Of a DNA stretch of 64,000 bases, positions 1 to 64,000 are shown one piece after another (position 1 is the stretch's first letter; each line of letters opens with the position of its first letter). The stretch lies in the NCBI RefSeq assembly GCF_018263905.1, contig NZ_JAAFZU010000055.1, forward strand, positions 137,673 to 201,672, read 5' to 3'. This DNA is from Loktanella sp. SALINAS62. GTDB lineage: Bacteria; Pseudomonadota; Alphaproteobacteria; Rhodobacterales; Rhodobacteraceae. Made by a program: the position numbers and the translations under genes. The notes below the pieces were generated by a model, which saw only the letters and a program-made list of their open reading frames with translations, did no database searches and was not told the DNA's origin.

Positions 1-767
1 TCTCGCAGGCGTTCACCGGCCTGCACCAGTTCACGTGACAAAAACGGCTTGCCCGCCTTGTCGCGCCGCCGCGACAGGCCCATGAGCGGCGTTTCGGTCG
101 CAATGAAACGCGATGCCACCTGACACCCGTTTGCCGCGATCCAATCGCCCTGCCCCGCAGTGGCATCCGAAAAACCCTGTGCGCGGTTTTCGTCCCGCGC
201 GGTCAGGCGCCGCAGTTCTGCCCGCCCGGCAGCAGTTACGAAATACCGCACGACGCGGGCCGCCGGATCGGCACAGGAAATCCAGTTCTGCAGGGCCATC
301 GCCTGCGCCATATCGCTTTCGACAATGGCGGTTTTCAGCGCTTTGCCTTCTCTGTCTTCTCGTACGATGACGGCGCTGTCCATATCACGGGCCACAGCCA
401 TGACCGCGCCCGGTTCACACAGACGGCGTAGAATATGCACCGCTTCGCGGTCGATGCGTGCCTTGCTGACAGGACGGGACAGATCAAAGGCAGATGCAGG
501 ATTTACAGACGTCATGGGGCCAGCCTTTTGGTTCAATTGTATGTCGGGCGCCGCATCCGTTTCAACCAGCGCGCGCAGGGCCGCATCAATCAGTGGATCG
601 TCACGCCGCGCCTCGCACGAACGGACCTGCCGCAAGATGGTCGACGGATGAACCTTGCGTTGCCGGGCCAGCGCCCGAATAGATCGACCATCGACCGTAT
701 GTGCCAAATAATCCCGAACCGGAGGCGGCACCCAGTCTGAAAAACCGCCTTTCCGTTGCATTTCCAT
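1..767 (-). CDS. DUF6456 domain protein, helix-turn-helix type (3' end beyond window)
   Basis: An open frame of 255 codons runs from an ATG at 767 off the left edge without a stop, so the C-terminus is missing. A GGGGAA motif lies 7 bases before the ATG; a second in-frame ATG follows at 761. The N-terminal third has a DNA-binding look (segment with DGRSIRALARQRKVHPSTILRQVR, resembling a resolvase-type helix-turn-helix). The last visible part (GLSRRRDKAGKPFLSRELVQAGERLR split over residues 230-255) is the hallmark of the DUF6456 family of Rhodobacteraceae. Function is unproven; a DNA-binding regulator is an inference. It is divergent from the DUF6477 gene, a pairing I recall as usual in this family. 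Confidence 0.8.
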   Translation of the reverse strand, partial: MEMQRKGGFSDWVPPPVRDYLAHTVDGRSIRALARQRKVHPSTILRQVRSCEARRDDPLIDAALRALVETDAAPDIQLNQKAGPMTSVNPASAFDLSRPVSKARIDREAVHILRRLCEPGAVMAVARDMDSAVIVREDREGKALKTAIVESDMAQAMALQNWISCADPAARVVRYFVTAAGRAELRRLTARDENRAQGFSDATAGQGDWIAANGCQVASRFIATETPLMGLSRRRDKAGKPFLSRELVQAGERLR

Positions 768-843
768 GTCCACGTTCCCCTTGCAGTCAACTGCAGTCGG
801 CCACGGCCGAACTGTCAATTTCGAACAACCTATGAGTGTCTCA

Positions 844-858
844 TTAACTATGCGTTAA
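844..858. promoter_or_regulatory. Candidate CtrA-binding site (TTAA-N7-TTAA)
   Basis: TTAA, seven bases (CTATGCG), TTAA: the full consensus of the alphaproteobacterial cell-cycle regulator CtrA. It lies between the divergent DUF6456 and DUF6477 genes, 77 bp and 145 bp from their starts, in an AT-rich stretch that also holds the palindrome TTAATATTAA (855-864). The pattern is seen directly; binding is inferred. Confidence 0.45.
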
Positions 859-1002
859 TATTAACGTCCTCGTAACGTTTTGCTCCAAAAGGATTAATTT
901 TTCTCACTGGATGCGTTCGGACATTGCCCGCTCAGCGCAACGCCCCATCGAATTGTGAAAATATGACATCGTTGAATGCTTTGATCGCAAGGAGACACGA
1001 AC

Positions 1003-1311
1003 ATGCTCGATCTTCACACGCAGGTGCGCCAGCTCAGCCGTCCGGCGCTTTTGGTGCGGGCGGCGCGGTTTGCCGTCGACGACTATCGACGCGGCAGGGA
1101 TCTGTCGCGGCTGCTGGATGGCCGTGTGCCGGCAACGCCCGGCCCCGCGCTGGTTGATTTGCTTGACATAGAAAAAGAGATGGATGCCGCCCGCAGTGCC
1201 GGGTCGCATGCCTATCAGGTTGGTCCGCACATCATCGCACTGGCAGCCATCATGTCAGAGGCGCGCGACCTTGCGGCCACGCGCCCCCTGATTGTGCCTG
1301 ACCCTACATGA
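1003..1311 (+). CDS. DUF6477 family protein
   Basis: A 102-residue protein preceded by a strong Shine-Dalgarno (AAGGAG, 8 bases before the ATG). The pattern LSRPALLVRAARFAVDDYRR followed by DLSRLL and a PGPALVDLLDIEKEMD segment matches the small DUF6477 family of Rhodobacteraceae, for which no function is known to me. It has no signal peptide or membrane segment, and looks helical and cytoplasmic. It converges on and overlaps by 8 bases the 3' end of the methyltransferase-family gene, so the two transcripts probably interfere or share a termination zone. Confidence 0.8.
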   Translation: MLDLHTQVRQLSRPALLVRAARFAVDDYRRGRDLSRLLDGRVPATPGPALVDLLDIEKEMDAARSAGSHAYQVGPHIIALAAIMSEARDLAATRPLIVPDPT

Positions 1312-2851
1312 AACTGTCGGGGTTTTCGGCTTTTTTTGCGGCGACGAACGCACGCAGCCGCGCTTCGATTTCGGGGTCAAGCGCTGGTTGCTGATAGGTG
1401 TCGATCATGCGCTTGACGCGCAGGCTTGCCAGCGCCTGCGTGTCGCGCGCACCTTCTTCGTCCCATGTCTCGAACGGTTTGTAATCGAACAACTCCGACC
1501 GCCAGAACGCCGATTTGAAATTTTCCTGCGTATGCGCGCAGCCCAGATAGTGGCCACCGGGACCGACCTCTGCGATGGCGCCCATTGCTTGGGCGTTTTC
1601 GGACAGATCCACGCCTTTTGCGAACTGATGCAGCGCACCCAGTTGGTCTGCGTCCATCACGAACTTTTCAAAGCTGGCGACAAGCCCGCCTTCCAGCCAG
1701 CCGCAGGCATGCAGCATGAAATTCACCCCCGACAAAAGACCCATGTTCAGGCTGTTGGCTGATTCGTATGCGGCCTGCGCATCGGGTAGTTTTGACCCGC
1801 AGAATCCGCCTGCCGACCGATATGGCAGGTTCAGACGACGCGCCAACTGCCCCACGCCATAGGTGATCTGGCTGGCTTCCGGCGTGCCGAACGTCGGCGC
1901 ACCAGAATTCATGTCGATCGAGGTGACGAAGGCGCCCATCACGACCGGCGCACCGGGCCGGACCAGTTGGGAATAGGCGATCCCGGCCAGACCTTCGGCC
2001 AGAACCTGCGTCAGCGTCCCCGCCACCGATGTCGGCGCCATCGCACCGCCGACGATGAACGGGCTGATGATGCTGGCCTGATTGTGGCGCGCAAAGACTT
2101 CCAGCGCACCCATCATGACCGAATCAAACGTCAGCGGAGAGTTGATGTTGATCAGGGACGTCATGACCGTGTTGTTTTCGACGAATTCATCACCGAACAG
2201 GATCTTGCACATATCGACCGAATCCTGCGCCCGGCTAGGTTCGGTGACGGACCCCATGAACGGCTTGTCCGACAACGTCATATGCGCCAACAGCATGTCC
2301 AGATGGCGCTTGTTGACGGGAATGTCGGTCGGTTCGCAGACCGTGCCACCGGAATGGTGCAACCATTTGGACATATAGGCCAGTTTCACGAACTTTTCGA
2401 AATCCGCCATCGTGGCGTAGCGGCGCCCGCCTTCGACGTCGCGCACGAATGGCGGGCCGTAGACAGGTGCCAGCACCAGATTGCGGCCCCCCACAACGAC
2501 GGATCGTTCAGGATTGCGGGCATGTTGCGTGTATTGCGACGGGGCTGTGCTGCACAGCTTGCGGGCCAGCCCGCGCGGGATTCGCACGCGTTCGCCTTCG
2601 ATCTGGGCACCGGCGGCACGCCAGCGTTCCAGTGCATCGGGATTATCCACAAAGTTGACGCCGATTTCGGCAAGCACCGTTTCGGCGTTGCGCTCGATCA
2701 GATCCAGCGCATCTTCGGTCAGGACTTCGTAGTTGGGAATGTTGCGTTCGATGTAACGCGCGGTTTCGACGCTGATGGCCGTCCGTTCGGCGCGTCGGGC
2801 TGCCCCGCCACCGCCACGGGCCCTGCGGCTGGGGGATGCTGTATCTGTCAT
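1304..2851 (-). CDS. Trimethylamine methyltransferase (MttB) family protein, non-pyrrolysine
   Basis: The 515-residue protein has the MttB superfamily layout: a short Ala/Arg-rich N-terminal tail, then IERNAETVLAEIGV and a TIM-barrel body with GLxGIAYSQLVRPGAPVVMG and an EVGPGGHYLGCAHT stretch near the C-terminus. The frame has no internal amber codon, so this is the pyrrolysine-free branch, whose characterised members (such as MtgB) demethylate quaternary amines like glycine betaine onto a corrinoid protein. No corrinoid protein or reactivase gene lies nearby, so the substrate here is open. An AGAGG ribosome site precedes the ATG. Such genes are frequent in marine roseobacters, which use osmolyte-derived methylamines. 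Confidence 0.85.
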   Translation of the reverse strand: MTDTASPSRRARGGGGAARRAERTAISVETARYIERNIPNYEVLTEDALDLIERNAETVLAEIGVNFVDNPDALERWRAAGAQIEGERVRIPRGLARKLCSTAPSQYTQHARNPERSVVVGGRNLVLAPVYGPPFVRDVEGGRRYATMADFEKFVKLAYMSKWLHHSGGTVCEPTDIPVNKRHLDMLLAHMTLSDKPFMGSVTEPSRAQDSVDMCKILFGDEFVENNTVMTSLININSPLTFDSVMMGALEVFARHNQASIISPFIVGGAMAPTSVAGTLTQVLAEGLAGIAYSQLVRPGAPVVMGAFVTSIDMNSGAPTFGTPEASQITYGVGQLARRLNLPYRSAGGFCGSKLPDAQAAYESANSLNMGLLSGVNFMLHACGWLEGGLVASFEKFVMDADQLGALHQFAKGVDLSENAQAMGAIAEVGPGGHYLGCAHTQENFKSAFWRSELFDYKPFETWDEEGARDTQALASLRVKRMIDTYQQPALDPEIEARLRAFVAAKKAENPDSFM

Positions 2852-2978
2852 GATGGGCCTCTTTGCGCTTGTGTTGCTCTCTCATACGGCGCGCGCTGTT
2901 GCATCGAAGGCTGACAAACGCCCTTCAACGTACGAAAGCGACATTGCAGCGGACCGTTCGACAGCATAATCAGACGGC

Positions 2979-4553
2979 ATGGATATGACTGACCACGAAC
3001 GCCTGCTGATCATCGACTTCGGAAGCCAGGTCACGCAATTGATTGCGCGCCGCCTGCGGGAACTGAACGTCTATTGTGAAATTCACCCATTTCAGAACGT
3101 GACTGACGCGTTTCTGGCCGATTTCGCGCCGAAAGCCGTTATCTTTTCGGGCGGACCGGACAGCGTGACGCGCGCCGGGTCGCCGCGACCGCCCCGGTCG
3201 GTCTACGATCTGGGCGTGCCGATTCTGGGCATTTGCTATGGCCAGCAGGTCATGATGCAGGATCTGGGCGGCCACGTCGAAGGCGGCAAGATTTCCGGCG
3301 GCGGCGGCACGGCCGAATTCGGGCGCGCTTTTGTCAAACCGGTGGACAAGCTTGACCTGCTGGAAGGGTGGTTCACGCTGGACCGCGAACAGGTCTGGAT
3401 GAGCCACGGCGACCACGTCGCGCGGATCGCGCCCGGCTTTCAGGTCTACGGCACATCGCCCAACGCCCCCTTTGCAGTCACAGCCGACGCGACGCGCCAT
3501 TTCTACGCCGTGCAGTTCCACCCAGAGGTGCACCACACCCCGAACGGCGCGAAACTTTACGAAAACTTTGTTCGACTGGCGGGTTTCAGCGGCGATTGGA
3601 CGATGGACGCCTACCGTGAACAGGCCATCGCCGCGATCCGCGAACAAGTCGGTGATAAACAGGTCATTTGCGCGCTTTCGGGCGGCGTCGACAGTTCCGT
3701 CACCGCAATTTTGATCCACGAAGCGATCGGTGAACAACTGACCTGCGTGTTCGTCGATCACGGTCTGCTGCGCCTGGGAGAGGCCGAGCAGGTCGTCACC
3801 ATGTTCCGCGACCATTACAACCTGAACCTGATCCACGCCGACGAAGCAGACCTGTTTCTGGGCAAGCTCGACGGTGTCAGCGACCCCGAAACAAAGCGTA
3901 AGATCATCGGCGGTCTGTTCATCGACGTGTTCCAGAAATACGCCAACGATATCGAAGGCGCAGAGTTTCTGGCCCAAGGGACGCTGTATCCCGACGTCAT
4001 CGAATCGGTCAGCTTTTCGGGTGGCCCGTCTGTCACCATCAAAAGCCATCACAACGTGGGTGGCCTGCCCGAAAAGATGGGGCTGAAACTGGTCGAACCC
4101 CTGCGTGAATTGTTCAAGGACGAGGTCCGCGCGCTGGGTGTCGAACTGGGTCTGCCGCCCAGTTTCATCGGGCGTCACCCTTTCCCCGGTCCCGGCCTTG
4201 CGATTCGCTGTCCCGGAGAGATCACGCGCGAAAAGCTGGAAATCCTGCGGCTGGCCGATGCGGTGTTCATCGACCAGATCCGCCTGCATGGCCTGTATGA
4301 CGATATCTGGCAGGCCTTTGTCGCGATCCTGCCCGTGCGTACAGTCGGAGTCATGGGTGATGGCCGCACCTACGATTTCGCCTGCGCGCTGCGCGCCGTC
4401 ACATCCGTCGACGGCATGACCGCGGATTATTATCCGTTCAGCCATGAATTTCTGGGCGAAACCGCCACCCGCATCATCAACGAGGTGCCGGGCATCAATC
4501 GCGTGACCTATGACATCACGTCGAAACCGCCGGGCACGATCGAATGGGAATGA
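2979..4553 (+). CDS. guaA: GMP synthase (glutamine-hydrolysing)
   Basis: Converts XMP to GMP with glutamine and ATP, the last step of guanine nucleotide synthesis. The 524 residues are full length. Residues 1-200 are the class I glutamine amidotransferase, with nucleophile Cys86 in GICYGQQ and His/Glu in QFHPEVHHT. The ATP-pyrophosphatase follows with the PP-loop [12 protein letters not shown], and the dimerisation domain ends in the conserved KPPGTIEWE. The start ATG has only a weak ribosome site; a second ATG follows two codons later. The last 10 bases overlap the downstream monooxygenase gene, so the three genes at 2979-5679 are probably one transcript. Confidence 0.97.
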
Positions 4554-4816
4554 TCCATTTGACCGGCACGATGACTTGCCCGCCTGACCGTCTGGACAGC
4601 GTGCGGGCAGCACTGCCGGTTCACGTGGCCCTTACCCGCGCCGAACCCGGATGCGTCCAGTTCGACGTGACAGAACCTGAACAAGGCGTCTTTGCCGTGT
4701 CGGAAATCTTTGCCGACCGCCCTGCATTTGACGCCCACCAGTCGCGTGCTGCATCAAGCGATTGGGCACGCACTACCGACGGATTGCCGCGCGATTACAG
4801 CGTGACTGAAAAATGA
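4544..4816 (+). CDS. Antibiotic biosynthesis monooxygenase (ABM) / quinol monooxygenase-like protein
   Basis: A 90-residue ferredoxin-like fold protein of the ABM superfamily, recognised by [21 protein letters not shown], then [18 protein letters not shown] and a [19 protein letters not shown] segment. Family members such as YgiN act on quinols or are cofactor-free monooxygenases; the substrate of this one is unknown. It starts inside the 3' end of guaA and its stop overlaps the start of the next gene (ATGA), which indicates translational coupling. A second ATG two codons in (4550) is an equally possible start. Confidence 0.75.
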
Positions 4817-5679
4817 CACCGACACTGCGCGCCTGTCTGTGGATGATTGGCGCGATCATGTCATTCACCGCAATGGCAGTTGCCGGTCGTCAGATTAGCT
4901 TTGCCCTCGATACCTTTGAAATCATGCTCTATCGCAGCTTGTTGGGTATCGTGATCGTGGTCACGGTGGGCGGTCTGGCCGGCACATTGAACCAAATCGA
5001 ACGGCGCGATCTTCGGCTGCATGGCGTGCGGAATCTGGCGCATTTCACCGGTCAGAACCTGTGGTTCTTTGCCGTTGCCAGCATCCCACTGGCACAGGTC
5101 TTTGCGCTGGAATTCACCACGCCCATCTGGGTGCTTTTGCTGTCACCGCTGTTTCTAAGCGAGCGGATCACCCGCAACGGCGCAATCGCCGCGCTGGTCG
5201 GTTTCGTAGGCGTGCTGATCGTGACGCGTCCGGGGTCGATCCCCGTCACGCCCGGTCTGTTGGCGGCGGCTGGTTGCGCGATCTTTTTCGCGCTGTCCGC
5301 GATCTTTACCCGTCGCCTGACGCAATCCCACACCATCACCTGCATCCTGTTCTATCTGACCACCATGCAGGCGGTGTTCGGTTTGGTATGCGCGGGCTGG
5401 GATATGGATATCGCCCTGCCATCAGCCACCACCCTACCGTGGCTTGTGGTCATTGGCTGCGCAGGCCTGCTGGCGCATTTTTGTCTGACGACAGCCCTGT
5501 CACTGGCACCCGCCACCATCGTGATGCCCATCGATTTCGCACGCCTGCCAACGGTGGCGATCATCGGCGCGGTCGCTTATTCCGAACAATTGGACCCGTG
5601 GCTGTTCCTGGGTGCGGCGTTCATTGTGGCAGGGAATTACGTCAACCTGCGCAAGCCCAAGCGTGTGCTGACAACCTGA
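4813..5679 (+). CDS. EamA/DMT-family inner-membrane transporter
   Basis: A 288-residue protein with about ten hydrophobic segments in two homologous EamA repeats (roughly residues 1-140 and 145-280), the arrangement of drug/metabolite exporters such as RhaT/YdcZ relatives. Conserved features include FTIPIW-like EFTTPIWVLLLSPLFLSERI at the end of the first half and the duplicated PIDFARLPTVAIIG in the second. It overlaps the preceding gene by four bases. The substrate cannot be predicted; roseobacter relatives are usually annotated as exporters of metabolites or amino acids. Confidence 0.85.
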   Translation: MTPTLRACLWMIGAIMSFTAMAVAGRQISFALDTFEIMLYRSLLGIVIVVTVGGLAGTLNQIERRDLRLHGVRNLAHFTGQNLWFFAVASIPLAQVFALEFTTPIWVLLLSPLFLSERITRNGAIAALVGFVGVLIVTRPGSIPVTPGLLAAAGCAIFFALSAIFTRRLTQSHTITCILFYLTTMQAVFGLVCAGWDMDIALPSATTLPWLVVIGCAGLLAHFCLTTALSLAPATIVMPIDFARLPTVAIIGAVAYSEQLDPWLFLGAAFIVAGNYVNLRKPKRVLTT

Positions 5680-5805
5680 GGCGGCATTCACGTCACAGTC
5701 CGGATCGCGCGCTCAATGTAACGTAAGGTCGCAGATTGACGGAATCGAAATGCTTTTTCAGACATGGAAGACAAAATATTTTTCTTTCATGGATGGGATG
5801 GAGAC

Positions 5806-7230
5806 ATGAAACTTTCACTTACGACTGGCGCAGCATTGTTGCTGACGACAGCCGCCTCTGCAGGCGGCATCGACCGCACGCTGAACAATTACGCTGTCCT
5901 GTTCGAGGATGGAAACTACACCGAACTGTCATTCGCATTCGTGCGCCCTGACGTATCGGGGGATTACCCCGTGAACCGGCCCGCATTCGACGGCGGCAGC
6001 ACCGGCACGATGTCCGAAGATTTCAACACCGCCGCCTTTTCGCTGAAATACGCGCTGAACGACAAATTCGATCTGGGCATGTTCGTCAACCAGCCCTTCG
6101 GTGCGAACGCCAGCTACCCCGATGGCCCCTATCAGGGCTTGTCGGCAGAATGGGATTCCAACCAGATCGCACTGGTGCTGAAATATCAGGCGACCCCGAA
6201 CGTCAGCGTTTACGGCGGTCTGCGCAGCATCGAAAGCCGGGCGAATATCGTCATCCCCAACCGTCTGGTGGCCTTGCCGCTGGCCAGCGTACTTGGCGCG
6301 CGTGCCACCGCGCAAGGCGAAGCAGCGGCAGCACTAGGAGATAAGGCCCGTAGTCTTGGTGAATTGGCTACTCAGCAGGGTGCGGAAGCACTTGTTTTGG
6401 GTGCTACCGCTACAACAATCGAAGAAGGCGAGGCTGCCGCTGCGCTTGGGGCCACAGCTATAGCGAACGGCGAAGAGGCAACAAGACTGGGCGCCGAAGC
6501 GACCGCCCAAGGCGACGCCGCGCGCGCGCTTGGCGCGCAAGCGACCGCCATCGCGGATTCCGCGTTCAACGACAGCCCGACCGACGGCCCCTATACCTAC
6601 ACCGCCAATACGGAAAAGGACCGGGCGACCAGCTACATTCTGGGCGTCGCCTATGAACGTCCCGAAATCGCACTGCGCGTCGCGCTGACCTACGAATCGG
6701 GCTATACGCACAAATTCGTCACCAGCGAAAACATCGACGCCCTGCCTGCCGCACAGATCAACACCGTGACAGAGGTCGATATGCCCGACGTCTTCACACT
6801 GGATTTCCAATCCGGTGTTGCGGCGGACACGCTTGTTTTCGGGTCCATCCGGCACGCCACATGGTCGGACTGGGAAGTGCGCCCCGCAGGCTATCAGGCC
6901 GTTACGGGTCTTCGCGTGACCGGCATCGACAGCGATGTAACGACCTATCGTCTGGGCGTCGGTCGTCAGATCACCGAAGACTTTTCCGCCTTTGCGCGCG
7001 TGACCTATGAAAAGGGCAATGGCGACGTTCTATCGCGTCTGGCACCGACCGACGGTTCGACCGCATTCGGCGTCGGCGGCACCTATAACTACGATGCGTT
7101 CAAGATCACCGGCGGAGTCGAATATATCACCTTTGGCGACGGCCTGGACAACGAAAACGAAGCGCTGGCCGTGTCGTTCAACGACAATGACGCTTTGGCC
7201 GTTGGCCTGTCGGTCGGATACCGTTTCTGA
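5806..7230 (+). CDS. FadL/OmpP1-type outer-membrane transport protein with repeat insert
   Basis: A 474-residue outer-membrane protein with a signal peptide (MKLSLTTGAALLLTTAASA). The start at 5806 is chosen over an in-frame ATG at 5764 because a purine-rich GGGATGGAG precedes it and the signal peptide begins there. The body has the aromatic beta-strand pattern of FadL-family long-chain hydrophobic compound channels and ends in the barrel signature VGLSVGYRF with terminal Phe. Residues about 163-250 are an Ala/Gly-rich repeat insert described separately, placed between two strands and so predicted in a loop. The gene stands alone, with a strong terminator after it. Confidence 0.85.
   Translation: MKLSLTTGAALLLTTAASAGGIDRTLNNYAVLFEDGNYTELSFAFVRPDVSGDYPVNRPAFDGGSTGTMSEDFNTAAFSLKYALNDKFDLGMFVNQPFGANASYPDGPYQGLSAEWDSNQIALVLKYQATPNVSVYGGLRSIESRANIVIPNRLVALPLASVLGARATAQGEAAAALGDKARSLGELATQQGAEALVLGATATTIEEGEAAAALGATAIANGEEATRLGAEATAQGDAARALGAQATAIADSAFNDSPTDGPYTYTANTEKDRATSYILGVAYERPEIALRVALTYESGYTHKFVTSENIDALPAAQINTVTEVDMPDVFTLDFQSGVAADTLVFGSIRHATWSDWEVRPAGYQAVTGLRVTGIDSDVTTYRLGVGRQITEDFSAFARVTYEKGNGDVLSRLAPTDGSTAFGVGGTYNYDAFKITGGVEYITFGDGLDNENEALAVSFNDNDALAVGLSVGYRF
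6292..6555 (+). repeat. Degenerate LG-rich 7/14-residue repeat inside the FadL-like gene
   Basis: About 88 codons encode imperfect units that begin with LG: LGARATAQGEAAAA, three 7-residue units, LGATATTIEEGEAAAA, LGATAIANGEEATR, LGAEATAQGDAARA, LGAQATAIAD. The basic step is seven residues (LGxxAxx), usually paired to 14. The outer units use GC-rich codons like the rest of the gene, while about 6334-6480 uses CTA, GGA, CTT, GGT, GCT and ACT codons that are rarer around it. The 14-residue step recalls YadA-type head repeats, but the similarity is only in pattern. Confidence 0.8.
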
Positions 7231-7253
7231 ACTGACGGACGCGCGACAATCGC

Positions 7254-7284
7254 AAAAGCCCCGCCCGTTCACGGCGGGGCTTTT
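7254..7284 (+). terminator. Rho-independent terminator after the FadL-like gene
   Basis: A perfect 12-bp inverted repeat (AAAAGCCCCGCC / GGCGGGGCTTTT) around a 7-base loop, ending in four T, 23 bases after the stop codon. Confidence 0.9.
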
Positions 7285-7332
7285 CGCATGTTCCGGGTTG
7301 GTCCGGCGCCCTGAACCAGCGTAAGTGACCCC

Positions 7333-8250
7333 ATGACCATTGCCATTCCCCAAAAGACGTTATCGACGCGCGCGTGGGCCGAACTGGGCCTGTTGTCGCT
7401 GATCTGGGGTGGTTCGTTCCTGTCGATCCGCATCGCATTGGACGAAATCGGCCCCCTGACCGCAGTGGCCCACCGCGTCGGATGGGCCGCGCTGATCCTG
7501 TGGACCTACGTTATCCTGCGCAGGCTGCCGCTGCCACGCAGCCCACGTGTCTGGATCGGGTTCGCCGGTATGGGTCTGCTGAACAACGCGATCCCGTTCA
7601 CACTGATGGCATGGGGGCAGCTGCATATCGAAACCGGGCTGACCGCGATCCTGAACGCGTCCACCGCCCTGTTCGGTGTTCTGGCCGCAGCCCTGTTTTT
7701 GTCGGATGAGCGATTGACCTGGCGCAAGCTCAGCGGTGTGTCGCTGGGGTTTGCAGGCGTGGTCATCGCCATCGGACCGCAGGCGCTAGCCAGTTTCGAT
7801 ATCAGGTCGCTGGGCCAACTGGCGGTGATCGGCGGCACCGTATCGTATGCGCTGGCAGGCGTCTGGGCGCGCAAGATGCTGGGCGGGCTGACGCCGCAGG
7901 TGGCAACCGCAGGCATGCTGACTTCATCCGCGTTAATCATGATTCCGCTGGCCCATATTGTCGACGGTCCGATGACATTGGATCTGACTCCACGCACCTG
8001 GGCTGCGATTGGCTATTATGCCGTCGTTGCCACGGCAGTCGCCTATCTGTTGTACTACCGCGTGCTAGCCATGGCGGGGTCCGGCAACCTGATGCTTGTC
8101 ACATTGATGGTGGCCCCCGTCGCCATCACGCTTGGCGCAATCGTGCTGAACGAAGACCTGCCGCCACGCGCCTATGCAGGGTTCGTCATCCTTGCGGCTG
8201 GTCTGCTGATCCTGAACCGACGACGGACAAGACCGCCCTTGCGGCCCTAA
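7333..8250 (+). CDS. EamA/DMT-family inner-membrane transporter
   Basis: A 305-residue, ten-segment membrane protein with two EamA domains. Typical features are LGLLSLIWGGSFLSIRIALDEIGP at the N-terminus, NNAIPFTLMAWGQLHIETGLTAILNASTALFGVLAAALFLSDERLT in the first half and the mirror-image segment ending LGAIVLNEDLPPRAYAGFVIL. It is not closely similar to the EamA protein at 4813-5679. Its 3' end overlaps the convergent lpxB gene by 65 bases. Substrate unknown. Confidence 0.87.
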   Translation: MTIAIPQKTLSTRAWAELGLLSLIWGGSFLSIRIALDEIGPLTAVAHRVGWAALILWTYVILRRLPLPRSPRVWIGFAGMGLLNNAIPFTLMAWGQLHIETGLTAILNASTALFGVLAAALFLSDERLTWRKLSGVSLGFAGVVIAIGPQALASFDIRSLGQLAVIGGTVSYALAGVWARKMLGGLTPQVATAGMLTSSALIMIPLAHIVDGPMTLDLTPRTWAAIGYYAVVATAVAYLLYYRVLAMAGSGNLMLVTLMVAPVAITLGAIVLNEDLPPRAYAGFVILAAGLLILNRRRTRPPLRP

Positions 8251-9358
8251 GCCCCGGCGCGTCCCCGCCCCGCCCCAACCGGTCCATGGTCAGATCCATT
8301 GCAACCTGCTGCGCACCGGGGGCCGCCAGCGTATCGCGCAGACCATTGGCGATGCGGTCGGGCGTACAGTCCGCGCCGATGAATTCCGGTACGGCCCGCG
8401 TTTCTGACACAAGGTTCACCAGCGTCACCGTATCGATCCGGACCATGCGCTGCATGATGATCCGCGACAGCCACGCCATATCATACGCAATCACCATCGG
8501 TGTGCCCGCCGCAGCCAGTTCCAGCGATACCGTGCCCGATGCGGCCAGCGCCACATCCGCCGCGCCAAAGGCTGCGCGTTTCATCGCACCATCCGGATCG
8601 TCTGCCGGATCGATCAGCACGGGCGTGATCGGCCAGTCCGCTGTCAGATCACGCACCAGATCAACGACAGACGCCGCACAGGGGATGACGACCGAAAGAT
8701 CGGGATGGCTCTGTTTCAGCAGGCCCAAGGCTGTCCCGAACCGCCCGGTCAGTCGCGTGACCTCTCCACGCCGCGACCCCGGCAGGGCCAATACCAACGG
8801 CCCTGCACCGGTGCTGTGGTCCATACGGAACGCGGCAACGGCAGCATCTGTCGCCTGCGGGTGCGCCACAACCGGATGCCCCACGAAATCGCAGCCCATG
8901 CCGGCGGCCTGCATATAGGGCGGTTCGAACGGCAAAAGCGCCAGCACATGATCGATATGATGCGCCATGCGCTCCGCGCGCTTGGGCCGCCACGCCCAGA
9001 CCGATGGGGCCACATAATGCACCGTCGGCACATCTGACCGCGCCTTGACCAGTTTGGCCACGCGCAGGCAGAAATCAGGGCTGTCGATGGTCAACAAAAC
9101 GTCGGGGCGTGTGTCCAGCACCGCGGCGGCACATTCCGAAATCCGCCGTTTCAGCGCGCGGTATTTCGGCAATACTTCGGCCAGTCCCATGACCGATAGT
9201 TCATCCATCGCAAACCGGCTGACCATCCCCTGCGCCTGCATCAACGGGCCACCGACGCCGTCAAAGGACACGTCGGGGCGCAGTTCACGCAGCCCCGCCA
9301 TGACAGCCGCCCCCAGCGCATCGCCTGACGGTTCACCTGCAATGATGAATACTTTCAT
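8186..9358 (-). CDS. lpxB: Lipid-A-disaccharide synthase
   Basis: Joins UDP-2,3-diacylglucosamine and lipid X to make the lipid A disaccharide at the inner membrane. The 390-residue protein begins MKVFIIAGEPSGDALGA, the classic LpxB N-terminus, and contains YVAPSVWAWRPKRAERM and LPFEPPYM, typical of GT19 enzymes. The start at 9358 is preferred over an upstream codon at 9379 because of this motif, an AAAGG ribosome site and an ATGA overlap with lpxI. It is the last gene of the envelope run and overlaps the convergent EamA gene by 65 bases. Confidence 0.96.
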   Translation of the reverse strand: MKVFIIAGEPSGDALGAAVMAGLRELRPDVSFDGVGGPLMQAQGMVSRFAMDELSVMGLAEVLPKYRALKRRISECAAAVLDTRPDVLLTIDSPDFCLRVAKLVKARSDVPTVHYVAPSVWAWRPKRAERMAHHIDHVLALLPFEPPYMQAAGMGCDFVGHPVVAHPQATDAAVAAFRMDHSTGAGPLVLALPGSRRGEVTRLTGRFGTALGLLKQSHPDLSVVIPCAASVVDLVRDLTADWPITPVLIDPADDPDGAMKRAAFGAADVALAASGTVSLELAAAGTPMVIAYDMAWLSRIIMQRMVRIDTVTLVNLVSETRAVPEFIGADCTPDRIANGLRDTLAAPGAQQVAMDLTMDRLGRGGDAPGLRAARAVLSVVGSGSADQPQG

Positions 9359-10137
9359 AACGGTGCCTTTCTGACCCACAAAAAGCGGCCTGCATCATTC
9401 AATGTGCGCACGACCTCTGCCCGGTTCAGGACCATGACGCCACCTGCGTCGATCACGATACCATCCAATCCAGCGGCGATGATGTGACGCGCCGTACCGG
9501 GGCCGATCACCGGCAGATCGGCGCGGCGATCCTGACCGGGTTTCGGACCCTTGAACAAAATACCACCGCTGCCCGTATGACGCGTGATCATCGCATCGGT
9601 ACCGGCCCGGTCTTCCTGATCGACCACGACACCTTGCCTGACGATACAGGCCTGCCCGCTGTCACGCTGTCCCATATCGTGCAGGCAGGCATCACCCACC
9701 AGCGCGTCCATCCGATGGACATCGCTTGGCTGGATCGTCGTCACAACACCCTCTGGCGGCAAGAGATCGGGGACAATGTCATGCGCCGCGACAACCGTAA
9801 AACCGCGCCGTTCCAGCACTGCAATAAATGCCCGCAGCGCGCCGTCGTCACCCTTGGCCAAGGCGCGCAATATGGTCGGCAACAGCCTGATCGTGACCAC
9901 ATCGAAACGACGCCATTCCAACCGCGGTCGCGTCACACCACCCGCCATGCAAATGCGTGTCACGCCCAGACGCCGAAGCTGGGTCAAAAAACTGCCGACC
10001 GCTTCCAGTCGAAACCGCAGATCGACAGGCACCTGCGGATCGGCCCCGTCCAGCGCGCAGATCAGCGGTCGCGTATCCAGCGCATCGATCAAGGCGGACG
10101 GTAATTCACCCCCGCCCGCGATCAGCGCCAGTGTCAT
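9355..10137 (-). CDS. lpxI: UDP-2,3-diacylglucosamine pyrophosphatase LpxI
   Basis: Hydrolyses UDP-2,3-diacylglucosamine to lipid X, replacing LpxH in alphaproteobacteria. The 260 residues begin LALIAGGGELP and contain CMAGGVTRPR, GDDGALRAF, a middle VVAAHDIVPDLLPPEGV and the C-terminal DLPVIGPGTARHIIAAGLDGIVIDAGGVMVL, all characteristic of the LpxI (formerly DUF1009) family. It overlaps lpxA by 4 bases upstream and lpxB by 4 downstream, so the three are translationally coupled. Confidence 0.95.
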   Translation of the reverse strand: MTLALIAGGGELPSALIDALDTRPLICALDGADPQVPVDLRFRLEAVGSFLTQLRRLGVTRICMAGGVTRPRLEWRRFDVVTIRLLPTILRALAKGDDGALRAFIAVLERRGFTVVAAHDIVPDLLPPEGVVTTIQPSDVHRMDALVGDACLHDMGQRDSGQACIVRQGVVVDQEDRAGTDAMITRHTGSGGILFKGPKPGQDRRADLPVIGPGTARHIIAAGLDGIVIDAGGVMVLNRAEVVRTLNDAGRFLWVRKAPL

Positions 10138-10916
10138 TTCGGTGTCAGGAAACTGCGGTCGGACTGGCCCAGAACAAACGCGACGAGTTCCTGCACATAG
10201 GCGCTGTCATCATCCTGCAAACCCGCCACACGTTCGTTGAACGTGCCTTCATCCGATTTCAGATGTTCGAACGCTTTGCGCAAGGCTGCAATATCGGCAC
10301 GCGCCACCCCGCGCCTGCGCAGGCCCACAAGGTTCAATCCTTCGAGCCGCGCGCGTTCGCCCATCACCAGACCATGCGGGATCACGTCATGCGACACCAT
10401 CGACATGGCCCCGATGATCGCGCCCTGCCCGATCCGGACGAACTGGTGAATACCTGACAACCCGCCGATAATGACATCATCGCCCACCACACAATGCCCT
10501 GCGACAGCGACAGAATTCACGACGACGACCCGACTGCCAAGCTGGACATCATGCGCGATATGGCACCCGGCCATCAGCAGGCAATCGTCGCCAATGCGCG
10601 TCACGCCCCCGCCGCCGACAGTGCCCGTATTGACCGTGACATGTTCGCGAATCCGGTTCCGCTGACCGATCCGTAACTGTGTCGCTTCGCCGTCGAATTT
10701 CAGATCCTGCGGGATCTCACCGATCACGGCAAAGGAGAACACGGTACAATCTGCACCGATATGCGTATCGCCATCGACGATCACATGGCTTTTCAGCCAG
10801 ACACCATCGCCCAGAACCACCTGACTGCCAACGACACAGAATGGACCGATCGTACAGTTTTCCCCGATCACGGCGTGATCGGACACGATTGCGCTGGGAT
10901 GGATATCTGCCGTCAC
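10134..10916 (-). CDS. lpxA: Acyl-ACP--UDP-N-acetylglucosamine O-acyltransferase
   Basis: First enzyme of lipid A synthesis. The sequence shows the left-handed beta-helix hexapeptide repeats ([21 protein letters not shown] and onward) and the active-site stretch with [13 protein letters not shown], followed by the helical C-terminal domain [13 protein letters not shown] chose the GTG at 10916, which overlaps the fabZ stop (GTGA) and puts IHPSA near residue 5 as in the family, giving 260 residues. An ATG at 10949 would add 11 residues inside fabZ and cannot be excluded. Confidence 0.94.
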
Positions 10917-11386
10917 CCCTTCAGGTCCAGCATCGCTGAAAATTCGCATTCCGCCGCCAATTCGCCGTCGACTTCGGCGCGGCCATGAAATTTCCAGACC
11001 TTGCCGCCGGGCTTGCCGCGCGTCGTTGTGACATGCATCAGCAATCGGTCTCCGGGGATGACCTTGCGCCGGAATTTGGCCTTATCAATGGACATGAAAT
11101 AGATCAGCAGGTCACCGTTCAGCAGACCCATGCCCGCGCCGACCATCACACCCGCCGTCTGCGCCATTGCTTCGATGATCGTGACACCAGGCATGATCGG
11201 GGTGCCGGGAAAATGTCCCTGAAAATGCGGTTCGTTCATCGTCACGTTCTTGATGCCCGTCGCGGACTGCGTGCCCACGATATCGATCACCCGATCCACC
11301 AACAAAAACGGGTAACGATGCGGCAAGATCGCCTGAATGACGTGAATGTCGGCTTGCGTCATCGGCTGCGGTTCGGTGTCGGACAT
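10913..11386 (-). CDS. fabZ: 3-hydroxyacyl-ACP dehydratase FabZ
   Basis: Dehydrates 3-hydroxyacyl-ACP in fatty acid elongation and competes with LpxA and LpxD for hydroxyacyl-ACP. The 157-residue protein has the hot-dog fold signatures [14 protein letters not shown], the catalytic-His segment [17 protein letters not shown] and [10 protein letters not shown]. The start at 11386 is set by an AGGAG six bases upstream; an earlier in-frame start at 11452 would add 22 unconserved residues. It is followed directly by lpxA with a GTGA overlap. Confidence 0.95.
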
Positions 11387-11457
11387 ATCGGCTCCTGCAA
11401 TTGGGGGCCATCGGCCCACTGCCTGACTACCAAGCAGGCCGCCCATCGACAAGCCGC

Positions 11458-12078
11458 TCAGGGCTGTATGGATGCATCCCCGCCCGGCGGATTTTCATCG
11501 ACGGATGGTTCGGCATTCCCGCCGCCACCGATCAGGGGCGCATCTGCCCCCGGCGCCTGACCGGTTTCCAACATCACGGCGTCAATCCTGTCGACGGCTT
11601 CGTCAGTGATGTCCGATGCGGCCAACGCCAGAAACACCGACCGCCGATCAAGAATAACGGATGCGCCGCGTTCCAGCATCAACTGTCCCACCACATCGCG
11701 CACAGAGGCAAAGAATTCCTCTCGGGCGGCGGCGCGGGCGCGCTGCAGTTCCACCTCTTTGGCATCGCGGGCGCGCCGGATCGCCTGCACCTTGATATCG
11801 AACGCCTCTGCCTCTTCCCGGAACGCGTCAGCGGTCATCGTGGGCCGCCGCAGGGTCAGGCTCCGTTCCTCATCGGTCAACGCAGCCACGATCCGATCAT
11901 TTTCGGCCTTCAGCGCGGCGGCGTCGGCGTCCAGCCCTTCACGGATGGTCTGGGCATAAGTGCTGTCCAGATAAAGCCTGTCGTAATCGACGATCAGGAT
12001 CGGCAACGAAGGCGGCACCTGTTGCGCGGCAACCGGTCCCGCCAATGCCAGCAGGATGGCCAGCACACCAAACCGCAT
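11458..12078 (-). CDS. OmpH/Skp-family periplasmic chaperone
   Basis: A 206-residue protein with a signal peptide ending AGPVAAQ, a core beginning [19 protein letters not shown], and long charged helices with coiled-coil character (about residues 45-125), which fit the tentacles of Skp, the chaperone that holds unfolded outer-membrane proteins. The C-terminal tail (about residues 175-206) is Pro/Gly-rich and unlike the enterobacterial protein. Its ATG shares a base with the bamA stop codon (TGATG), so it is coupled to the gene for the assembly machine it serves. Confidence 0.88.
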
Positions 12079-14408
12079 CAGAATGCCGTCGAAATCGTCA
12101 CGTCAAAGGCTTTGGTTTCGTCGAACTGTTCCGCCTGCAACGCATCGGTAAAGTTGAACCGCAGCGGTCCCAGCGGGGTGGTCCAGAAAATGGACAGACC
12201 GGCCGTCGCTCGCGCAGTAAAATCATTATAAAGCGTCGTGTCTGTCGGCGAACGGCCCACATCCCAGACCGATCCATAATCCACAAACACACCGCCCGTG
12301 ATGCCATATTCTTCGGGCAGACCAACGGGGAATTCGGCTTCCAGACGGGCAACCGCATATGTATTGCCGCCAAGCGCATCATTGACGTCATTACCTGGAT
12401 CATAGTCGCGCGGACCAACCCCATTGGCCGCAAACCCGCGCAGCGTGTTGCCGTTCAGGAAATATCGATCCGTCACCCGGCTGAACCCGTCCTGATAGGC
12501 CAGATTGCCACCTTCGACAGTTGCGCGCAGCGTCACATCTTCGTTCAGAACCAATGTTTCGGCTGCGGCCAAAACCGATGTCTTGATGAATTGCGTGTCA
12601 CCGAAACCGAATTCCTGACCAAAGCGGAAGACAAAGCCCGTCGTTGGATCAAGCCCGGTACGGCGGTTGTCAAAGCTGTAGCTGTAGCCGATGGACTGCG
12701 TCATCACGCCGTCCAACGCTGCTTCTTCCTGAATGAACGGGCTGATGCCGGTCGCGTCTTCCAGCCCCGACAGATCGTCATAGGACAATGCGGCAAACGT
12801 CGTCAGACGCCCGTTTTCACTGACCGGGAACGATAGGTTGGGGCTTAGCCGGAAATTTTCGGTATCATAGTCGGCGTTCTGGTTGTCCGTGGTCCGATAC
12901 GACAGATCGAAACCGGCGCGCAGGTCGCGCCCCAGCAAATTCGGTTCCGAAAAATTGAAATCAAACACGCGGTTCGTGCTGGCCGTCGACACGCGCACCC
13001 CAACCGATTGACCACGCCCCAGAAAGTTCGTTTCACGGAAACTGGCTACAAGACCCACACCGACGTCGGTGTTGTAGTTGGCACCGAACGACAATGACCC
13101 GGTTGGCGCTTCTTCGACATTGACATCCACGATGACCTGATCGGGCCTGGACCCTTCGCGGGCGTCCACCTCTGCATTGGCGAAAAACCCAAGCGCACGG
13201 ATACGGTCGGCGGCCTGCCGAATTTCACGCGGGTTGAACGGGTCGCCTTCGACGGTGCGGAACTGGTTGCGCACAACCCGGTCCAGCGTTGTCGAATTGC
13301 CTTCGATATCGATGCGTTCAACAAAAATGCGCGGCCCGCGCACCAGCGCGTAATCCACGTTCAGCGACAGATCACGGTCGTTGCGGGTGATGCGCGGCTC
13401 AACCGCCACGAATGTCAGACCTTGCTGGATGGCCAGACGTTCCAGCCGCGCAATGTCACGGTCGATCTGGCCGGGGGAATAGGTTGCACCGGTCCGCGTT
13501 GTCAGCGCGTTCTGGAACAGTGCGGTGTCGACTTCTGGCAAGACAGAACTGGCCGACACATTTCCAAAGGTAAAACGCTGACCTTCCTGCACATTATAGG
13601 TGATCAGATAGGCGTCGCGTTCGCGCGTCAGCGTCACATCCACATTCTGCAACGTGAAATCGGCAAAGCCACGCGACTGGTAGAAATCGGTCAGCACCTG
13701 CCGATCGAAATTGATGCGATCTTCGGAAAATGTATCGCGGCTGATGATGGCGCGCAGCAGGCCAGCCTGCTTTGTTTCCAGAATACCGCGCAGACGGCGG
13801 TCGGAAAAGCTGCGGTTCCCGACAAAGCTGATGCGCTCTACCTCTGTCACGCCGGTTTCGCTGACTTCGAACACGACGTTGACGCGGTTTTCCGACAGCC
13901 GGATGATGCGTGGTGTTACACTGGCGTTGATCCGCCCGTTGCGCGCATAGATCGCGGTGATTGTGGCGACGTCACGTTCCACGACGGCGGGTGAATAGAT
14001 GCGGCGCGGCTGGCTTTCCAGCAGCGGCAGGAATTCACCATCGGCCAGCCTGCGGTTACCATCGATGGCCACCTGACTGACGGTCGGAAATTCGACGACG
14101 TTGATGACAAGTGTGTTGCCCTGCGTGCTGATGTCGACATCGTCGAACAGACCCGAGGCGCGAATGTTTTGCCCCGCCGTATTCAGCGTCGCCGCATCAA
14201 CCGTCTGCCCGCGCGATATCCCCGCAAAGGTCAGAATGGTGCTGTCCGCAACCCGCTGGTTTCCGTCGATCACCACGTTGCTGAAGGTAAAGCTTTGCGC
14301 AGCAACCGGACCCGCCGAAATCATGGCAGAGGCCACAAATACCAGCGAAGCGGTGCGGCAAAGTCCCATCAGTCCGGACGCGTAAACGCCCCCTGTCGTC
14401 AAAGTCAT
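12078..14408 (-). CDS. bamA: Outer-membrane protein assembly factor BamA
   Basis: Essential core of the BAM complex that inserts beta-barrels into the outer membrane. The 776 residues comprise a signal peptide (cleaved near AAQS), five POTRA domains (about residues 40-430, with VDGNQRV-like VIDGNQRVADSTIL and VAIDGNRRL) and a 16-strand barrel beginning near GSLSFGANYNTDVGVGLVASFRETNFLGRG and ending in Phe. Conserved VRGF is seen as LRGFAANGVGPRD. It lies between rseP and skp. The first ATG has no strong ribosome site; ATG at codon 14 is an alternative start. Confidence 0.97.
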   Translation of the reverse strand: MTLTTGGVYASGLMGLCRTASLVFVASAMISAGPVAAQSFTFSNVVIDGNQRVADSTILTFAGISRGQTVDAATLNTAGQNIRASGLFDDVDISTQGNTLVINVVEFPTVSQVAIDGNRRLADGEFLPLLESQPRRIYSPAVVERDVATITAIYARNGRINASVTPRIIRLSENRVNVVFEVSETGVTEVERISFVGNRSFSDRRLRGILETKQAGLLRAIISRDTFSEDRINFDRQVLTDFYQSRGFADFTLQNVDVTLTRERDAYLITYNVQEGQRFTFGNVSASSVLPEVDTALFQNALTTRTGATYSPGQIDRDIARLERLAIQQGLTFVAVEPRITRNDRDLSLNVDYALVRGPRIFVERIDIEGNSTTLDRVVRNQFRTVEGDPFNPREIRQAADRIRALGFFANAEVDAREGSRPDQVIVDVNVEEAPTGSLSFGANYNTDVGVGLVASFRETNFLGRGQSVGVRVSTASTNRVFDFNFSEPNLLGRDLRAGFDLSYRTTDNQNADYDTENFRLSPNLSFPVSENGRLTTFAALSYDDLSGLEDATGISPFIQEEAALDGVMTQSIGYSYSFDNRRTGLDPTTGFVFRFGQEFGFGDTQFIKTSVLAAAETLVLNEDVTLRATVEGGNLAYQDGFSRVTDRYFLNGNTLRGFAANGVGPRDYDPGNDVNDALGGNTYAVARLEAEFPVGLPEEYGITGGVFVDYGSVWDVGRSPTDTTLYNDFTARATAGLSIFWTTPLGPLRFNFTDALQAEQFDETKAFDVTISTAF

Positions 14409-14536
14409 GTCAGCGCCCGCTTTTGTTCATTTGATATGCGTCCGGATTACCTACTCTGAGCCGGATTGTCAAAAGCAACACGCGCCCGCAATTGCTGCGC
14501 GCGCGTGAAAATTCGTGCACTTCGGGTCGTGTGGGG

Positions 14537-14662
14537 TCACATCATGGCAACTTGCCCACCGATGAACAGCGCAACAATCATCGTGGCGCACATCAACACG
14601 CGATCCCAATTCAGGGATGCAAGCGTCCCGACGCTTTTGTATCCTTGCTTCAGAAACTGCAT
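14537..14662 (-). CDS. Small single-span membrane protein between rseP and bamA
   Basis: A 41-residue frame starting at an ATG at 14662, preceded by AGGAG at ideal spacing. The sequence begins MQFLKQGYKSVGTLASLNWD and ends with one hydrophobic span (MCATMIVALFIGGQVAMM), preceded by RVL, so it looks like a single-pass inner-membrane peptide with cytoplasmic positive residues. It lies 72 bases after rseP and 128 bases before bamA, on the same strand. I do not recognise a named family; small proteins with an LNWDRVL motif before a transmembrane segment feel familiar from roseobacters, but this is memory and not a search. Confidence 0.6.
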   Translation of the reverse strand: MQFLKQGYKSVGTLASLNWDRVLMCATMIVALFIGGQVAMM

Positions 14663-14734
14663 CAATCGCTCCTATTACATCACCTCTAGCAATCGCTCGG
14701 AAATGTGGCAGCAATGTGCAATGACCCGGACGCT

Positions 14735-16060
14735 TTAGGGGCAGAACCAGATGTCGTTCAGGATCGCGAAAAGCATGAACGTCAGGATCAGCGCCAAACC
14801 GCCAGCCATCAGGACACGAAGCGCGCCGTCCGTGGGCTTGCGGCGAAAAATCGCCTCGTAGGCATGGAACACCAGATGCCCGCCATCCAGAATAGGGATC
14901 GGGAACAGGTTCAAAAGACCGACCGCAGCCGACAGCGACGCGATGAACAAGATAAAGTTTCCCGCCCCCTGACTGGCCATCGTGCTGCTTGTTTCCGCGA
15001 TGCCGACGGGGCCGGAAATGTTGCAGGTCGAAATCGCGCCCGTGATCACATGCCACAAGCCAGAGACCGACACGCGCAAAGTCAGCCACAACTGCTGCAC
15101 ACCGGTCCACAGCGCCTCGAACGGGCCGACGCTTTCGGTGGCGGAACTAAAGAACAGATCCCCGCTGATGCCGATCAGCCAGCGTGTTTCAAACCCGCCT
15201 TCGGGCAGCGGCAGATCAACCCGGCGTGGTGACAGCGTCACATTGCGGGTGTCCCCGTCGCGCCAGACGTCCAAAAGCAAGGCGTCGCCTTCTGCATCGC
15301 GCACGATATCAACCAGTTCGGCAAAGGCATTGATTTCCACACCGTCGACGGCGGTTATCACATCCCCGATCCGCAAGCCCGCATCATCCGCCGCGGATCG
15401 TGGCGTCACGCCTGCCGCGCGCGGCGGCACGGGATAGGGGCCCGTCACGATCATCTGCGCGCCATCGCGCAGCACCGTGTAATCAACCGACGGCGCAATC
15501 GGCAGCGTATCCACTGGAGTGTCGTCTTCCAGCGGCTGGCCACCGATCGCCAACACCTCGTCCCCCGGTTCCAACCCGGTTGCAAAGCTAGGCGGCAGGT
15601 CAAACACGCGTTTGACCGTCATGGGATCGGACGGTGTGCCAACCCACATCAGATAACCTGCAAAGATCAGGATCGTCAGGGCAAAGTTGAACAACGGCCC
15701 TGCGGCCACCGTGGCGGCACGGGCCCATAACGGCGCACCCAGCATCGTATGTCGGGCGTCCCGCCCCGCTGCAACGGTGTCATCACCACCCACCGACGCG
15801 GCGTTGGCATCGCCCAGAAATTTCACGTAGCCGCCCAACGGCAGCGCCGCAACCTGCCAGACCGTGCCACGCTTGTCCTTGCGCGAAAACAGCACCGGAC
15901 CAAAGCCGACCGAAAACACTTCGGCATGGATACCGGACCAACGGCCCACGATATAATGGCCGTATTCGTGAATCGTGACAATGATCGACAATGAGACGAC
16001 GAACGCCACCAACGTAAAAAGTCCACCCCCCACCGAAGGCAAGATTGTCGTCAGGTCCAT
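14735..16060 (-). CDS. rseP: Site-2 protease RseP (zinc metalloprotease)
   Basis: A 441-residue intramembrane metalloprotease that cleaves anti-sigma factors and remnant signal peptides. The zinc site HEYGH is at residues 31-35 in the first membrane span, followed by the typical FSVGFGPVLFSRKD. PDZ domains occupy the middle (signals PGDEVLAIGGQPL and ITAVDGVEINAF), and the third zinc ligand motif is in LNLFPIPILDGGHLVF near the C-terminus. It follows dxr with a 4-base gap, as in most proteobacteria. Confidence 0.96.
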   Translation of the reverse strand: MDLTTILPSVGGGLFTLVAFVVSLSIIVTIHEYGHYIVGRWSGIHAEVFSVGFGPVLFSRKDKRGTVWQVAALPLGGYVKFLGDANAASVGGDDTVAAGRDARHTMLGAPLWARAATVAAGPLFNFALTILIFAGYLMWVGTPSDPMTVKRVFDLPPSFATGLEPGDEVLAIGGQPLEDDTPVDTLPIAPSVDYTVLRDGAQMIVTGPYPVPPRAAGVTPRSAADDAGLRIGDVITAVDGVEINAFAELVDIVRDAEGDALLLDVWRDGDTRNVTLSPRRVDLPLPEGGFETRWLIGISGDLFFSSATESVGPFEALWTGVQQLWLTLRVSVSGLWHVITGAISTCNISGPVGIAETSSTMASQGAGNFILFIASLSAAVGLLNLFPIPILDGGHLVFHAYEAIFRRKPTDGALRVLMAGGLALILTFMLFAILNDIWFCP

Positions 16061-16064
16061 GGTC

Positions 16065-17234
16065 TTATCCCAGCGTGGTCAAAGCCTCGATCGCATAGCG
16101 GCGCGACAGGCGGTCTGTTTCCATAACATCTTCTAGCGAAATAGGGGCGTTTTGCAGGTCCGATTGCGCTGACATTTTGGCGAGTGTCATATCCACAGCG
16201 GTTGCCATGTCCATGAACCCCACCTGCCCCGCGATAAATGCATCAAGCGCTGCTTCCTTGGCCGCATTGAACACTGCCCCCGCCTTGCCCCGGGTCGCCA
16301 TCACCTCGCGGGCAAGGCGCAGCGCGGGCCAGCGCGCATCGTCGGGTGCCCGGAACGTGAATTGACCGATCGCCGCCAGATCCAGCCGGTCCACAGGCAA
16401 ATGGGACCGGTCGGGCCAGTTCAGCGCATAACCAATGGCATGGCGCATATCGGGCGGCCCGACATGCGCCATCAGGGCGCCGTCCCGGAATCCGACCAGC
16501 GCATGTATCAACGACTCAGGGTGGACGATGACCTCTATCGCCTTGGGCGAAATGCCAAAAAACTCACGCGTTTCAATCAGTTCCAGCGCCTTGTTGAACA
16601 TTGACGCGCTGTCGATGGTGATCCGCTGGCCCATATCCCAGTTCGGATGGGCAGAGGCTTGGGCCACCGTCGCTGTCTGCAGCTTTTCCATCGGCCAGTC
16701 GCGGAACGCCCCACCCGATGCGGTGATGATGACCCGTTCCACCGCATCCATCGGTTCCCCGACCAACGCCTGAAACACGGCAGAATGTTCGCTGTCGACC
16801 GGCAGGATCCTTGCGCCGTACCTGCGCGCGGCATCCATCAACAGCGGCCCGGCTGTGACAAGCGATTCCTTGTTCGCCAGCGCAAGCGTCGTGCCCTGTT
16901 CCAGCGCGGCCATCCCCGGCGGCAGACCCGCAGACCCGACGATGGCCGACATGATCCAATCGGCGGGCATCCGTGCGGCATCTGCAATCGCTTGCGCACC
17001 GCAACCGCAGCTGATCCCGGTTCCCGCCAGCAGGTCGCGCAGTTCGGCGTAACACTCCGCGCTGTCCACCACAGCGATCTGGGCGCGCAGTGCAATCGCA
17101 TCACGTGCCAGTTGTTTGGCGTTGCAGCCACCGGTCAGTGCGACAACTTCAAAATCGTCAGGACGCCGCTTGATCAGATCGATTGTGCTTTGTCCAATCG
17201 ACCCGGTCGCCCCCAGTATCGAAATCCGCCTCAA
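16065..17234 (-). CDS. dxr: 1-deoxy-D-xylulose 5-phosphate reductoisomerase
   Basis: Second step of the MEP isoprenoid pathway, NADPH-dependent. The 389-residue protein has the nucleotide-binding ILGATGSIGQST (residues 6-17), ALANKESLVTAG, PVDSEHSAVFQ and the active-site GGAFRDWP. It supplies precursor for undecaprenyl diphosphate made by uppS two genes upstream. The start overlaps the end of cdsA by four bases, which indicates coupling. Confidence 0.97.
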   Translation of the reverse strand: MRRISILGATGSIGQSTIDLIKRRPDDFEVVALTGGCNAKQLARDAIALRAQIAVVDSAECYAELRDLLAGTGISCGCGAQAIADAARMPADWIMSAIVGSAGLPPGMAALEQGTTLALANKESLVTAGPLLMDAARRYGARILPVDSEHSAVFQALVGEPMDAVERVIITASGGAFRDWPMEKLQTATVAQASAHPNWDMGQRITIDSASMFNKALELIETREFFGISPKAIEVIVHPESLIHALVGFRDGALMAHVGPPDMRHAIGYALNWPDRSHLPVDRLDLAAIGQFTFRAPDDARWPALRLAREVMATRGKAGAVFNAAKEAALDAFIAGQVGFMDMATAVDMTLAKMSAQSDLQNAPISLEDVMETDRLSRRYAIEALTTLG

Positions 17235-18040
17235 AAGTTTACGCCCGGCACGTTGAACGTGCTGGCGATCAGCAACATGAACAGGGACGCCCCCAAAAGC
17301 GCGTCAAAGCGATCGAACAGACCCCCGTGTCCGGGGATCAAGGTAGAGCTGTCCTTGACCTTCATGCGGCGCTTGAACGCGCTTTCCATGATGTCACCCA
17401 TCTGGCTGGCAAAGCTTAGCACGACGCTTAGCACGATGATGGTCATGCCAGCCTTTGTCAGCAGGGTGAACAACACGCCGATCAGTCCAGCCGCCACCCA
17501 GCCGCCAACGGTGCCGGACCATGTTTTCTTTGGGCTGACCTTCGGCCAGAATTTCGGGCCGCCCATCGTGCGCCCGATCAGATAGCCAAACACATCCGTG
17601 GCCACGACGACGCAGACCAGCCACAGGATCCAGATGAATCCGTAATCCATCCGAAACGTCAAAAGCCCCCAGCCCGCGACCTGCACCGCGAACGCAAAGC
17701 AAAAGAAATAAAGCCGCTCGTGCTTGACCAGATAGGCACCGCCGATCGGCACCACCAGAAACAACAGCAGAATCCATGCGCTTTCGTGGGTCAGCATGCC
17801 CGACAGAACCGATGCCGTCATGGCGGCAAGGATCATGCCCATCGTCGGCTGATCGGACGCGATCATCATCCAGATTTCCCAGATCATCACGGCAACCGCG
17901 AAAATCACCACGATCTGAAACCAGACACCACCCAGTATAACGGCGGCGGCACCGACAACCAGCATCGCGGCACTTGACGCGATGCGAATGGTCAGATCAT
18001 CCCATTTACCGGGGTCGTTCTGCGGGATCGGTCCGGACAT
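17231..18040 (-). CDS. cdsA: Phosphatidate cytidylyltransferase
   Basis: Makes CDP-diacylglycerol from phosphatidate and CTP. The 269-residue membrane protein has seven to eight hydrophobic spans and the CdsA signature in its C-terminal half: DVFGYLIGRTMGGPKFWPKVSPKKTWSGTVGG, then SQMGDIMESAFKRRMKVKDSSTLIPGHGGLFDRFD. It starts one base after the uppS stop (TAG-G-ATG) and overlaps dxr at its end. Slightly shorter at the N-terminus than the enterobacterial enzyme. Confidence 0.95.
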   Translation of the reverse strand: MSGPIPQNDPGKWDDLTIRIASSAAMLVVGAAAVILGGVWFQIVVIFAVAVMIWEIWMMIASDQPTMGMILAAMTASVLSGMLTHESAWILLLFLVVPIGGAYLVKHERLYFFCFAFAVQVAGWGLLTFRMDYGFIWILWLVCVVVATDVFGYLIGRTMGGPKFWPKVSPKKTWSGTVGGWVAAGLIGVLFTLLTKAGMTIIVLSVVLSFASQMGDIMESAFKRRMKVKDSSTLIPGHGGLFDRFDALLGASLFMLLIASTFNVPGVNF

Positions 18041-18041
18041 C

Positions 18042-18770
18042 CTAGGCGATCACAGCCCCGAACCGGCGTTCACGCTTCCCATATCCCGCCAACACCTTGG
18101 CAAAGACGTCCTTGGTGAAATCCGGCCATAGCGTATCGATGAATTCGTATTCCGCATAAGCCGACTGCCACAGCAGAAAGTTGCTGATCCGTGCTTCCCC
18201 GCTGGTCCGGATGACCAGATCAGGGTCCGGCAGGAACCGCGTGTCCAAAAAGCGCGACAGCGTTTCGGCGTCCACATCCTTGTGCGACAGCCGCCCCTGT
18301 TCGATTTCCACCGCCAAACGCTGCGCAGCACGGGTCACTTCGTCCCGGCTCCCGTAGTTCAGCGCGATGGTCAGATGCACCTTGTCATTGTTGGATGTCA
18401 GCAATTCCAGATTGTCCATCAGGCTGACCAACTTGTCGTCCAGCTTGATGCGGTCACCGATGAACCGCACGCGCACGCCTTCGTCCAGCAGTGCCATCGC
18501 CTCGCGCTGGATATAGCGGCGAAACAACGCCATAAGGCCCGCAACTTCGGTCTGGGTCCGTTTCCAGTTTTCGGTCGAAAACGCGAAAATCGTCAGATAT
18601 TTCACACCTTCGTCGGGGCAGGCCCGGACGATTTCGCGCACCCGTCGTGCCCCTGCATGGTGACCAAACAAACGCGGACGACCACGTTTCTGCGCCCAGC
18701 GTCCATTGCCATCCATGATGACCGCAACGTGTTTGGGTCCATCGTGTAAAGGTTGATCAATCTGGGGCAT
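18042..18770 (-). CDS. uppS: Undecaprenyl diphosphate synthase (cis-prenyltransferase)
   Basis: Condenses isopentenyl units onto farnesyl diphosphate to make the lipid carrier for peptidoglycan and O-antigen. The 242 residues contain the catalytic VAVIMDGNGRWA (Asp20), GHHAGARRVREIV, LTIFAFSTENWKRT and the C-terminal DLVIRTSGEARISNFLLWQSAYAEYEF. The start at 18770 has a GGGAAGG ribosome site; an in-frame start at 18821 would add 17 unconserved residues. Confidence 0.96.
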   Translation of the reverse strand: MPQIDQPLHDGPKHVAVIMDGNGRWAQKRGRPRLFGHHAGARRVREIVRACPDEGVKYLTIFAFSTENWKRTQTEVAGLMALFRRYIQREAMALLDEGVRVRFIGDRIKLDDKLVSLMDNLELLTSNNDKVHLTIALNYGSRDEVTRAAQRLAVEIEQGRLSHKDVDAETLSRFLDTRFLPDPDLVIRTSGEARISNFLLWQSAYAEYEFIDTLWPDFTKDVFAKVLAGYGKRERRFGAVIA

Positions 18771-18867
18771 CGGTGGCCCTTCCCGGTAGTTAAAGTCTGC
18801 AAAACACGCCGCGACGTGCACTTGCGTTGGTATGGTGACTGTCCGGCCATCGCGGCCAGACGGCAGA

Positions 18868-19428
18868 TCAGACCTGCATGATTTCGGCTTGTTTCGTTTC
18901 CAGCGTATCGTCGACCAGCTTGATGTGGGCGTCTGTCAGTTCCTGCACAGAAGATTCCCAGAATTTCTGGTCGTCGTCCGACATGCCGTCCTTGGCCTTC
19001 TTGATCTGGTCCATCCCGTCGCGGCGCAAATTGCGGATGCTGACCCGCGCGCTTTCAGCATAGGACCCGGCGACCTTGGTCAACTCGCGGCGGCGTTCTT
19101 CGTTCAATTCGGGGATCGGCAGCATGATGATCGTGCCGTTCATCTGGGGATTGATGCCCAGACCGCTTTCGCGGATCGCCTTTTCAACCTTATTCACCAG
19201 ACCCTTGTCCCACACGTTGATCGTCACCATCCGGGGTTCCGGCACGTTCACGGTGCCGACCTGGTTGATCGGCGTGGGGCTGCCATAGGCGTCGACCATG
19301 ATCGGTTCCAGCATCGACCCCGACGCACGCCCGGTCCGCAATGATGCAAATTCGGTCCTCAGGTTGGCAATCGCACCATCCATGCGGCGCGCCAGATCGT
19401 CGGTATCAAGTTCAAAGTCGTCTGCCAT
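18868..19428 (-). CDS. frr: Ribosome recycling factor
   Basis: Splits post-termination ribosomes together with EF-G. At 186 residues it is the usual length and carries the domain I/II pattern: [64 protein letters not shown] and [34 protein letters not shown]. It lies 116 bases after pyrH and 97 bases before uppS, the common order pyrH-frr-uppS. Confidence 0.97.
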
Positions 19429-19544
19429 GTCTCATCGCTCTCTTGTCGGGCTTTACCCGGTTTTCCTTGCACTTACGTCAATTTCACGCGGTTGTATAGG
19501 TTTCCGAAGGACACAAGCCGACCCTTTCGGCGTTGTCCCGCCCG

Positions 19545-20258
19545 TCAGTCATGCACGATCGTATATTTGCCGTCCCCGGCCAGTATGCCCTTGAAACCGC
19601 CCGGCTCATCTAATGAAAAGACGATGATCGGCAGGTGATTATCACGGGCCAAGGCAATGGCGCTGGCGTCCATCACCCCCAGATGCTGGGCCAGCACTTC
19701 GTCATAGCTGATACGATCATAACGTTTCGCGTCGTCATGCTTTGCCGGATCACGATCATAGACGCCATCGACCTTGGTGCCTTTGAAAATCGCCTCGCAG
19801 GCCATTTCGTTGGCGCGCAGGGTCGCGGCTGTGTCGGTCGTGAAATAAGGGTTCCCGGTTCCGGCGGCAAAGATGCACACGCGTTTCTTTTCCAGATGGC
19901 GCACGGCGCGGCGGCGGATATATGGCTCTGCCACTTCGTTCATCGTGATTGCGCTGATGACGCGGGTGTGGATGCCCAGCTGTTCCAGCGCCGACTGCAT
20001 CGCCAGCGCGTTCATTACCGTGGCCAGCATGCCCATATAATCCGCTGTCGTGCGTTCCATCCCCTGCGCACTGCCCTGCAGGCCGCGAAAGATATTGCCG
20101 CCGCCGATCACCATGCAGATTTCGACACCCATTTCGTGCACGGTCTGCACTTCACGTGCGATCCGCTGCACTGTAGGCGGATGCAGGCCAAACGCCGTGT
20201 CACCCATCAATGCCTCACCAGAAATCTTGAGCATGACGCGGCTATAAGTGGTGGGCAT
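19545..20258 (-). CDS. pyrH: UMP kinase
   Basis: Phosphorylates UMP to UDP; hexameric and specific for bacteria. The start at 20258 (AGGA a few bases upstream) gives 237 residues beginning near [14 protein letters not shown], the canonical N-terminus. A much longer frame runs upstream but is antisense to miaA and unconserved. Other signatures are [24 protein letters not shown] and VDGVYDRDP. It is divergent from miaA; the 82-bp gap must hold both promoters. Confidence 0.97.
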
Positions 20259-20340
20259 GGGGGCATCCTGTATGTCGGGGTTTCGCTGCCCCGCAAAGTG
20301 TCGCAAAAAGACCAAAGGTTCAATTGCAGAAAGGCCCGCT

Positions 20341-21234
20341 GTGGCACCGATCATGATCCGCAGCGACCGCCCCGTCCTGATTGCGGGACCGACCGCATCG
20401 GGCAAGTCGGCGCTGGCGCTGCATATTGCCCGCACCCAAGGCGGTGTTGTGGTAAATGCCGACGCGATGCAGGTCTTCGACGGCTGGCGCATCGTCACGG
20501 CGCGACCGTCGGATGAAGAACAGGCGCTGGCACCACATGCGCTGTATGGGCATGTGCCATTTGATCTGGCTTATTCTGTGGGGCATTGGTTGCGCGATGT
20601 GACGCCGCTACTGGCGGGTGCGCGGCCCATCATCGTGGGCGGCACCGGGTTGTATTTGTCGGCCTTGACCGAAGGCCTGGCAGACATACCCCCCACCGCA
20701 CCTGATGTGCGCATGGCCGCGGATGACTTGTCATTGTCAGAACTTCTGGCCGGGATCGACGAGGCCACCCGCGCGGGAATTGATACAGCCAACCGTGCCC
20801 GCGTGCAGCGCGCATGGGAAGTCCTGACGCAAACCGGGCGCAGCCTGCGGGACTGGCAATCCGCCACACCGCCGCCGTTGTTGCCGCTGGCGCAGGCGAC
20901 CGCCATCGTCGTCGACGCCCCCAAAGAGTGGCTGACCCCCCGCATCGCGCGGCGTTTCGACACGATGTTGACCTTCGGCGCATTGGAAGAAGCCCGCGCG
21001 ATGGCCGCGACGTGGAACCCGCGACACCCGTCATCAAAAGCCATCGGGGCGGTGGAACTGATCGCCCATATCACCGGCGAAATCAGTCTGGACGCCGCGC
21101 GGGACGCGGCCATCATTGCATCACAGCAATACGCAAAACGACAACGCACATGGTTTCGCAAGCGGATGCGCGGTTGGACAACACTCCACATGCCATCCAC
21201 AGATTTATCCACAGATATACAGTTTGTTGCTTAA
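20341..21234 (+). CDS. miaA: tRNA dimethylallyltransferase
   Basis: Adds a dimethylallyl group to A37 of tRNAs reading UNN codons. The P-loop GPTASGKS lies at residues 16-23, followed by [19 protein letters not shown] (counterpart of the DSMQVY segment), [11 protein letters not shown] and, near the end, KAIGAVEL and [14 protein letters not shown] chose the GTG at 20341 because AGAAAGG sits six bases upstream; the ATG at 20353 is a close alternative with no ribosome site. The coding end contains two DnaA-box-like motifs (see findings). Confidence 0.95.
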
Positions 21235-21278
21235 TTAACCTGTTGTTTTTGGACCCCTTTGCCGTCAGGCTTGTCCAT

Positions 21279-22157
21279 ATGCAACATCGGACGCCCGCCA
21301 TGCCGCATTCTCGCCCCGCGATACCGATTGGACCAGCGGACAGCGCATTGGCGCTGCAGCCCGTCGGCGGATCGAGCCTGTCCAATAAATGGCGCACCGA
21401 AGCCATGCGCAGCCACGCCACACCGCGCTTGCTTTTTATCGCACGCGGTCAGGGCCGCATTGTCATTCAGGGACTGACCCACGGCTATTATGCCAACAAC
21501 CTGATCTATATTCCCGCCCGCACCATGTATGGGTTCGAAGCGGGACAGACCGTGTTCGGCCACCTGCTGACCCTGCCCGCTGCCATGGCCCCTGAATGGC
21601 CGTCGGAGCCCGTCCATCTGCGATTGCGCGATGTGATGGCCCAAAAAGAATTTCTGACCCTCTTCGACGGACTGGAAAGGGAATTAACCTCTGACCGCCT
21701 GAACGCCAAACGCGCCGCGCATTATCACGCGGGTCTTTTGTCCGTCTTTTTCGCGCGTCAGGTCGCCAAGCTGCAGGCGACCTCAGGCGAGATAGACAGA
21801 CGCAATTCGTCAGCGGCGAGACTGGTCGCCGCATATACCGACCTGATTGAACGCGATTTCAACACCGATCAGGGCGTGGCAACCTATGCGGCGGCACTGG
21901 GCGTGACGCCGACACATCTTTCCAGATGTTGCAAACAGACAAGCGGGCATAGTGCGCTGACCTTGCTTGCAGACCGCCGCCATTATGAGGCCTGCCGCCT
22001 GCTGCGCGATACCGTAACGCCCGTCCGCGATGTCGCGGTTGCCGCAGGCTATGGGTCTGCCGCTTATTTCAGCAGGGTATTTCAGGCCCGCGCAGGCCAG
22101 ACACCGACCGCATTCCGCAGGTCTGGAAACGACATTCGCAGGTCGCTTTCTTCCTAA
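21279..22157 (+). CDS. AraC-family transcriptional regulator
   Basis: A 292-residue protein with an N-terminal cupin-like sensing part (PRLLFIARGQGRIVIQGLTHGYYANNLIYIPARTMYGFEAG, which holds a jelly-roll pattern) and two C-terminal helix-turn-helix motifs (ATYAAALGVTPTHLSRCCKQTSG and PVRDVAVAAGYGSAAYFSRVFQARAGQTPTAFRRS). The start is uncertain between ATG 21279 and 21300. It sits directly upstream of the ABC importer at 22311 on the same strand, which makes that operon a plausible target, though no operator is evident. Confidence 0.9.
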   Translation: MQHRTPAMPHSRPAIPIGPADSALALQPVGGSSLSNKWRTEAMRSHATPRLLFIARGQGRIVIQGLTHGYYANNLIYIPARTMYGFEAGQTVFGHLLTLPAAMAPEWPSEPVHLRLRDVMAQKEFLTLFDGLERELTSDRLNAKRAAHYHAGLLSVFFARQVAKLQATSGEIDRRNSSAARLVAAYTDLIERDFNTDQGVATYAAALGVTPTHLSRCCKQTSGHSALTLLADRRHYEACRLLRDTVTPVRDVAVAAGYGSAAYFSRVFQARAGQTPTAFRRSGNDIRRSLSS

Positions 22158-22279
22158 ATGTGATCCCTTTCGGGGATAATTGCATTGACGCACACTGCAC
22201 CCGCATGCCTTCATGGCATCAAATGAGGGACATTGCCGGACGCACGCCAGATCGCTGGGCGCGTCACAAAAATCATGTG

Positions 22280-22304
22280 CTCCTCTTGGATGAAACACGA
22301 GGAG
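22280..22304 (+). promoter_or_regulatory. Inverted repeat masking the ribosome-binding site of the ABC binding-protein gene
   Basis: CTCCTC (22280-22285) is exactly complementary to GAGGAG (22299-22304), which is the Shine-Dalgarno of the gene starting at 22311. The 13-base loop would leave the SD paired in the folded leader. Seen directly in sequence; a role in translational control is inferred. Confidence 0.5.
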
Positions 22305-22310
22305 ATTTCG

Positions 22311-23969
22311 ATGGCCGCACACGCGAACCAGGTTCACCCCGCCGCAAAAATGTATGCCGCAGAGGTGAAATCCGGCAAACTTGACCGTCGGGAATTTCTG
22401 ACGCGCACCACGGCCTTGGGACTGACGGCGTCCGCCGCCTATGGCCTGTTAGGACTGTCGAGCCCGGCAATGGCACAGACACAGGCCCGGCAAGGCGGCA
22501 CAATGCGGATGCAGATGGAAGTCCGCGCCCTGAAAGATCCCCGCGCATTTGACTGGACCCAGATCGCCTATGTGGCATCGGGTTGGCTGGAATACCTTGT
22601 CGAATACAACAACGACGGCACCTTTACCCCGATGCTGCTGGAAAGCTGGTCGGTCAACGATGACGCGACCGAATACACGCTGAATGTCCGTCAGGGCGTC
22701 ACATGGAACGACGGCACAGCCTTTACAGCCGAAGACGTCGCGCGCAACATCACCGGCTGGTGTGACAAATCGATGGACGGTAATTCGATGGCTGGACGCT
22801 TTGCCGTTCTGATCGATGAGGCGACAGGCCAGGCCATCGACGGCGCGATAGAGGTTGTCGACGAACACACCGTGCGTCTGAATCTGCCCACCTCTGACAT
22901 ATCGCTGATTGCTGGCATGTCGGATTACCCGGCATCCATTACGCCCGCAGGCTTCAATGCCGATTCAATGCTGGAAAACCCCGTCGGCACCGGACCTTAT
23001 CTTCCGGAATCAATGGACGTCGGGATCAAGGCCGTGCTGGTCCGCAACACCGACCACGACTGGTGGGGCACGGCCGCCGGCAAGGGGGGCTACCTCGACC
23101 GGATCGAATTCATCGACTACGGACAGGACCCATCGGCATGGGTGGCGGCAGCGTCGTCGGAAGAAGTCGACATCCTGTATGAAACCGTTGGTGATTTCGT
23201 CGAAATCATGGATGGCCTTGGCTGGCAGCGGTCGGAAATCGCATCGGGTGCGACGATCTGCATTCGTCCCAACCAACAGGCCGAAGTCGATGGCATGAAA
23301 CCCTATGCCGACGTGCGCGTGCGCCGCGCCATTGCGATGGCCGTCGATCCGTCCGTCTGTCTGGAATTGGGCTACGCGGATCGCGGTGCGCCTGCCCGCA
23401 ACGACCACGTCGGACCGATGCATCCCGAATGGGCCGACGTGCCCGGCCTGCCCTACGATCCCGAAGGCGCGCTTGCCCTGCTGCAAGAAGCCGGGATGGC
23501 CGATTTCGAGATGGAAATCATTTCCATCGACGATGACTGGCGCAAGAACACAACGGACGCGGTCGCCGCACAACTGCGCGATGCTGGATTCAACGTCAAA
23601 CGCACGATCATTCCCGGCAGCACGTTCTGGAACGACTGGACGAAATATCCGTTCAGTTCGACCAACTGGAACCATCGCCCATTGGGCACCCAGATCCTTG
23701 CCATTGCATACCGGTCCGGTGAAGCATGGAATGAGGCCGGTTATGCCAACCCCGAATTTGACGCGACCCTGGCCGAAGCAAATTCAATCGCGGACGCCGA
23801 CGCGCGTCGCGCCGTCATGGAACGCCTGCAAACGATCATGCGTGATGACGCCGTGACATTGCAGCCCTACTGGCGCTCACTTTACCGCCACTCAAAGCCG
23901 GGTGTTGTGGGGGGCGACATGCATATCGCGTTTTTGCCGCAGCTTTATAAACTGGGCTTCGCGGCTTGA
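22311..23969 (+). CDS. Peptide/nickel-type ABC transporter substrate-binding protein (Tat-exported)
   Basis: A 552-residue periplasmic binding protein of the SBP_bac_5 (DppA/OppA) family. The start at 22311 follows GAGGAG. The N-terminus carries a twin-arginine signal ([21 protein letters not shown], cleaved near AMAQ), so export is by Tat. Family features include the [39 protein letters not shown] segment, NPVGTGPY and a C-terminal ...[12 protein letters not shown]. The ligand is not predictable beyond peptide, opine or sugar-like compounds. It heads a four-gene importer operon and is followed by a partial terminator. Confidence 0.92.
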
Positions 23970-23985
23970 TCATCTAGTTTGTAAA

Positions 23986-24022
23986 AAAAGGGGTCGGCCA
24001 TGTCCTGGCCGGCCCCTCTTTT
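23986..24022 (+). terminator. Intra-operon stem-loop between binding protein and permease genes
   Basis: AAAAGGGGTCGGCCA pairs with TGGCCGGCCCCT followed by CTTTT around a 5-base loop (one G-T wobble), 17 bases after the stop codon. It looks like a strong intrinsic terminator inside the operon, of the sort that lets a binding protein be made in excess over its permeases. Confidence 0.8.
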
Positions 24023-24068
24023 ATTTGCGACGAACTGCTGACGTTCGACAGGATACGGGGCCTTTTGT

Positions 24069-25115
24069 ATGGCACGCATGATATTTCGCAGTTTGGGCTG
24101 GATGGTGGCAACGGCACTTTGCCTGACATTCATCGTCTTTTGGCTGACCAACCTGTCACCAAACCTTGAAAAGCTGGCAAAAACCCAAGGCAACGCCCGC
24201 ATGGCCGATGAAGAGGTCATAAGCTGGTTGGACAATCGCGGCTATAGCCAGCCCCTGTTGGTCAAATACGGCGAATGGCTGGGTGTCTTGCCCGGCTATG
24301 TGATCGAAGGCAGCGATGGCGAACTGCGCGCGCGCTGTTCAACCCGGGGTCTGACCATCGACGATGCGCCGGCGTTCTGTGGCGTTTTGCAGGGAAACTG
24401 GGGCTTTTCCACCGTGTTGCGCGATGATGTGTCCACCATCATCACAACGCGGCTGGGGCTGACCGGCAAACTGATGTTCTGGGTCATGATGGTAATGGTG
24501 CCCGGCGCGCTGATCATGGGCATCCTTGCAGGCATGCGCGAAGGGTCGCGTCTGGACCGCAGCCTGTCGACCGTTTCCATCCTGACGACCGCAACACCGG
24601 AATATGTCTCGGGTGTTGTGTTCATCGCGGTATTCGCCACCTCGACCTTTGGCATGAACTGGTTTCGCGGCACCGCGACATCGGCCATGGATGACGCGAA
24701 TTTCAACAACTTTTTCCTGCCCGTCATCACCATCGCACTTTACGGCATGGGGTATATCGCCCGCATGACGCGGGCCAGCATGACCGAAGTGATGACCGCG
24801 CAATATATCCGCACGGCCAGACTAAAGGGCGTGTCGTTCCGCAACATCGTGCTGAAACATGCGTTGCGCAATGCACTGATCGCCCCCTTCACCGTCATCA
24901 TGCTGCAATTCCCGTGGCTGTTGAACGGCGTCGTCATTGTCGAAACGTTGTTCAACTACAAAGGCTTTGGCTGGACGCTGGTGCAGGCCGCGTCGAACAA
25001 CGACATCGAACTTTTGTTGGGCGTGTCCGTCGTGTCCGTTTTCGTCGTGCTGATCACACAACTGTTGTCCGACATCGGTTACGTGTTTCTGAACCCCCGC
25101 ATCCGCATTTCCTAA
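24069..25115 (+). CDS. ABC transporter permease, DppB type
   Basis: A 348-residue inner-membrane permease of the BPD_transp_1 family. An N-terminal span is followed by a large periplasmic loop (about residues 30-130) and then the six-span core; the cytoplasmic EAA loop is in MTAQYIRTARLKGVSFRNIVLKHALRNALIAP (about residues 240-275), the contact for the ATPase. It forms the heterodimer with the next permease and is 10 bases upstream of it. Confidence 0.93.
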   Translation: MARMIFRSLGWMVATALCLTFIVFWLTNLSPNLEKLAKTQGNARMADEEVISWLDNRGYSQPLLVKYGEWLGVLPGYVIEGSDGELRARCSTRGLTIDDAPAFCGVLQGNWGFSTVLRDDVSTIITTRLGLTGKLMFWVMMVMVPGALIMGILAGMREGSRLDRSLSTVSILTTATPEYVSGVVFIAVFATSTFGMNWFRGTATSAMDDANFNNFFLPVITIALYGMGYIARMTRASMTEVMTAQYIRTARLKGVSFRNIVLKHALRNALIAPFTVIMLQFPWLLNGVVIVETLFNYKGFGWTLVQAASNNDIELLLGVSVVSVFVVLITQLLSDIGYVFLNPRIRIS

Positions 25116-25125
25116 GGAGAACGCG

Positions 25126-26571
25126 ATGGAACCTCTCTCTTGGACCGGGGCGCTTGGCGCGGTGTTGAACCCCGTCGTAATCATCACGGTGTCGGTTCTG
25201 GCCATCACGGTCCTTGCCCAGATCATGGCCGGGTTCTTTGCCCCCGCTGTCACGCTGCAATCGAATACGGACGGCACATTGATGGCGCGCGGCGGTTTGC
25301 TGGGCAGGCTGGAAACGGCACTGAAATGGACATTCGTGCTGAACCTGTGCCTTGCGGTCGTTTATCTGCTGGGCGGCATCATCCTGTCGTATCAGGGCGC
25401 AGGCATCTTGGGCGGCATGGCGCGCCGCTTGCTGCCCGTCTGGATCGCGCTGATCGTGACCTTTGCCGTGTCGATCCGTTTCAAGCGCGGTCTGGGGCTT
25501 TATGGTAAGCTGTTTGATAGCACGGTCGGCATGATCGGTTTCGGTCTGGTGATGTTCTGGGTCTATGCGGCGATCCTGTCGGGCCTGTTCGACATGATTT
25601 CGACCCATGACCCGCTGCGCCAGATCTCTGGCCTGAAAAACAAGCTTCCCGGTGTCCCGGTGCCAGAAGACGGGCTGTTCCCCTATTACCTGCTGGGCGG
25701 CGACAATCTGGCCCGCGACGTGTTCAGCCGGATGATCGAAGGCAGCCAGATCGTCATCGCCATCGCACCGCTGGCCACGGTTTTTGCGTTCATGGTCGGG
25801 ATCACCGTTGGTTTGCCGGCGGGGTTTTATGGCGGCAAATTGGATGTCGCACTGACCTTTCTGGCGAACCTCATCCTCGCATTTCCGGTCATCTTGCTGT
25901 TCTACCTGCTTGTCACACCGGAAATCGTGGCGACCGGCATCCCCAGCTATATGGCCGCCGTGCTGTTCATCTTTCCGATCGTGTTCTTCGGTGTTCTGCT
26001 GAACAGTCGCTATTACACGCAACCCGCCAAACGCACGCCGCTCCTGATTGTCGTGATGGCGGTGTTGGGCTGGCTTTACCTGTCGCTGATTTCCCAAGAC
26101 GGCACAGCACTGACGTTTCTGCCGGGCTGGCTGGACGGCTTTGACATCAACCCCGGCATCCTTGTGGTCTTTGTTTCTGTTGTTTTCGTGAATGCGCCCA
26201 CCGTGTTCCGGATCGTGCGTGGCCTGACCATGGACATCAAGACGCGCGACTATGTTGCCGCGGCCCAGACCCGTGGCGAAGGCGCGTGGTACATCATGCT
26301 GTGGGAAATCCTGCCCAATGCGCGTGGCCCGCTGATCGTCGATTTCTGCCTGCGGATCGGTTACACCACCATCCTGCTGGGCACGCTTGGCTTCTTTGGT
26401 CTGGGCCTGCCGCCCGAAAGCCCGGACTGGGGATCGACCATCAACGAGGGACGCAAGCTGTTGCTGATTTTCGTGCACCCGCCACTGCCGCCCGCGCTTG
26501 CACTGCTCAGCCTTGTGCTGGGCCTGAACCTGCTGGCCGATGGCCTGCGCGAAGAAAGCCTGCGCGACTGA
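25126..26571 (+). CDS. ABC transporter permease, DppC type, with extended N-terminus
   Basis: A 481-residue permease preceded by an AAGGAG. The C-terminal 300 residues are the usual DppC core (GTDNLGRDVFSR-like GGDNLARDVFSRMIEGSQIV, then the EAA loop TRDYVAAAQTRGEGAWYIMLWEILPNA). The first 180 residues are an extra part with about four hydrophobic spans not present in ordinary DppC proteins of about 300 residues, and the core itself holds an insertion around residues 265-340. It is the longer half of the transporter encoded at 22311-28724. Confidence 0.92.
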   Translation: MEPLSWTGALGAVLNPVVIITVSVLAITVLAQIMAGFFAPAVTLQSNTDGTLMARGGLLGRLETALKWTFVLNLCLAVVYLLGGIILSYQGAGILGGMARRLLPVWIALIVTFAVSIRFKRGLGLYGKLFDSTVGMIGFGLVMFWVYAAILSGLFDMISTHDPLRQISGLKNKLPGVPVPEDGLFPYYLLGGDNLARDVFSRMIEGSQIVIAIAPLATVFAFMVGITVGLPAGFYGGKLDVALTFLANLILAFPVILLFYLLVTPEIVATGIPSYMAAVLFIFPIVFFGVLLNSRYYTQPAKRTPLLIVVMAVLGWLYLSLISQDGTALTFLPGWLDGFDINPGILVVFVSVVFVNAPTVFRIVRGLTMDIKTRDYVAAAQTRGEGAWYIMLWEILPNARGPLIVDFCLRIGYTTILLGTLGFFGLGLPPESPDWGSTINEGRKLLLIFVHPPLPPALALLSLVLGLNLLADGLREESLRD

Positions 26572-26630
26572 ATTTTCAGGATTCAGCGTCTGTCGGTTTT
26601 TTGCGAAGCCGGACCACGAAGGAGAATACG

Positions 26631-28724
26631 ATGCCCGATCCCGCCTACGACGGTCCCATCCTTGAAATCGACAATCTGTCGATCAGCTTTTTCACCCGGC
26701 TGCGGGAAATTCCCGCCGTCATGGATTTCTCTGCGACCATCATGCCCGGAGAGGCGCTGGGCCTAGTGGGCGAATCCGGATGTGGCAAATCCACGGTCGC
26801 GCTGGGTGTCATGCAGGATCTGGGGGTCAACGGACGCATCGTCGGCGGGTCGATCAAGTTCAAGGGCGAAGAGCTGACGACCATGTCCCCCGACCGGCTG
26901 CGCGACATCCGGGGTAGCCAGATCGCCATGATCTACCAAGAACCGATGGCATCGCTGAACCCCGCCATGAAGATCGGCCGCCAATTGATGGAAGTGCCGA
27001 TGATCCACGAAGGCATACCAGAGGCAGAGGCCCGCGCCCGCGCGCTAGAGGTTGTGACGGACGTGAAACTGCCCGATCCCGAACGCATCCTGAAAGCCTA
27101 CCCGCACCAGCTGTCAGGCGGCCAGCAACAGCGCATCGTGATCGCCATGGCGCTGATGTCGAAACCGGCACTGCTGATCCTTGACGAACCCACCACCGCG
27201 CTTGATGTCACGGTCGAAGCGGCGGTCGTCGAACTGGTCCGCGATCTGGGTCAGAAATACGGCACGTCCATGCTGTTCATCAGCCACAATCTGGGGCTGG
27301 TGCTGGATACCTGTGACAGAATCAACGTCATGTATTCCGGCGAAGCGGTGGAACGCGGGTCCATCACAGACGTGTTCGACGAAATGCAGCACCCCTATAC
27401 GCAGGCGCTGTTCCGGTCGATCCCGCTGCCCGGTGCATCGAAAACCATGCGCCCGCTCAAGGCGATCCCCGGAAACTTTCCCCTGCCCCACGAACGCCCG
27501 CCGGGCTGCAATTTTGGGCCGCGCTGTGATTATTTCTTGCCGGGGCGCTGCGACGCGCAAGCGATTCCGATGCACCGGATCGCGGGTGACGACAGGCATC
27601 TGTCACGTTGCATCCGGGTCGATGAAATTGATTGGAAGGCGCCCTTGCTGGGCACTCTTGAAACGGCACCCACCGAACCGGGGCCGGTCGTCCTGCGGAT
27701 GGAGGACCTCAAGAAATATTACAGCGTCGCCGCCAACGCGATGTTCGGCGGGGCCAAAAAGGTCGTCAAGGCAAACGAAACCCTGACCTTTGACGCCCAT
27801 GAATCCGAAACGCTTGCCATCGTGGGTGAATCAGGTTGCGGCAAATCCACATTTGCCAAGGTGCTGATGGGGCTGGAAACCGCGACCGATGGCCAGATCA
27901 TGCTGGACAACCAAAGCATCGGGGATGTGCCGATCGAAAAGCGGTCGACCCAGAACGTCGCGGATATCCAGATGGTGTTCCAGAACCCGTTCGACACGCT
28001 GAACCCGTCGATGACGGTGGGACGCCAGATCATCCGTGCGCTCGAAATCTTTCGCATCGGCAAAAACGATGCCGCACGTCACGACCGCATGCTGGCGCTG
28101 CTTGATCTGGTGAAATTGCCACGGGAATTTGCGGACCGGATGCCGCGCCAGTTGTCGGGTGGACAAAAGCAGCGCGTCGGCATCGCACGGGCGTTTGCCG
28201 GTGACGCAAGGATCGTGGTGGCAGACGAACCTGTGTCCGCACTTGATGTCAGCGTGCAGGCCGCTGTCGCGGACCTGCTGATGGATATTCAACGCGAACA
28301 GAAAACGACGCTGCTGTTCATCAGCCACGATCTATCGATCGTGCGCTATCTGTCCGACCGCGTCATGGTCATGTATCTGGGCCATGTGGTCGAACTGGGC
28401 ACCACCGATCAGGTTTTCGCCCCGCCCTACCATCCCTACACAGAAGCGCTTTTGTCCGCCGTGCCCATTGCCGACACACGGGTGAAGAAAAAGCACATCG
28501 TGCTGGAAGGTGACATTCCATCCGCGATGAACCCGCCTTCCGGCTGCCCGTTTCAGACCCGCTGCCCCCGCAAATCGCAGGTGCCGGGCGACCTGTGCGA
28601 ACGCGACGTCCCCCCGATGAGAACCCTTGCGACCGGCCATCAGGTCAAATGCCATCTGGACGATGCCGTTCTGGATGCGATGGAACCGGTCATCCAGATC
28701 GCAGCGACGCAGGACACCGCCTAA
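26631..28724 (+). CDS. Fused DppD-DppF-type ABC transporter ATPase
   Basis: A 697-residue protein holding two complete ATPase domains of the oligopeptide type. The first has Walker [10 protein letters not shown] at residues 47-55, signature LSGGQQQR and Walker B LLILDEP; the second has Walker A at residues 399-407, LSGGQKQRV and VVADEP. Each is followed by the oligopeptide-transporter C-terminal domain with Cys-rich motifs ([29 protein letters not shown]). GAAGGAG precedes the ATG. It powers the permeases encoded just upstream; its stop overlaps the convergent DUF2254 gene by four bases. Confidence 0.95.
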
Positions 28725-30013
28725 ATCCGACCGGTGACGCCCCTGTCCTGTGCACTGCGCGCAATATCCGCGATTTCCGCAGCGATCACGCGCAACTGCG
28801 CGATATCGTGTTCGATCAGCATTTGATCTTCGCTGTAAATCATCGCGCGCGATGATTGACCGACAGCCGACGGCCCAAACACGCCCGGATGCAGCCGCGT
28901 CAATGACAACAGCGCCTTTTGCAACGCGATCTGAACCTCGAACAATGCGGCACCATCGCGGGCCAGCGCCTGAAACGCATCGCGCATCGCTTCATCCGCA
29001 CGCAGCCCCCGCACAAAGACCTGCGGATAGATGACGTCCGGTTCCATAACCTCGTCCCATTGGGACAGAACGCGGGTCATGCGCCGGATCACATCGATGG
29101 ATGTGCCCGGATCATTGACGGCCGGCGACAGCGCACGACTGGCTATTTCCGACATCACGATCAGTCCAAAACGCGGGTCCTGATCAAAACTGCGGATCAT
29201 GCCGACCTGAAAACAGGCACGCGCGGCGGTCAGCATTTTGTCATAGTCGTCGCCAATCGGACCGGACGCCACGTAGCACATCGGTGTGTCACGGGTGACG
29301 AATTCCCCCGGCAGAACATTCAGATAGAACGTCGCATCATTATCGGACGCCAGTTCGTTCAGGCGCGGCAAGTCGATGAAACGGACGTGACCAATGACCT
29401 GTAGGTTCAGCGGCACTGCGTCATCGGGCACGCGCGACCGCAATGGCCGCGCCCCCAGAAACGGGGTCGCCAACCTGCGTGTCATCGCGTCCAATGTGGC
29501 TTCCTCGACCCGTGTGACGGTATCGCCCAACCGGCCAAAGTCGGTCAGATGCCCGATCCAGCGGACCAGATTGACGATGATCAGGGCCAACACCAGCAGC
29601 GTCGCCCCGAACAGGATGACGCGGCCCCCTTCGCCGTAGATCCCGATTTGCAGGCTGATGATCCCCACTAGGCTGAAGATGAACGCACCGATGAAACTGG
29701 CCAGCACCTGTTGGGCGGTTTGATCTGTCTTGAGCAACAAGAATGCGCGCGGTGTCGCGCTGCTGGATGCCGAATTGAAAGCTGCAAGCATGATCGAAAG
29801 CGAAAACGTCGTGACGGCCAGCATGGATGACGCAAGGATGTTCAGAATGCTGTCGATCGCATCCGCACCAATCTGAAACGCAAGGGATTCCGGAATAAGC
29901 CCGCGAAACAGATACGCCATTGCCGCAGCGACGATCCCCAACAAACCGTAAGCCCCAATCGGCACCCAGATACGTTGAAACAGAATACTAAGGTGGTATT
30001 TCAACGATGACAT
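28721..30013 (-). CDS. DUF2254 domain-containing membrane protein
   Basis: A 430-residue protein with four hydrophobic spans in the first 160 residues (FQRIWVPIGAYGLLGIVAAAMAYLF and others) and a long cytoplasmic C-terminal part with the conserved SRALSPAVNDPGTSIDVIRR, which identifies the DUF2254 family. No function is established to my knowledge. It is monocistronic or transcribed with the lytic transglycosylase gene 80 bases upstream, although a hairpin separates the two. Confidence 0.88.
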   Translation of the reverse strand: MSSLKYHLSILFQRIWVPIGAYGLLGIVAAAMAYLFRGLIPESLAFQIGADAIDSILNILASSMLAVTTFSLSIMLAAFNSASSSATPRAFLLLKTDQTAQQVLASFIGAFIFSLVGIISLQIGIYGEGGRVILFGATLLVLALIIVNLVRWIGHLTDFGRLGDTVTRVEEATLDAMTRRLATPFLGARPLRSRVPDDAVPLNLQVIGHVRFIDLPRLNELASDNDATFYLNVLPGEFVTRDTPMCYVASGPIGDDYDKMLTAARACFQVGMIRSFDQDPRFGLIVMSEIASRALSPAVNDPGTSIDVIRRMTRVLSQWDEVMEPDVIYPQVFVRGLRADEAMRDAFQALARDGAALFEVQIALQKALLSLTRLHPGVFGPSAVGQSSRAMIYSEDQMLIEHDIAQLRVIAAEIADIARSAQDRGVTGRI

Positions 30014-30073
30014 GAGACGCCTTTACACGGATGGTCAGGCGGCACAGGTTGCGGATAATCACGCCAAAGGCAA

Positions 30074-30092
30074 GCCGCGCGCAGCGCGCGGA
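30074..30092 (-). terminator. Possible terminator after the lytic transglycosylase gene
   Basis: CCGCGC/GCGCGG inverted repeat (extendable to CCGCGCGC/GCGCGCGG) immediately after the stop codon, read on the minus strand and followed by CTTGCCTTT. Stem is strong, the T tract is poor. Confidence 0.45.
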
Positions 30093-30680
30093 TTAGCTGC
30101 CCCAGATGCGCGCGACATAGGTTCGGGTTTCCGCAAACGGGGGAATCCCGCGGTATTTTTCGACAGCGCCCGGCCCCGCATTATATGCCGCCAGCGCATG
30201 CGGCCAATTGCCGAATTTGACAAACTGCTGCTTGAGGTATCGCGCACCGCCATCAAGGTTTTGCACAGGATCATGCGGATCGACCCGCAGCAGCCGCGCC
30301 GTTCCGGGCATCAACTGGGCCAGACCGATGGCCCCCTTGTGCGACCGCGCCGTCGGGTTCCAGTTTGATTCCTGTTGAACCAGTCGTGCGAACAGATCTT
30401 CGGGAATCCCGTGACGTCGCGCCGTATCGCGCGCAAGCGTCAGATATGGCCCGGCGTAGCGGCCGGCGTAACTTGGCGTGGCGGGTGACAGACTGGGCAC
30501 AACCGCACGCGGCGGCTGCAATCTCACGGAATTGTTGTACTGATTTGCCGCCCGATTATCGAGCACTGACAATTGGTTCTGGAAAAGCTGCATCCGGTTG
30601 GATGTGGAAATCGTCTGCGCCGAGGCCTGCGTCGCGCAGGCCAAACCAATCAGATAAATCGCGATCCGTGTTCCAGTCAT
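30093..30680 (-). CDS. Lytic transglycosylase (SLT domain) family protein
   Basis: A 195-residue exported protein. The start at 30680 has GGAG six bases upstream and begins a signal peptide ending ATQASAQ; an in-frame ATG at 30713 is less likely. The C-terminal 110 residues are a soluble lytic transglycosylase domain with catalytic Glu in RLVQQESNWNP, then SHKGAIGLAQLMPGTA and WPHALAAYNAGPGAVEKY. Predicted to cleave peptidoglycan glycan strands in the periplasm. Confidence 0.93.
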   Translation of the reverse strand: MTGTRIAIYLIGLACATQASAQTISTSNRMQLFQNQLSVLDNRAANQYNNSVRLQPPRAVVPSLSPATPSYAGRYAGPYLTLARDTARRHGIPEDLFARLVQQESNWNPTARSHKGAIGLAQLMPGTARLLRVDPHDPVQNLDGGARYLKQQFVKFGNWPHALAAYNAGPGAVEKYRGIPPFAETRTYVARIWGS

Positions 30681-30852
30681 GGCCGCTCCCGCTGTCATTG
30701 CCACTGACCGCAACTTAAATCATTTCGCGGCTAAGACCAGCGTTTCGCCGCAGACTGGTCCGCGAATGGGCGCGCAGGTCTTCAGCGGCTGTTAACCTTG
30801 CGCCGCAAATCTGTCACAACGACACGAACAACAGAATCGCAGGGGGACCGTC

Positions 30853-31386
30853 ATGGCGGGTTCGGTAAACAAGGTCATTATTATCGGCAATCTGGGGCGC
30901 GACCCAGAAGTGCGCACCTTCCAGAACGGCGGCAAGGTCTGCAATCTGCGGATTGCGACGTCCGAAACGTGGAAAGACCGCAATTCCGGCGAACGCAAGG
31001 AACGCACGGAATGGCACAGTGTCGCCATTTTCAGCGAACCGCTGGCCAAGGTGGCAGAACAATATCTGCGCAAGGGATCAAAGGTTTACATTGAAGGCCA
31101 GCTTGAAACCCGCAAATGGCAGGACCAGTCCGGTCAGGACCGTTACAGCACCGAAGTCGTGCTGCGGCCCTACACGTCCACCCTGACCATGCTGGACGGT
31201 CGCGGCGATAACGCCGGTGGCGGTGGCGGTGATTACGGTGGCGATTCAGGCGGCTACGGCGGCGGTGGCAGCTTTGGCGGTGATACGGGCGGCGGCTACG
31301 GTGGTGGCAGTTCCGGCGGTGGCAGTGGTTCCAGCGGCGGCACCGGCGGCGGTGGCCGCGACATGGATGATGAAATCCCGTTCTGA
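30853..31386 (+). CDS. ssb: Single-stranded DNA-binding protein
   Basis: A 177-residue SSB. Residues 1-110 are the OB fold ([39 protein letters not shown], then EWHSVAIF and [30 protein letters not shown]). A glycine-rich linker of about 55 residues follows, and the acidic tip MDDEIPF that recruits replication and repair partners ends the protein. Slightly long linker, otherwise ordinary. An AGGGGGA motif precedes the ATG. Confidence 0.97.
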
Positions 31387-31392
31387 TCGCAG

Positions 31393-31419
31393 ATGCGCCG
31401 TCCCGATGGGGCGGCGCAT
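31393..31419. terminator. Shared stem-loop between convergent ssb and aroB
   Basis: ATGCGCCGTCCC / GGGGCGGCGCAT, a 12-bp stem with one G-T pair and a 3-base loop, in the 45-bp gap between the two converging genes. No T tract on either strand, so it may terminate weakly or protect 3' ends. Confidence 0.55.
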
Positions 31420-31431
31420 ACTGATCTGGCG

Positions 31432-32535
31432 TCAGGCCGAATCGCGCAATACCGACAGCACTGCTTCGCTTGGCACATCGGACGTAACAAACGCCGCACC
31501 GATGTCGTGGGCCAGAATGAACCGCAGCACCCCGTCCTGCACTTTTTTGTCCTGACCCATCAGGGCCAGCAGGGCGTCAGGCGGCGGCAGATCACCGGGG
31601 ATGTCGCGGATATCCTTTTTCATGCCGATCTTTTCCAGATGCGCGCGCACACGGCTTGGCACCTCTTGGGGGCATAGACCCAGACGGGCGGACAGCTCGA
31701 ACGCCAGTGCGCAGCCGATGGCCACGCCTTCTCCGTGCAGCAGCCGGTCCGAATAACCTGTCGCTGCTTCCAGTGCGTGACAGAATGTATGACCCAGATT
31801 CAAAAGCGCCCGGTCGCCCTGTTCTGTCTCGTCCCGCTGCACGATCTCCGCTTTCATCTGCACCGACCGCGTCACGGCGCGGGCGCGTGCCGCAGCATCG
31901 CCCGCGACCATTGCGGCTGCATTGTCGTCCAGCCAGTCAAAGAACGCGGCATCCCCCAACAGACCGTATTTCACAACCTCGCCGTAGCCTGCCAGAAAAT
32001 CGCGGCGCGAAAGGCTTGCCAGTAAATCGGTATCCGCCAGCACAAGGCTGGGCTGGTGGAACGCGCCGATCAGGTTCTTGCCGTGTGGCGCGTTGATCCC
32101 GGTTTTCCCCCCGACAGAGCTGTCGACCTGTGCCAGCAATGTCGTGGGAATCTGCACGAACCGCACGCCACGGCGCAGGATCGCTGCGGCAAAGCCCCCC
32201 AGATCGCCGATGACACCGCCCCCAAGGGCCACGACGATGTCACCGCGTTCGACCTTTTGATCCAGCAGCCATTCCACGCTGCGCGACAGCTGTGTCCAGT
32301 TCTTTGTGCTTTCGCCGGGCGGCAGTGCCAGCGCGTCCGATGTCAGTCCAGCGGCAGACAGTGCCGCCTGCAACGCGTCAAGATGCAGCCCCGCCACAGT
32401 TTCATCGGTCAGGATGGCAATATGCGTGCGCCCGCCCAACGCCGCGATGCGCGCGCCTGCGTCCGCCAGCACACCGCCGCCGATCATCACGTCATAGGCA
32501 CGGCCCGGCAGATCGACGGTCACGGTGGCAGTCAT
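31432..32535 (-). CDS. aroB: 3-dehydroquinate synthase
   Basis: Second enzyme of the shikimate pathway. The 367-residue protein has GGVLADAG-like NAD-binding start, LPPGESTKNW, VALGGGVIGDLGGFAAAILRRGVRFVQIPTTLLAQVDSSVGGKTGINAPHGKNLIGAFHQP, and the zinc ligands in NLGHTFCHALEA and LLHGEGVAIG. It overlaps aroK by four bases, the usual aroKB operon. Its product, 3-dehydroquinate, is also an intermediate of the catabolic cluster predicted at 45312-51017. Confidence 0.97.
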   Translation of the reverse strand: MTATVTVDLPGRAYDVMIGGGVLADAGARIAALGGRTHIAILTDETVAGLHLDALQAALSAAGLTSDALALPPGESTKNWTQLSRSVEWLLDQKVERGDIVVALGGGVIGDLGGFAAAILRRGVRFVQIPTTLLAQVDSSVGGKTGINAPHGKNLIGAFHQPSLVLADTDLLASLSRRDFLAGYGEVVKYGLLGDAAFFDWLDDNAAAMVAGDAAARARAVTRSVQMKAEIVQRDETEQGDRALLNLGHTFCHALEAATGYSDRLLHGEGVAIGCALAFELSARLGLCPQEVPSRVRAHLEKIGMKKDIRDIPGDLPPPDALLALMGQDKKVQDGVLRFILAHDIGAAFVTSDVPSEAVLSVLRDSA

Positions 32536-33086
32536 GGGCGGTCCTCCAGAATATCGGGACGGGTACGCAGCAAATCGATCACTGCATTGGTGGTATCATC
32601 GATGCTGGCGCGGGGTTGCACGGGCAATTCCAGTTCCGCCTTGGCATAAATCGGCGTGCGCGCGGCAAAAAGTGCTGCCAGCGTGCCGTAAGGATCGGCA
32701 GTCCGCAACAGCGGGCGGGTATCCTTGTGGCGGACACGGTCCCACAGGACCGACAGGGGGGCGTTCAGCCAAATCGCGATCCCCTTGTCATGGATCGCCT
32801 GCCGGTTGCGTTCCGCAAGATAGGCGCCGCCACCCGTGGACAGGATCGTGGGCCGTTCGGTGATCAGGCGGGCGATTACCTCTGATTCACGGCGACGAAA
32901 GAACGCCTCGCCATCGCGGGCGAAGATATCGGCAATCGTCGCGGCGGCGGCGGCTTCGATTTCGGCGTCACTGTCGGCAAAGGGCACGCCCAGCCGGGCA
33001 GCCAGCGCGCGCCCGATCGCCGTCTTGCCTGACCCCATCATCCCGACCAACACGACCGGGCGGTGCAGGATGGGCGCGGACGGCAT
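32532..33086 (-). CDS. aroK: Shikimate kinase
   Basis: Phosphorylates shikimate at O3. The P-loop GMMGSGKTA, the shikimate-binding DSDAEIE, FFRRRESEV, and STGGGAYL segments are all present. I chose the ATG at 33086 (184 residues); the frame is open further upstream to a TTG at 33158 with AGGAA before it, which would add 24 residues of low conservation. Coupled to aroB by a four-base overlap. Confidence 0.95.
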   Translation of the reverse strand: MPSAPILHRPVVLVGMMGSGKTAIGRALAARLGVPFADSDAEIEAAAAATIADIFARDGEAFFRRRESEVIARLITERPTILSTGGGAYLAERNRQAIHDKGIAIWLNAPLSVLWDRVRHKDTRPLLRTADPYGTLAALFAARTPIYAKAELELPVQPRASIDDTTNAVIDLLRTRPDILEDRP

Positions 33087-33263
33087 TGCCGTGTTCTTTT
33101 CAGACGCCACTTGCGACCCGTTGGATGTTGGCGGCAGGCTGTCTGCCGCCGGTTTCAAATTTCCTGCCCTGAATGGCGTGATCTTGGTGAAAAGGCCATA
33201 TACAATCAGGTAAATTCGGTGGTGACGTACCGCAGATTCGGCAATTTGGCGGGGGCCCGTAAT

Positions 33264-33416
33264 ATGTGGCGATTAATCAAGGTTCTGTTTTATCTGGCGA
33301 TTCTGGCTGGTCTTGCGCTGATTGCATATGCCTATATCGGGCCGCTGGTATTCCCTGACGATTTTGCGGCACCCAGCACACAGATCATGCAGCCCATTAC
33401 ACTGGACACCGATTGA
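33264..33416 (+). CDS. Small conserved-type single-span membrane protein
   Basis: A 50-residue protein with one strong hydrophobic span (VLFYLAILAGLALIAYAYIGPLVF, residues about 7-30) and a short polar tail PDDFAAPSTQIMQPITLDTD. A GGGGG motif precedes the ATG at 33264. It is divergent from aroK, and its stop codon overlaps the start of the next gene, so the two are coupled. I recall similar short proteins at this position in roseobacters, without a known function. Confidence 0.7.
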   Translation: MWRLIKVLFYLAILAGLALIAYAYIGPLVFPDDFAAPSTQIMQPITLDTD

Positions 33417-34930
33417 ACCGCGCAGCACTCGTCATCGCCCTGTTGACAGGGCCAACAGCAAGTCTGGCTCAGGACGCGAACGAACCGCTGTCGGCGATCG
33501 ACTGGCTGTCGCAGTCGGTCACCACATCGGCGCCTGCGACATCTGCGCCGGTGACGCCACGCAACGAACCTTCTGTCACGGACTCGGCCACAGCGCCGGT
33601 TGTCACAGTCACCCCGCTGTCGCAGGCAGGATACGGCGCGGTCGGCGCGATTTCTTCTGCGGTCAGTAGTTTGCCAACCGATCTGTGGCTGGCCAGCGAC
33701 CCTGCCGACATCATCACACTGATCCAGGCGCAATCTGACACCGGGCTACCCGCGCTGCACGATTTGCTAACAGCTATCCTGTTGACCAAGGCAGAAGCCC
33801 CGACAGGCGCCGAACTGGATATATTGCTGGCCCGGATCGACAAACTGCTGGACCTTGCGCTGATGCCACAGGCGCTGTCGTTGATGGACGCTGTCGATGC
33901 CAGATCTGATCCCCAGCTGTTCCGGCGCTGGTTCGACATGGCATTACTGACCGGAACCGAAGACGACGCCTGCAACGCGATGCAATCGACGCCGTCGCTT
34001 GCGCCGACCGTGCCGGCCCGTGTCTTTTGTCTTGCACGCACCGGGGATTGGCCCGCTGCCGCACTGACCCTGAACACCCGCCGCGCATTGGGCGATCTGA
34101 CCCCGGACGAAGAACTGCTGCTGTCACGTTTTCTGGACCCCGAACTGTTCGAGGACGAAGGCCCGTCACCCGCGCCCGACCGGATCAGCCCATTGATGTT
34201 TCGCCTGCGCGAAGCCGTCGGAGAAGGGCTGGCCACCACGCGGTTGCCGTTGGCGTTCGCCTATGCCGATCTGCGCGACACCGTCGGTTTGAAAAGCCGG
34301 CTTGATGCGGCTGAACGTCTGGCGCTGCATGGCGCCTTGGCCGCGCCGACCCTGTCGGACATTTATCTGTCGCGCACACCTTCTGCGTCAGGCGGTATCT
34401 GGGACCGGGTGTCGGCGGTGCAGGATTTTCACGCCGCGACCCGGATCAAGGACAAAAGCGCCATCACCGCCACCCTGCCCGATGCCTGGGCCGCAATGGA
34501 GGAGATCCGCGCGGAACACCTGTTCGCGACGCTTTATGCCGATGCCGTGGAAGATGTGAACAGCGACACGCCAGCGGGCAATATTGCCCGCATCATGCGC
34601 ATGTTGGCAGGGCAGCCGACGGACGACGCATCGCCCATTCTGCAGGCTTTGCTGGGCGGCGATCCCGCCACCGCCGACACGGCAAACCCGATTGAGGACG
34701 CGATAAAGGCCGGGTTCGACGACCAACCACCGTCGCAGCCATTGCAAGACCTGCTGACAGAAGACCGCATCGGCGAAGCCTTGTTGCGCGCCATCGCCAT
34801 TTTTAACGCAGGCGCGGCCGGTGACGGGCCAGCCATCACCGATGCCTTGCGGGTCTTGCGTGCCGCAGGTCAGGACAAGACCGCACGGCGGGCCGCGATC
34901 GAACTGCTGCTATTGGACCGGCGCATATGA
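33413..34930 (+). CDS. Unrecognised exported helical-repeat-like protein upstream of xerD
   Basis: A 505-residue protein that begins at a TTG overlapping the preceding stop (TTGA). The N-terminus is a signal peptide (ALVIALLTGPTASLAQ). A low-complexity Thr/Ala/Pro/Val region (about residues 35-70) is followed by about 430 residues rich in Ala/Leu helices with pairs such as LDLALMPQALSLMDAV and TGDWPAAALTLNTRRAL, which look like alpha-solenoid (TPR/SEL-type) repeats. I recognise no named family. Its stop overlaps xerD (ATGA), so it is made with XerD. Predicted location is the periplasm. Confidence 0.75.
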   Translation: MNRAALVIALLTGPTASLAQDANEPLSAIDWLSQSVTTSAPATSAPVTPRNEPSVTDSATAPVVTVTPLSQAGYGAVGAISSAVSSLPTDLWLASDPADIITLIQAQSDTGLPALHDLLTAILLTKAEAPTGAELDILLARIDKLLDLALMPQALSLMDAVDARSDPQLFRRWFDMALLTGTEDDACNAMQSTPSLAPTVPARVFCLARTGDWPAAALTLNTRRALGDLTPDEELLLSRFLDPELFEDEGPSPAPDRISPLMFRLREAVGEGLATTRLPLAFAYADLRDTVGLKSRLDAAERLALHGALAAPTLSDIYLSRTPSASGGIWDRVSAVQDFHAATRIKDKSAITATLPDAWAAMEEIRAEHLFATLYADAVEDVNSDTPAGNIARIMRMLAGQPTDDASPILQALLGGDPATADTANPIEDAIKAGFDDQPPSQPLQDLLTEDRIGEALLRAIAIFNAGAAGDGPAITDALRVLRAAGQDKTARRAAIELLLLDRRI

Positions 34931-35865
34931 CGCCACAGCCAATGATGCGCTGGATTCAGACTTTTGTAGCGGCGCAGGCGGCTGAACTGGATGCCGCCCG
35001 CAATACGCAATTGGCCTATGCGCGCGATCTGGCAGATTTCGCGGACTGGCTGGCGGATAAGGGGCTGCATTTCGCGGATGCCACGCAAGATGACGTTGCG
35101 GGCTACCTGATCGACTGCGACCGGCTGGGATTGGCGCGCGCGACGCGGGCGCGCCGTTTGTCGTCGATCCGGCAGTTATACCGCTTTGCCTTTGAAGAAG
35201 GCTGGCGCCATGACAATCCCGCGATCCGGATCAAGGGTCCGGGCAAGGCGAAATCCCTGCCAAAGACGCTGAGCGTGGAACAGGTCGGGCGTTTGTTGCA
35301 GGCCGCCCGCGACAGTGGTGCCGACGCTTTGCGCAACACCTGCCTGTTGGAACTGCTTTATGCGACGGGGATGCGCGTGACAGAATTGGTCAGCCTGCCG
35401 GTGTCGTCGGCGCGTGGTGATCCCCGGATGCTGCTGGTGCTGGGCAAGGGCGGCAAGGAACGTCTGGTGCCGCTTTCGCCCCCGGCCCGCATGGCGGTCC
35501 GCGACTGGCTTGCCGCGTGGGATGCGACGCAGGACGACCGCCGCGCCGATGGCAAACCTGTGTCCAAATTCCTGTTTCCCGCCCGTGGCAAGGCAGGTCA
35601 TATGACCCGGCAACGTTTTTTCGTCCTGATCAAGGAATTGGCGACCACCGCCGGGATCGACCCTGACGACGTGACACCGCACACCATGCGACATGCGTTT
35701 GCCACGCATCTTTTGGCAGGCGGCGCTGACCTGCGCGCAATCCAGATCATGCTGGGACACGCCGATGTGGCCACGACCGAAATCTATACCCACGTGCTGG
35801 ACGAGGCATTGTCCGAATTGGTGCTTAATCATCACCCCTTGGCACAAGCAACCAAAGACCCTTGA
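34927..35865 (+). CDS. xerD: Site-specific tyrosine recombinase XerD
   Basis: Resolves chromosome dimers at dif with XerC. The 312-residue protein has the N-terminal SAM-like core-binding domain (residues 1-100) and the full catalytic set: Arg150 (ATGMRVTE), Lys174 (GKGGKER), His252 and Arg255 (HTMRHAF), His278 (GHAD) and nucleophile Tyr287 (TEIYTHV). Position after aroK and the small exported proteins and before a CorC gene is the housekeeping XerD locus of roseobacters, so it is not a phage integrase and is unlikely to belong to the island further right. Confidence 0.93.
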   Translation: MTPQPMMRWIQTFVAAQAAELDAARNTQLAYARDLADFADWLADKGLHFADATQDDVAGYLIDCDRLGLARATRARRLSSIRQLYRFAFEEGWRHDNPAIRIKGPGKAKSLPKTLSVEQVGRLLQAARDSGADALRNTCLLELLYATGMRVTELVSLPVSSARGDPRMLLVLGKGGKERLVPLSPPARMAVRDWLAAWDATQDDRRADGKPVSKFLFPARGKAGHMTRQRFFVLIKELATTAGIDPDDVTPHTMRHAFATHLLAGGADLRAIQIMLGHADVATTEIYTHVLDEALSELVLNHHPLAQATKDP

Positions 35866-35920
35866 AGCATAGTCGCCTGACGCCATATTACGGCGCTGAC
35901 ATAAGACAGGAACAACATCG

Positions 35921-37237
35921 ATGGACCCCCTTACGAGCGAACCGGCGCTCTTGGATGCCGCTTTCTGGATCACCGCCGGGGGCATCGTCGTCCTGTTGTT
36001 CATGTCGGGTTTCTTTTCCGGGTCCGAAACCGCCCTGACCGCCGCGTCCCGTGGCAAATTGCGCGCCGCCGCAGATCGCGGCAGCACGGGGGCGGTCCGT
36101 GCACTGGAACTGACCGAAGACAGTGAACGTCTGATCGGCTCAGTCCTGCTGGGCAACAATGTCGTCAATATCCTTGCAACATCACTGGCCACGGCGCTTT
36201 TGACGCGGGTGTTCGGCCCGAACGGTGTGGCACTGGCGACGTTGGTGATGACAACGCTGGTGCTGATCTTTGCAGAGGTTCTGCCAAAAACCTATGCCAT
36301 CACGAACCCCGAAACGACCGCCAGTTTCGTGGCCCGCCCGATCAAGATCATCGTGATCCTGTTTTCGCCGGTGGTATCGGCCGTGCGCTATTTCGTGCGC
36401 GGCGTGTTACGTGTGTTCGGTGTGCAGACAGATCCCGATAGCCAGATCCTTGCCGTGCGCGAAGAAATCGCCGGTGCGCTGCAACTGGGTCATTCCGAAG
36501 GCGTGGTGCTGAAAGAGGACCGCGACCGGATCTTGGGTGCGCTTGATCTGGCCGAACGCACCGTGGAAGAGGTCATGTTGCACCGGTCCAGCATCGAAAT
36601 GATCGACGCCGACCAGCCCGCAGCCGACATCCTGCGCCGCTGTCTTGAAAGCACCCACACGCGCCTGCCGCTGTTTCGCGATGACCCCGAAAACATCGTG
36701 GGCGTCATTCACGCCAAGGATCTGTTGCGCGCGATGCACCATGTGGTGTCCGACGGGGCCAGCCTGTCAGACGGTGTCACCCGCGTCGATATCATGGACG
36801 TGGCAATGCCGCCCTATTTTGTGCCGGAAACCACGACGCTAGATGACCAGATGCGCCAGTTCCTGAAGCGCAAATCGCATTTCGCGCTGGTCGTCGATGA
36901 ATACGGCGCACTGCAGGGTCTGCTGACGCTCGAAGATATCCTGGAAGAAATCGTGGGCGAAATCGCGGACGAACACGACGACGAAGAAGATTACGCCTTT
37001 GAACGCACGGCTGACGGGGGGTTTCTGATCGACGGGTCCATGACGATCCGCGACCTGAATCGCGCGCACGACTGGAACCTGCCGGACGAGGAAGCCAACA
37101 CCGTGGCGGGTCTGGTGATCCACGACGCACAGATCATCCCGACCGAAGGTCAGGTCTTCAGCTTTCACGGCTTTCGGTTTGAAGTCGTCGCAAAGGACGA
37201 AAACCGCATATCAATACTGAACATCCGCCCCCTCTGA
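35921..37237 (+). CDS. HlyC/CorC-family transporter (DUF21-CBS-CorC_HlyC)
   Basis: A 438-residue membrane protein with the CNNM/DUF21 domain of four spans (residues about 10-190, including SGFFSGSETALTAASRGKL and NNVVNILATSLATALL), two CBS motifs (about residues 205-335, with HTRLPLFRDDPENIVGVIHAKDLLRA and LVVDEYGALQGLLTLEDILEEIVGEI) and a C-terminal transporter-associated domain. Family members are implicated in magnesium or cobalt efflux. It is alone, ending at a convergent terminator. Confidence 0.92.
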   Translation: MDPLTSEPALLDAAFWITAGGIVVLLFMSGFFSGSETALTAASRGKLRAAADRGSTGAVRALELTEDSERLIGSVLLGNNVVNILATSLATALLTRVFGPNGVALATLVMTTLVLIFAEVLPKTYAITNPETTASFVARPIKIIVILFSPVVSAVRYFVRGVLRVFGVQTDPDSQILAVREEIAGALQLGHSEGVVLKEDRDRILGALDLAERTVEEVMLHRSSIEMIDADQPAADILRRCLESTHTRLPLFRDDPENIVGVIHAKDLLRAMHHVVSDGASLSDGVTRVDIMDVAMPPYFVPETTTLDDQMRQFLKRKSHFALVVDEYGALQGLLTLEDILEEIVGEIADEHDDEEDYAFERTADGGFLIDGSMTIRDLNRAHDWNLPDEEANTVAGLVIHDAQIIPTEGQVFSFHGFRFEVVAKDENRISILNIRPL

Positions 37238-37253
37238 CACAGACGGCGACACG

Positions 37254-37277
37254 GGCGGCGCTGGGGGCAGCGCCGCC
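37254..37277. terminator. Shared stem-loop between CorC and HerA-like genes
   Basis: Perfect 10-bp stem GGCGGCGCTG / CAGCGCCGCC with a GGGG loop in the 48-bp gap of two convergent genes. No T tract. Confidence 0.55.
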
Positions 37278-37285
37278 AAGCCCAG

Positions 37286-38824
37286 TCAGCGCCCCTTGAA
37301 AAGACCGCCCAGCACGCCGCGCACGATGCGGCGTCCTGTTGTGCCTTTCAATTCCTTGATGACGACAGATGCGATGGCCCCGCCGAAACCGCTGTCGGCC
37401 TTGGACCGTCGTGACGTGGACCGCTCTGTCTGACGACCATCATAGCGGCGCGCCATCTTGAACTCGCGCTCCTGTGCGTCAGCTTTTTCTTCTTCTGCCT
37501 CGGCCTCTGCGGCCGCTTTGGCCGCATCTTCAGCCCGCTTGCCTAGCAGTTCAAACGCGCTTTCACGATCGACCGTCTGGGCATATTTTGCATGCATCGG
37601 GTTCTGGCCCATCATCACGGCGCGCGTTGCCGCATCAATCGGACCCAATTGTGATGATGGCGGCCGGATCAACGTCCGTTCCACGATCTGCGGGGCACCT
37701 TTCGCGTCCAGCATGGATGTGACGGCTTCGCCAGTGCCGACCTGCTGGATCGCTTCGGCCGTGTCGAAACTGGGGTTTGCGCGGTATGTCTCTGCCGCCT
37801 TTTTCAGTGCCTTGCGGTCGCGTTCGGTGAATGACCGCAGCGCATGCTGCACCCGGTTGCCCAACTGGCCCAACACGTCATCGGGCACGTCATCGGGATT
37901 TTGCGTGATGAAATAGACCCCGACCCCTTTGGACCGGATCAGGCGCGCGACCTGTTCGACCTTATCCACCAGCGCCTTGGGTGCATCATCAAACAGCAGG
38001 TGCGCTTCGTCGAAAAAGAAAACAAGCTTGGGTTTGTCGGGATTGCCGACCTCTGGCAATTCTTCAAACAATTCCGACAACAGCCACAGCAGGAACGTGG
38101 CATACAGCGCGGGCGACGCCATCAGCCGGTCGGCGGCCAAAATGTTGATCATGCCCCGCCCGTCATCGGCACAGCGGATCATATCCGACAGTTCCAGCGC
38201 AGGTTCCCCGAACAGGTTGTTGCCGCCCTGATTTTCCAGCACCAGCAACTGACGCTGGATCGCCCCCACGGATGACGATGCCACGTTGCCATAACGCAGG
38301 CTCAGGTCGCTGGCGTTCTGGCCGACCCAGACCAACAAAGCCTGAAGGTCTTTGAGATCCAGAAGCGGCAGACCTTCTTCGTCGGCCACGCGAAAGGCGA
38401 CGTTCATCACACCTTCTTGCACGTCGGTCAGGCCCAGCAAACGGCTCAGCAACAGGGGCCCCATTTCCGCGACCGTCGCCCGGACAGGATGGCCCTGCTC
38501 GCCCAGCAGATCCCAAAAGGTGACGGGAAAGGCATCGTATTGCAGATCAAGCCCGATGATCTGCGCCCGTTTCATAAAGGCGTCATGCAGCTTGAAATCC
38601 GCTGATCCAGCCACCGAAAGGCCGGACAGATCGCCTTTGACATCGGACAGAAACACCGGCACCCCGGCGTTGGAAAAACCTTCGGCCAGAATTTGCAGCG
38701 TGACAGTCTTGCCCGTGCCGGTGGCACCCGCGATCAGGCCATGACGGTTTGCCTTGTCCAACAATAGCGACTGCGCGACGCCGTAGTCCGCGCCGCCGCC
38801 GCCAATAAAAATTTCATCCGACAT
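37286..38824 (-). CDS. HerA-like / DUF853 (YjgR-type) ATPase
   Basis: A 512-residue P-loop ATPase. Walker A GATGTGKT is at residues 33-40, Walker B in [13 protein letters not shown], and the arginine-finger region in [22 protein letters not shown]. The family (DUF853, YjgR in E. coli) resembles HerA/FtsK-type hexameric translocases, but its job is not established. The C-terminal 110 residues include a charged Ala/Glu-rich coiled coil ([20 protein letters not shown]) and a basic tail. No nuclease partner such as NurA or Sir2 lies next to it, so there is no sign of a defence operon. Confidence 0.9.
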
Positions 38825-38954
38825 GATCGCCCCTAAACCAATTTATCTACCCCAGACTAAGCGCGCCCGCCGCGTGATGAAAGTGTGAACAGCCCCGCAT
38901 GACAGTCCCTGCCCGCGCTGACGTCAAAACCGATCATCTTGCGATAATTTCGCG

Positions 38955-38983
38955 TTGACGCAGGAATTTTCATGGCCTAGCGT
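38955..38983 (+). promoter_or_regulatory. Candidate promoter for the small RNA
   Basis: TTGACG (38955-38960), a 17-base spacer and TAGCGT (38978-38983), close to the alphaproteobacterial housekeeping promoter. It points to a transcription start near 38990 and is too far upstream, with a terminator between, to serve the gene at 39148. Confidence 0.5.
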
Positions 38984-38989
38984 CTGCTC

Positions 38990-39052
38990 AATTCGTCGGC
39001 AACGTCCGACAGGGAGAAACCGAAAAAGGGTCCTTTGCGGGACCCTTTTTCA
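38990..39052 (+). ncRNA. Candidate small RNA of about 60 nt
   Basis: Between the predicted promoter and a strong terminator lies a short segment with a 5' hairpin (GTCGG 38995-38999 / CCGAC 39006-39010), a purine-rich single-stranded piece AGGGAGAAACCG, and the terminator stem AAAAAGGGTCC / GGACCCTTTTT (39023-39050, 11 bp, 6-base loop). The gap is between two divergently oriented genes, so the terminator has no protein gene to end. This architecture is typical of a trans-acting sRNA. Size, start and function are inferred; a prematurely terminated leader of the gene at 39148 is the main alternative. Confidence 0.55.
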
Positions 39053-39147
39053 TGTCGGCATAGTCGTGCGAGTGCGATTAAATTAACCCTGACAGTCACC
39101 AGTCACCGTGGTAGGTCACAGGCCAAATTCTTGCCAAGAGGTATCCG

Positions 39148-39777
39148 ATGTTCAACACAACCAAGATTTCGCTTCTTTCGCTTCTGATCGCTGCAGCGCC
39201 CTTGTCCGCCCTTGCCCAAACGACAGAGGATGAAGCACCCGCAACCGAAGCCCCGGCAGAAGCACCCGCCGCATCCCAAGACCCGGCGTCGGACGAACCT
39301 GCGGCCGTTGCCGATGACGGCGCATTGCGCGTCGGTCAGCCCTACATCCGCGAAGAATTCGGGGATTGGTCCCTGCGTTGCCTGAAATCCGAAGACGATG
39401 TCGACCCCTGCCAGCTATACCAGCTGCTGCAGGATGAAGACGGCAATGCCGTGGCAGAGGTCAGCTTGTTCCCGCTACCCGATGGGGGCGATGCCGCCGC
39501 CGGTGCAACCATCGTGGTGCCACTTGAAACACTGCTGACGCAAAACCTGCGTGTGACAATCGACGCTGGCGAACCAAAGGTCTATCCGTTCACGTTCTGC
39601 AACGAGGCTGGTTGCGTCGCCCGCGTCGGGTTTACCGCCGCAGAGGTGACCCAGCTTCAGCGTGGCAACACTGCCGTGGTACGCATGGTCCCCGCCGCAG
39701 CCCCCGATCAAGAAGTTCTGCTGGATATGTCGTTGTCAGGCTTCACCGCCGGTTTCAACAGCGTGAACGAACAGTAA
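39148..39777 (+). CDS. Invasion-associated locus B (IalB) family protein
   Basis: A 209-residue exported protein: signal peptide ending LSALAQ, an Ala/Glu/Pro-rich acidic linker (residues about 25-60), then the IalB core with EEFGDWSLRCLKSEDDVDPCQLYQLL, a second Cys pair in FTFCNEAGCVARVGF, and a closing LSGFTAGFNSV. Family members are periplasmic or outer-membrane-associated proteins with disulfides; outside Bartonella their role is unknown. AGAGG precedes the ATG and a terminator follows. Confidence 0.9.
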   Translation: MFNTTKISLLSLLIAAAPLSALAQTTEDEAPATEAPAEAPAASQDPASDEPAAVADDGALRVGQPYIREEFGDWSLRCLKSEDDVDPCQLYQLLQDEDGNAVAEVSLFPLPDGGDAAAGATIVVPLETLLTQNLRVTIDAGEPKVYPFTFCNEAGCVARVGFTAAEVTQLQRGNTAVVRMVPAAAPDQEVLLDMSLSGFTAGFNSVNEQ

Positions 39778-39801
39778 AAGCAGACGCTGTTGGCGATGAT
39801 G

Positions 39802-39830
39802 GGCCGCCCCGCAACTGCCGGGCGGCCTTT
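39802..39830 (+). terminator. Terminator after the IalB gene
   Basis: GGCCGCCC / GGGCGGCC, an 8-bp stem with a 10-base loop, then TTT; 25 bases after the stop codon. Confidence 0.8.
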
Positions 39831-39848
39831 GTCGTGGGCCATGCGGAT

Positions 39849-41051
39849 TTACGCGCGTGTCAGCGCCAACACTGCGTTCAGCCCACCGAACGCAAACGCG
39901 TTGGATAATACGGCATCCACCTTGGCTGTGCGCGCCGTATTGGCCACGATGTCCAACGCGCAGTCGGGATCGGCTATGCGGTGGTTCACGGTCGGGGCGA
40001 TGATCCCGTCGTTCAGGGCCAGCAGGCAGGCCAGCAGTTCGACAGCACCCGCCGCACCGATCAGATGCCCGTGCATGGATTTGGTAGATGATATCAATAC
40101 ATCGTCTGCGGATACGCCAAACACCTTGCGCACAGCGGCACATTCGGTCCGGTCGTTCATCGCCGTGCCCGTGCCATGCGCGTTGATGTAACCGATATCG
40201 GCCGGGGTCAGCCCCGCATCGCGCAGCGCGCCGCACATCGCGCGGACCGCACCGTCGCAATCGGGGCTGACGATATCGCCCGCGTCAGATGTCGCGGAAA
40301 ACCCCGCAACCTCTGCCAATATGTGTGCGCCACGCGCCAACGCCTTTTCGCGTTCCTCGAACACGAAAACGGCAGCGCCTTCGCCCTGCACCATCCCGGT
40401 CCGGTCGGCGGAAAACGGGCGGCAAGTATCGCGGGCCATCACGCGCAAACCTTCCCACGCTTTGATGCCGCCGAAACACAGCATTGCTTCTGCCCCGCCT
40501 GTCAGCATCACGTCGGCCTGACCGCTGCGGATGACCGCCAGCGCCTGACCCATCGCATGATTTGACGATGCACAGGCGGTCGATATGGTGAAATTCGGCC
40601 CACGCAGACCGTGGGTCATGGACATATGGCTGGCGGCGGCATTCGCCATCAGGCGCGGCACCACAAAGGGATGAACGCGGTCCTTACCGTCCTGATAGAC
40701 GGCGCGGTAACTGTCATCCTGCGTGGTCAATCCGCCGCCCGATGTCCCCATCACGACCCCTGCCCGGTCCGGATCAACGACCGCCTGTCCAGCTTGCCGA
40801 AGCGCCTGGTCCGCCGCAATCAATGCAAACTGGGTGAACCGGTCATAAAGCGACAATTGCGATTTCGTGAAATGATCCGTTGGATCATAATCGCGCACCT
40901 GCGCACCGATCTGGATCTGCAACCGGTCCAGATCGGGAATATCCAGCGGTCCGATGGCACAATGCCCCTGCCGCATCGCCGCGTGGGTCGCACCAACCGC
41001 ATAGCCCAGCGGGTTGATCGTGCCTGCGCCCGTGATCACCACCCGACGCAT
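39849..41051 (-). CDS. Beta-ketoacyl-ACP synthase (KAS II-like), dedicated to the adjacent ACP
   Basis: A 400-residue condensing enzyme with catalytic Cys160 (ISTACASSNHAMG), His292 (NAHGTGT) and His329 (KSMHGHLIGAAG), so a full thiolase-fold triad. It is shorter and more diverged than housekeeping FabF and follows a separate ACP gene by six bases, which itself follows lpxD. This clustering suggests it makes or elongates a special acyl chain on that ACP, perhaps for lipid A. The exact product is not predictable. Confidence 0.88.
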   Translation of the reverse strand: MRRVVITGAGTINPLGYAVGATHAAMRQGHCAIGPLDIPDLDRLQIQIGAQVRDYDPTDHFTKSQLSLYDRFTQFALIAADQALRQAGQAVVDPDRAGVVMGTSGGGLTTQDDSYRAVYQDGKDRVHPFVVPRLMANAAASHMSMTHGLRGPNFTISTACASSNHAMGQALAVIRSGQADVMLTGGAEAMLCFGGIKAWEGLRVMARDTCRPFSADRTGMVQGEGAAVFVFEEREKALARGAHILAEVAGFSATSDAGDIVSPDCDGAVRAMCGALRDAGLTPADIGYINAHGTGTAMNDRTECAAVRKVFGVSADDVLISSTKSMHGHLIGAAGAVELLACLLALNDGIIAPTVNHRIADPDCALDIVANTARTAKVDAVLSNAFAFGGLNAVLALTRA

Positions 41052-41057
41052 GGGGCG

Positions 41058-41315
41058 TCAGGCCTGCTGTTTCATCAGATCTTCGACCGCAGCCACGATC
41101 GACCGGACCGAAGACACATCAAACGCACTGTCCTGCGGCGCATTGGCATTGAACGGCACCGTGATATCGAACGCTTCTTCAATGGCAAAGATCGTTTCGA
41201 CCAGTCCCATGCTGTCCAGTCCAAGCGATTCCAGGGTGTCGTCCATCGTCACATCGCTGGTGTCCAGCAACGCGTGATCGGCGAGTATCCGGATCACCCG
41301 GTCCGAAATGGTCAT
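41058..41315 (-). CDS. Acyl carrier protein (accessory)
   Basis: An 85-residue ACP with the phosphopantetheine site at Ser35 in LGLDSMGLVE; the residue after the serine is Met instead of the usual Leu. Helix IV region contains an extra stretch (FNANAPQDSAFDVSSVRS) compared with AcpP. It does not match AcpXL closely. The start at 41315 has AAGGAG nine bases upstream; a start at 41354 would overlap lpxD and lacks a ribosome site. It lies between lpxD and a ketosynthase gene, all on one strand. Confidence 0.88.
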   Translation of the reverse strand: MTISDRVIRILADHALLDTSDVTMDDTLESLGLDSMGLVETIFAIEEAFDITVPFNANAPQDSAFDVSSVRSIVAAVEDLMKQQA

Positions 41316-41346
41316 GTCCCGTAGCTCCTTTTGCTCCGCACAGGAT

Positions 41347-42441
41347 CTAGTCATTCGGACCCTCTTTTAAAAGCCGCTTTCGCAACGCATCAAGCTCTTC
41401 CAGAAGCTTTGGCAGCCGTCGTATCGCTTTTTGGCGGATGCGGTGATCCGGCATTTCCATCGCGGGATCGCCCATGATGAACACACCGTTGGGGAAATCA
41501 TTGAACACGTTCGTGCCCCCGCCCATGACCACATCATTGCCGACCGTGATATGATCCTTTGTGCCGGTCTTGCCGCCCATGACACAACGGTCGCCAAAGG
41601 TGCCGGACCCTGCCAGCCCGGCATGACCGCACACGATGCAATCCTGCCCCAGCACGCAATTATGGCCGATCTGGACCTGATTATCGATCTTTGTGCCGCG
41701 CCCGATCCGGGTCGGACGGATGGTGCCTGCGTCGATGGTGGTGTTCGATCCGACCTCGACATCGTCACCCAGAACAACGCCCCCCAGCGAATGGATGCGG
41801 TGCCGGGTCCCGTCCACCGGCGGCGTCAGGGGCGTGCGGCCCATGGTTCTGAATGCGCGCTCTTCGTTCGCGGGGTCCGTGGTGACATAGGAAAATCCGT
41901 CCGACCCAATGACCGCATTGGGTTGCACGATCACCCGGTCGCCCAGATGGCAGTTGCGCCCGATCCGCACGCCCGCATGCAACCAGCAGTCATCACCCAG
42001 CGTCGCACCCTCTGCCACGCTGCTGTGGGCCTCGATCCGGCAGCGATCACCCAGCGTCACGTCGGCGCCCAGCACCGCAAACGGGCCCATCGTCACATCT
42101 GCCCCCAGCTTTGCTGACGGGTCGATCACGGAAGTGGGATGAATCCCCCCTATGCGGGGACGTGGGTCAAAAGCCTGCGTCAGATGCGCCATGGCCAAAC
42201 GTGCGCGCGGCACGGTTATCGCGGCCTCTAGCCCAAGGTCGGACAGATCGGCCCCGTCCCAGACGATGGCCGCGCGGGCGCGGCTGTTGCGCAGCGCATC
42301 GGCATAATTGCGCGACATCGCAAGCGCCAGATCATCCGGCCCCGCCTGCGCAGGTTCGGCCGGACGGTTCACGCAAAGCGATGTGTCGCCGTGCGCCACC
42401 GTCCCAAGGGCCTGTGCGATCTGGGCGATGGTCAGTGTCAT
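41347..42441 (-). CDS. lpxD: UDP-3-O-acylglucosamine N-acyltransferase
   Basis: Adds the N-linked hydroxyacyl chain in lipid A synthesis. The 364-residue protein has the N-terminal uridine-binding domain (residues 1-100), a long left-handed beta-helix (from IGGIHPTSVIDPSAKLGADVTMGPFAVLGADV to GRGTKIDNQVQIGHNCVLGQ, containing the catalytic-His region) and a C-terminal helix. Unlike many proteobacteria, lpxD is not in the bamA-lpxB run at 8186-14408 but sits here with its own ACP and ketosynthase. Confidence 0.96.
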   Translation of the reverse strand: MTLTIAQIAQALGTVAHGDTSLCVNRPAEPAQAGPDDLALAMSRNYADALRNSRARAAIVWDGADLSDLGLEAAITVPRARLAMAHLTQAFDPRPRIGGIHPTSVIDPSAKLGADVTMGPFAVLGADVTLGDRCRIEAHSSVAEGATLGDDCWLHAGVRIGRNCHLGDRVIVQPNAVIGSDGFSYVTTDPANEERAFRTMGRTPLTPPVDGTRHRIHSLGGVVLGDDVEVGSNTTIDAGTIRPTRIGRGTKIDNQVQIGHNCVLGQDCIVCGHAGLAGSGTFGDRCVMGGKTGTKDHITVGNDVVMGGGTNVFNDFPNGVFIMGDPAMEMPDHRIRQKAIRRLPKLLEELDALRKRLLKEGPND

Positions 42442-42475
42442 GGGCTTTCTCCGGTTCCGGATGTCTGACCGTGAC

Positions 42476-44074
42476 TTAGCCCTGCACAGCGCGGATCGCT
42501 ACCCCTTCGCGTGCCAGTGCGTTCCAGATCTGCGCGTCACGTCCGTAAATGTCGCTGCGGAACTGCAGCTTGCCCGTCACGTGGGTAAACGCCGTGCGGT
42601 AGACAATATGCACCGGCACCGGCTCGTTCAGATTGACGCGCGTTTCCGAACCCGTCTTCAGGCGCGATTGAAAGAACGCTTCGGGATTGCCTTCCTGTCT
42701 GGCCAACAGCGCATAGGCGAAATCGAACGGATCGTTCAGACGGATACAGCCATGGCTGAAGGCGCGCACCGACTGGCCGAACAGGTTCTTGGCGGGCGTG
42801 TCGTGCAGATAGATATTGTATTTGTTCGGGAACATGAACTTGACCAGACCCAACGCGTTCCGGGGGCTTGGCCCCTGCCGCATCGCATAGGGAAATGTCC
42901 GCGCGGTATAGGCACTGGCATTCACCGATCCACGTGGCACCACCCGCCCTGCCCGATCCGTGACGTCCAGATGGCTGACGGCGCCGGGGTTGCGCTGCAA
43001 CTGCGGCAGGTATTCCCCCACAACGATCGAACGCGGCACATACCACGTGGGGTTGATGACCATGTGGTCCATCACATCGGAAAATTCGGGTGTGCGGCGG
43101 TCCACGTCACGCGCACCGATCACCGAACGGGTCGAAAACGTCACGCGGTCATTGTCCACGATGGCGGCGGTGAAATCCGTCAGGTTGACCCAGATGTGCC
43201 GGGCGCCGCGCGGGCGATTGATCCAGCGTTCGCGTTCCATCGCAACGATGACCGATTGCATGCGCCGTTCCATCGGCATGTTGATCTGTTCCATCGTACT
43301 GCTGCCGGCCACGCCATCGACGCTCAACCCCATCGCCTGCTGGAACCGCTGCACGCCGGATTGGACGGTGGCGTCATACGTCTGGGTCGCCGTGCGGCCC
43401 AGATGACCCATCGCGATCAAACGATCCCGCAGGGCGACAACAGCGGCACCGGACGCGCCGGGGGCAAGACTGCCGACGGGTACGACAGGTCCATAGCCGC
43501 CTTGCGCCAATTGCTGTTCCATCCGCAATTTTTCCACCAGCAAGCGCCCGTATTCGGGGCTACTGGGCGGCAATGACCGTAAAAAGGCCGCCGGGTTCGA
43601 CTGCGCAAATGCGTTGATCGTGCTCAACCGGGACCGCAGGGGCACCTCACGCTTGATCTGGTCGATTTCGCGGCCCGGCGTCAGAATACCCGTCTGCACG
43701 TCGCGGGCATATTGCAGGAAAACCTGGCTCAGCCGGACTTCCATCGCGCCTTGCTGTGCGGGGGCCTGTGCTGCGCGCAGTTCCGCCATCAGGCGATCGG
43801 GGTCATATTCAGCCTGCGGCAAGCCATGCGCCCCTGCATCGGCCAAAGCGGTCAAAAGCGCGTTGCGGCGGTTCCGTGCCGCGGAATCCGATCCGGTCCA
43901 GACGCCCTGAAATTCCCGATCACGGTAAAAACCTGCAAGTTCTGTGTCACGCGCCACCGATTCGGCGACCGCCTGACGAAACGCCGTGACCTGTGCCGAT
44001 GCCGAATTGGCGACACTGAAGAAACAGGCAACAAGAATGAATCGGGCCAGAACCAGCCCTGTAGCCCGGATCAT
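42476..44074 (-). CDS. L,D-transpeptidase, LdtD/YcbB type
   Basis: A 532-residue periplasmic enzyme that makes 3-3 cross-links in peptidoglycan. The N-terminus is a signal peptide (LARFILVACFFSVANSASAQ). A scaffold and a PG_binding_1 domain (about residues 200-265, with RLIAMGHLG and VQRFQQAMGLSVDGVAGSST) precede the YkuD domain, whose catalytic motif HDTPAKNLF...SHGCIRLN places the nucleophile Cys near residue 443. Start is uncertain: a GTG at 44101 with GGGGAA upstream would add nine residues. Divergent from the YcbK-like gene at 44415. Confidence 0.93.
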   Translation of the reverse strand: MIRATGLVLARFILVACFFSVANSASAQVTAFRQAVAESVARDTELAGFYRDREFQGVWTGSDSAARNRRNALLTALADAGAHGLPQAEYDPDRLMAELRAAQAPAQQGAMEVRLSQVFLQYARDVQTGILTPGREIDQIKREVPLRSRLSTINAFAQSNPAAFLRSLPPSSPEYGRLLVEKLRMEQQLAQGGYGPVVPVGSLAPGASGAAVVALRDRLIAMGHLGRTATQTYDATVQSGVQRFQQAMGLSVDGVAGSSTMEQINMPMERRMQSVIVAMERERWINRPRGARHIWVNLTDFTAAIVDNDRVTFSTRSVIGARDVDRRTPEFSDVMDHMVINPTWYVPRSIVVGEYLPQLQRNPGAVSHLDVTDRAGRVVPRGSVNASAYTARTFPYAMRQGPSPRNALGLVKFMFPNKYNIYLHDTPAKNLFGQSVRAFSHGCIRLNDPFDFAYALLARQEGNPEAFFQSRLKTGSETRVNLNEPVPVHIVYRTAFTHVTGKLQFRSDIYGRDAQIWNALAREGVAIRAVQG

Positions 44075-44414
44075 GGACCCGGAATGAAATTGAATCGTCA
44101 CGCGTTTCCCCACACCGCAAATGCGCCCAAGCAGCATGGGCATTAGGGTTGTTTGTTCCCGGTCTGCCGGTGTCTGTCCACAGTGTTACAGTGCGATCAA
44201 CGGGGTTTGCGATCGTTTGTTGTATCTGGGTCGCGGCTTGATCCTGCTTAACACACACGAGGATTTGCGCGATTTTTTGCCGATAAACCGCCGGACGATG
44301 GAACAAAACCGCTCCGGGGTTGGTGCGTGGCAGGTTCTGTGCAACATATTCGGAGTATCTGAAAGATCACTTAGCGCGGATCAACCGTGCAATGACAGAC
44401 TGGGACAGGTTACT

Positions 44415-44984
44415 ATGGCAATGAACAGCTCTTCGGGCATGACTCGACGTGGACTTCTCGGTGCGTTTGCGGCAACGGCACTGGCAGCCGCACCGACCTA
44501 TGGCAACGCAGCAGGGTTCCTGCGTGGCGGCGGCGACATTCGTCGGATTAAAATGTATTCGGGACGCACAGGCGAACGGCTGGACACGATCTACTGGATC
44601 GAAGGCCAGTACATCGGTGAAGCGATGGCCGAAATCAACGCGTTCATGCGGGACTGGCGGAACAACAAGGTTGCCAATATCGACAGCCGCACCATCGATA
44701 TCATGGCAGCATCGCACCGCCTGCTGGATTGTTCTGAACCTTATATGCTGTTGTCTGGCTACCGCTCTCCGGAAACCAACAACATGCTGCGCAGCAGATC
44801 ATCCGGTGTGGCGAAAAATTCGCTTCACCTCAAAGGTCAGGCTGCCGATTTGCGTCTTGAAAGCCGGACGGTGCGTCAGATGGCACAGGCCGCAGCAGCC
44901 TGCCGTGCCGGTGGTGTTGGAAAATACTCCGGTTCGGATTTCGTGCATATGGATTGCGGCACAGTCCGGACCTGGGGCGCCTGA
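44415..44984 (+). CDS. DUF882 / YcbK-like peptidase (M15 family), Tat-exported
   Basis: A 189-residue protein with a twin-arginine signal (MTRRGLLGAFAATALAAAP) and the DUF882 domain: SGYRSPETNNMLRSRSSGVAKNSLHLKGQAADLRL, where the SxxHxxGxAxD motif provides zinc ligands of the peptidase M15 fold, and the C-terminal DFVHMDCGTVRTWG with the third His. In E. coli ycbK lies next to the L,D-transpeptidase gene ycbB, and here too the two are neighbours, but divergent. Acts on peptidoglycan, by inference. AGG six bases before the ATG sets the start. Confidence 0.9.
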   Translation: MAMNSSSGMTRRGLLGAFAATALAAAPTYGNAAGFLRGGGDIRRIKMYSGRTGERLDTIYWIEGQYIGEAMAEINAFMRDWRNNKVANIDSRTIDIMAASHRLLDCSEPYMLLSGYRSPETNNMLRSRSSGVAKNSLHLKGQAADLRLESRTVRQMAQAAAACRAGGVGKYSGSDFVHMDCGTVRTWGA

Positions 44985-45008
44985 CCCAGCCGGCACGACA
45001 ACGAAAAC

Positions 45009-45031
45009 AAAGCGCCTTCGGGCGCTTTTTT
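45009..45031 (+). terminator. Terminator after the YcbK-like gene
   Basis: AAAGCGCC / GGCGCTTT with a TTCG tetraloop followed by TTT; 24 bases after the stop codon. Confidence 0.92.
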
Positions 45032-45078
45032 CGTGCGGTCTTGCGGGGCGTCTGGACCCCGTGTACAGACAGGCCTGC

Positions 45079-45152
45079 GCGGGTATGGTGAAAAGGTATC
45101 ACGAAAGCTTCCCAAGCTTCAGTTACGGGTTCGATTCCCGTTACCCGCTCCA
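45079..45152 (+). tRNA. tRNA-Gly (anticodon CCC)
   Basis: A complete 74-nt cloverleaf: acceptor GCGGGTA / TACCCGC, discriminator T, encoded CCA at 45150-45152, T-arm ACGGG-TTCGATT-CCCGT, D-arm with GGTATC, and anticodon loop TTCCCAA with CCC at 45111-45113. The base of the anticodon stem has an A-C mismatch (45104/45120), otherwise the stems pair. It reads GGG glycine codons. Its 3' end is repeated at 63977-63990, which marks it as the likely integration site of an island. Confidence 0.95.
45139..45152 (+). repeat. Candidate attL: 3' end of tRNA-Gly
   Basis: CGTTACCCGCTCCA, the last 14 bases of the tRNA gene including CCA, occurs again in direct orientation at 63977-63990. A chance 14-base match of exactly this end in 64 kb is unlikely. 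Confidence 0.65.
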
Positions 45153-45311
45153 ATCTAATGTGTACGCTTCTGGAACTCAGGCTTTTTTGGAAGCTTAACC
45201 AGCCGCCCGAAACCAGGCTGGGTTTACGGGCTTTGGACTGACCTTGGTTTGGCTGGACCGGCCAACCGGTTTGCAAGAGCGACGTGGTCAGGATGTGGCG
45301 GGATTTACCAG
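45153..45311. other. Gap after tRNA-Gly with an imperfect hairpin
   Basis: No gene seen. AACCAGCC (45197-45204) pairs with GGCTGGGTT (45216-45224) with one bulge; on the minus strand this stem lies about 90 bases after the stop of the gene at 45312 and may help to end that operon. Evidence is weak. Confidence 0.3.
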
Positions 45312-47198
45312 TTACGCTCGCGGCATTCCCTTATGCCGCATCAGACGCTTTTGCGCGGCGATACGGAACGGTGCGTTGGGGCCGCCGTAGCCCGCATATC
45401 CCGCCTCGCGTTGGACGATTTCAAAGAACATGCCGCCCGCAAAGGGGCGCGAATACAGCTGATAGAACGCCCCGTTGGCGTCCTCGTCGTACAGGATGTT
45501 GCGCGCGCTTAGCCGGTCAATCACATCGGGCGCCAGATCGAACCGTGCGGCCAGATCGGCGTAGTAGTTCCCAGAGATCGGCAAGGTCGCGAATCCTGTT
45601 CCGTCAAGCGCATCGGCGGTGGCAAAGATATCGTCCGTCGCCAACGCCACATGCTGGACAGAAGCGTGAAAGCTGTCGGCCAGAAAATGACCCGCCATGG
45701 TGCGGTGCGTTTCTGCCCCGTTCAGCGTCACGCGCAATGTCCCGTCCGGCGTGGACAATGCCTGACTGCGCACCAGCCCGTCGGGGTCGATCACGTCGAC
45801 CATGGGCGATTTGGTCATCTGGAACAGCGTGGTGTAAAACAGCGACCAGCTGAGCATTTCATCATAGGTCGTCGTCTGGGCGATATGGTCGATCCGGGTC
45901 AGGCCAACCCCGGCTGCCGGGGTTTGAACCGGGGTAAATTCGATATCCCAGACGTCGGACAATCCGCTGGCGTCGTCGATGAAATGCAGAACGCTGCCGC
46001 TTTGGCCCCTGATCGCAGGGATGTCCAACTGATGCGCACCGACCGGCTGATCGAACGGGCGCGCGCCCAGCCGTTCGGCCCGTGCGACGGTCGCGGCCGC
46101 ATTGTCGACCGCGATCCCGATGTCGCAGATCAAGGTGCCGTGCGTCGTATAGGCGCTGCTGGCATAGCCTTCGGTTTCGCGGTTGATGACGATGCGAATG
46201 TCGTTTTGCACCCACAGCGACAGGCGCTTGCCGATGTGATCGGCCGCGTGCCGGAAACCGAGCGTGCCCAGCAGCGCCTCGAGCGCGTCAGCCTCGGCCC
46301 CCTTGCTGGCGAATTCGAGGAAGGCCACCCCGGCAACACGCGCGCGCGGGGGCATCGGCACCAGGTTTTGCTGCGGTGCGGGTTCGACCCGGCGCACGTC
46401 GTCCATCAGCGCGGCGAGCGCGCGATAGCCGTCCTTGGCGATTTCCGACGGTCGTCCGCCACGAAACTGGTCGTTGAAAATCTCCAGCGATACTGGCCCC
46501 GCATAGCCTGTCGCCACGACAGCGCGCATGAATGCGGTGACATCCAGATCGCCTTCTCCCGGCATGTTGCGGAAGTGACGCGACCAGTAAAGCAGGTCCA
46601 TTTCGATCGCGGGGGCGTCAGCGAGTTGCACAAAAAAGATCTTGTCGCCGGGAATCCGCCGGATCGTTTCGGGGTCGATACCGCGGGCCAATGTGTGAAA
46701 GCTGTCGAGGATCAGACCGATGTTGTCATGATCGGCCCTGCGCACGATTTCCCATGCGTCGCGGTGATCATTGACGTGCCGACCCCATGCGAGTGCTTCA
46801 TACCCAACCCGCAAACCCCGCTTGGCAGCACGATGGCCCAATTCATTGAAATCAGCCGCAGCCTTGTCGATGCCGCCGAGCGCCTGAGGATGGCAAGACG
46901 AACAGATCAGAACAAGGTCCGCTCCCAGTTCCTGCATCAGATCAAATTTACGCTCCACCCGGTCAAAAGCTTTGGCGCGCAAGGGATCGGGCAGACCTTC
47001 GAAATCACGGAACGGTTGAAAGAGCGTGATTTCCAGACCCATCGCACGGATCAGGTCCCCAACCTCGCGCGGGTCGCCGTCATGCGCAATGAAATCCTGT
47101 TCAAAAATCTCGATCCCGTCAAAACCTGCGGCGGCTATCGCCTCAAGCTTTTCGGTGAAATTGCCGGATATGGAAACGGTCGCGATGGATGTTTTCAT
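45312..47198 (-). CDS. quiC1: 3-dehydroshikimate dehydratase, QuiC1 type (sugar isomerase-HPPD fusion)
   Basis: A 628-residue two-domain protein. Residues about 1-280 are a xylose-isomerase-like TIM barrel with the metal ligands expected in dehydroshikimate dehydratases: Glu in GYEALAWGRHV, Asp in LILDSFHT, Gln in FFVQLADAP, Glu in SLEIFNDQF. Residues about 300-628 are a vicinal-oxygen-chelate domain related to 4-hydroxyphenylpyruvate dioxygenase (TRIDHIAQTT, SVQHVALATDDI, FEIVQREAGYAGYGGPNAPFR). This fusion is the QuiC1 type that turns 3-dehydroshikimate into protocatechuate. Start at 47198 follows GAGG. It is last in the operon with the TRAP transporter and QsuD-like gene. Confidence 0.88.
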   Translation of the reverse strand: MKTSIATVSISGNFTEKLEAIAAAGFDGIEIFEQDFIAHDGDPREVGDLIRAMGLEITLFQPFRDFEGLPDPLRAKAFDRVERKFDLMQELGADLVLICSSCHPQALGGIDKAAADFNELGHRAAKRGLRVGYEALAWGRHVNDHRDAWEIVRRADHDNIGLILDSFHTLARGIDPETIRRIPGDKIFFVQLADAPAIEMDLLYWSRHFRNMPGEGDLDVTAFMRAVVATGYAGPVSLEIFNDQFRGGRPSEIAKDGYRALAALMDDVRRVEPAPQQNLVPMPPRARVAGVAFLEFASKGAEADALEALLGTLGFRHAADHIGKRLSLWVQNDIRIVINRETEGYASSAYTTHGTLICDIGIAVDNAAATVARAERLGARPFDQPVGAHQLDIPAIRGQSGSVLHFIDDASGLSDVWDIEFTPVQTPAAGVGLTRIDHIAQTTTYDEMLSWSLFYTTLFQMTKSPMVDVIDPDGLVRSQALSTPDGTLRVTLNGAETHRTMAGHFLADSFHASVQHVALATDDIFATADALDGTGFATLPISGNYYADLAARFDLAPDVIDRLSARNILYDEDANGAFYQLYSRPFAGGMFFEIVQREAGYAGYGGPNAPFRIAAQKRLMRHKGMPRA

Positions 47199-47202
47199 GA
47201 CT

Positions 47203-48504
47203 CTAACCTCGGTAGCCAAGAAGGCGCGGTAGGAACAGCACGATGTCGGGCACAAACGTGATGATCATCAGCGCACCGATCAGGGCCAGCAGGAACGGCC
47301 AAATCTCTTGGATGACTTTGCCGATGGGCGCACCAGAGACGTTGGAGACAACGAACAACAGCAGCCCGTAGGGCGGCGTGATCAGCCCGATCATTGCGTT
47401 GACCACCACGACGACACCGAAATGCAGCATGTCGATATTCAGGGCGATGGCGGTCGGGATCAGGATCGGCACGATGATCAGCAGGATCGCGCCGCCTTCC
47501 AGCACGCAGCCAAGGAGCAGGATCAATACATTGACTGCAATCAAAAAGGTGACTGCGTTCAGCTCGTAGTCCAGCAATAGGGCCGCGATCTGGTTGGGCA
47601 CCTGTTCACGCACGATCACGTATTCAAAGGCAAGCGCGCCCGCGACCAAGATGCCGACCGCAGCGGTTGACCGTGCCGAAGACAGCAGCGCGCCATAGAA
47701 CTGCCGCAGGCTGACCGACCGGTAAAGCGCGATCGAGATGACCAGCGCGTAAAATGCGGCAACGGCTGCGGCTTCGGTCGGGGTAACAACCCCACCATAG
47801 ATCCCGCCCAGCAATATGACCGGCAGCAAAAGTGCGGGCATAGCCTTGAACGTAAGGCCCGGAAGCTCTCGCGCCGGGACGATATCATCGACCGGGAAAT
47901 CGCGGCGGCGGGCGATGATGTAATTCATGACAGCCATCATCATCGCCATCATCAGACCCGGCAGAATGCCAGCTGCAAAGAGAAATCCGATAGATTGGTC
48001 AGACACGAGCGCGTAAAGCACCATCGGGATCGAAGGCGGAATGATCGGGCCGACGGTCGCGGTGGCGGCGGTGATTGCTGCGGCATATTGCGGTGTGTAG
48101 CGGTTATCTTTCGTCATCATCCCGATGATGATCTTGCCCATGCCGACGGCGTCGGCCACGGCAGACCCGGACATGCCCGAAAAGATCACCGAAGAGACGA
48201 CGTTGACGTGGCCAAGCCCGCCCCGAAACCGCCCGACAAGTGCTTGGCAGAACCGCAATAGCCGGTCAGCAAGCGAACCGACGTTCATGATGTCTGCGGC
48301 CAGGATGAACAACGGAATCGCAAGCAGGGTATAGCCGTTATATAGACCCTGCAGCATCGTCTCGGGGGCCAGTCCCGGATCGCGCCCGGCCAGGACCAGA
48401 TAGGCCAGCGACCCCGTGATCATCGTTACGCCTACGGATTGTCCGGCGATGACCAGAAGAACGATCAGCAAAATAGACAGGGTCAGCGGATCAGTCATAG
48501 TCAT
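47203..48504 (-). CDS. TRAP transporter large permease, DctM type
   Basis: A 433-residue protein with about 12 hydrophobic spans and family signatures IPLFILAADIMNVG, VVSSVIFSGMSGSAVADAVGMGKI, ITAATATVGPIIPPSIPMVLYA, GGVVTPTEAAAVAAFYAL and MIGLITPPYGLLLFVVSNVSG. Start at 48504 (GGAG upstream) overlaps the dctQ-type gene by 14 bases; ATG 48498 is an alternative. It forms the sodium-driven membrane core with the small subunit. Likely substrate, from context, is quinate, shikimate or a related cyclitol acid. Confidence 0.94.
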   Translation of the reverse strand: MTMTDPLTLSILLIVLLVIAGQSVGVTMITGSLAYLVLAGRDPGLAPETMLQGLYNGYTLLAIPLFILAADIMNVGSLADRLLRFCQALVGRFRGGLGHVNVVSSVIFSGMSGSAVADAVGMGKIIIGMMTKDNRYTPQYAAAITAATATVGPIIPPSIPMVLYALVSDQSIGFLFAAGILPGLMMAMMMAVMNYIIARRRDFPVDDIVPARELPGLTFKAMPALLLPVILLGGIYGGVVTPTEAAAVAAFYALVISIALYRSVSLRQFYGALLSSARSTAAVGILVAGALAFEYVIVREQVPNQIAALLLDYELNAVTFLIAVNVLILLLGCVLEGGAILLIIVPILIPTAIALNIDMLHFGVVVVVNAMIGLITPPYGLLLFVVSNVSGAPIGKVIQEIWPFLLALIGALMIITFVPDIVLFLPRLLGYRG

Positions 48505-49012
48505 GGCTCTCCGGGTCCTGCGGCAGATGGACATGCGGCCCCCGGCCCATGACTGCGTCCCAGACCTGTACCAACGCGCGGATGATCACGGCCCCCGCGA
48601 ACAGCATGTAGATGGAAAAGACCCAATTGAACGGGATGCGCAGGGCCGCCGTCCGTTCGCGGGCCATGAAATCGATGTAGTCCCAGACCGCAGGCAGCGT
48701 GAAAACAAAGATCGCAGCGATTGTCAGACCGCCGAAAATGTCGAACCCGCGTCGCCAGCCACGTGGGACCGCGTAATACACCATATCAAGACGGATCACT
48801 TCGGTGCCTTTGACCACAAAGGCATAGCCAAAGAGGATTCCCCAGACCCAAACCAGCGTGACCCATTCGACGGTCCAATCGACCGAGATGTTGAGCACGT
48901 AGCGAAACAGGACCTGCAACAAGAACACGACGAACATGCTCAGCAGCATGGCCGCAAGGATATTCTCTGCCCGGGCGTGCAGCCATGACCCAAGTTTCTT
49001 TGCAGATTCCAT
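48491..49012 (-). CDS. TRAP transporter small permease, DctQ type
   Basis: A 173-residue four-span membrane protein with the family features LQVLFRYVLNISVDWTVEWVTLVWVWGILFGYAFVVKGTEVIRLDMVYYAVPRG. The ATG at 49012 is preferred to a TTG at 49021. It overlaps the large-subunit gene by 14 bases and is separated from the binding-protein gene by an 80-bp gap that holds a stable hairpin. Confidence 0.92.
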   Translation of the reverse strand: MESAKKLGSWLHARAENILAAMLLSMFVVFLLQVLFRYVLNISVDWTVEWVTLVWVWGILFGYAFVVKGTEVIRLDMVYYAVPRGWRRGFDIFGGLTIAAIFVFTLPAVWDYIDFMARERTAALRIPFNWVFSIYMLFAGAVIIRALVQVWDAVMGRGPHVHLPQDPESHDYD

Positions 49013-49045
49013 CTTGATCAATCTTTCTGTGGGATCGTCTTACCT

Positions 49046-49070
49046 GCGGGACCGGATGGACCGGTCCCGC
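49046..49070 (-). promoter_or_regulatory. Stable hairpin between TRAP binding-protein and permease genes
   Basis: GCGGGACCGG / CCGGTCCCGC, a perfect 10-bp stem with a 5-base loop, 23 bases after the dctP-type stop on the minus strand, without a T tract. Such stem-loops between dctP and dctQ, first noted in Rhodobacter capsulatus, keep binding-protein mRNA abundant relative to the permeases. Confidence 0.75.
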
Positions 49071-49092
49071 TGATATCGTCCGATTGGCTGAT

Positions 49093-50076
49093 TTACATAT
49101 TGCCGATCGCGTCGACCAAGCCTTCGGGCCAGTCGTTGGAATATTCGGATTCCTGATAGATCCCCAGCACGTGCTCTCGGAACGCTGCGTTGTCGGGCAT
49201 GTAGACGTCGACACCGTTGGCGGCGATGTCTGCGGCCAGCGTGGTTTCCTGTTCGATGGTGATGGCGTCAAGTTCTGCTTCGAACTGGTCGGCACAGCCC
49301 TGAACCGTGGTTTGCTGTTCGGGCGTCATCTCGTTCCACGTCTCAAGCGAGATGGTGAACAGATTGGATGCAATCAGGTGGCTGGTGGTCCCGATATGAG
49401 TCAGCACTTCGTCGAATTTCATCGACCGCGTGGCCGGAAAGCCGTTGTCCTGTCCGTCGATGGCACCGGTCTGAAGCGCGGTGTAGACTTCGGTGAACGG
49501 CACGGGCACAGGTGTGGCCCCCATCGCCTCGCCCACGAATTGCCAGCCTTCGCCCGGCGGCATCCGCAGTTGCACGCCCTGCAAATCGGCCGGTGTCATG
49601 ATCCGTTCTTCACCGACATATCCAATGTGCCTTGCGCCGATGTAGGGAAATGCCAGAACCTTGACCTCTGCCTTCTCTTCGATTTCGGCCAGCATGCCGT
49701 CGATCACGTCGCTGTTGTAGACCGCGCGCATGTGATCGTAGTCGCGGAACAGGAACGGCGTGCCCAGCACGCTTGTGGACGGCACCTGGTTCTGAAAGTC
49801 GAAGGGCGCAAGGTTGCCCATGTCCAGATTGCCGCGCTGCATCGCCGTCAGCTCGGTCCCTTGCTCGAACAATGTGGCACCGTGGAACGCCTGAAAATCG
49901 AACCCCTCGCCCAGGCAATCGCCAAAGGCTGATTGCAGGGTTTCCGACCGGATATCGGTCGGCGACACGGTGTCCGAATAGATGATCTCGATGGTGTCTT
50001 GTGCCAGTGCGGCGGTCGCCGTCAGTGCCAGGGCAGCCGCGCTGGCCATGAGGGTCTTTGTGGTTGTGGAACGCAT
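49093..50076 (-). CDS. TRAP transporter solute-binding protein, DctP type
   Basis: A 327-residue periplasmic binding protein with signal peptide ending ATAALAQ and GGGAGG before the ATG. DctP-family marks include GTELTAMQRGNLDMGNLAPF, LGTPFLFRDYDHMRAV, the RMPPGEGWQFVGEAMGATPVPVPFTEVYTALQTGAIDGQDN segment with the conserved carboxylate-binding Arg (LQLRMPP position), and MKFDEVLTHIG. The Arg implies an organic acid ligand. In the context of the operon a quinate- or shikimate-like acid is the best guess. Confidence 0.93.
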   Translation of the reverse strand: MRSTTTKTLMASAAALALTATAALAQDTIEIIYSDTVSPTDIRSETLQSAFGDCLGEGFDFQAFHGATLFEQGTELTAMQRGNLDMGNLAPFDFQNQVPSTSVLGTPFLFRDYDHMRAVYNSDVIDGMLAEIEEKAEVKVLAFPYIGARHIGYVGEERIMTPADLQGVQLRMPPGEGWQFVGEAMGATPVPVPFTEVYTALQTGAIDGQDNGFPATRSMKFDEVLTHIGTTSHLIASNLFTISLETWNEMTPEQQTTVQGCADQFEAELDAITIEQETTLAADIAANGVDVYMPDNAAFREHVLGIYQESEYSNDWPEGLVDAIGNM

Positions 50077-50126
50077 TGGTTTTCCTCCCTTTCGCGTTTC
50101 GTTTTGCCGCTCTGTGGAACGACGTG

Positions 50127-51017
50127 TTACCGGGCCTCAAAGGTGCCGAACGTCGCCTTCAGGCGATCGGCGTCGGCATTGAGACCGGTAAAGAGGTGAA
50201 AGGCACGGACGGCCTGAAAAACAGCCATGCCGGACCCGTCAAGCGTGCGGCAGCCCTTGGCCCGGGCGATACGCAGAAATTCGGTTTCAAGTGGAAAGTA
50301 GACGATTTCGGCCACCCACTGACTGGATGTCAGATAGGCCGGATCAAGCGGCACACCCGGCAGCTTGGCCATGCCCATCGGTGTGGCATTGACGATCCCG
50401 CCGGCCCGGCTGGCGCAGGCCGCGATATCGTCTGCGGCACGGGCAATCGTGGCGCCCGACGCGCGGTTGACACGGTCGACAAGCGCCTGCGCCGCGTCGG
50501 GCCGGTTGTCCGCGATCATCAGGTCGGTCACGCCAAGATCTTGCAGGGCAAACGCAACCGCCGCCCCCGCGCCCCCGGCACCGATCAACAGCACCCGGCT
50601 TAATGTCACATTGGGCAGTCCACGGCGCATGCTTTCTGCGAAACCCCAGAAATCTGTATTGTGCCCAAACCGCTTGCCGTCGCGGAAAACCAGAGTGTTG
50701 ACCGCACCGACCTTGCGTGCAGCGTCGGACAGATCGTCTGTTAGATCGAACACGGCCTGCTTGAAAGGATATGTGACGTTCAGTCCGGCAAATCCGTCTG
50801 CCTCGGCTTTCGCAATGATCTTGGCAGGGTCGCTTTCGACCCCGGGCTGGTCCGGGTCGATCAGATCGTAGCGATAATCCAGCCCATGTGCCCGCCCTTC
50901 CGCCGTATGCATGGCGGGCGTGCGGGATTGCTGGATACCACGTCCGATCAGTCCAACACGGACGGCACGTTGGGTTGCCCCGGTGCGCCCGGACTGAACC
51001 TTTGTCTCATTGCCCAT
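50127..51017 (-). CDS. Quinate/shikimate dehydrogenase, QsuD-like (AroE superfamily)
   Basis: A 296-residue enzyme with SRTPAMHTAEG (the second Ser of biosynthetic AroE is Thr, as in corynebacterial quinate/shikimate dehydrogenase), catalytic Lys in NVTYPFKQA, Asp in GHNTDFWGF, the dinucleotide site LIGAGGAGAAVAFAL followed by an Asp at the end of the next strand (IADNRP), and VNATPMGM. The match to the QSDH group and the operon context argue for oxidation of quinate or shikimate, not biosynthesis. GGAGGAG precedes the ATG. Start lies 133 bp from the divergent TetR gene. Confidence 0.87.
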   Translation of the reverse strand: MGNETKVQSGRTGATQRAVRVGLIGRGIQQSRTPAMHTAEGRAHGLDYRYDLIDPDQPGVESDPAKIIAKAEADGFAGLNVTYPFKQAVFDLTDDLSDAARKVGAVNTLVFRDGKRFGHNTDFWGFAESMRRGLPNVTLSRVLLIGAGGAGAAVAFALQDLGVTDLMIADNRPDAAQALVDRVNRASGATIARAADDIAACASRAGGIVNATPMGMAKLPGVPLDPAYLTSSQWVAEIVYFPLETEFLRIARAKGCRTLDGSGMAVFQAVRAFHLFTGLNADADRLKATFGTFEAR

Positions 51018-51031
51018 GTCGTCTCCTCCCA

Positions 51032-51049
51032 CAGTGGTCCTGACCACTG
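51032..51049. promoter_or_regulatory. 18-bp palindromic operator, probable TetR site
   Basis: CAGTGGTCCTGACCACTG: two perfect 8-bp arms around CT, 15 bases upstream of the QsuD-like start and in the intergenic region shared with the divergent TetR gene. A second, weaker inverted repeat TTTAAC/GTTAAA (51076-51081, 51107-51112) and the short palindrome CTTGGTCAAG (51081-51090) lie nearer the centre of the gap. The perfect palindrome is the best operator candidate. Confidence 0.7.
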
Positions 51050-51149
51050 CCTCCATCCGCACATTGTACCGTGCGTTTAACTTGGTCAAGAATTTTGTAC
51101 TGGCCGGTTAAATTGACGGATGTTAGGGTTCGCGCAGGAGGAAAGAGGC

Positions 51150-51827
51150 ATGACCGAACGGACCGCAGACAAAGGTGCGACGACAGCACAGGGCTGGAAA
51201 CAGGACCCGGAAGGCGTCCGGCGCGATATCCTGTCGGTGGCGGTATCCGAGTTTGCAGCGCGTGGCCTGTCCGGCGCCCGCATTGATGACATCGCGGCAC
51301 GCACACGCACGTCGAAACGGATGATCTACTACTATTTCGGCGATAAGGACGGGCTTTACGCCCGCGCGCTCGAAGCAGCCTACGCCAAAGTGCGTCACGG
51401 TGAAGAAAACCTTGATCTTGCCGGATTTGAACCCGACGACGCACTGGCCCGCCTGATCGGATTCACATTTGACCACCACCGCGCGAATCCTGATTTCATC
51501 CGCATGGTCATGATCGAAAACATCCACAACGCCGATTGCATCGCGCATTCCGACGTGATCCGGACCCTCAACGTCGCGGCAATCGACACGCTAAGCGACA
51601 TCTGCAAGCGTGGTGTTGCGACGGGCGTTTTTCGCGCAGGCGTGAATCCCATGCAGCTTCACTGGCAGATTTCGGCTCTTTCATTTTTCAACGTCTCGAA
51701 CCGGCCTTCGTTTTCGGCCTTGTTCGGGGCAGACCTGTTCACCGACGCCCAACAAAACGCCCTGCGCGACGACATCATCCGCATGGTGGTTGAATCCGTC
51801 CGCATGACCAAGGAGACTTTGCCATGA
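51150..51827 (+). CDS. TetR/AcrR-family transcriptional regulator
   Basis: A 225-residue regulator with the N-terminal helix-turn-helix (GLSGARIDDIAARTRTSKRMIYYYFGDKDGLYARALEAAY) and a helical ligand-binding domain resembling TetR_C_6-like members (DHHRANPDFIRMVMIENIHNA). AGGAGG before the ATG at 51150 sets the start. It is divergent from the quinate/shikimate operon and coupled by ATGA to a hydrolase gene, so it likely represses both sides until a pathway compound binds. Confidence 0.92.
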   Translation: MTERTADKGATTAQGWKQDPEGVRRDILSVAVSEFAARGLSGARIDDIAARTRTSKRMIYYYFGDKDGLYARALEAAYAKVRHGEENLDLAGFEPDDALARLIGFTFDHHRANPDFIRMVMIENIHNADCIAHSDVIRTLNVAAIDTLSDICKRGVATGVFRAGVNPMQLHWQISALSFFNVSNRPSFSALFGADLFTDAQQNALRDDIIRMVVESVRMTKETLP

Positions 51828-52768
51828 TGAACCCCGAATTGCAGGATTTCCTGAACGTCTGGAACGAAAAGTGGAGCGACCTGCCCAAAGGTTCTGGCCC
51901 TGCAGAACGCCGCGCGCATTTCGAGCAGATCGCACGCGACATGCGATTGCCGACGCCAGACGATGTGAATTGCGACGCGGAACATCACGTCGACAGCCCG
52001 GCCGGGCCCGCGCGGGTGCGGGTGTTTCGGTATGATGGCGACGACACGGCGCAGCCTTGCCTGATTTACATGCATGGCGGTGCGTGGATGCAGGGCAGCC
52101 CCGAAACCCACTGGGACATCACGGCGCGCATCGCATCATGGAACAGGCAGACCGTCATCAGCGTGGATTACGCGCTGGCCCCGGAACATCCGTTTCCGCA
52201 GGCCTACGACCAGTGCCTCGCCGTGACGCGGTGGGTCAGGACGCAGGCGCACGATCTTGGCGTCGATCCTGCGCGCATTTCCATCGGTGGCGACAGCGCC
52301 GGTGCCAATCTGGCCGCTGCCGTCACGCTGGCATTGAAAGGGACCGCTGACATGCCGATGGCGCAGCTTTTGGTCTATCCGGCCTGCGATTTCGACACAT
52401 CGCGCCCGTCGATGATCGAAAACGCCAATGGCCCTTTGCTGTTTCCACGCGACATGCCGGCTGTGAACGCGATGTACTGCCCCAACCCGTCCGATCTGGT
52501 AGATCCGCGCGCGGCACCGCTACACGCCACGGATCACACCGGCCTGCCGCAGGCGTTTGTCGCCGTGGCCGAATGCGACCCCCTGCGCGACAGTGGCCGT
52601 GCCTATGCCGCAGCACTGAAATCGGCGGGCGTGCCCATGACGCTGGACGACGGCAAGGGTCTGATCCACGGTTACCTGCGGGCAATGGATTACTGCAGCG
52701 ACAGCATGCGCAAACTGGAATCCATGGCCGCCTGGCTGCGGCAGGCCAACGCCAGCGCAGCCGCATGA
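51824..52768 (+). CDS. Alpha/beta hydrolase of the HSL (family IV esterase) type
   Basis: A 314-residue cytoplasmic esterase. The oxyanion-hole motif HGG is at residues 84-86, the nucleophile Ser158 in GGDSAGAN, and Asp252 (ECDPLRD) and His282 (GLIHGYL) complete the triad. AAGGAG precedes the start, which overlaps the TetR stop. Being next to quinate/shikimate genes, it could free these acids from esters such as hydroxycinnamoyl-quinates; that is an inference from context only. Confidence 0.9.
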   Translation: MMNPELQDFLNVWNEKWSDLPKGSGPAERRAHFEQIARDMRLPTPDDVNCDAEHHVDSPAGPARVRVFRYDGDDTAQPCLIYMHGGAWMQGSPETHWDITARIASWNRQTVISVDYALAPEHPFPQAYDQCLAVTRWVRTQAHDLGVDPARISIGGDSAGANLAAAVTLALKGTADMPMAQLLVYPACDFDTSRPSMIENANGPLLFPRDMPAVNAMYCPNPSDLVDPRAAPLHATDHTGLPQAFVAVAECDPLRDSGRAYAAALKSAGVPMTLDDGKGLIHGYLRAMDYCSDSMRKLESMAAWLRQANASAAA

Positions 52769-53232
52769 TGCAGCCCCCCCGGCCCGCGCTGACCTACGCC
52801 TTTACGATTCAGGCCGACATCGCGCCGCCGCGATCAGCGGGCCCTGCACCGCACGGCGAACGGCTACACATCGCGATCATCGGCGGGCAAGTTCGCGGCC
52901 CCCGCCTGACGGGCACGATCCGTCCCGGCGGTTCGGACTGGCCGGTGATTGGTCCGGACGGCAATTCGCGCATCGACGCCCGCTACACGATCGAGGCCGA
53001 TGACGGCACGCTGATCTACGTCGTCAACCGCGGCCTGCGCGTGTCGTCTGCACAAACGCTGCAACGGTTGCGCGCGGGCGAGCCTGTGGACCCGGCGGAG
53101 GTCTATATGCGCGCGGCCCCGGTCTTTGACGCACCCGACGGACCCCACGCCTGGCTGCGCGAGCGGCTCTTCGTCTGCTCGCTGTCACCGAGACCAGAAG
53201 CGATTGCGATTGACGTCTATCTTGTCGAATGA
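52765..53232 (+). CDS. DUF3237 family protein
   Basis: A 155-residue protein with the family pattern ALTYAFTIQADIAPP, GPAPHGERLHIAIIGGQVRGPRLTGTIRPGGSDWPVI, DARYTIEADDGTLIYVVNRGLR and a C-terminal LRERLFVCSLSPRPEAIAIDVYLVE. DUF3237 (UPF0311) proteins form a small beta-barrel and often sit in aromatic-compound clusters; no reaction is established to my knowledge. It starts within the hydrolase stop (ATGA; ATG 52768 is an alternative) and is the last gene of the TetR operon. Confidence 0.87.
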   Translation: MMQPPRPALTYAFTIQADIAPPRSAGPAPHGERLHIAIIGGQVRGPRLTGTIRPGGSDWPVIGPDGNSRIDARYTIEADDGTLIYVVNRGLRVSSAQTLQRLRAGEPVDPAEVYMRAAPVFDAPDGPHAWLRERLFVCSLSPRPEAIAIDVYLVE

Positions 53233-53743
53233 CGGTTCAGCATAGATTCCGCACCGTCCGGGAGCGATTAAGGGCAATGATGCAGGACGTTGCTGCCATT
53301 GGTCGAAGTCGGCTTCCAAAGCAGGCGGACAAGATCCGTCCTTTTCGCCGGTGACACAGACGAGGAGTTTTGGCCGTTTCCTTCGGCGTAGCGGGCCTTC
53401 GCTGCCACACTGACAAGCGGTGGCCGAAGACGCGGTGACCGGCCCGATGGTACGCGCCATCCTTCCCGCGATCCAACGCTTGCGACCGCCGCCGTCATGC
53501 GCGTGATCGCGACCCAGAACCAACCGGAACGAAAGCAGCAGGACAGGTCTGTCCGTCGCGCTGAAAACCGGAGACGCCAGGCCAGGATGATGCGGATTCG
53601 CAGCTTGATCCGCACAGTTCCAGCTGCCTCCGCAGCGATGCGCGCATCAATGGCCGCGAAATGATTGACTTACGCGCCTGATCGGGCGACCTTGATCACC
53701 AACGGCATGCCATTTGGGAAATGTCGAATGAAATGAGTTTCAC
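53233..53743. other. 511-bp gap without a supportable gene
   Basis: No frame here has a family match, signal peptide or ribosome site that I can support. Open frames on the minus strand (for example 53185-53523) are rich in Arg, Cys and Trp as expected from out-of-frame GC-rich DNA. The stretch looks like decayed or non-coding island DNA; no terminal inverted repeats or transposase remnant could be made out. Confidence 0.5.
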
Positions 53744-53986
53744 ATGTCCAACAGCCGCTTAGTGCGACTATTCCTTTGCCTCTCTGCATTCATACTGATT
53801 TCTGTCGCGCCCCTTGCTGGCTACGCATCGGACGACGAGGAGACCGAGGAAGAAAGAGAGGAATGGCAAGAAAATCTTGACGAGCCCGAAGAGGGAAGTG
53901 AGGAATGGCAAGAAAATCTTGACAAGGGGATCAGCGATAACGCCGATGTTGAGGGGGAGGAGGGGGTCCGTGGGTTCGGTGGGTGA
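53744..53986 (+). CDS. Small secreted acidic repeat protein
   Basis: An 80-residue frame with a convincing signal peptide (MSNSRLVRLFLCLSAFILISVAPLAGYAS), then a highly acidic mature part of about 50 residues in which EEWQENLD occurs twice 14 residues apart, and a Gly-rich end (EEGVRGFGG). No cysteine in the mature part. The ribosome site is weak. Flanks have no genes for about 500 and 300 bp. I recognise no family. Signal peptide and repeat argue that it is real; expression is unknown. Confidence 0.5.
   Translation: MSNSRLVRLFLCLSAFILISVAPLAGYASDDEETEEEREEWQENLDEPEEGSEEWQENLDKGISDNADVEGEEGVRGFGG
53858..53923 (+). repeat. 42-bp-period direct repeat in the small acidic gene
   Basis: A 24-base segment (53858-53881) recurs exactly at 53900-53923, encoding EEWQENLD each time. 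Perfect identity at DNA level, including the AAAATCTTGAC end, suggests a recent duplication. Confidence 0.85.
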
Positions 53987-54293
53987 ATTCAAGTTAAAAG
54001 CTCTTGATTTCGATGGTTTACGCGAGTTGAACTGGCCTGTCTGCTAGGCGAAAGAACTGCGTCTGCAAATACTCCCGGAACGGTCTCTCGAAACCCTGCC
54101 TCTCGTTCAGTACGCTTTCACTGATTTTTGAGAGGCCACGAAGACCAGACATTCGCTGCGGGCTGATTAAGGTTCAATTTGGGCTCAATGCCGACCCGAG
54201 ATGCGGCGCAGCATACTGGACCTTGATCATTTATCAGGCCAATGGTCACAGACATACCATCTTTACGGCGAAAACGGTCATCGACAGGCCGCA
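53987..54293. other. 307-bp gap without a gene
   Basis: No supportable frame, RNA or terminator seen on either strand. Base composition is visibly less GC-rich than the neighbouring coding DNA. It separates the orphan acidic gene from the 3' end of the LysR gene. Confidence 0.45.
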
Positions 54294-55163
54294 TCACTGC
54301 GCCAAAATCTCGGCCAGCAGCGGATTAGGGAATCTGCGTTGCAGCGTGACGGCCATGAACGCTTCGTTCATGCCAGTGAGCTTTGCGGCTTCGACCAGAA
54401 ACCCCGTTTCGAGTTCGTCGCGCACCACGATCGGGGGAATGATCGCCAGTCCTGCGTCAGCGCGGGCCAACAGACGGATCATCGCCATATCGTCGACTTC
54501 GGCCGCAATGATCGGGTGCACGTCAAGCCCGATGGCGAGCGCGTCGAATGCCGCGCGCAGAACCGTTTCGGGTGCAGGCAGGATCAACGGCTCTGATGAC
54601 AGCAGGACGTCCAAGGGACGCGGTGGCGTCCCGACGCGGGCGGGCGTACCGATCAGACTGACTGCCTGCTCGTCGATCCGGTTTATCAACCACGGGCTGA
54701 CCGCATCGCGTGGTGGTGCAAGATTGGTCAATACGACATCCAGCGCGAGTGCTTCCAATCCGCGCAAAAGCTCGACCTGGGAACCCGATCGCAGCACGAC
54801 TTCGACATCCGCACGGCCGATCAGCGGCCGCAGGAACTGCATCTGGAAATTGCGCGAAAGTGTGGCAAGCGCCCCCACCCGCAATGCCCGGCGCGCGCGC
54901 CCCGCATCGCGCAGGGTCGCGGTCAGGTCTTCGGCAGTGCGAAAGATCGACTCTGCATGATCAAGAGCGATCCGTCCCGCTTCGGTCAGGATCAGTCCGC
55001 GTCCCCGCCGCTCGAACAGATCATGGCCCAGCGATGCCTCCAGCGTACGCAACTGCGTGGAAAGCGCCGATTGTGACAGGTTCAGCGATCGCGCAGCGCC
55101 CGTCAGTGTCCCGACGGTCGCCACCGCCCTGAACAGGCGCAAATGATGCAGATTGAGTATCAT
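54294..55163 (-). CDS. LysR-family transcriptional regulator
   Basis: A 289-residue regulator with the N-terminal winged helix-turn-helix (HHLRLFRAVATVGTLTGAARSLNLSQSALSTQLRTLEASLGHDLFERRGRGLILTEAG) and a periplasmic-binding-like effector domain. The start at 55163 is the canonical LysR N-terminus; an upstream codon at 55196 is unlikely. It is divergent from dabB, and the 105-bp gap holds an inverted repeat ATAAAA/TTTTAT (55173-55178, 55206-55211). Control of the DAB genes, perhaps in response to carbon limitation, is inferred. Confidence 0.92.
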   Translation of the reverse strand: MILNLHHLRLFRAVATVGTLTGAARSLNLSQSALSTQLRTLEASLGHDLFERRGRGLILTEAGRIALDHAESIFRTAEDLTATLRDAGRARRALRVGALATLSRNFQMQFLRPLIGRADVEVVLRSGSQVELLRGLEALALDVVLTNLAPPRDAVSPWLINRIDEQAVSLIGTPARVGTPPRPLDVLLSSEPLILPAPETVLRAAFDALAIGLDVHPIIAAEVDDMAMIRLLARADAGLAIIPPIVVRDELETGFLVEAAKLTGMNEAFMAVTLQRRFPNPLLAEILAQ

Positions 55164-55268
55164 CGTTCTTCTATAAAACAGAATGATAACGAACAATATA
55201 TGTAATTTTATGAACCTCGGCCACCGACTACACCATCCGCGACAGCCAACAACACGGATGCCGCCGCG

Positions 55269-56828
55269 ATGCTACTACCTCTGACAGCTCTTGCCCCGCT
55301 TACCCTTCTTGCCTGCGCGGCGCTTTTCGTGTGGCGGCCGGGGCGTCGTCCGCCTCACCTGCTTGCGATTGCCGAAGGGTCGACACTGTTTGCCATCGGT
55401 CTTGTCGTGGCCGGTGCCGTTCAGTTCTGGACCGCCGGATCAATGGGCCACACGCTAAGCGGGTTTGCATCGGTCCGGCTGGACGCCATCAGCGTCACGC
55501 TGAGCTTGCTGGTGTCATTCATTGGCTGGGTCGTCACGCGCTACGCAAGGCGGTCCCTTGACGGAGAAGCGCGCGAAGGTGCGTTTCATGGCTGGACGCT
55601 GGCCACGATCGCCGCAGTTTTGATGCTGGTACAGGCCGGGAATCTTGTGATCCTGATCGCCAGCTTTATCGCGATCGGTATCTTTCTGCGTCAGCTTTTG
55701 CTGTTCTATCCAGCCCGAAAGGAGGCCCGGCGGGCGGCTTCCAAATTCACGCTCGTCTGGACAGCCGGTGACGTGACGCTGATCGTCGCGGCAGTCTTGC
55801 TTTGGCAAACCTTTGGCACAACCGACATCGCGGCACTGAGCGTCATCGCTAGCGACGGGCTGCCTGCGATGGCACAGGTCGCAGTGGCGCTGCTGGTCCT
55901 GACGGCCCTGCTAAAAACGGCGATGCTGCCCGTCCACGGCTGGCTGACAGAGGTGATGGAGGCCCCGACGCCCGTTTCCGCGCTGCTGCATGCGGGCGTC
56001 ATCAACGCGGGCGGCGTTCTTTTGATCACCTTGGCAGGTGTCGTGCAGCAAAGTCCCGGCGTCATGGCGGTTCTGGTGATGCTGGGTGGGTTGACCGCGC
56101 TGTTCGCAAGCGTCGTGATGCTGACGCAGAGCGCGATCAAGACGGCGCTGGCCTGGTCGACCATCGCACAAATGGGTTTCATGCTGCTGCAATGCGGACT
56201 GGGCCTATGGCCGCTGGCCCTGCTGCATATCGTGGCACATTCGCTTTATAAGGCGCATGCCTTTCTTTCATCGGGCAACGCGGTGCGGACGGTCAATGCG
56301 ATCCGCAAGCCGGGGCCCGTCGCGGTGCCGGGACCGGGCGCTGTTCTGCGATCCTTTGGACTGGCATTGGCGCTTTATGGCACTGTCGCTTTTGTTTTCA
56401 CGCTTGTTGTGGGGCCAAAGACGCCACAGGCCTTGGCGCTTGGTGCGATCCTCGTCTTCGGCGTCTCATACCTGATCGCCCAGGGTCTTGCCGATGCGGC
56501 ACCAGGTGCCCTGACACGGTTGACCGTTGGTGCGTCGCTGGCGACGGCGCTCGCCTACTTCGGATTTCATGTGACAGCCCAAGCGATTTGGGGTCCGGCG
56601 CTTCCCCCGCCCCCCGTGGCCGGCGCGCTGGAATGGCAGTTGATCGTCCTTGCGCTTTTATCTTTTGGAGGCGTTGCCGTGGCGCAATCGCTTTTTCCCT
56701 ACTGGGCACATCACCCTTCGACAGCGGGTCTGCGGGTGCATCTGGCCAACGGGCTTTACCTCAATGCGGTGTTCGATCGGATGATCGGTGGTTTCCGCGT
56801 GTCACATAAATCCGGACCGGAGATTTAA
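55269..56828 (+). CDS. dabB: DabB, proton-conducting membrane subunit of the inorganic carbon transporter
   Basis: A 519-residue NuoL/MrpA-like membrane protein of about 14 spans. Typical quinone-oxidoreductase-type features are TALLKTAMLPVHGWLTEVMEAPTPVSALLHAGVINAGGVLL, LTQSAIKTALAWSTIAQMGFMLLQCGLGL and HIVAHSLYKAHAFLSSG, with the Lys and Glu residues of the proton path. It pairs with the DUF2309 protein directly downstream, which distinguishes it from a complex I subunit. Moves cations to drive CO2 hydration by DabA. Confidence 0.93.
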   Translation: MLLPLTALAPLTLLACAALFVWRPGRRPPHLLAIAEGSTLFAIGLVVAGAVQFWTAGSMGHTLSGFASVRLDAISVTLSLLVSFIGWVVTRYARRSLDGEAREGAFHGWTLATIAAVLMLVQAGNLVILIASFIAIGIFLRQLLLFYPARKEARRAASKFTLVWTAGDVTLIVAAVLLWQTFGTTDIAALSVIASDGLPAMAQVAVALLVLTALLKTAMLPVHGWLTEVMEAPTPVSALLHAGVINAGGVLLITLAGVVQQSPGVMAVLVMLGGLTALFASVVMLTQSAIKTALAWSTIAQMGFMLLQCGLGLWPLALLHIVAHSLYKAHAFLSSGNAVRTVNAIRKPGPVAVPGPGAVLRSFGLALALYGTVAFVFTLVVGPKTPQALALGAILVFGVSYLIAQGLADAAPGALTRLTVGASLATALAYFGFHVTAQAIWGPALPPPPVAGALEWQLIVLALLSFGGVAVAQSLFPYWAHHPSTAGLRVHLANGLYLNAVFDRMIGGFRVSHKSGPEI

Positions 56829-59189
56829 ATGTTTATGAACACCACACCCGTCGCACCCGACATGGTAAGTGCCATTTTGGACGCTGCCAAAACGGCGGCA
56901 CGCACAATCCCACCGGCTTTTCCACTGGATGCCACGGTGGCCGTTAATCCGTTTCTTGGTCAATCGGGCGAAGATCTGGTTCATGCCGCCGCCCGCTTGG
57001 GTCGCGTCGCGGGTGTCAGCCTGACGCCACCACGCGCGAGCTACCGCGCAAAAATTGCAGCGGGCGAAATCACGGACGACGATCTGGCGGCCGCGCTGAT
57101 CGCATCGACACTACCCATGAAGCCCCGTGACCTGGCGCTGCTGAAAGCAAAGATCCATGTCGATGCGCCACAAGCTGCGGCACTGCCGACCGTCGCGGAT
57201 CTGGCGGCCACGTCAACCGGCACCGACTGGTCCGCCATTCTGCACCGGTGTTTCGGACTTTGGGCCGCGGGCCATTTCGACCGCGGTCAGGCCCTGTGGA
57301 CACCAAGGCCCGACAACACGGCCTATGCCGCATGGCGTGAATGGGCGACCCACGACCTGACGCCCGAGATTGCGGGGCTGTCCGGGTTCTGCGCCCATAT
57401 CGCGCAGGCGCCCGATACCGCCGAACGCGCGATTCTGCGCGCGGCAGAGCGGCTGGGTTTGGCCAAAGACGCCGGGCCCACCGCCTTTCACCGGCTTCTC
57501 ATCGATCTGGGCGGCTGGTCACAACATGCGCGGTGGCTTTTGTGGCAGGCGGAACTGGCAGGCGGCACGGATAGCACCCTGACCGATCTGCTGGCGATCC
57601 GCCTGATCTGGGAAGAAGCATTGCTGGCGCAGTACCCACAGGTCACGGATCACTGGCAGGCGACAGTCGCTGCACATGCGGCTCCTGTCGCGCCGACGCC
57701 TGACCAGGTGCTCGACGCGATCTTGCAGGACGCGGCTGAACGCGGCCACCAACGGCATCTTGGCGCGGTCCTGTCGGGTCCAGCAGAACGCGCCGGGCGC
57801 CCCGACCTTCAGGCGGCGTTTTGCATCGATGTCCGGTCCGAAGTCATGCGGCGGGAGCTTGAGGCGCAGAACGACGGGATCGAAACGCTGGGCTTTGCCG
57901 GTTTCTTCGGGCTACCCGTGGCGCATCGCCAACACGGCACCGACGCGGTGCAATCCCATCTGCCTGCCTTGTTGAACCCGGCGCTGGTTTCGACCAGCCA
58001 CACCGATGCAGCCAGCGAAACCACGGCCCGCATCAGCGCGCGTGCCACCCGCGCTTGGGGCCGGTTCCGGCAGGCGGCGGTATCCTCTTTTGCCTTCGTA
58101 GAAGCAGCGGGACCCGCCTATGGTTTGAAGCTGATGAAAGACGCTCTTGGCAGTGGAACGACCGGGCTTGCACCGGGCCCGATGCCCCGCCTTGAAACGG
58201 ACCTATCGCCCGAGGCCAAGGCACAGACAGCGGCATCGATCTTGCGCGCCATGAGCCTGACGCAGAACACCGCACGGCTGGTTTTACTGGTCGGACACGG
58301 CGCACAAGTGACCAACAATCCACATGAAAGCGGGTATCACTGCGGGGCCTGTGGTGGCCAGACGGGCGAAGTGTCGGCCCGTCTGCTGGCCGCACTGCTA
58401 AACGATCCCGAAACGCGTGCAGGTTTGCCGCAGCACGGCATCCATCTGGCCGACGACACGCATTTCGTCGCCGCCCTGCACGACACCGTGACGGACAAGG
58501 TGACGCTTTACCCCGATACGCCAGCACCGGATCACACGACAGATTTGGCCCAAGTGCAGGGTTGGCTTTGCGCGGCAAGCGGTTTGGCACGGGCGGAACG
58601 CGCGCAGCGGCTGCCCGGTGCGACTGGCAACAGCCTGCTCGGCCGCGCGGCCGACTGGGCCGAGATGCGTCCGGAATGGGGCCTCGCAGGTTGTGCCGCC
58701 TTCATCGCTGCCCCGCGCAGCGCAACGGCAGGCCGTGACCTGAAAGGCCGTGCATTTCTGCACAATTACGACTGGCGCGCCGATAACGGATTCGCCACGC
58801 TGGAATTGATCTTGACGGCGCCGGTCGTGGTCGCAAGCTGGATCAGCCTGCAATACTATGGATCGACCGTTGCACCGCAGGTGTTCGGCGGCGGTAACAA
58901 ACTGATCCACAACGTCGTCGGTGGTATCGGCGTGGTGCAGGGAAACGGCGGTCAACTGCGTCCCGGTTTGCCGTGGCAAGCGGTGCACGATGGCGAAACC
59001 CCGGCGCACGATCCGCTGCGTCTGTCCGTGATGATCGACGCCCCGACCGAGGCGATCACCGAAGTATTGCGCAAACACGATCAGGTGCGGCAACTCTTTG
59101 ACAACGGTTGGCTACATCTCTTCGCGCTCGACAGCGGCAAGATCAGGGCGCGTTACAGATCAAGTTTGACGTGGGGTGACCGCATCTGA
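56829..59189 (+). CDS. dabA: DabA, carbonic-anhydrase-like subunit of the inorganic carbon transporter (DUF2309)
   Basis: A 786-residue cytoplasmic-face protein of the UPF0753/DUF2309 family. The zinc site described for Halothiobacillus DabA (Cys, Asp, His, Cys) is present: Cys332 and Asp334 in FCIDVRSE, His490 in VGHGAQVTNNP and Cys505 in YHCGACGG, with the same spacings of 2 and 15 residues. GGAG lies seven bases before the start, which follows the dabB stop directly; ATG 56835 is an alternative. Together with DabB it hydrates CO2 vectorially and traps bicarbonate in the cell. Confidence 0.95.
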   Translation: MFMNTTPVAPDMVSAILDAAKTAARTIPPAFPLDATVAVNPFLGQSGEDLVHAAARLGRVAGVSLTPPRASYRAKIAAGEITDDDLAAALIASTLPMKPRDLALLKAKIHVDAPQAAALPTVADLAATSTGTDWSAILHRCFGLWAAGHFDRGQALWTPRPDNTAYAAWREWATHDLTPEIAGLSGFCAHIAQAPDTAERAILRAAERLGLAKDAGPTAFHRLLIDLGGWSQHARWLLWQAELAGGTDSTLTDLLAIRLIWEEALLAQYPQVTDHWQATVAAHAAPVAPTPDQVLDAILQDAAERGHQRHLGAVLSGPAERAGRPDLQAAFCIDVRSEVMRRELEAQNDGIETLGFAGFFGLPVAHRQHGTDAVQSHLPALLNPALVSTSHTDAASETTARISARATRAWGRFRQAAVSSFAFVEAAGPAYGLKLMKDALGSGTTGLAPGPMPRLETDLSPEAKAQTAASILRAMSLTQNTARLVLLVGHGAQVTNNPHESGYHCGACGGQTGEVSARLLAALLNDPETRAGLPQHGIHLADDTHFVAALHDTVTDKVTLYPDTPAPDHTTDLAQVQGWLCAASGLARAERAQRLPGATGNSLLGRAADWAEMRPEWGLAGCAAFIAAPRSATAGRDLKGRAFLHNYDWRADNGFATLELILTAPVVVASWISLQYYGSTVAPQVFGGGNKLIHNVVGGIGVVQGNGGQLRPGLPWQAVHDGETPAHDPLRLSVMIDAPTEAITEVLRKHDQVRQLFDNGWLHLFALDSGKIRARYRSSLTWGDRI

Positions 59190-59293
59190 CGCTGCCCGAA
59201 ACGTTTAAGCTGGCGCATGCTATTCCACGCGCGGCTGGCCAGACCACGTTTTTTGGTCCCGGTATATGCGACAAGCTTTTGCGGCTTTGAGCA

Positions 59294-60079
59294 TCAGTCA
59301 GGCAGCGTGATGAGAAAAGGAATATCCTCGCCACTGACATCGATGACCTTGCAGCGAATGCCGAATACATCCGCCACGCGGGTTTCAGTCAGAACCTCGC
59401 GAACCGGACCGGATGTCACAACGCGGCCAGCATCGAAAAGCACGACGTGGTCGGCGTAGCGCATCGCCATGTTCAGATCGTGCAGCACCAGAACGATGCT
59501 GCGTCCTTCGGTCCGGTTAAGGCGGCGGACCAGTTCCAGCACTTCGAACGCATGCGCCACGTCCAGATGGTTGGTCGGTTCGTCCAGAAAGATCCGTGGC
59601 GCCTCTTGTGCGATCGTCATCGCGATCCAGGCCCGCTGCATTTGCCCGCCGGACAAATGCCCGATCGGCCGCTCTGCGAGCCCCGTCATTTCGGTGGCGG
59701 CCAGAGCATTGGCGCAGGCGGCATGATCCTCGCCGGAGTGCCCCGCAAACCGCTTTCGGTGTGTAAACCGGCCCAGTCGCACAAGATCCTGAACAGTCAG
59801 TTCGGGCGGAGCTTCCGGCGACTGGCTCAGCATCGCGACCGCTTTCGCAAGATCCTTTGGCACCCAATCACGCAGCGGACGGCCCGCCACGTCGACGGTG
59901 CCCCCCTCAACCTTGTGCAATCCCCGCAGCACCCGCAACGCAGTGGACTTGCCGCTGCCATTTGGCCCGCAAAAAGCGATGACCTGCCCTTCTGGCAGAT
60001 CAAGATTGATCAGATCGAGTGCGGTGATCCCATCATAGCACGCGGTCACACCATGAAGCCGGGCGAGTGCATCAGCCAT
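59294..60079 (-). CDS. Iron-siderophore ABC transporter ATPase, FecE/FepC type
   Basis: A 261-residue ATPase with Walker A GPNGSGKST, signature LSGGQMQRAW and Walker B RIFLDEPTNHLD, plus the FecE-type PEAPPELTVQDLVRLGRFTHRK segment. It overlaps the upstream permease gene by eight bases. It energises uptake through the FecCD-type permeases encoded at 60072-62071. Confidence 0.94.
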   Translation of the reverse strand: MADALARLHGVTACYDGITALDLINLDLPEGQVIAFCGPNGSGKSTALRVLRGLHKVEGGTVDVAGRPLRDWVPKDLAKAVAMLSQSPEAPPELTVQDLVRLGRFTHRKRFAGHSGEDHAACANALAATEMTGLAERPIGHLSGGQMQRAWIAMTIAQEAPRIFLDEPTNHLDVAHAFEVLELVRRLNRTEGRSIVLVLHDLNMAMRYADHVVLFDAGRVVTSGPVREVLTETRVADVFGIRCKVIDVSGEDIPFLITLPD

Positions 60080-61091
60080 AAACGCGGCGTCCTTTCAAAA
60101 GCAGCCGGATAAAAAGCGGCGCACCGATCAACGCGGTCAGCGCGCCTGCAGGCAATTCAAGCGGGGCCGCGATGACGCGGGCCAGCGTGTCAGCGCCAAG
60201 AACCAGCGCACCGCCGATCAGGGCCGTCGCAATGAGATAGCCACCCGTGAACTGCCCGTGCAGCAGCCGCGCGGCATGCGGCGCGATCAACCCTACAAAG
60301 CCCACCGCGCCGACCTGCGAAACAGCAAGAGCGGTCAAGCCGACGGCCAAAGCAAGAAGAGCGACCTGCGCCCGCCCCACGCGAACGCCCGTCGCTGCGG
60401 CACTTTCAGGATCAAGAACAAGTTGCCGGATGGTGCCGCGCATCAAGACGAAAGCGACCGAGGCCACAACAAGCCCTGCGGCAACGGTGAACACGTCGGT
60501 CCAGTGTGCGGCACCGACGGAACCGGTCAGCCATGTCAGCGCCTGCCCCGCGCGATACACCGGCCCGAGGATCATCATCAGCGTGACCGCTGCCTTGGCC
60601 AGCGCCGCAAGCGCAATACCGTACAGGATTATCCGCAACGGGGTTCGTCCGCCGGGGTCAAGCAGGGCAAAAAGCGTCACCAACCCCGCAAAGACGAACG
60701 CCCCGATTGCGGCCGCCAGCGGTTGCCAATGGATCGAGACCGTCAAGGCATTGGCATCGTCCGAGAATAACCAAAGAAACCCAACGACGCCCACAGCCGC
60801 GCCGTCAGTGACACCCAGCACAGAGGGGGCGGCAATCGGATTACGCGTGACCCGCTGGAGCAATGCGCCCGCCAGCGCCAGCGCCATGCCAGCAAGAACA
60901 GCAAGTGCGACGCGCGGCAAACGCAGGGTCCAGATGATGACTTCGTCCATCCGCTCGCCTTGCCCAAGCAAAGCGGCCGCGACGCGATCAAGCGGCATAT
61001 AGCTCGACCCGATCCCCGTCGCGACGACCGTAAGTGCAATCAGGCAGGCGGCAGGTGCCAAAAGACGGTAAAGCGGCGCGCGCGCGATCAC
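60072..61091 (-). CDS. Iron-siderophore ABC transporter permease, FecCD family (second)
   Basis: A 339-residue permease with about ten spans and the FecCD features LRLPRVALAVLAGMALALAGALLQRVTRNPIAAPSVLGVTDGAAVGV and GAVGFVGLIAPHAARLLHGQF. Slightly more like FecD/FepG by position. It overlaps both neighbours (8 and 4 bases). It would pair with the permease encoded at 61088-62071 as a heterodimer. Confidence 0.94.
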   Translation of the reverse strand: MIARAPLYRLLAPAACLIALTVVATGIGSSYMPLDRVAAALLGQGERMDEVIIWTLRLPRVALAVLAGMALALAGALLQRVTRNPIAAPSVLGVTDGAAVGVVGFLWLFSDDANALTVSIHWQPLAAAIGAFVFAGLVTLFALLDPGGRTPLRIILYGIALAALAKAAVTLMMILGPVYRAGQALTWLTGSVGAAHWTDVFTVAAGLVVASVAFVLMRGTIRQLVLDPESAAATGVRVGRAQVALLALAVGLTALAVSQVGAVGFVGLIAPHAARLLHGQFTGGYLIATALIGGALVLGADTLARVIAAPLELPAGALTALIGAPLFIRLLLKGRRVYG

Positions 61092-62071
61092 TGAACCGTC
61101 TCCCGCCGCTGCCGGAGAAGGCCAATCAGAACGGGCACACCCACAAGAGCCAGAACCGAACCGATTGGTGCCTCGCCGGGCGCCACGATCAGCCGCGCCG
61201 CAATATCCGCCAGAACGGCGAGGGTTGCACCAACCAACGCGGTCACCGCGATCAGCTGCGCGCTGCCGCTAGACGGGCAAAGCCGCCGGGACAGATGCGG
61301 GGCTACGAGACCCAGAAAAACGACAGGCCCCGCCACGGCCACAGCGCCGGACGCCAGCAGGGCCGCCAGTGAAAGCGCGCCCAGCCGCACACCCGCGACC
61401 CTGACCCCCAGCGCCCCCGCGCTGTCGTCGTCCAGCCTGAGCGCGTCAAGTGACGGAGCAAGCGCCAGAGCGCCAAGCCCGCCCACGACAAGCGTCGGCA
61501 GACCAAGTGTCAGGAGTGCAAGTCCCCGGTCGGCAAAGCCACCGGAAAGCCAGAAAAGCATGGTTTCAAGCGCCGTTTCATCGACGAGCAGCATCACTTG
61601 CGTCAATGACGACAGCATCGCAGCCATCGTCACCCCGGCCAGAAGTGTCGTCGCTGGTCCTGCCGTCCGCCCTGCCGCGCTGACGATCGCAAAAACAAGC
61701 AAGGTTCCGGTCAATCCGCCAGCCAGTGCAAGCGCACCGATCCCCCCCAGCCCCAGCGTTCCAAACAGGGAGAACCCCAGCACGACGGCGAAAGCCGCCC
61801 CAGCATTGATTCCCAACAGGCCGGGTTCGGCCAACGGATTTCGGGTCGCCGCTTGCATCAGAAAACCGGACACACCGAATGCGGCACCAGCGCAAATCCC
61901 GATCAGCGTGCGCGGAATGCGCAGCGTGGCAATGATGATCGCATCTGTGCTTTCACCGCCCTGCAAGGCTTCAAGCACTACCGCAGGAGAGTAGGTCCGC
62001 AGACCGATATGCAAACTCGCACCGATCGCGAACGCCAAGACAAAGACGAGTGTAAATAAGAGCTTGGTCAC
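61088..62071 (-). CDS. Iron-siderophore ABC transporter permease, FecCD family (first)
   Basis: A 327-residue permease with the conserved LRIPRTLIGICAGAAFGVSGFLMQAATRNPLAEPGLLGINAGAAFAVV and VVFLGLVAPHLSRRL. It is the first gene of the leftward iron-uptake operon and is divergent from the binding-protein gene; the 102-bp gap holds a candidate iron-rhodo-box. Confidence 0.94.
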   Translation of the reverse strand: MTKLLFTLVFVLAFAIGASLHIGLRTYSPAVVLEALQGGESTDAIIIATLRIPRTLIGICAGAAFGVSGFLMQAATRNPLAEPGLLGINAGAAFAVVLGFSLFGTLGLGGIGALALAGGLTGTLLVFAIVSAAGRTAGPATTLLAGVTMAAMLSSLTQVMLLVDETALETMLFWLSGGFADRGLALLTLGLPTLVVGGLGALALAPSLDALRLDDDSAGALGVRVAGVRLGALSLAALLASGAVAVAGPVVFLGLVAPHLSRRLCPSSGSAQLIAVTALVGATLAVLADIAARLIVAPGEAPIGSVLALVGVPVLIGLLRQRRETVQ

Positions 62072-62107
62072 AGGATGCCCGCAGTTTTACGGGGCCAATT
62101 GACATTC

Positions 62108-62124
62108 TTGATTGATTTAGTCAA
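62108..62124. promoter_or_regulatory. Candidate iron-rhodo-box (RirA site)
   Basis: TTGA, nine bases (TTGATTTAG), TCAA, which fits the TGA-N9-TCA iron-rhodo-box reported for RirA-type control in Rhodobacterales and Rhizobiales. It lies between the divergent siderophore permease and binding-protein genes, next to a TTGACA (62099-62104) that may be a -35 element. Confidence 0.6.
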
Positions 62125-62173
62125 CAAATAACTCATAACCATACCAAATCACTCGGAAATAAGGATTCCGTCA

Positions 62174-63082
62174 ATGTCACTGTTCAAAACCGTCTTCGCG
62201 GCTCTGCCTGTCGCGGTCGCACTGTTCGCCAGTCCACTTCAGGCCCGCGACATCAGCCACGCCATGGGAACGACCGATGTTCCGGAAAATCCGCAGCGCG
62301 TGGTCGTCCTGACCAACGAAGGAACCGAGGCACTGCTCGCGCTTGGTATGGTCCCTGTGGGTGCGGCAAATTCCTGGAATGGTGACCCGTGGTGGGATCA
62401 TATCGCGGACCAGATGGGTGACGCTGTGCCAGTAGGCACCGAAAGCGCGGTAAATCTGGAATTGATCGCAGCTCTGGAACCCGATCTGATCATCGGAAAT
62501 GCGCAGCGCCAAGAAGAAATCTATCCGCAACTGTCGGCCATCGCGCCTACGGTCCTGTCGGAGGAACTACGCGGTGACTGGAAGATCAATTTCCGCCTCT
62601 ACGCCGAAGCTCTTGGCCTTCAGGACGAGGCGGAGATCGCAATCGCTGCCTATGATGAAAATGTTGACGAAGTTCGCACATCGCTTGGCGATGCGCTCGC
62701 GGAAGAGGTATCTGTCATCCGCTTTCTTCCCGGACAAATTCGTATCTACCAACGCGACAGTTTCTCTGGCGTTCTTTTGCAAGACCTTGGATTTCAGCGC
62801 CCTGACAATCAGAATGTCGAAGCTTTCGCCATTTCGACTGGCAAGGAAAGCATCCCGAATATGGACGGCGACCGGATATTCCATTTCACGTGGGACACTG
62901 GTGACGGCGAGGGCGATGCACTGGCCGAGGACGTCCTGACCGACCCGCTTTGGCAATCGCTGTCGGCGGTTCAGGCAGGCCGGGTCCATGCCGTCAGCGA
63001 TGCCATCTGGAACACCGCAGGCGGCATTCTCGCCGCCGAATTGATGCTTGAAGACATCGCGCAGATCTATGGCGTCGACTGA
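62174..63082 (+). CDS. Iron-siderophore substrate-binding protein (FepB/FecB type)
   Basis: A 302-residue periplasmic protein: signal peptide ending SPLQA, then HAMGTTDVPENPQRVVVLTNEGTEALLALGMVPVGAANSW, LELIAALEPDLIIGN and a C-terminal half with LTDPLWQSLSAVQAGRVHAVSDAIWNTAGG, all typical of the peripla_BP_2 family. It lacks a lipobox Cys, so it is soluble. It is coupled to the siderophore-interacting protein gene by a 14-base overlap and faces the permease operon. Confidence 0.93.
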   Translation: MSLFKTVFAALPVAVALFASPLQARDISHAMGTTDVPENPQRVVVLTNEGTEALLALGMVPVGAANSWNGDPWWDHIADQMGDAVPVGTESAVNLELIAALEPDLIIGNAQRQEEIYPQLSAIAPTVLSEELRGDWKINFRLYAEALGLQDEAEIAIAAYDENVDEVRTSLGDALAEEVSVIRFLPGQIRIYQRDSFSGVLLQDLGFQRPDNQNVEAFAISTGKESIPNMDGDRIFHFTWDTGDGEGDALAEDVLTDPLWQSLSAVQAGRVHAVSDAIWNTAGGILAAELMLEDIAQIYGVD

Positions 63083-63860
63083 GACCATTCATGATGTCAG
63101 TGTCGAGCGGATCTATCCGCTCGGCGCGACAATGCGGCGCGTGACGTTCATACCGCTGGTGGGTCCACAGCCGTTTCATCGCCGGGTTCACGGCGGACAT
63201 TGTCAGCTGTTTTTCCCAGACCCAGCGGGCGTGCGTTTACGTAGACCGCGCACATTTACCTACCGGCGCTGGCACGCGGACGGTCGGTTCGATGTGGACT
63301 TTGTTCTTCACGACGGAAACGGCCCCGCAGCCGTCTGGCTGCGTCAGGCTCGCCACGGCGATAACCTGCAATGGCGTCATGGCGGCCCACCCAAGGTCTC
63401 GCTTGCCGGGCCATGCGATGACGCAGCCGTTCTCATCGGTGACATGACGGCGCTACCGTTAATCTCGACACTGATCGAAAACGCACATATCGGTCGCGAT
63501 ATCAGGGCGCTGATGCTGCTCAACGACAGTCATACGCAACTACCGCCAGTCGAACCGGGAAGACCGGTGAAAATTTCGCGGTACAAGACTGTCAGTCAGG
63601 TCGAAGCCGAGCTTCGGACCATGACGTTCGGTCAGTCGGGCCTGCTTTTCGTCGCTTGCGAAGCCAACAAGATGCGGCGGCTGCGGCGGTTCGCCCTCGA
63701 TGATCTGGAACTCTCTGGAAAACAGGTGATCACTTCGGGCTATTGGAAAGCCGGACTGACCGCCGAAGAGATCGACGCAGCAAAGAGGGGTCCGGACTGG
63801 TTCGCAGACACAAACCTGTCGGGTGTTGGACATGAGCAGCCAAGACACAGCATGGCGTGA
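63069..63860 (+). CDS. Siderophore-interacting protein (FAD-dependent ferric reductase)
   Basis: A 263-residue member of the SIP family, which releases iron from ferric siderophores in the cytoplasm by reduction. The FAD-binding motif RPRTFTYRRW, the following FDVDFVLHDGNGPAAVWLRQARHGDNLQW, GDMTALPLISTLIE and the C-terminal SGYWKAGLTAEE with conserved Tyr-Trp are the family marks. The ATG at 63069 lies inside the end of the binding-protein gene; a TTG at 63048 is less likely. It completes the uptake route for an imported siderophore. Confidence 0.92.
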   Translation: MASTETIHDVSVERIYPLGATMRRVTFIPLVGPQPFHRRVHGGHCQLFFPDPAGVRLRRPRTFTYRRWHADGRFDVDFVLHDGNGPAAVWLRQARHGDNLQWRHGGPPKVSLAGPCDDAAVLIGDMTALPLISTLIENAHIGRDIRALMLLNDSHTQLPPVEPGRPVKISRYKTVSQVEAELRTMTFGQSGLLFVACEANKMRRLRRFALDDLELSGKQVITSGYWKAGLTAEEIDAAKRGPDWFADTNLSGVGHEQPRHSMA

Positions 63861-63976
63861 TCGAAAATACCGCTGCGGATTTAACCCAACGTGCCGTCAC
63901 AACGTCTATCGTAAATACCCAATTTACTTGACGAAACCTTACGAATTGATACGGGAAACGACATCACAGCGGGGTT

Positions 63977-63990
63977 CGTTACCCGCTCCA
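63977..63990 (+). repeat. Candidate attR: duplicated 3' end of tRNA-Gly
   Basis: CGTTACCCGCTCCA repeats the last 14 bases of the tRNA gene at 45139-45152 in the same orientation. The longer piece GGGTTCGTTACCCGCTCCA (63972-63990) equals the tRNA T-arm and acceptor end with seven bases (ATTCCCG) missing. No other part of a tRNA precedes it. Confidence 0.65.
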
Positions 63991-64000
63991 CCCTCCATCG

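Follow-up and report, generated by a model that had tools for sequence, protein, structure and literature searches.

Genomic islands of marine bacteria are known to carry accessory genes at tRNA loci. In the portions of the survey PMC3478194 used here, mobile genes are reported in 70% of the islands, which makes islands lacking them common; at least 27% of the islands are flanked by or contain tRNAs. The locus described here resembles these islands in having accessory cargo at a tRNA; retained att arms are not followed in those portions of the survey, whereas the arm of the present island was traced.

Closer in layout are two putative elements of other genera (G421:C60 and G082:C4), where intact integrases of the Arm-DNA-bind_3 type (PF13356, PF22022, PF00589) are found near similar tRNA-Gly ends. 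These tyrosine integrases, known as P4-type, read inward and begin 146 bp (G421:C60) and 212 bp (G082:C4) from a core formed by the tRNA-Gly 3' end. In G082 a tRNA-Gly(CCC) with the same 3' end lies ~ 14 kb from the core; that of G421 differs by one base at its 3' end and lies on another contig, and no tRNA with exactly our 3' end was found in this genome. Both elements differ from our locus by their intact integrase, which is absent here, and the G421 element carries a Prim-Pol/D5-type replication protein, unlike the metabolic cargo described below. Furthermore, their arms are not clearly like ours: 261 of 300 shuffles scored as well as the G421 arm, which is chance level, and 17 of 300 as well as the G082 arm, which is marginal. 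Hence, these elements support the layout only.

Limits of the island at tRNA-Gly(CCC)

The window, that is the whole stretch of 64,000 nucleotides analysed from Loktanella sp. SALINAS62, contains a tRNA-Gly genomic island with the following ends:

45079..45152, plus strand: tRNA-Gly(CCC), intact, with the left att core as its final 14 bases (ARAGORN; alignment with relatives)
45139..45152, plus strand: att core, left copy (exact repeat of the right copy; alignment with relatives)
63977..63990, plus strand: att core, right copy, presumably the displaced original tRNA 3' end (exact repeat; alignment with relatives)

The preliminary description had proposed an island flanked by att repeats at this tRNA, and expected an empty site to show the tRNA joined directly to the sequence following 63990. 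Indeed, the 14 bp of the tRNA 3' end (45139-45152) are repeated exactly and in direct orientation at 63977-63990, and the tRNA is contiguous with the right flank in six of eight genomes of the same genus (G002, G003, G004, G006, G007 and G008), compared to which the window genome has 18,838 bp extra. At five of these six empty sites the limits coincide with the 14-bp repeats, the alignments of tRNA and flank sharing 14-18 bases of the tRNA 3' end. The 17 bases past the right core (63990) are identical to those past the tRNA of G004. At the G007 site the right-flank alignment restarts at 64010, with 31 bases in between. The two remaining congeners are occupied, G001 by a 2.2-kb insert and G005 by other genes.

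A 13-mer within the core has two matches in the window at up to two mismatches, both exact; shuffled sequences gave 1.06 matches on average and two or more in 29 of 100 cases, and this count by itself is weak evidence for att repeats. It is the empty sites in relatives, rather than the 13-mer count, that prove the island. At the same threshold, the window holds no internal att copies, such as stepwise accretion might leave, beyond these two matches.

The repeat had also been extended to 19 bases by allowing a 7-base deletion. Given that, of four right ends compared, those of the window genome (G000), G005 and G421 have GTTCG directly before TTACCCGCTCCA and only that of G082 does not, the deletion is ruled out as the likeliest reading and these bases are better read as part of an att arm.

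The missing integrase and the retained arm

As had been noticed earlier, the island has no visible integrase: there is no PF00589 match between 45153 and 63976. The entire 603-kb contig has a single Phage_integrase match, at 35266-35802 of the window, 9.3 kb left of the tRNA. In six of the eight relatives the best-scoring Phage_integrase match is likewise on the contig of the tRNA, 9.5-12.7 kb away, whereas G007 and G008 have theirs on a different contig. From its position, this gene was taken as probably chromosomal, and it was rejected as the integrase of the island because that position is conserved. No Arm-DNA-bind_3 (PF13356) match occurs on the island's contig (C78). A nested element past the window, or an integrase just right of 63990, had been considered as well. 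On the right, 39 kb were examined, of which the 18-20 kb covered by relatives were compared; this part is syntenic core, in which no nested element was found, and the contig lacks any further Phage_integrase match as well as any Arm-DNA-bind_3 match. The nested element is thus rejected as far as compared, and no integrase adjoins the right end.

What the right end has kept is an arm next to the core:

63884..63976, plus strand: attP-type arm that was retained, with homology to the one next to the G005 integrase fragment (score 72 versus shuffles)

The homology with G005 extends over 93 bp past the repeat and scores 72, which no shuffle equalled in two runs of 500 (mean 22.7, maximum 35) and 300. 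In G005 the N-terminus of an Arm-DNA-bind_3 integrase begins ~ 147 bp from the repeat and is cut short by the contig start. By this homology, an att arm of the Arm-DNA-bind_3 element type is present at the right end of the window; G005 is the only genome in which a homologous arm was found. The G005 site comprises C15:1-14218 and C20:1-674, probably the two ends of one island. It has the same tRNA, the same core and a homologous right arm, and no intact integrase was seen at either site, but the integrase N-terminus is still present in G005 whereas the island of the window is without any. Siderophore-ABC and TRAP genes occur at the G005 site too; however, its genes differ from those of the window (27-56% in translated pieces) and are not the same units.

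Of the three explanations first offered for the missing integrase, its loss is the best supported, since the retained attP-like arm matches the G005 arm that adjoins an integrase fragment. To judge from sequence, the island looks like an Arm-DNA-bind_3 integrase element whose integrase was deleted and whose att arm was kept. No integrase codons remain in the window; hence the deletion is something that we infer.

Mobilisation in trans, the other explanation, would mean that the island never had an integrase and is cis-mobilisable, its att ends being recognised by the integrase of a co-resident element. Four Arm-DNA-bind_3 genes do occur elsewhere in the genome, and the 2.2-kb insert of G001, which also sits in this tRNA and has the tRNA 3' part repeated at the far end, shows no Phage_integrase or Arm-DNA-bind_3 match (its protein gave a single weak match, DzbB, E 0.0039, against a defence-gene library). 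However, none of the 3.0-4.5 kb stretches read around the four genes contains a CCCGCTCCA end, and one of the genes adjoins tRNA-Ser(GCT). Two of the four can be aligned with the G005 fragment, C34 with 31% identity and C35 with 41% over 79 residues; the remaining two do not align at E 1e-5, and none matches at E 1e-20. Hence, the genome yielded no candidate trans-acting integrase with a matching site. Moreover, the only known homologue of the arm adjoins an integrase gene, and we regard mobilisation in trans as unlikely.

Searches were extended to other genomes. Upstream of the other relatives of the G005 fragment that were read, no tRNA-Gly end was found, G082 apart, and this target is therefore not typical of the integrase group. 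Among six minus-strand integrase relatives, none has the CGCTCCA end and the best arm score was 23; across whole loci of integrase relatives on both strands, only G082 (L201) reached 40, G005 itself apart. A family search at up to three mismatches returned four of 394 genomes, the window's own, G421, G213 and G271, and the matches of the last two were not taken as att sites. In a survey of DUF882 neighbours, which found 570 relatives and retained 80 loci, no further islands were seen, and the tRNA-Gly(CCC) lies right behind the DUF882 gene only in the congeners L075 and L076.

A plasmid source was rejected, since 10 of 72,556 records match parts of the island ('near' mode) and none covers 80% of it. 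The same holds for a phage source: two viral contigs contain the 17-base core, with arm scores of 10-19 (chance level) and no tRNA in either stretch; in one, a reading frame runs up to the core, and in the other the stretch ends 38 bases from the core.

Cargo modules and probable arrival of the island

The genes between the repeats are listed below with the evidence for each.

45312..47198, minus strand: QuiC-like 3-dehydroshikimate dehydratase, AP_endonuc_2 and HPPD-like domains (Pfam; best NCBIfam match NF042435, 650.8 of 1200 bits, under the cut-off)
47203..48534, minus strand: TRAP transporter large permease DctM (Pfam)
48491..49021, minus strand: TRAP transporter small permease DctQ (Pfam)
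49093..50076, minus strand: TRAP solute-binding protein DctP (Pfam)
50127..51089, minus strand: shikimate dehydrogenase family (Pfam; NCBIfam NF009201 above cut-off)
51120..51827, plus strand: TetR-family regulator (Pfam)
51824..52768, plus strand: alpha/beta hydrolase, Abhydrolase_3 (Pfam)
52762..53232, plus strand: DUF3237 protein, end of module A (Pfam; module A homology in L054 and L245)
53421..53561, no strand given: remnant of a DDE_Tnp_1_4 transposase element (its 3' end), separating modules A and B (identity to G014:C55)
54294..55196, minus strand: LysR-family regulator, module B (Pfam; conserved beside dabAB)
55269..56828, plus strand: DabB-like proton-conducting membrane subunit, Proton_antipo_M (Pfam)
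56829..59189, plus strand: DabA (PF10070), probable inorganic carbon transporter subunit (Pfam, E 1e-248)
59294..60079, minus strand: ABC transporter ATPase, module C (Pfam)
60072..61091, minus strand: FecCD permease (Pfam)
61088..62071, minus strand: FecCD permease (Pfam)
62174..63082, plus strand: iron-siderophore type binding protein, Peripla_BP_2 (Pfam)
63048..63860, plus strand: siderophore-interacting protein (SIP), last gene of the island (Pfam; homologue in L186)

Judging by these assignments, the cargo would provide dehydroshikimate catabolism with TRAP uptake, DabAB inorganic carbon uptake and siderophore-iron uptake; the name DabB follows from the place of the gene beside DabA. It appears to be a composite of three modules found apart elsewhere in the family. 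Module A is homologous over 45319-53183 in L054 and 45319-53190 in L245, and is found in G005 on a contig other than that of the tRNA site. Module B, whose LysR gene is kept beside dabAB in L055, L058-L060 and L184, occurs in G007, modules A and B on separate contigs of G175, and module C in G078 and G149. The transposase remnant has 94% identity over 141 bp to G014:C55, where it overlaps the end of the DDE_Tnp_1_4 reading frame, 15 of 18 C-terminal residues matching. At the right end, the SIP is not visibly truncated, residues 2-254 of its 270 aligning with the L186 homologue.

The G+C content of the island (0.609) is like that of the left (0.603) and right (0.624) sides. The tetranucleotide correlation with the core is 0.27-0.43 in the five 5-kb windows wholly inside the island versus 0.46-0.73 in those wholly outside, for a reference that contains the outside windows themselves and so favours them; the lowest outside values (0.464 and 0.496) are near the highest of the island (0.434). 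Composition and the separate occurrence of the modules would agree with gain. Could the ancestor instead have had the island, the empty relatives having lost it by recombination between the repeats? Direct repeats do permit precise excision, but six of the eight congeners would have to lose the island with the same precise join, the G005 site is occupied by other cargo and the composition of the island may be atypical; we consider this extremely improbable.

The different cargo at the same locus in the sister genome G005 brings up another possibility, as exchange through the core flanks could swap cargo: homologous recombination, following transformation or through a gene transfer agent, may have brought in the complete island with its integrase already missing. 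No donor with this arrangement was found among the matches listed for 149 family and 9 genus genomes, few candidates being scored in each. A gene transfer agent packages ~ 4 kb, too short for 18.8 kb, and an earlier integrase event would still be needed in the donor. This acquisition is thus very unlikely.

Most likely, the block arrived as a mobile element and has since lost its moving enzyme. We give a probability of roughly 80% to integration by an Arm-DNA-bind_3 integrase, later deletion of the integrase and cargo built from separate modules. The element would have integrated at the 3' end of tRNA-Gly(CCC) via this type of tyrosine integrase; the tRNA would have stayed whole because a copy of its 3' end came with the element, the original 14-bp end being displaced to 63977-63990. 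The former integrase gene would have been at the right end, reading inward from ~ 150 bp of the core as in G005 and G421, and its later deletion would have left the 93-bp arm alone beside the siderophore gene. Without integrase, the island would no longer be able to move by itself. Its cargo would have been assembled from modules that other genomes of the family carry separately.

One tRNA site in the genus

Here, the att arm shared with a sister island explains why the integrase is absent, and the site offers a small natural series at one tRNA of one genus: empty, with a small insert in which no integrase is recognised (G001), with an integrase cut short at a contig start (G005) and with none (G000). 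A doubtful extension is that tRNA-Gly(CCC) serves the genus as a turnstile for metabolic cargo, where elements, once arrived, regularly lose their integrases or have them broken, the uptake modules stay in place immobilised and sister genomes bear different loads, and where movement in trans via retained arms might persist. This is ordinary genomic-island biology, none of its parts being new, and cargo for siderophore iron, inorganic carbon and dehydroshikimate-type compounds would fit niche adaptation.

Limits of the insertion at tRNA-Gly(CCC)

According to ARAGORN, the tRNA-Gly(CCC) gene at 45079-45152 is the single tRNA of the window, and sequence matching bears out the repetition of its last 14 bases, in the same orientation, at 63977-63990. 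Alone, the short-match count is weak evidence, with 1.06 near-matches to this core repeat expected by chance in the window, and therefore relatives were compared, namely the eight other genomes of the genus, the window being part of a contig of 603,130 bases (C78) within a 101-contig draft genome. As the preliminary description had proposed for an empty site, the tRNA is contiguous with the sequence right of 63977 in 6 of the 8 congeners. In the G004 locus, window 44416-45152 aligns with 1-736 and 63977-80357 with 723-17134, an overlap of 14 bases. The overlap at the tRNA end is also 14 bases in G002 and G008, 16 in G003 and 18 in G006; in G007 the right-flank alignment restarts at 64010, with 31 bases in between. 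Furthermore, the 17 bases past the window's right core are identical to those past the G004 tRNA. Hence, the window genome has an additional 18,838 bp, delimited by the 14-bp core, and the island is real, precisely bounded and an ordinary tRNA-associated genomic island.

The island has a G+C content of 0.609, compared with 0.603 on its left and 0.624 on its right. Tetranucleotide correlation with the core genome is 0.27-0.43 for the five 5-kb windows that fall entirely within the island versus 0.46-0.73 for those entirely outside, a weak indication alone since the reference includes the outside windows. A further nested element to the right had also been suggested; from the 39 kb past the window's right end taken for comparison, the fetched relatives cover 18-20 kb, and this part is syntenic core. 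A limited literature search, including passages of PMC3478194, gave no mention of the island among the matches listed, which is not a claim that it is unpublished.

The two other congeners have occupied sites:

L047:17027-19266 (G001, contig C26): 2.2-kb insert in the same tRNA-Gly, with one 426-aa gene
L043:1-14218 and L182:1-674 (G005): tRNA-site genes differing from those of the window

The far end of the G001 insert repeats 61 bases from the 3' part of the tRNA, in a form identical to the window tRNA. Between this copy and the whole G001 tRNA, 5 of 61 bases differ, in the anticodon arm, and the last 31 are identical; thus the element brought a slightly different tRNA end. Neither Pfam nor NCBIfam has a match for the 426-aa protein, and PADLOC gives a single weak one (DzbB, E 0.0039); searches of the insert with the Phage_integrase and Arm-DNA-bind_3 profiles gave no match.

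The right-end arm and the missing integrase

The absence of an integrase, already remarked in the preliminary description, holds: a profile search found no tyrosine recombinase in the island. The window's one match (35266-35802) lies 9.3 kb left of the tRNA and is taken as chromosomal, because in 6 of the 8 relatives the top recombinase match lies at a like distance, 9.5-12.7 kb from the tRNA on the same contig.

In G005 the tRNA is followed, as far as the end of contig C15, by 14.2 kb of different genes, and a displaced core lies on contig C20; these are probably the two ends of one island. The genes there encode siderophore-ABC and TRAP transporters from other lineages, together with an rve-type transposase and an integrase that is cut short. 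The stretch before the G005 core aligns with window 63884-63976 (the arm) with a score of 72, the core being left out, whereas 500 dinucleotide-preserving shuffles averaged 22.7 and did not exceed 35; in a second run, none of 300 shuffles was as good. An Arm-DNA-bind_3 integrase N-terminus, reading inward, starts ~ 147 bp from the G005 core (120 bp if the first possible start is used). This fragment is cut off close to the contig start, where the sequence resembles the start of a putative IS3-type transposase. In the window, a siderophore gene ends at 63860 and the arm common to G005 starts at 63884. The simplest reading of this right end is a deletion of the integrase with retention of the arm, the deletion reaching as far as ~ 50 bp before the gene's own start codon. 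Of the options considered earlier, loss of the integrase is thus the most likely, given the G005-type arm kept at the window's right end.

Mobilisation in trans by another integrase would be served by the four Arm-DNA-bind_3 genes of the window genome, but at E 1e-20 this genome yields no match to the G005 fragment. Two of the four genes align to it, with 31% identity (C34) and 41% over 79 residues (C35), and the other two not at E 1e-5; one of the four adjoins tRNA-Ser, and CCCGCTCCA is absent from the stretches examined around them. Mobilisation in trans is therefore unsupported and unlikely.

Intact integrases of like layout occur elsewhere in the family. Relatives of the G005 fragment are found in 16 of 121 genomes, G005 included, and among those read upstream the tRNA-Gly end was seen only in G082. 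In that genome a 439-aa integrase begins at a distance of 212 bp from the core, and ~ 14 kb away there is a tRNA-Gly(CCC) whose 3' end is identical. The 17-base core GTTCGTTACCCGCTCCA is present in 2 of 394 family genomes (a sample without G005), the window's own and G421. In the latter, a 448-aa integrase (Arm-DNA-bind_3, Phage_int_M, Phage_integrase) begins 146 bp away from the core, and a Prim-Pol/D5-type protein comes next. None of the G421 tRNAs checked has exactly the core's 3' end, its tRNA-Gly(CCC), on another contig, differing there by one base. Against the window arm, the observed score was reached by 261 of 300 shuffles for G421 and 17 of 300 for G082. Neither arm is clearly like the window's, and both genomes therefore back the architecture, not the descent of the window's element. 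Altogether, we give a probability of about 80% to an Arm-DNA-bind_3 integrase-type element at tRNA-Gly(CCC) whose integrase gene has since been lost, a figure slightly reduced since no G421 tRNA pairs exactly with that genome's core; mobilisation in trans and loss of an ancestral island by the empty relatives were each rated marginally higher.

Composite cargo

The island carries the following features:

45312-53232: module A, QuiC-like 3-dehydroshikimate dehydratase (best NCBIfam match, under its cut-off), DctPQM TRAP transporter, shikimate dehydrogenase, TetR, alpha/beta hydrolase, DUF3237
53421-53561: DDE_Tnp_1_4 transposase element remnant, between modules A and B
54294-59189: module B, LysR, proton-conducting membrane protein, DabA
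59294-63860: module C, ATPase, two FecCD permeases, binding protein, siderophore-interacting protein

Across 149 family genomes (the window's own included, few candidates scored per genome), the longest match outside the window genome among the matches listed covers 7,865 of 18,701 bases. Also among the matches listed, module A is nearly whole in G175; module B is found in G065, G108, G135, G175 (on a contig other than module A's) and others; and module C is found in G078, with a large part in G149. Within the genus, module A is present in G005 on another contig and module B in G007; module C is in none of the 8 congeners, which hold only pieces of up to 215 bp. Since the modules lie in different places in other genomes, they are separate units elsewhere, and the island cargo is composite.

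A small open frame at 53744-53986 has a signal-peptide-like start (by eye), an acidic repeat and no Pfam match. The 141-bp remnant matches the terminal part of a DDE_Tnp_1_4 transposase element in G014 with 94% identity, and may mark one event joining modules A and B. In contig C53 of the window genome (70%) and in G006 (79%) it has weaker matches.

On G005 contig C7 (L245:12705-14443), AAA_22 and Mu-transpos_C reading frames lie ~ 1.4 kb from module A, with a TniB match nearby just below cut-off. In light of these frames, a Tni-type transposon may be another vehicle of the dehydroshikimate module.
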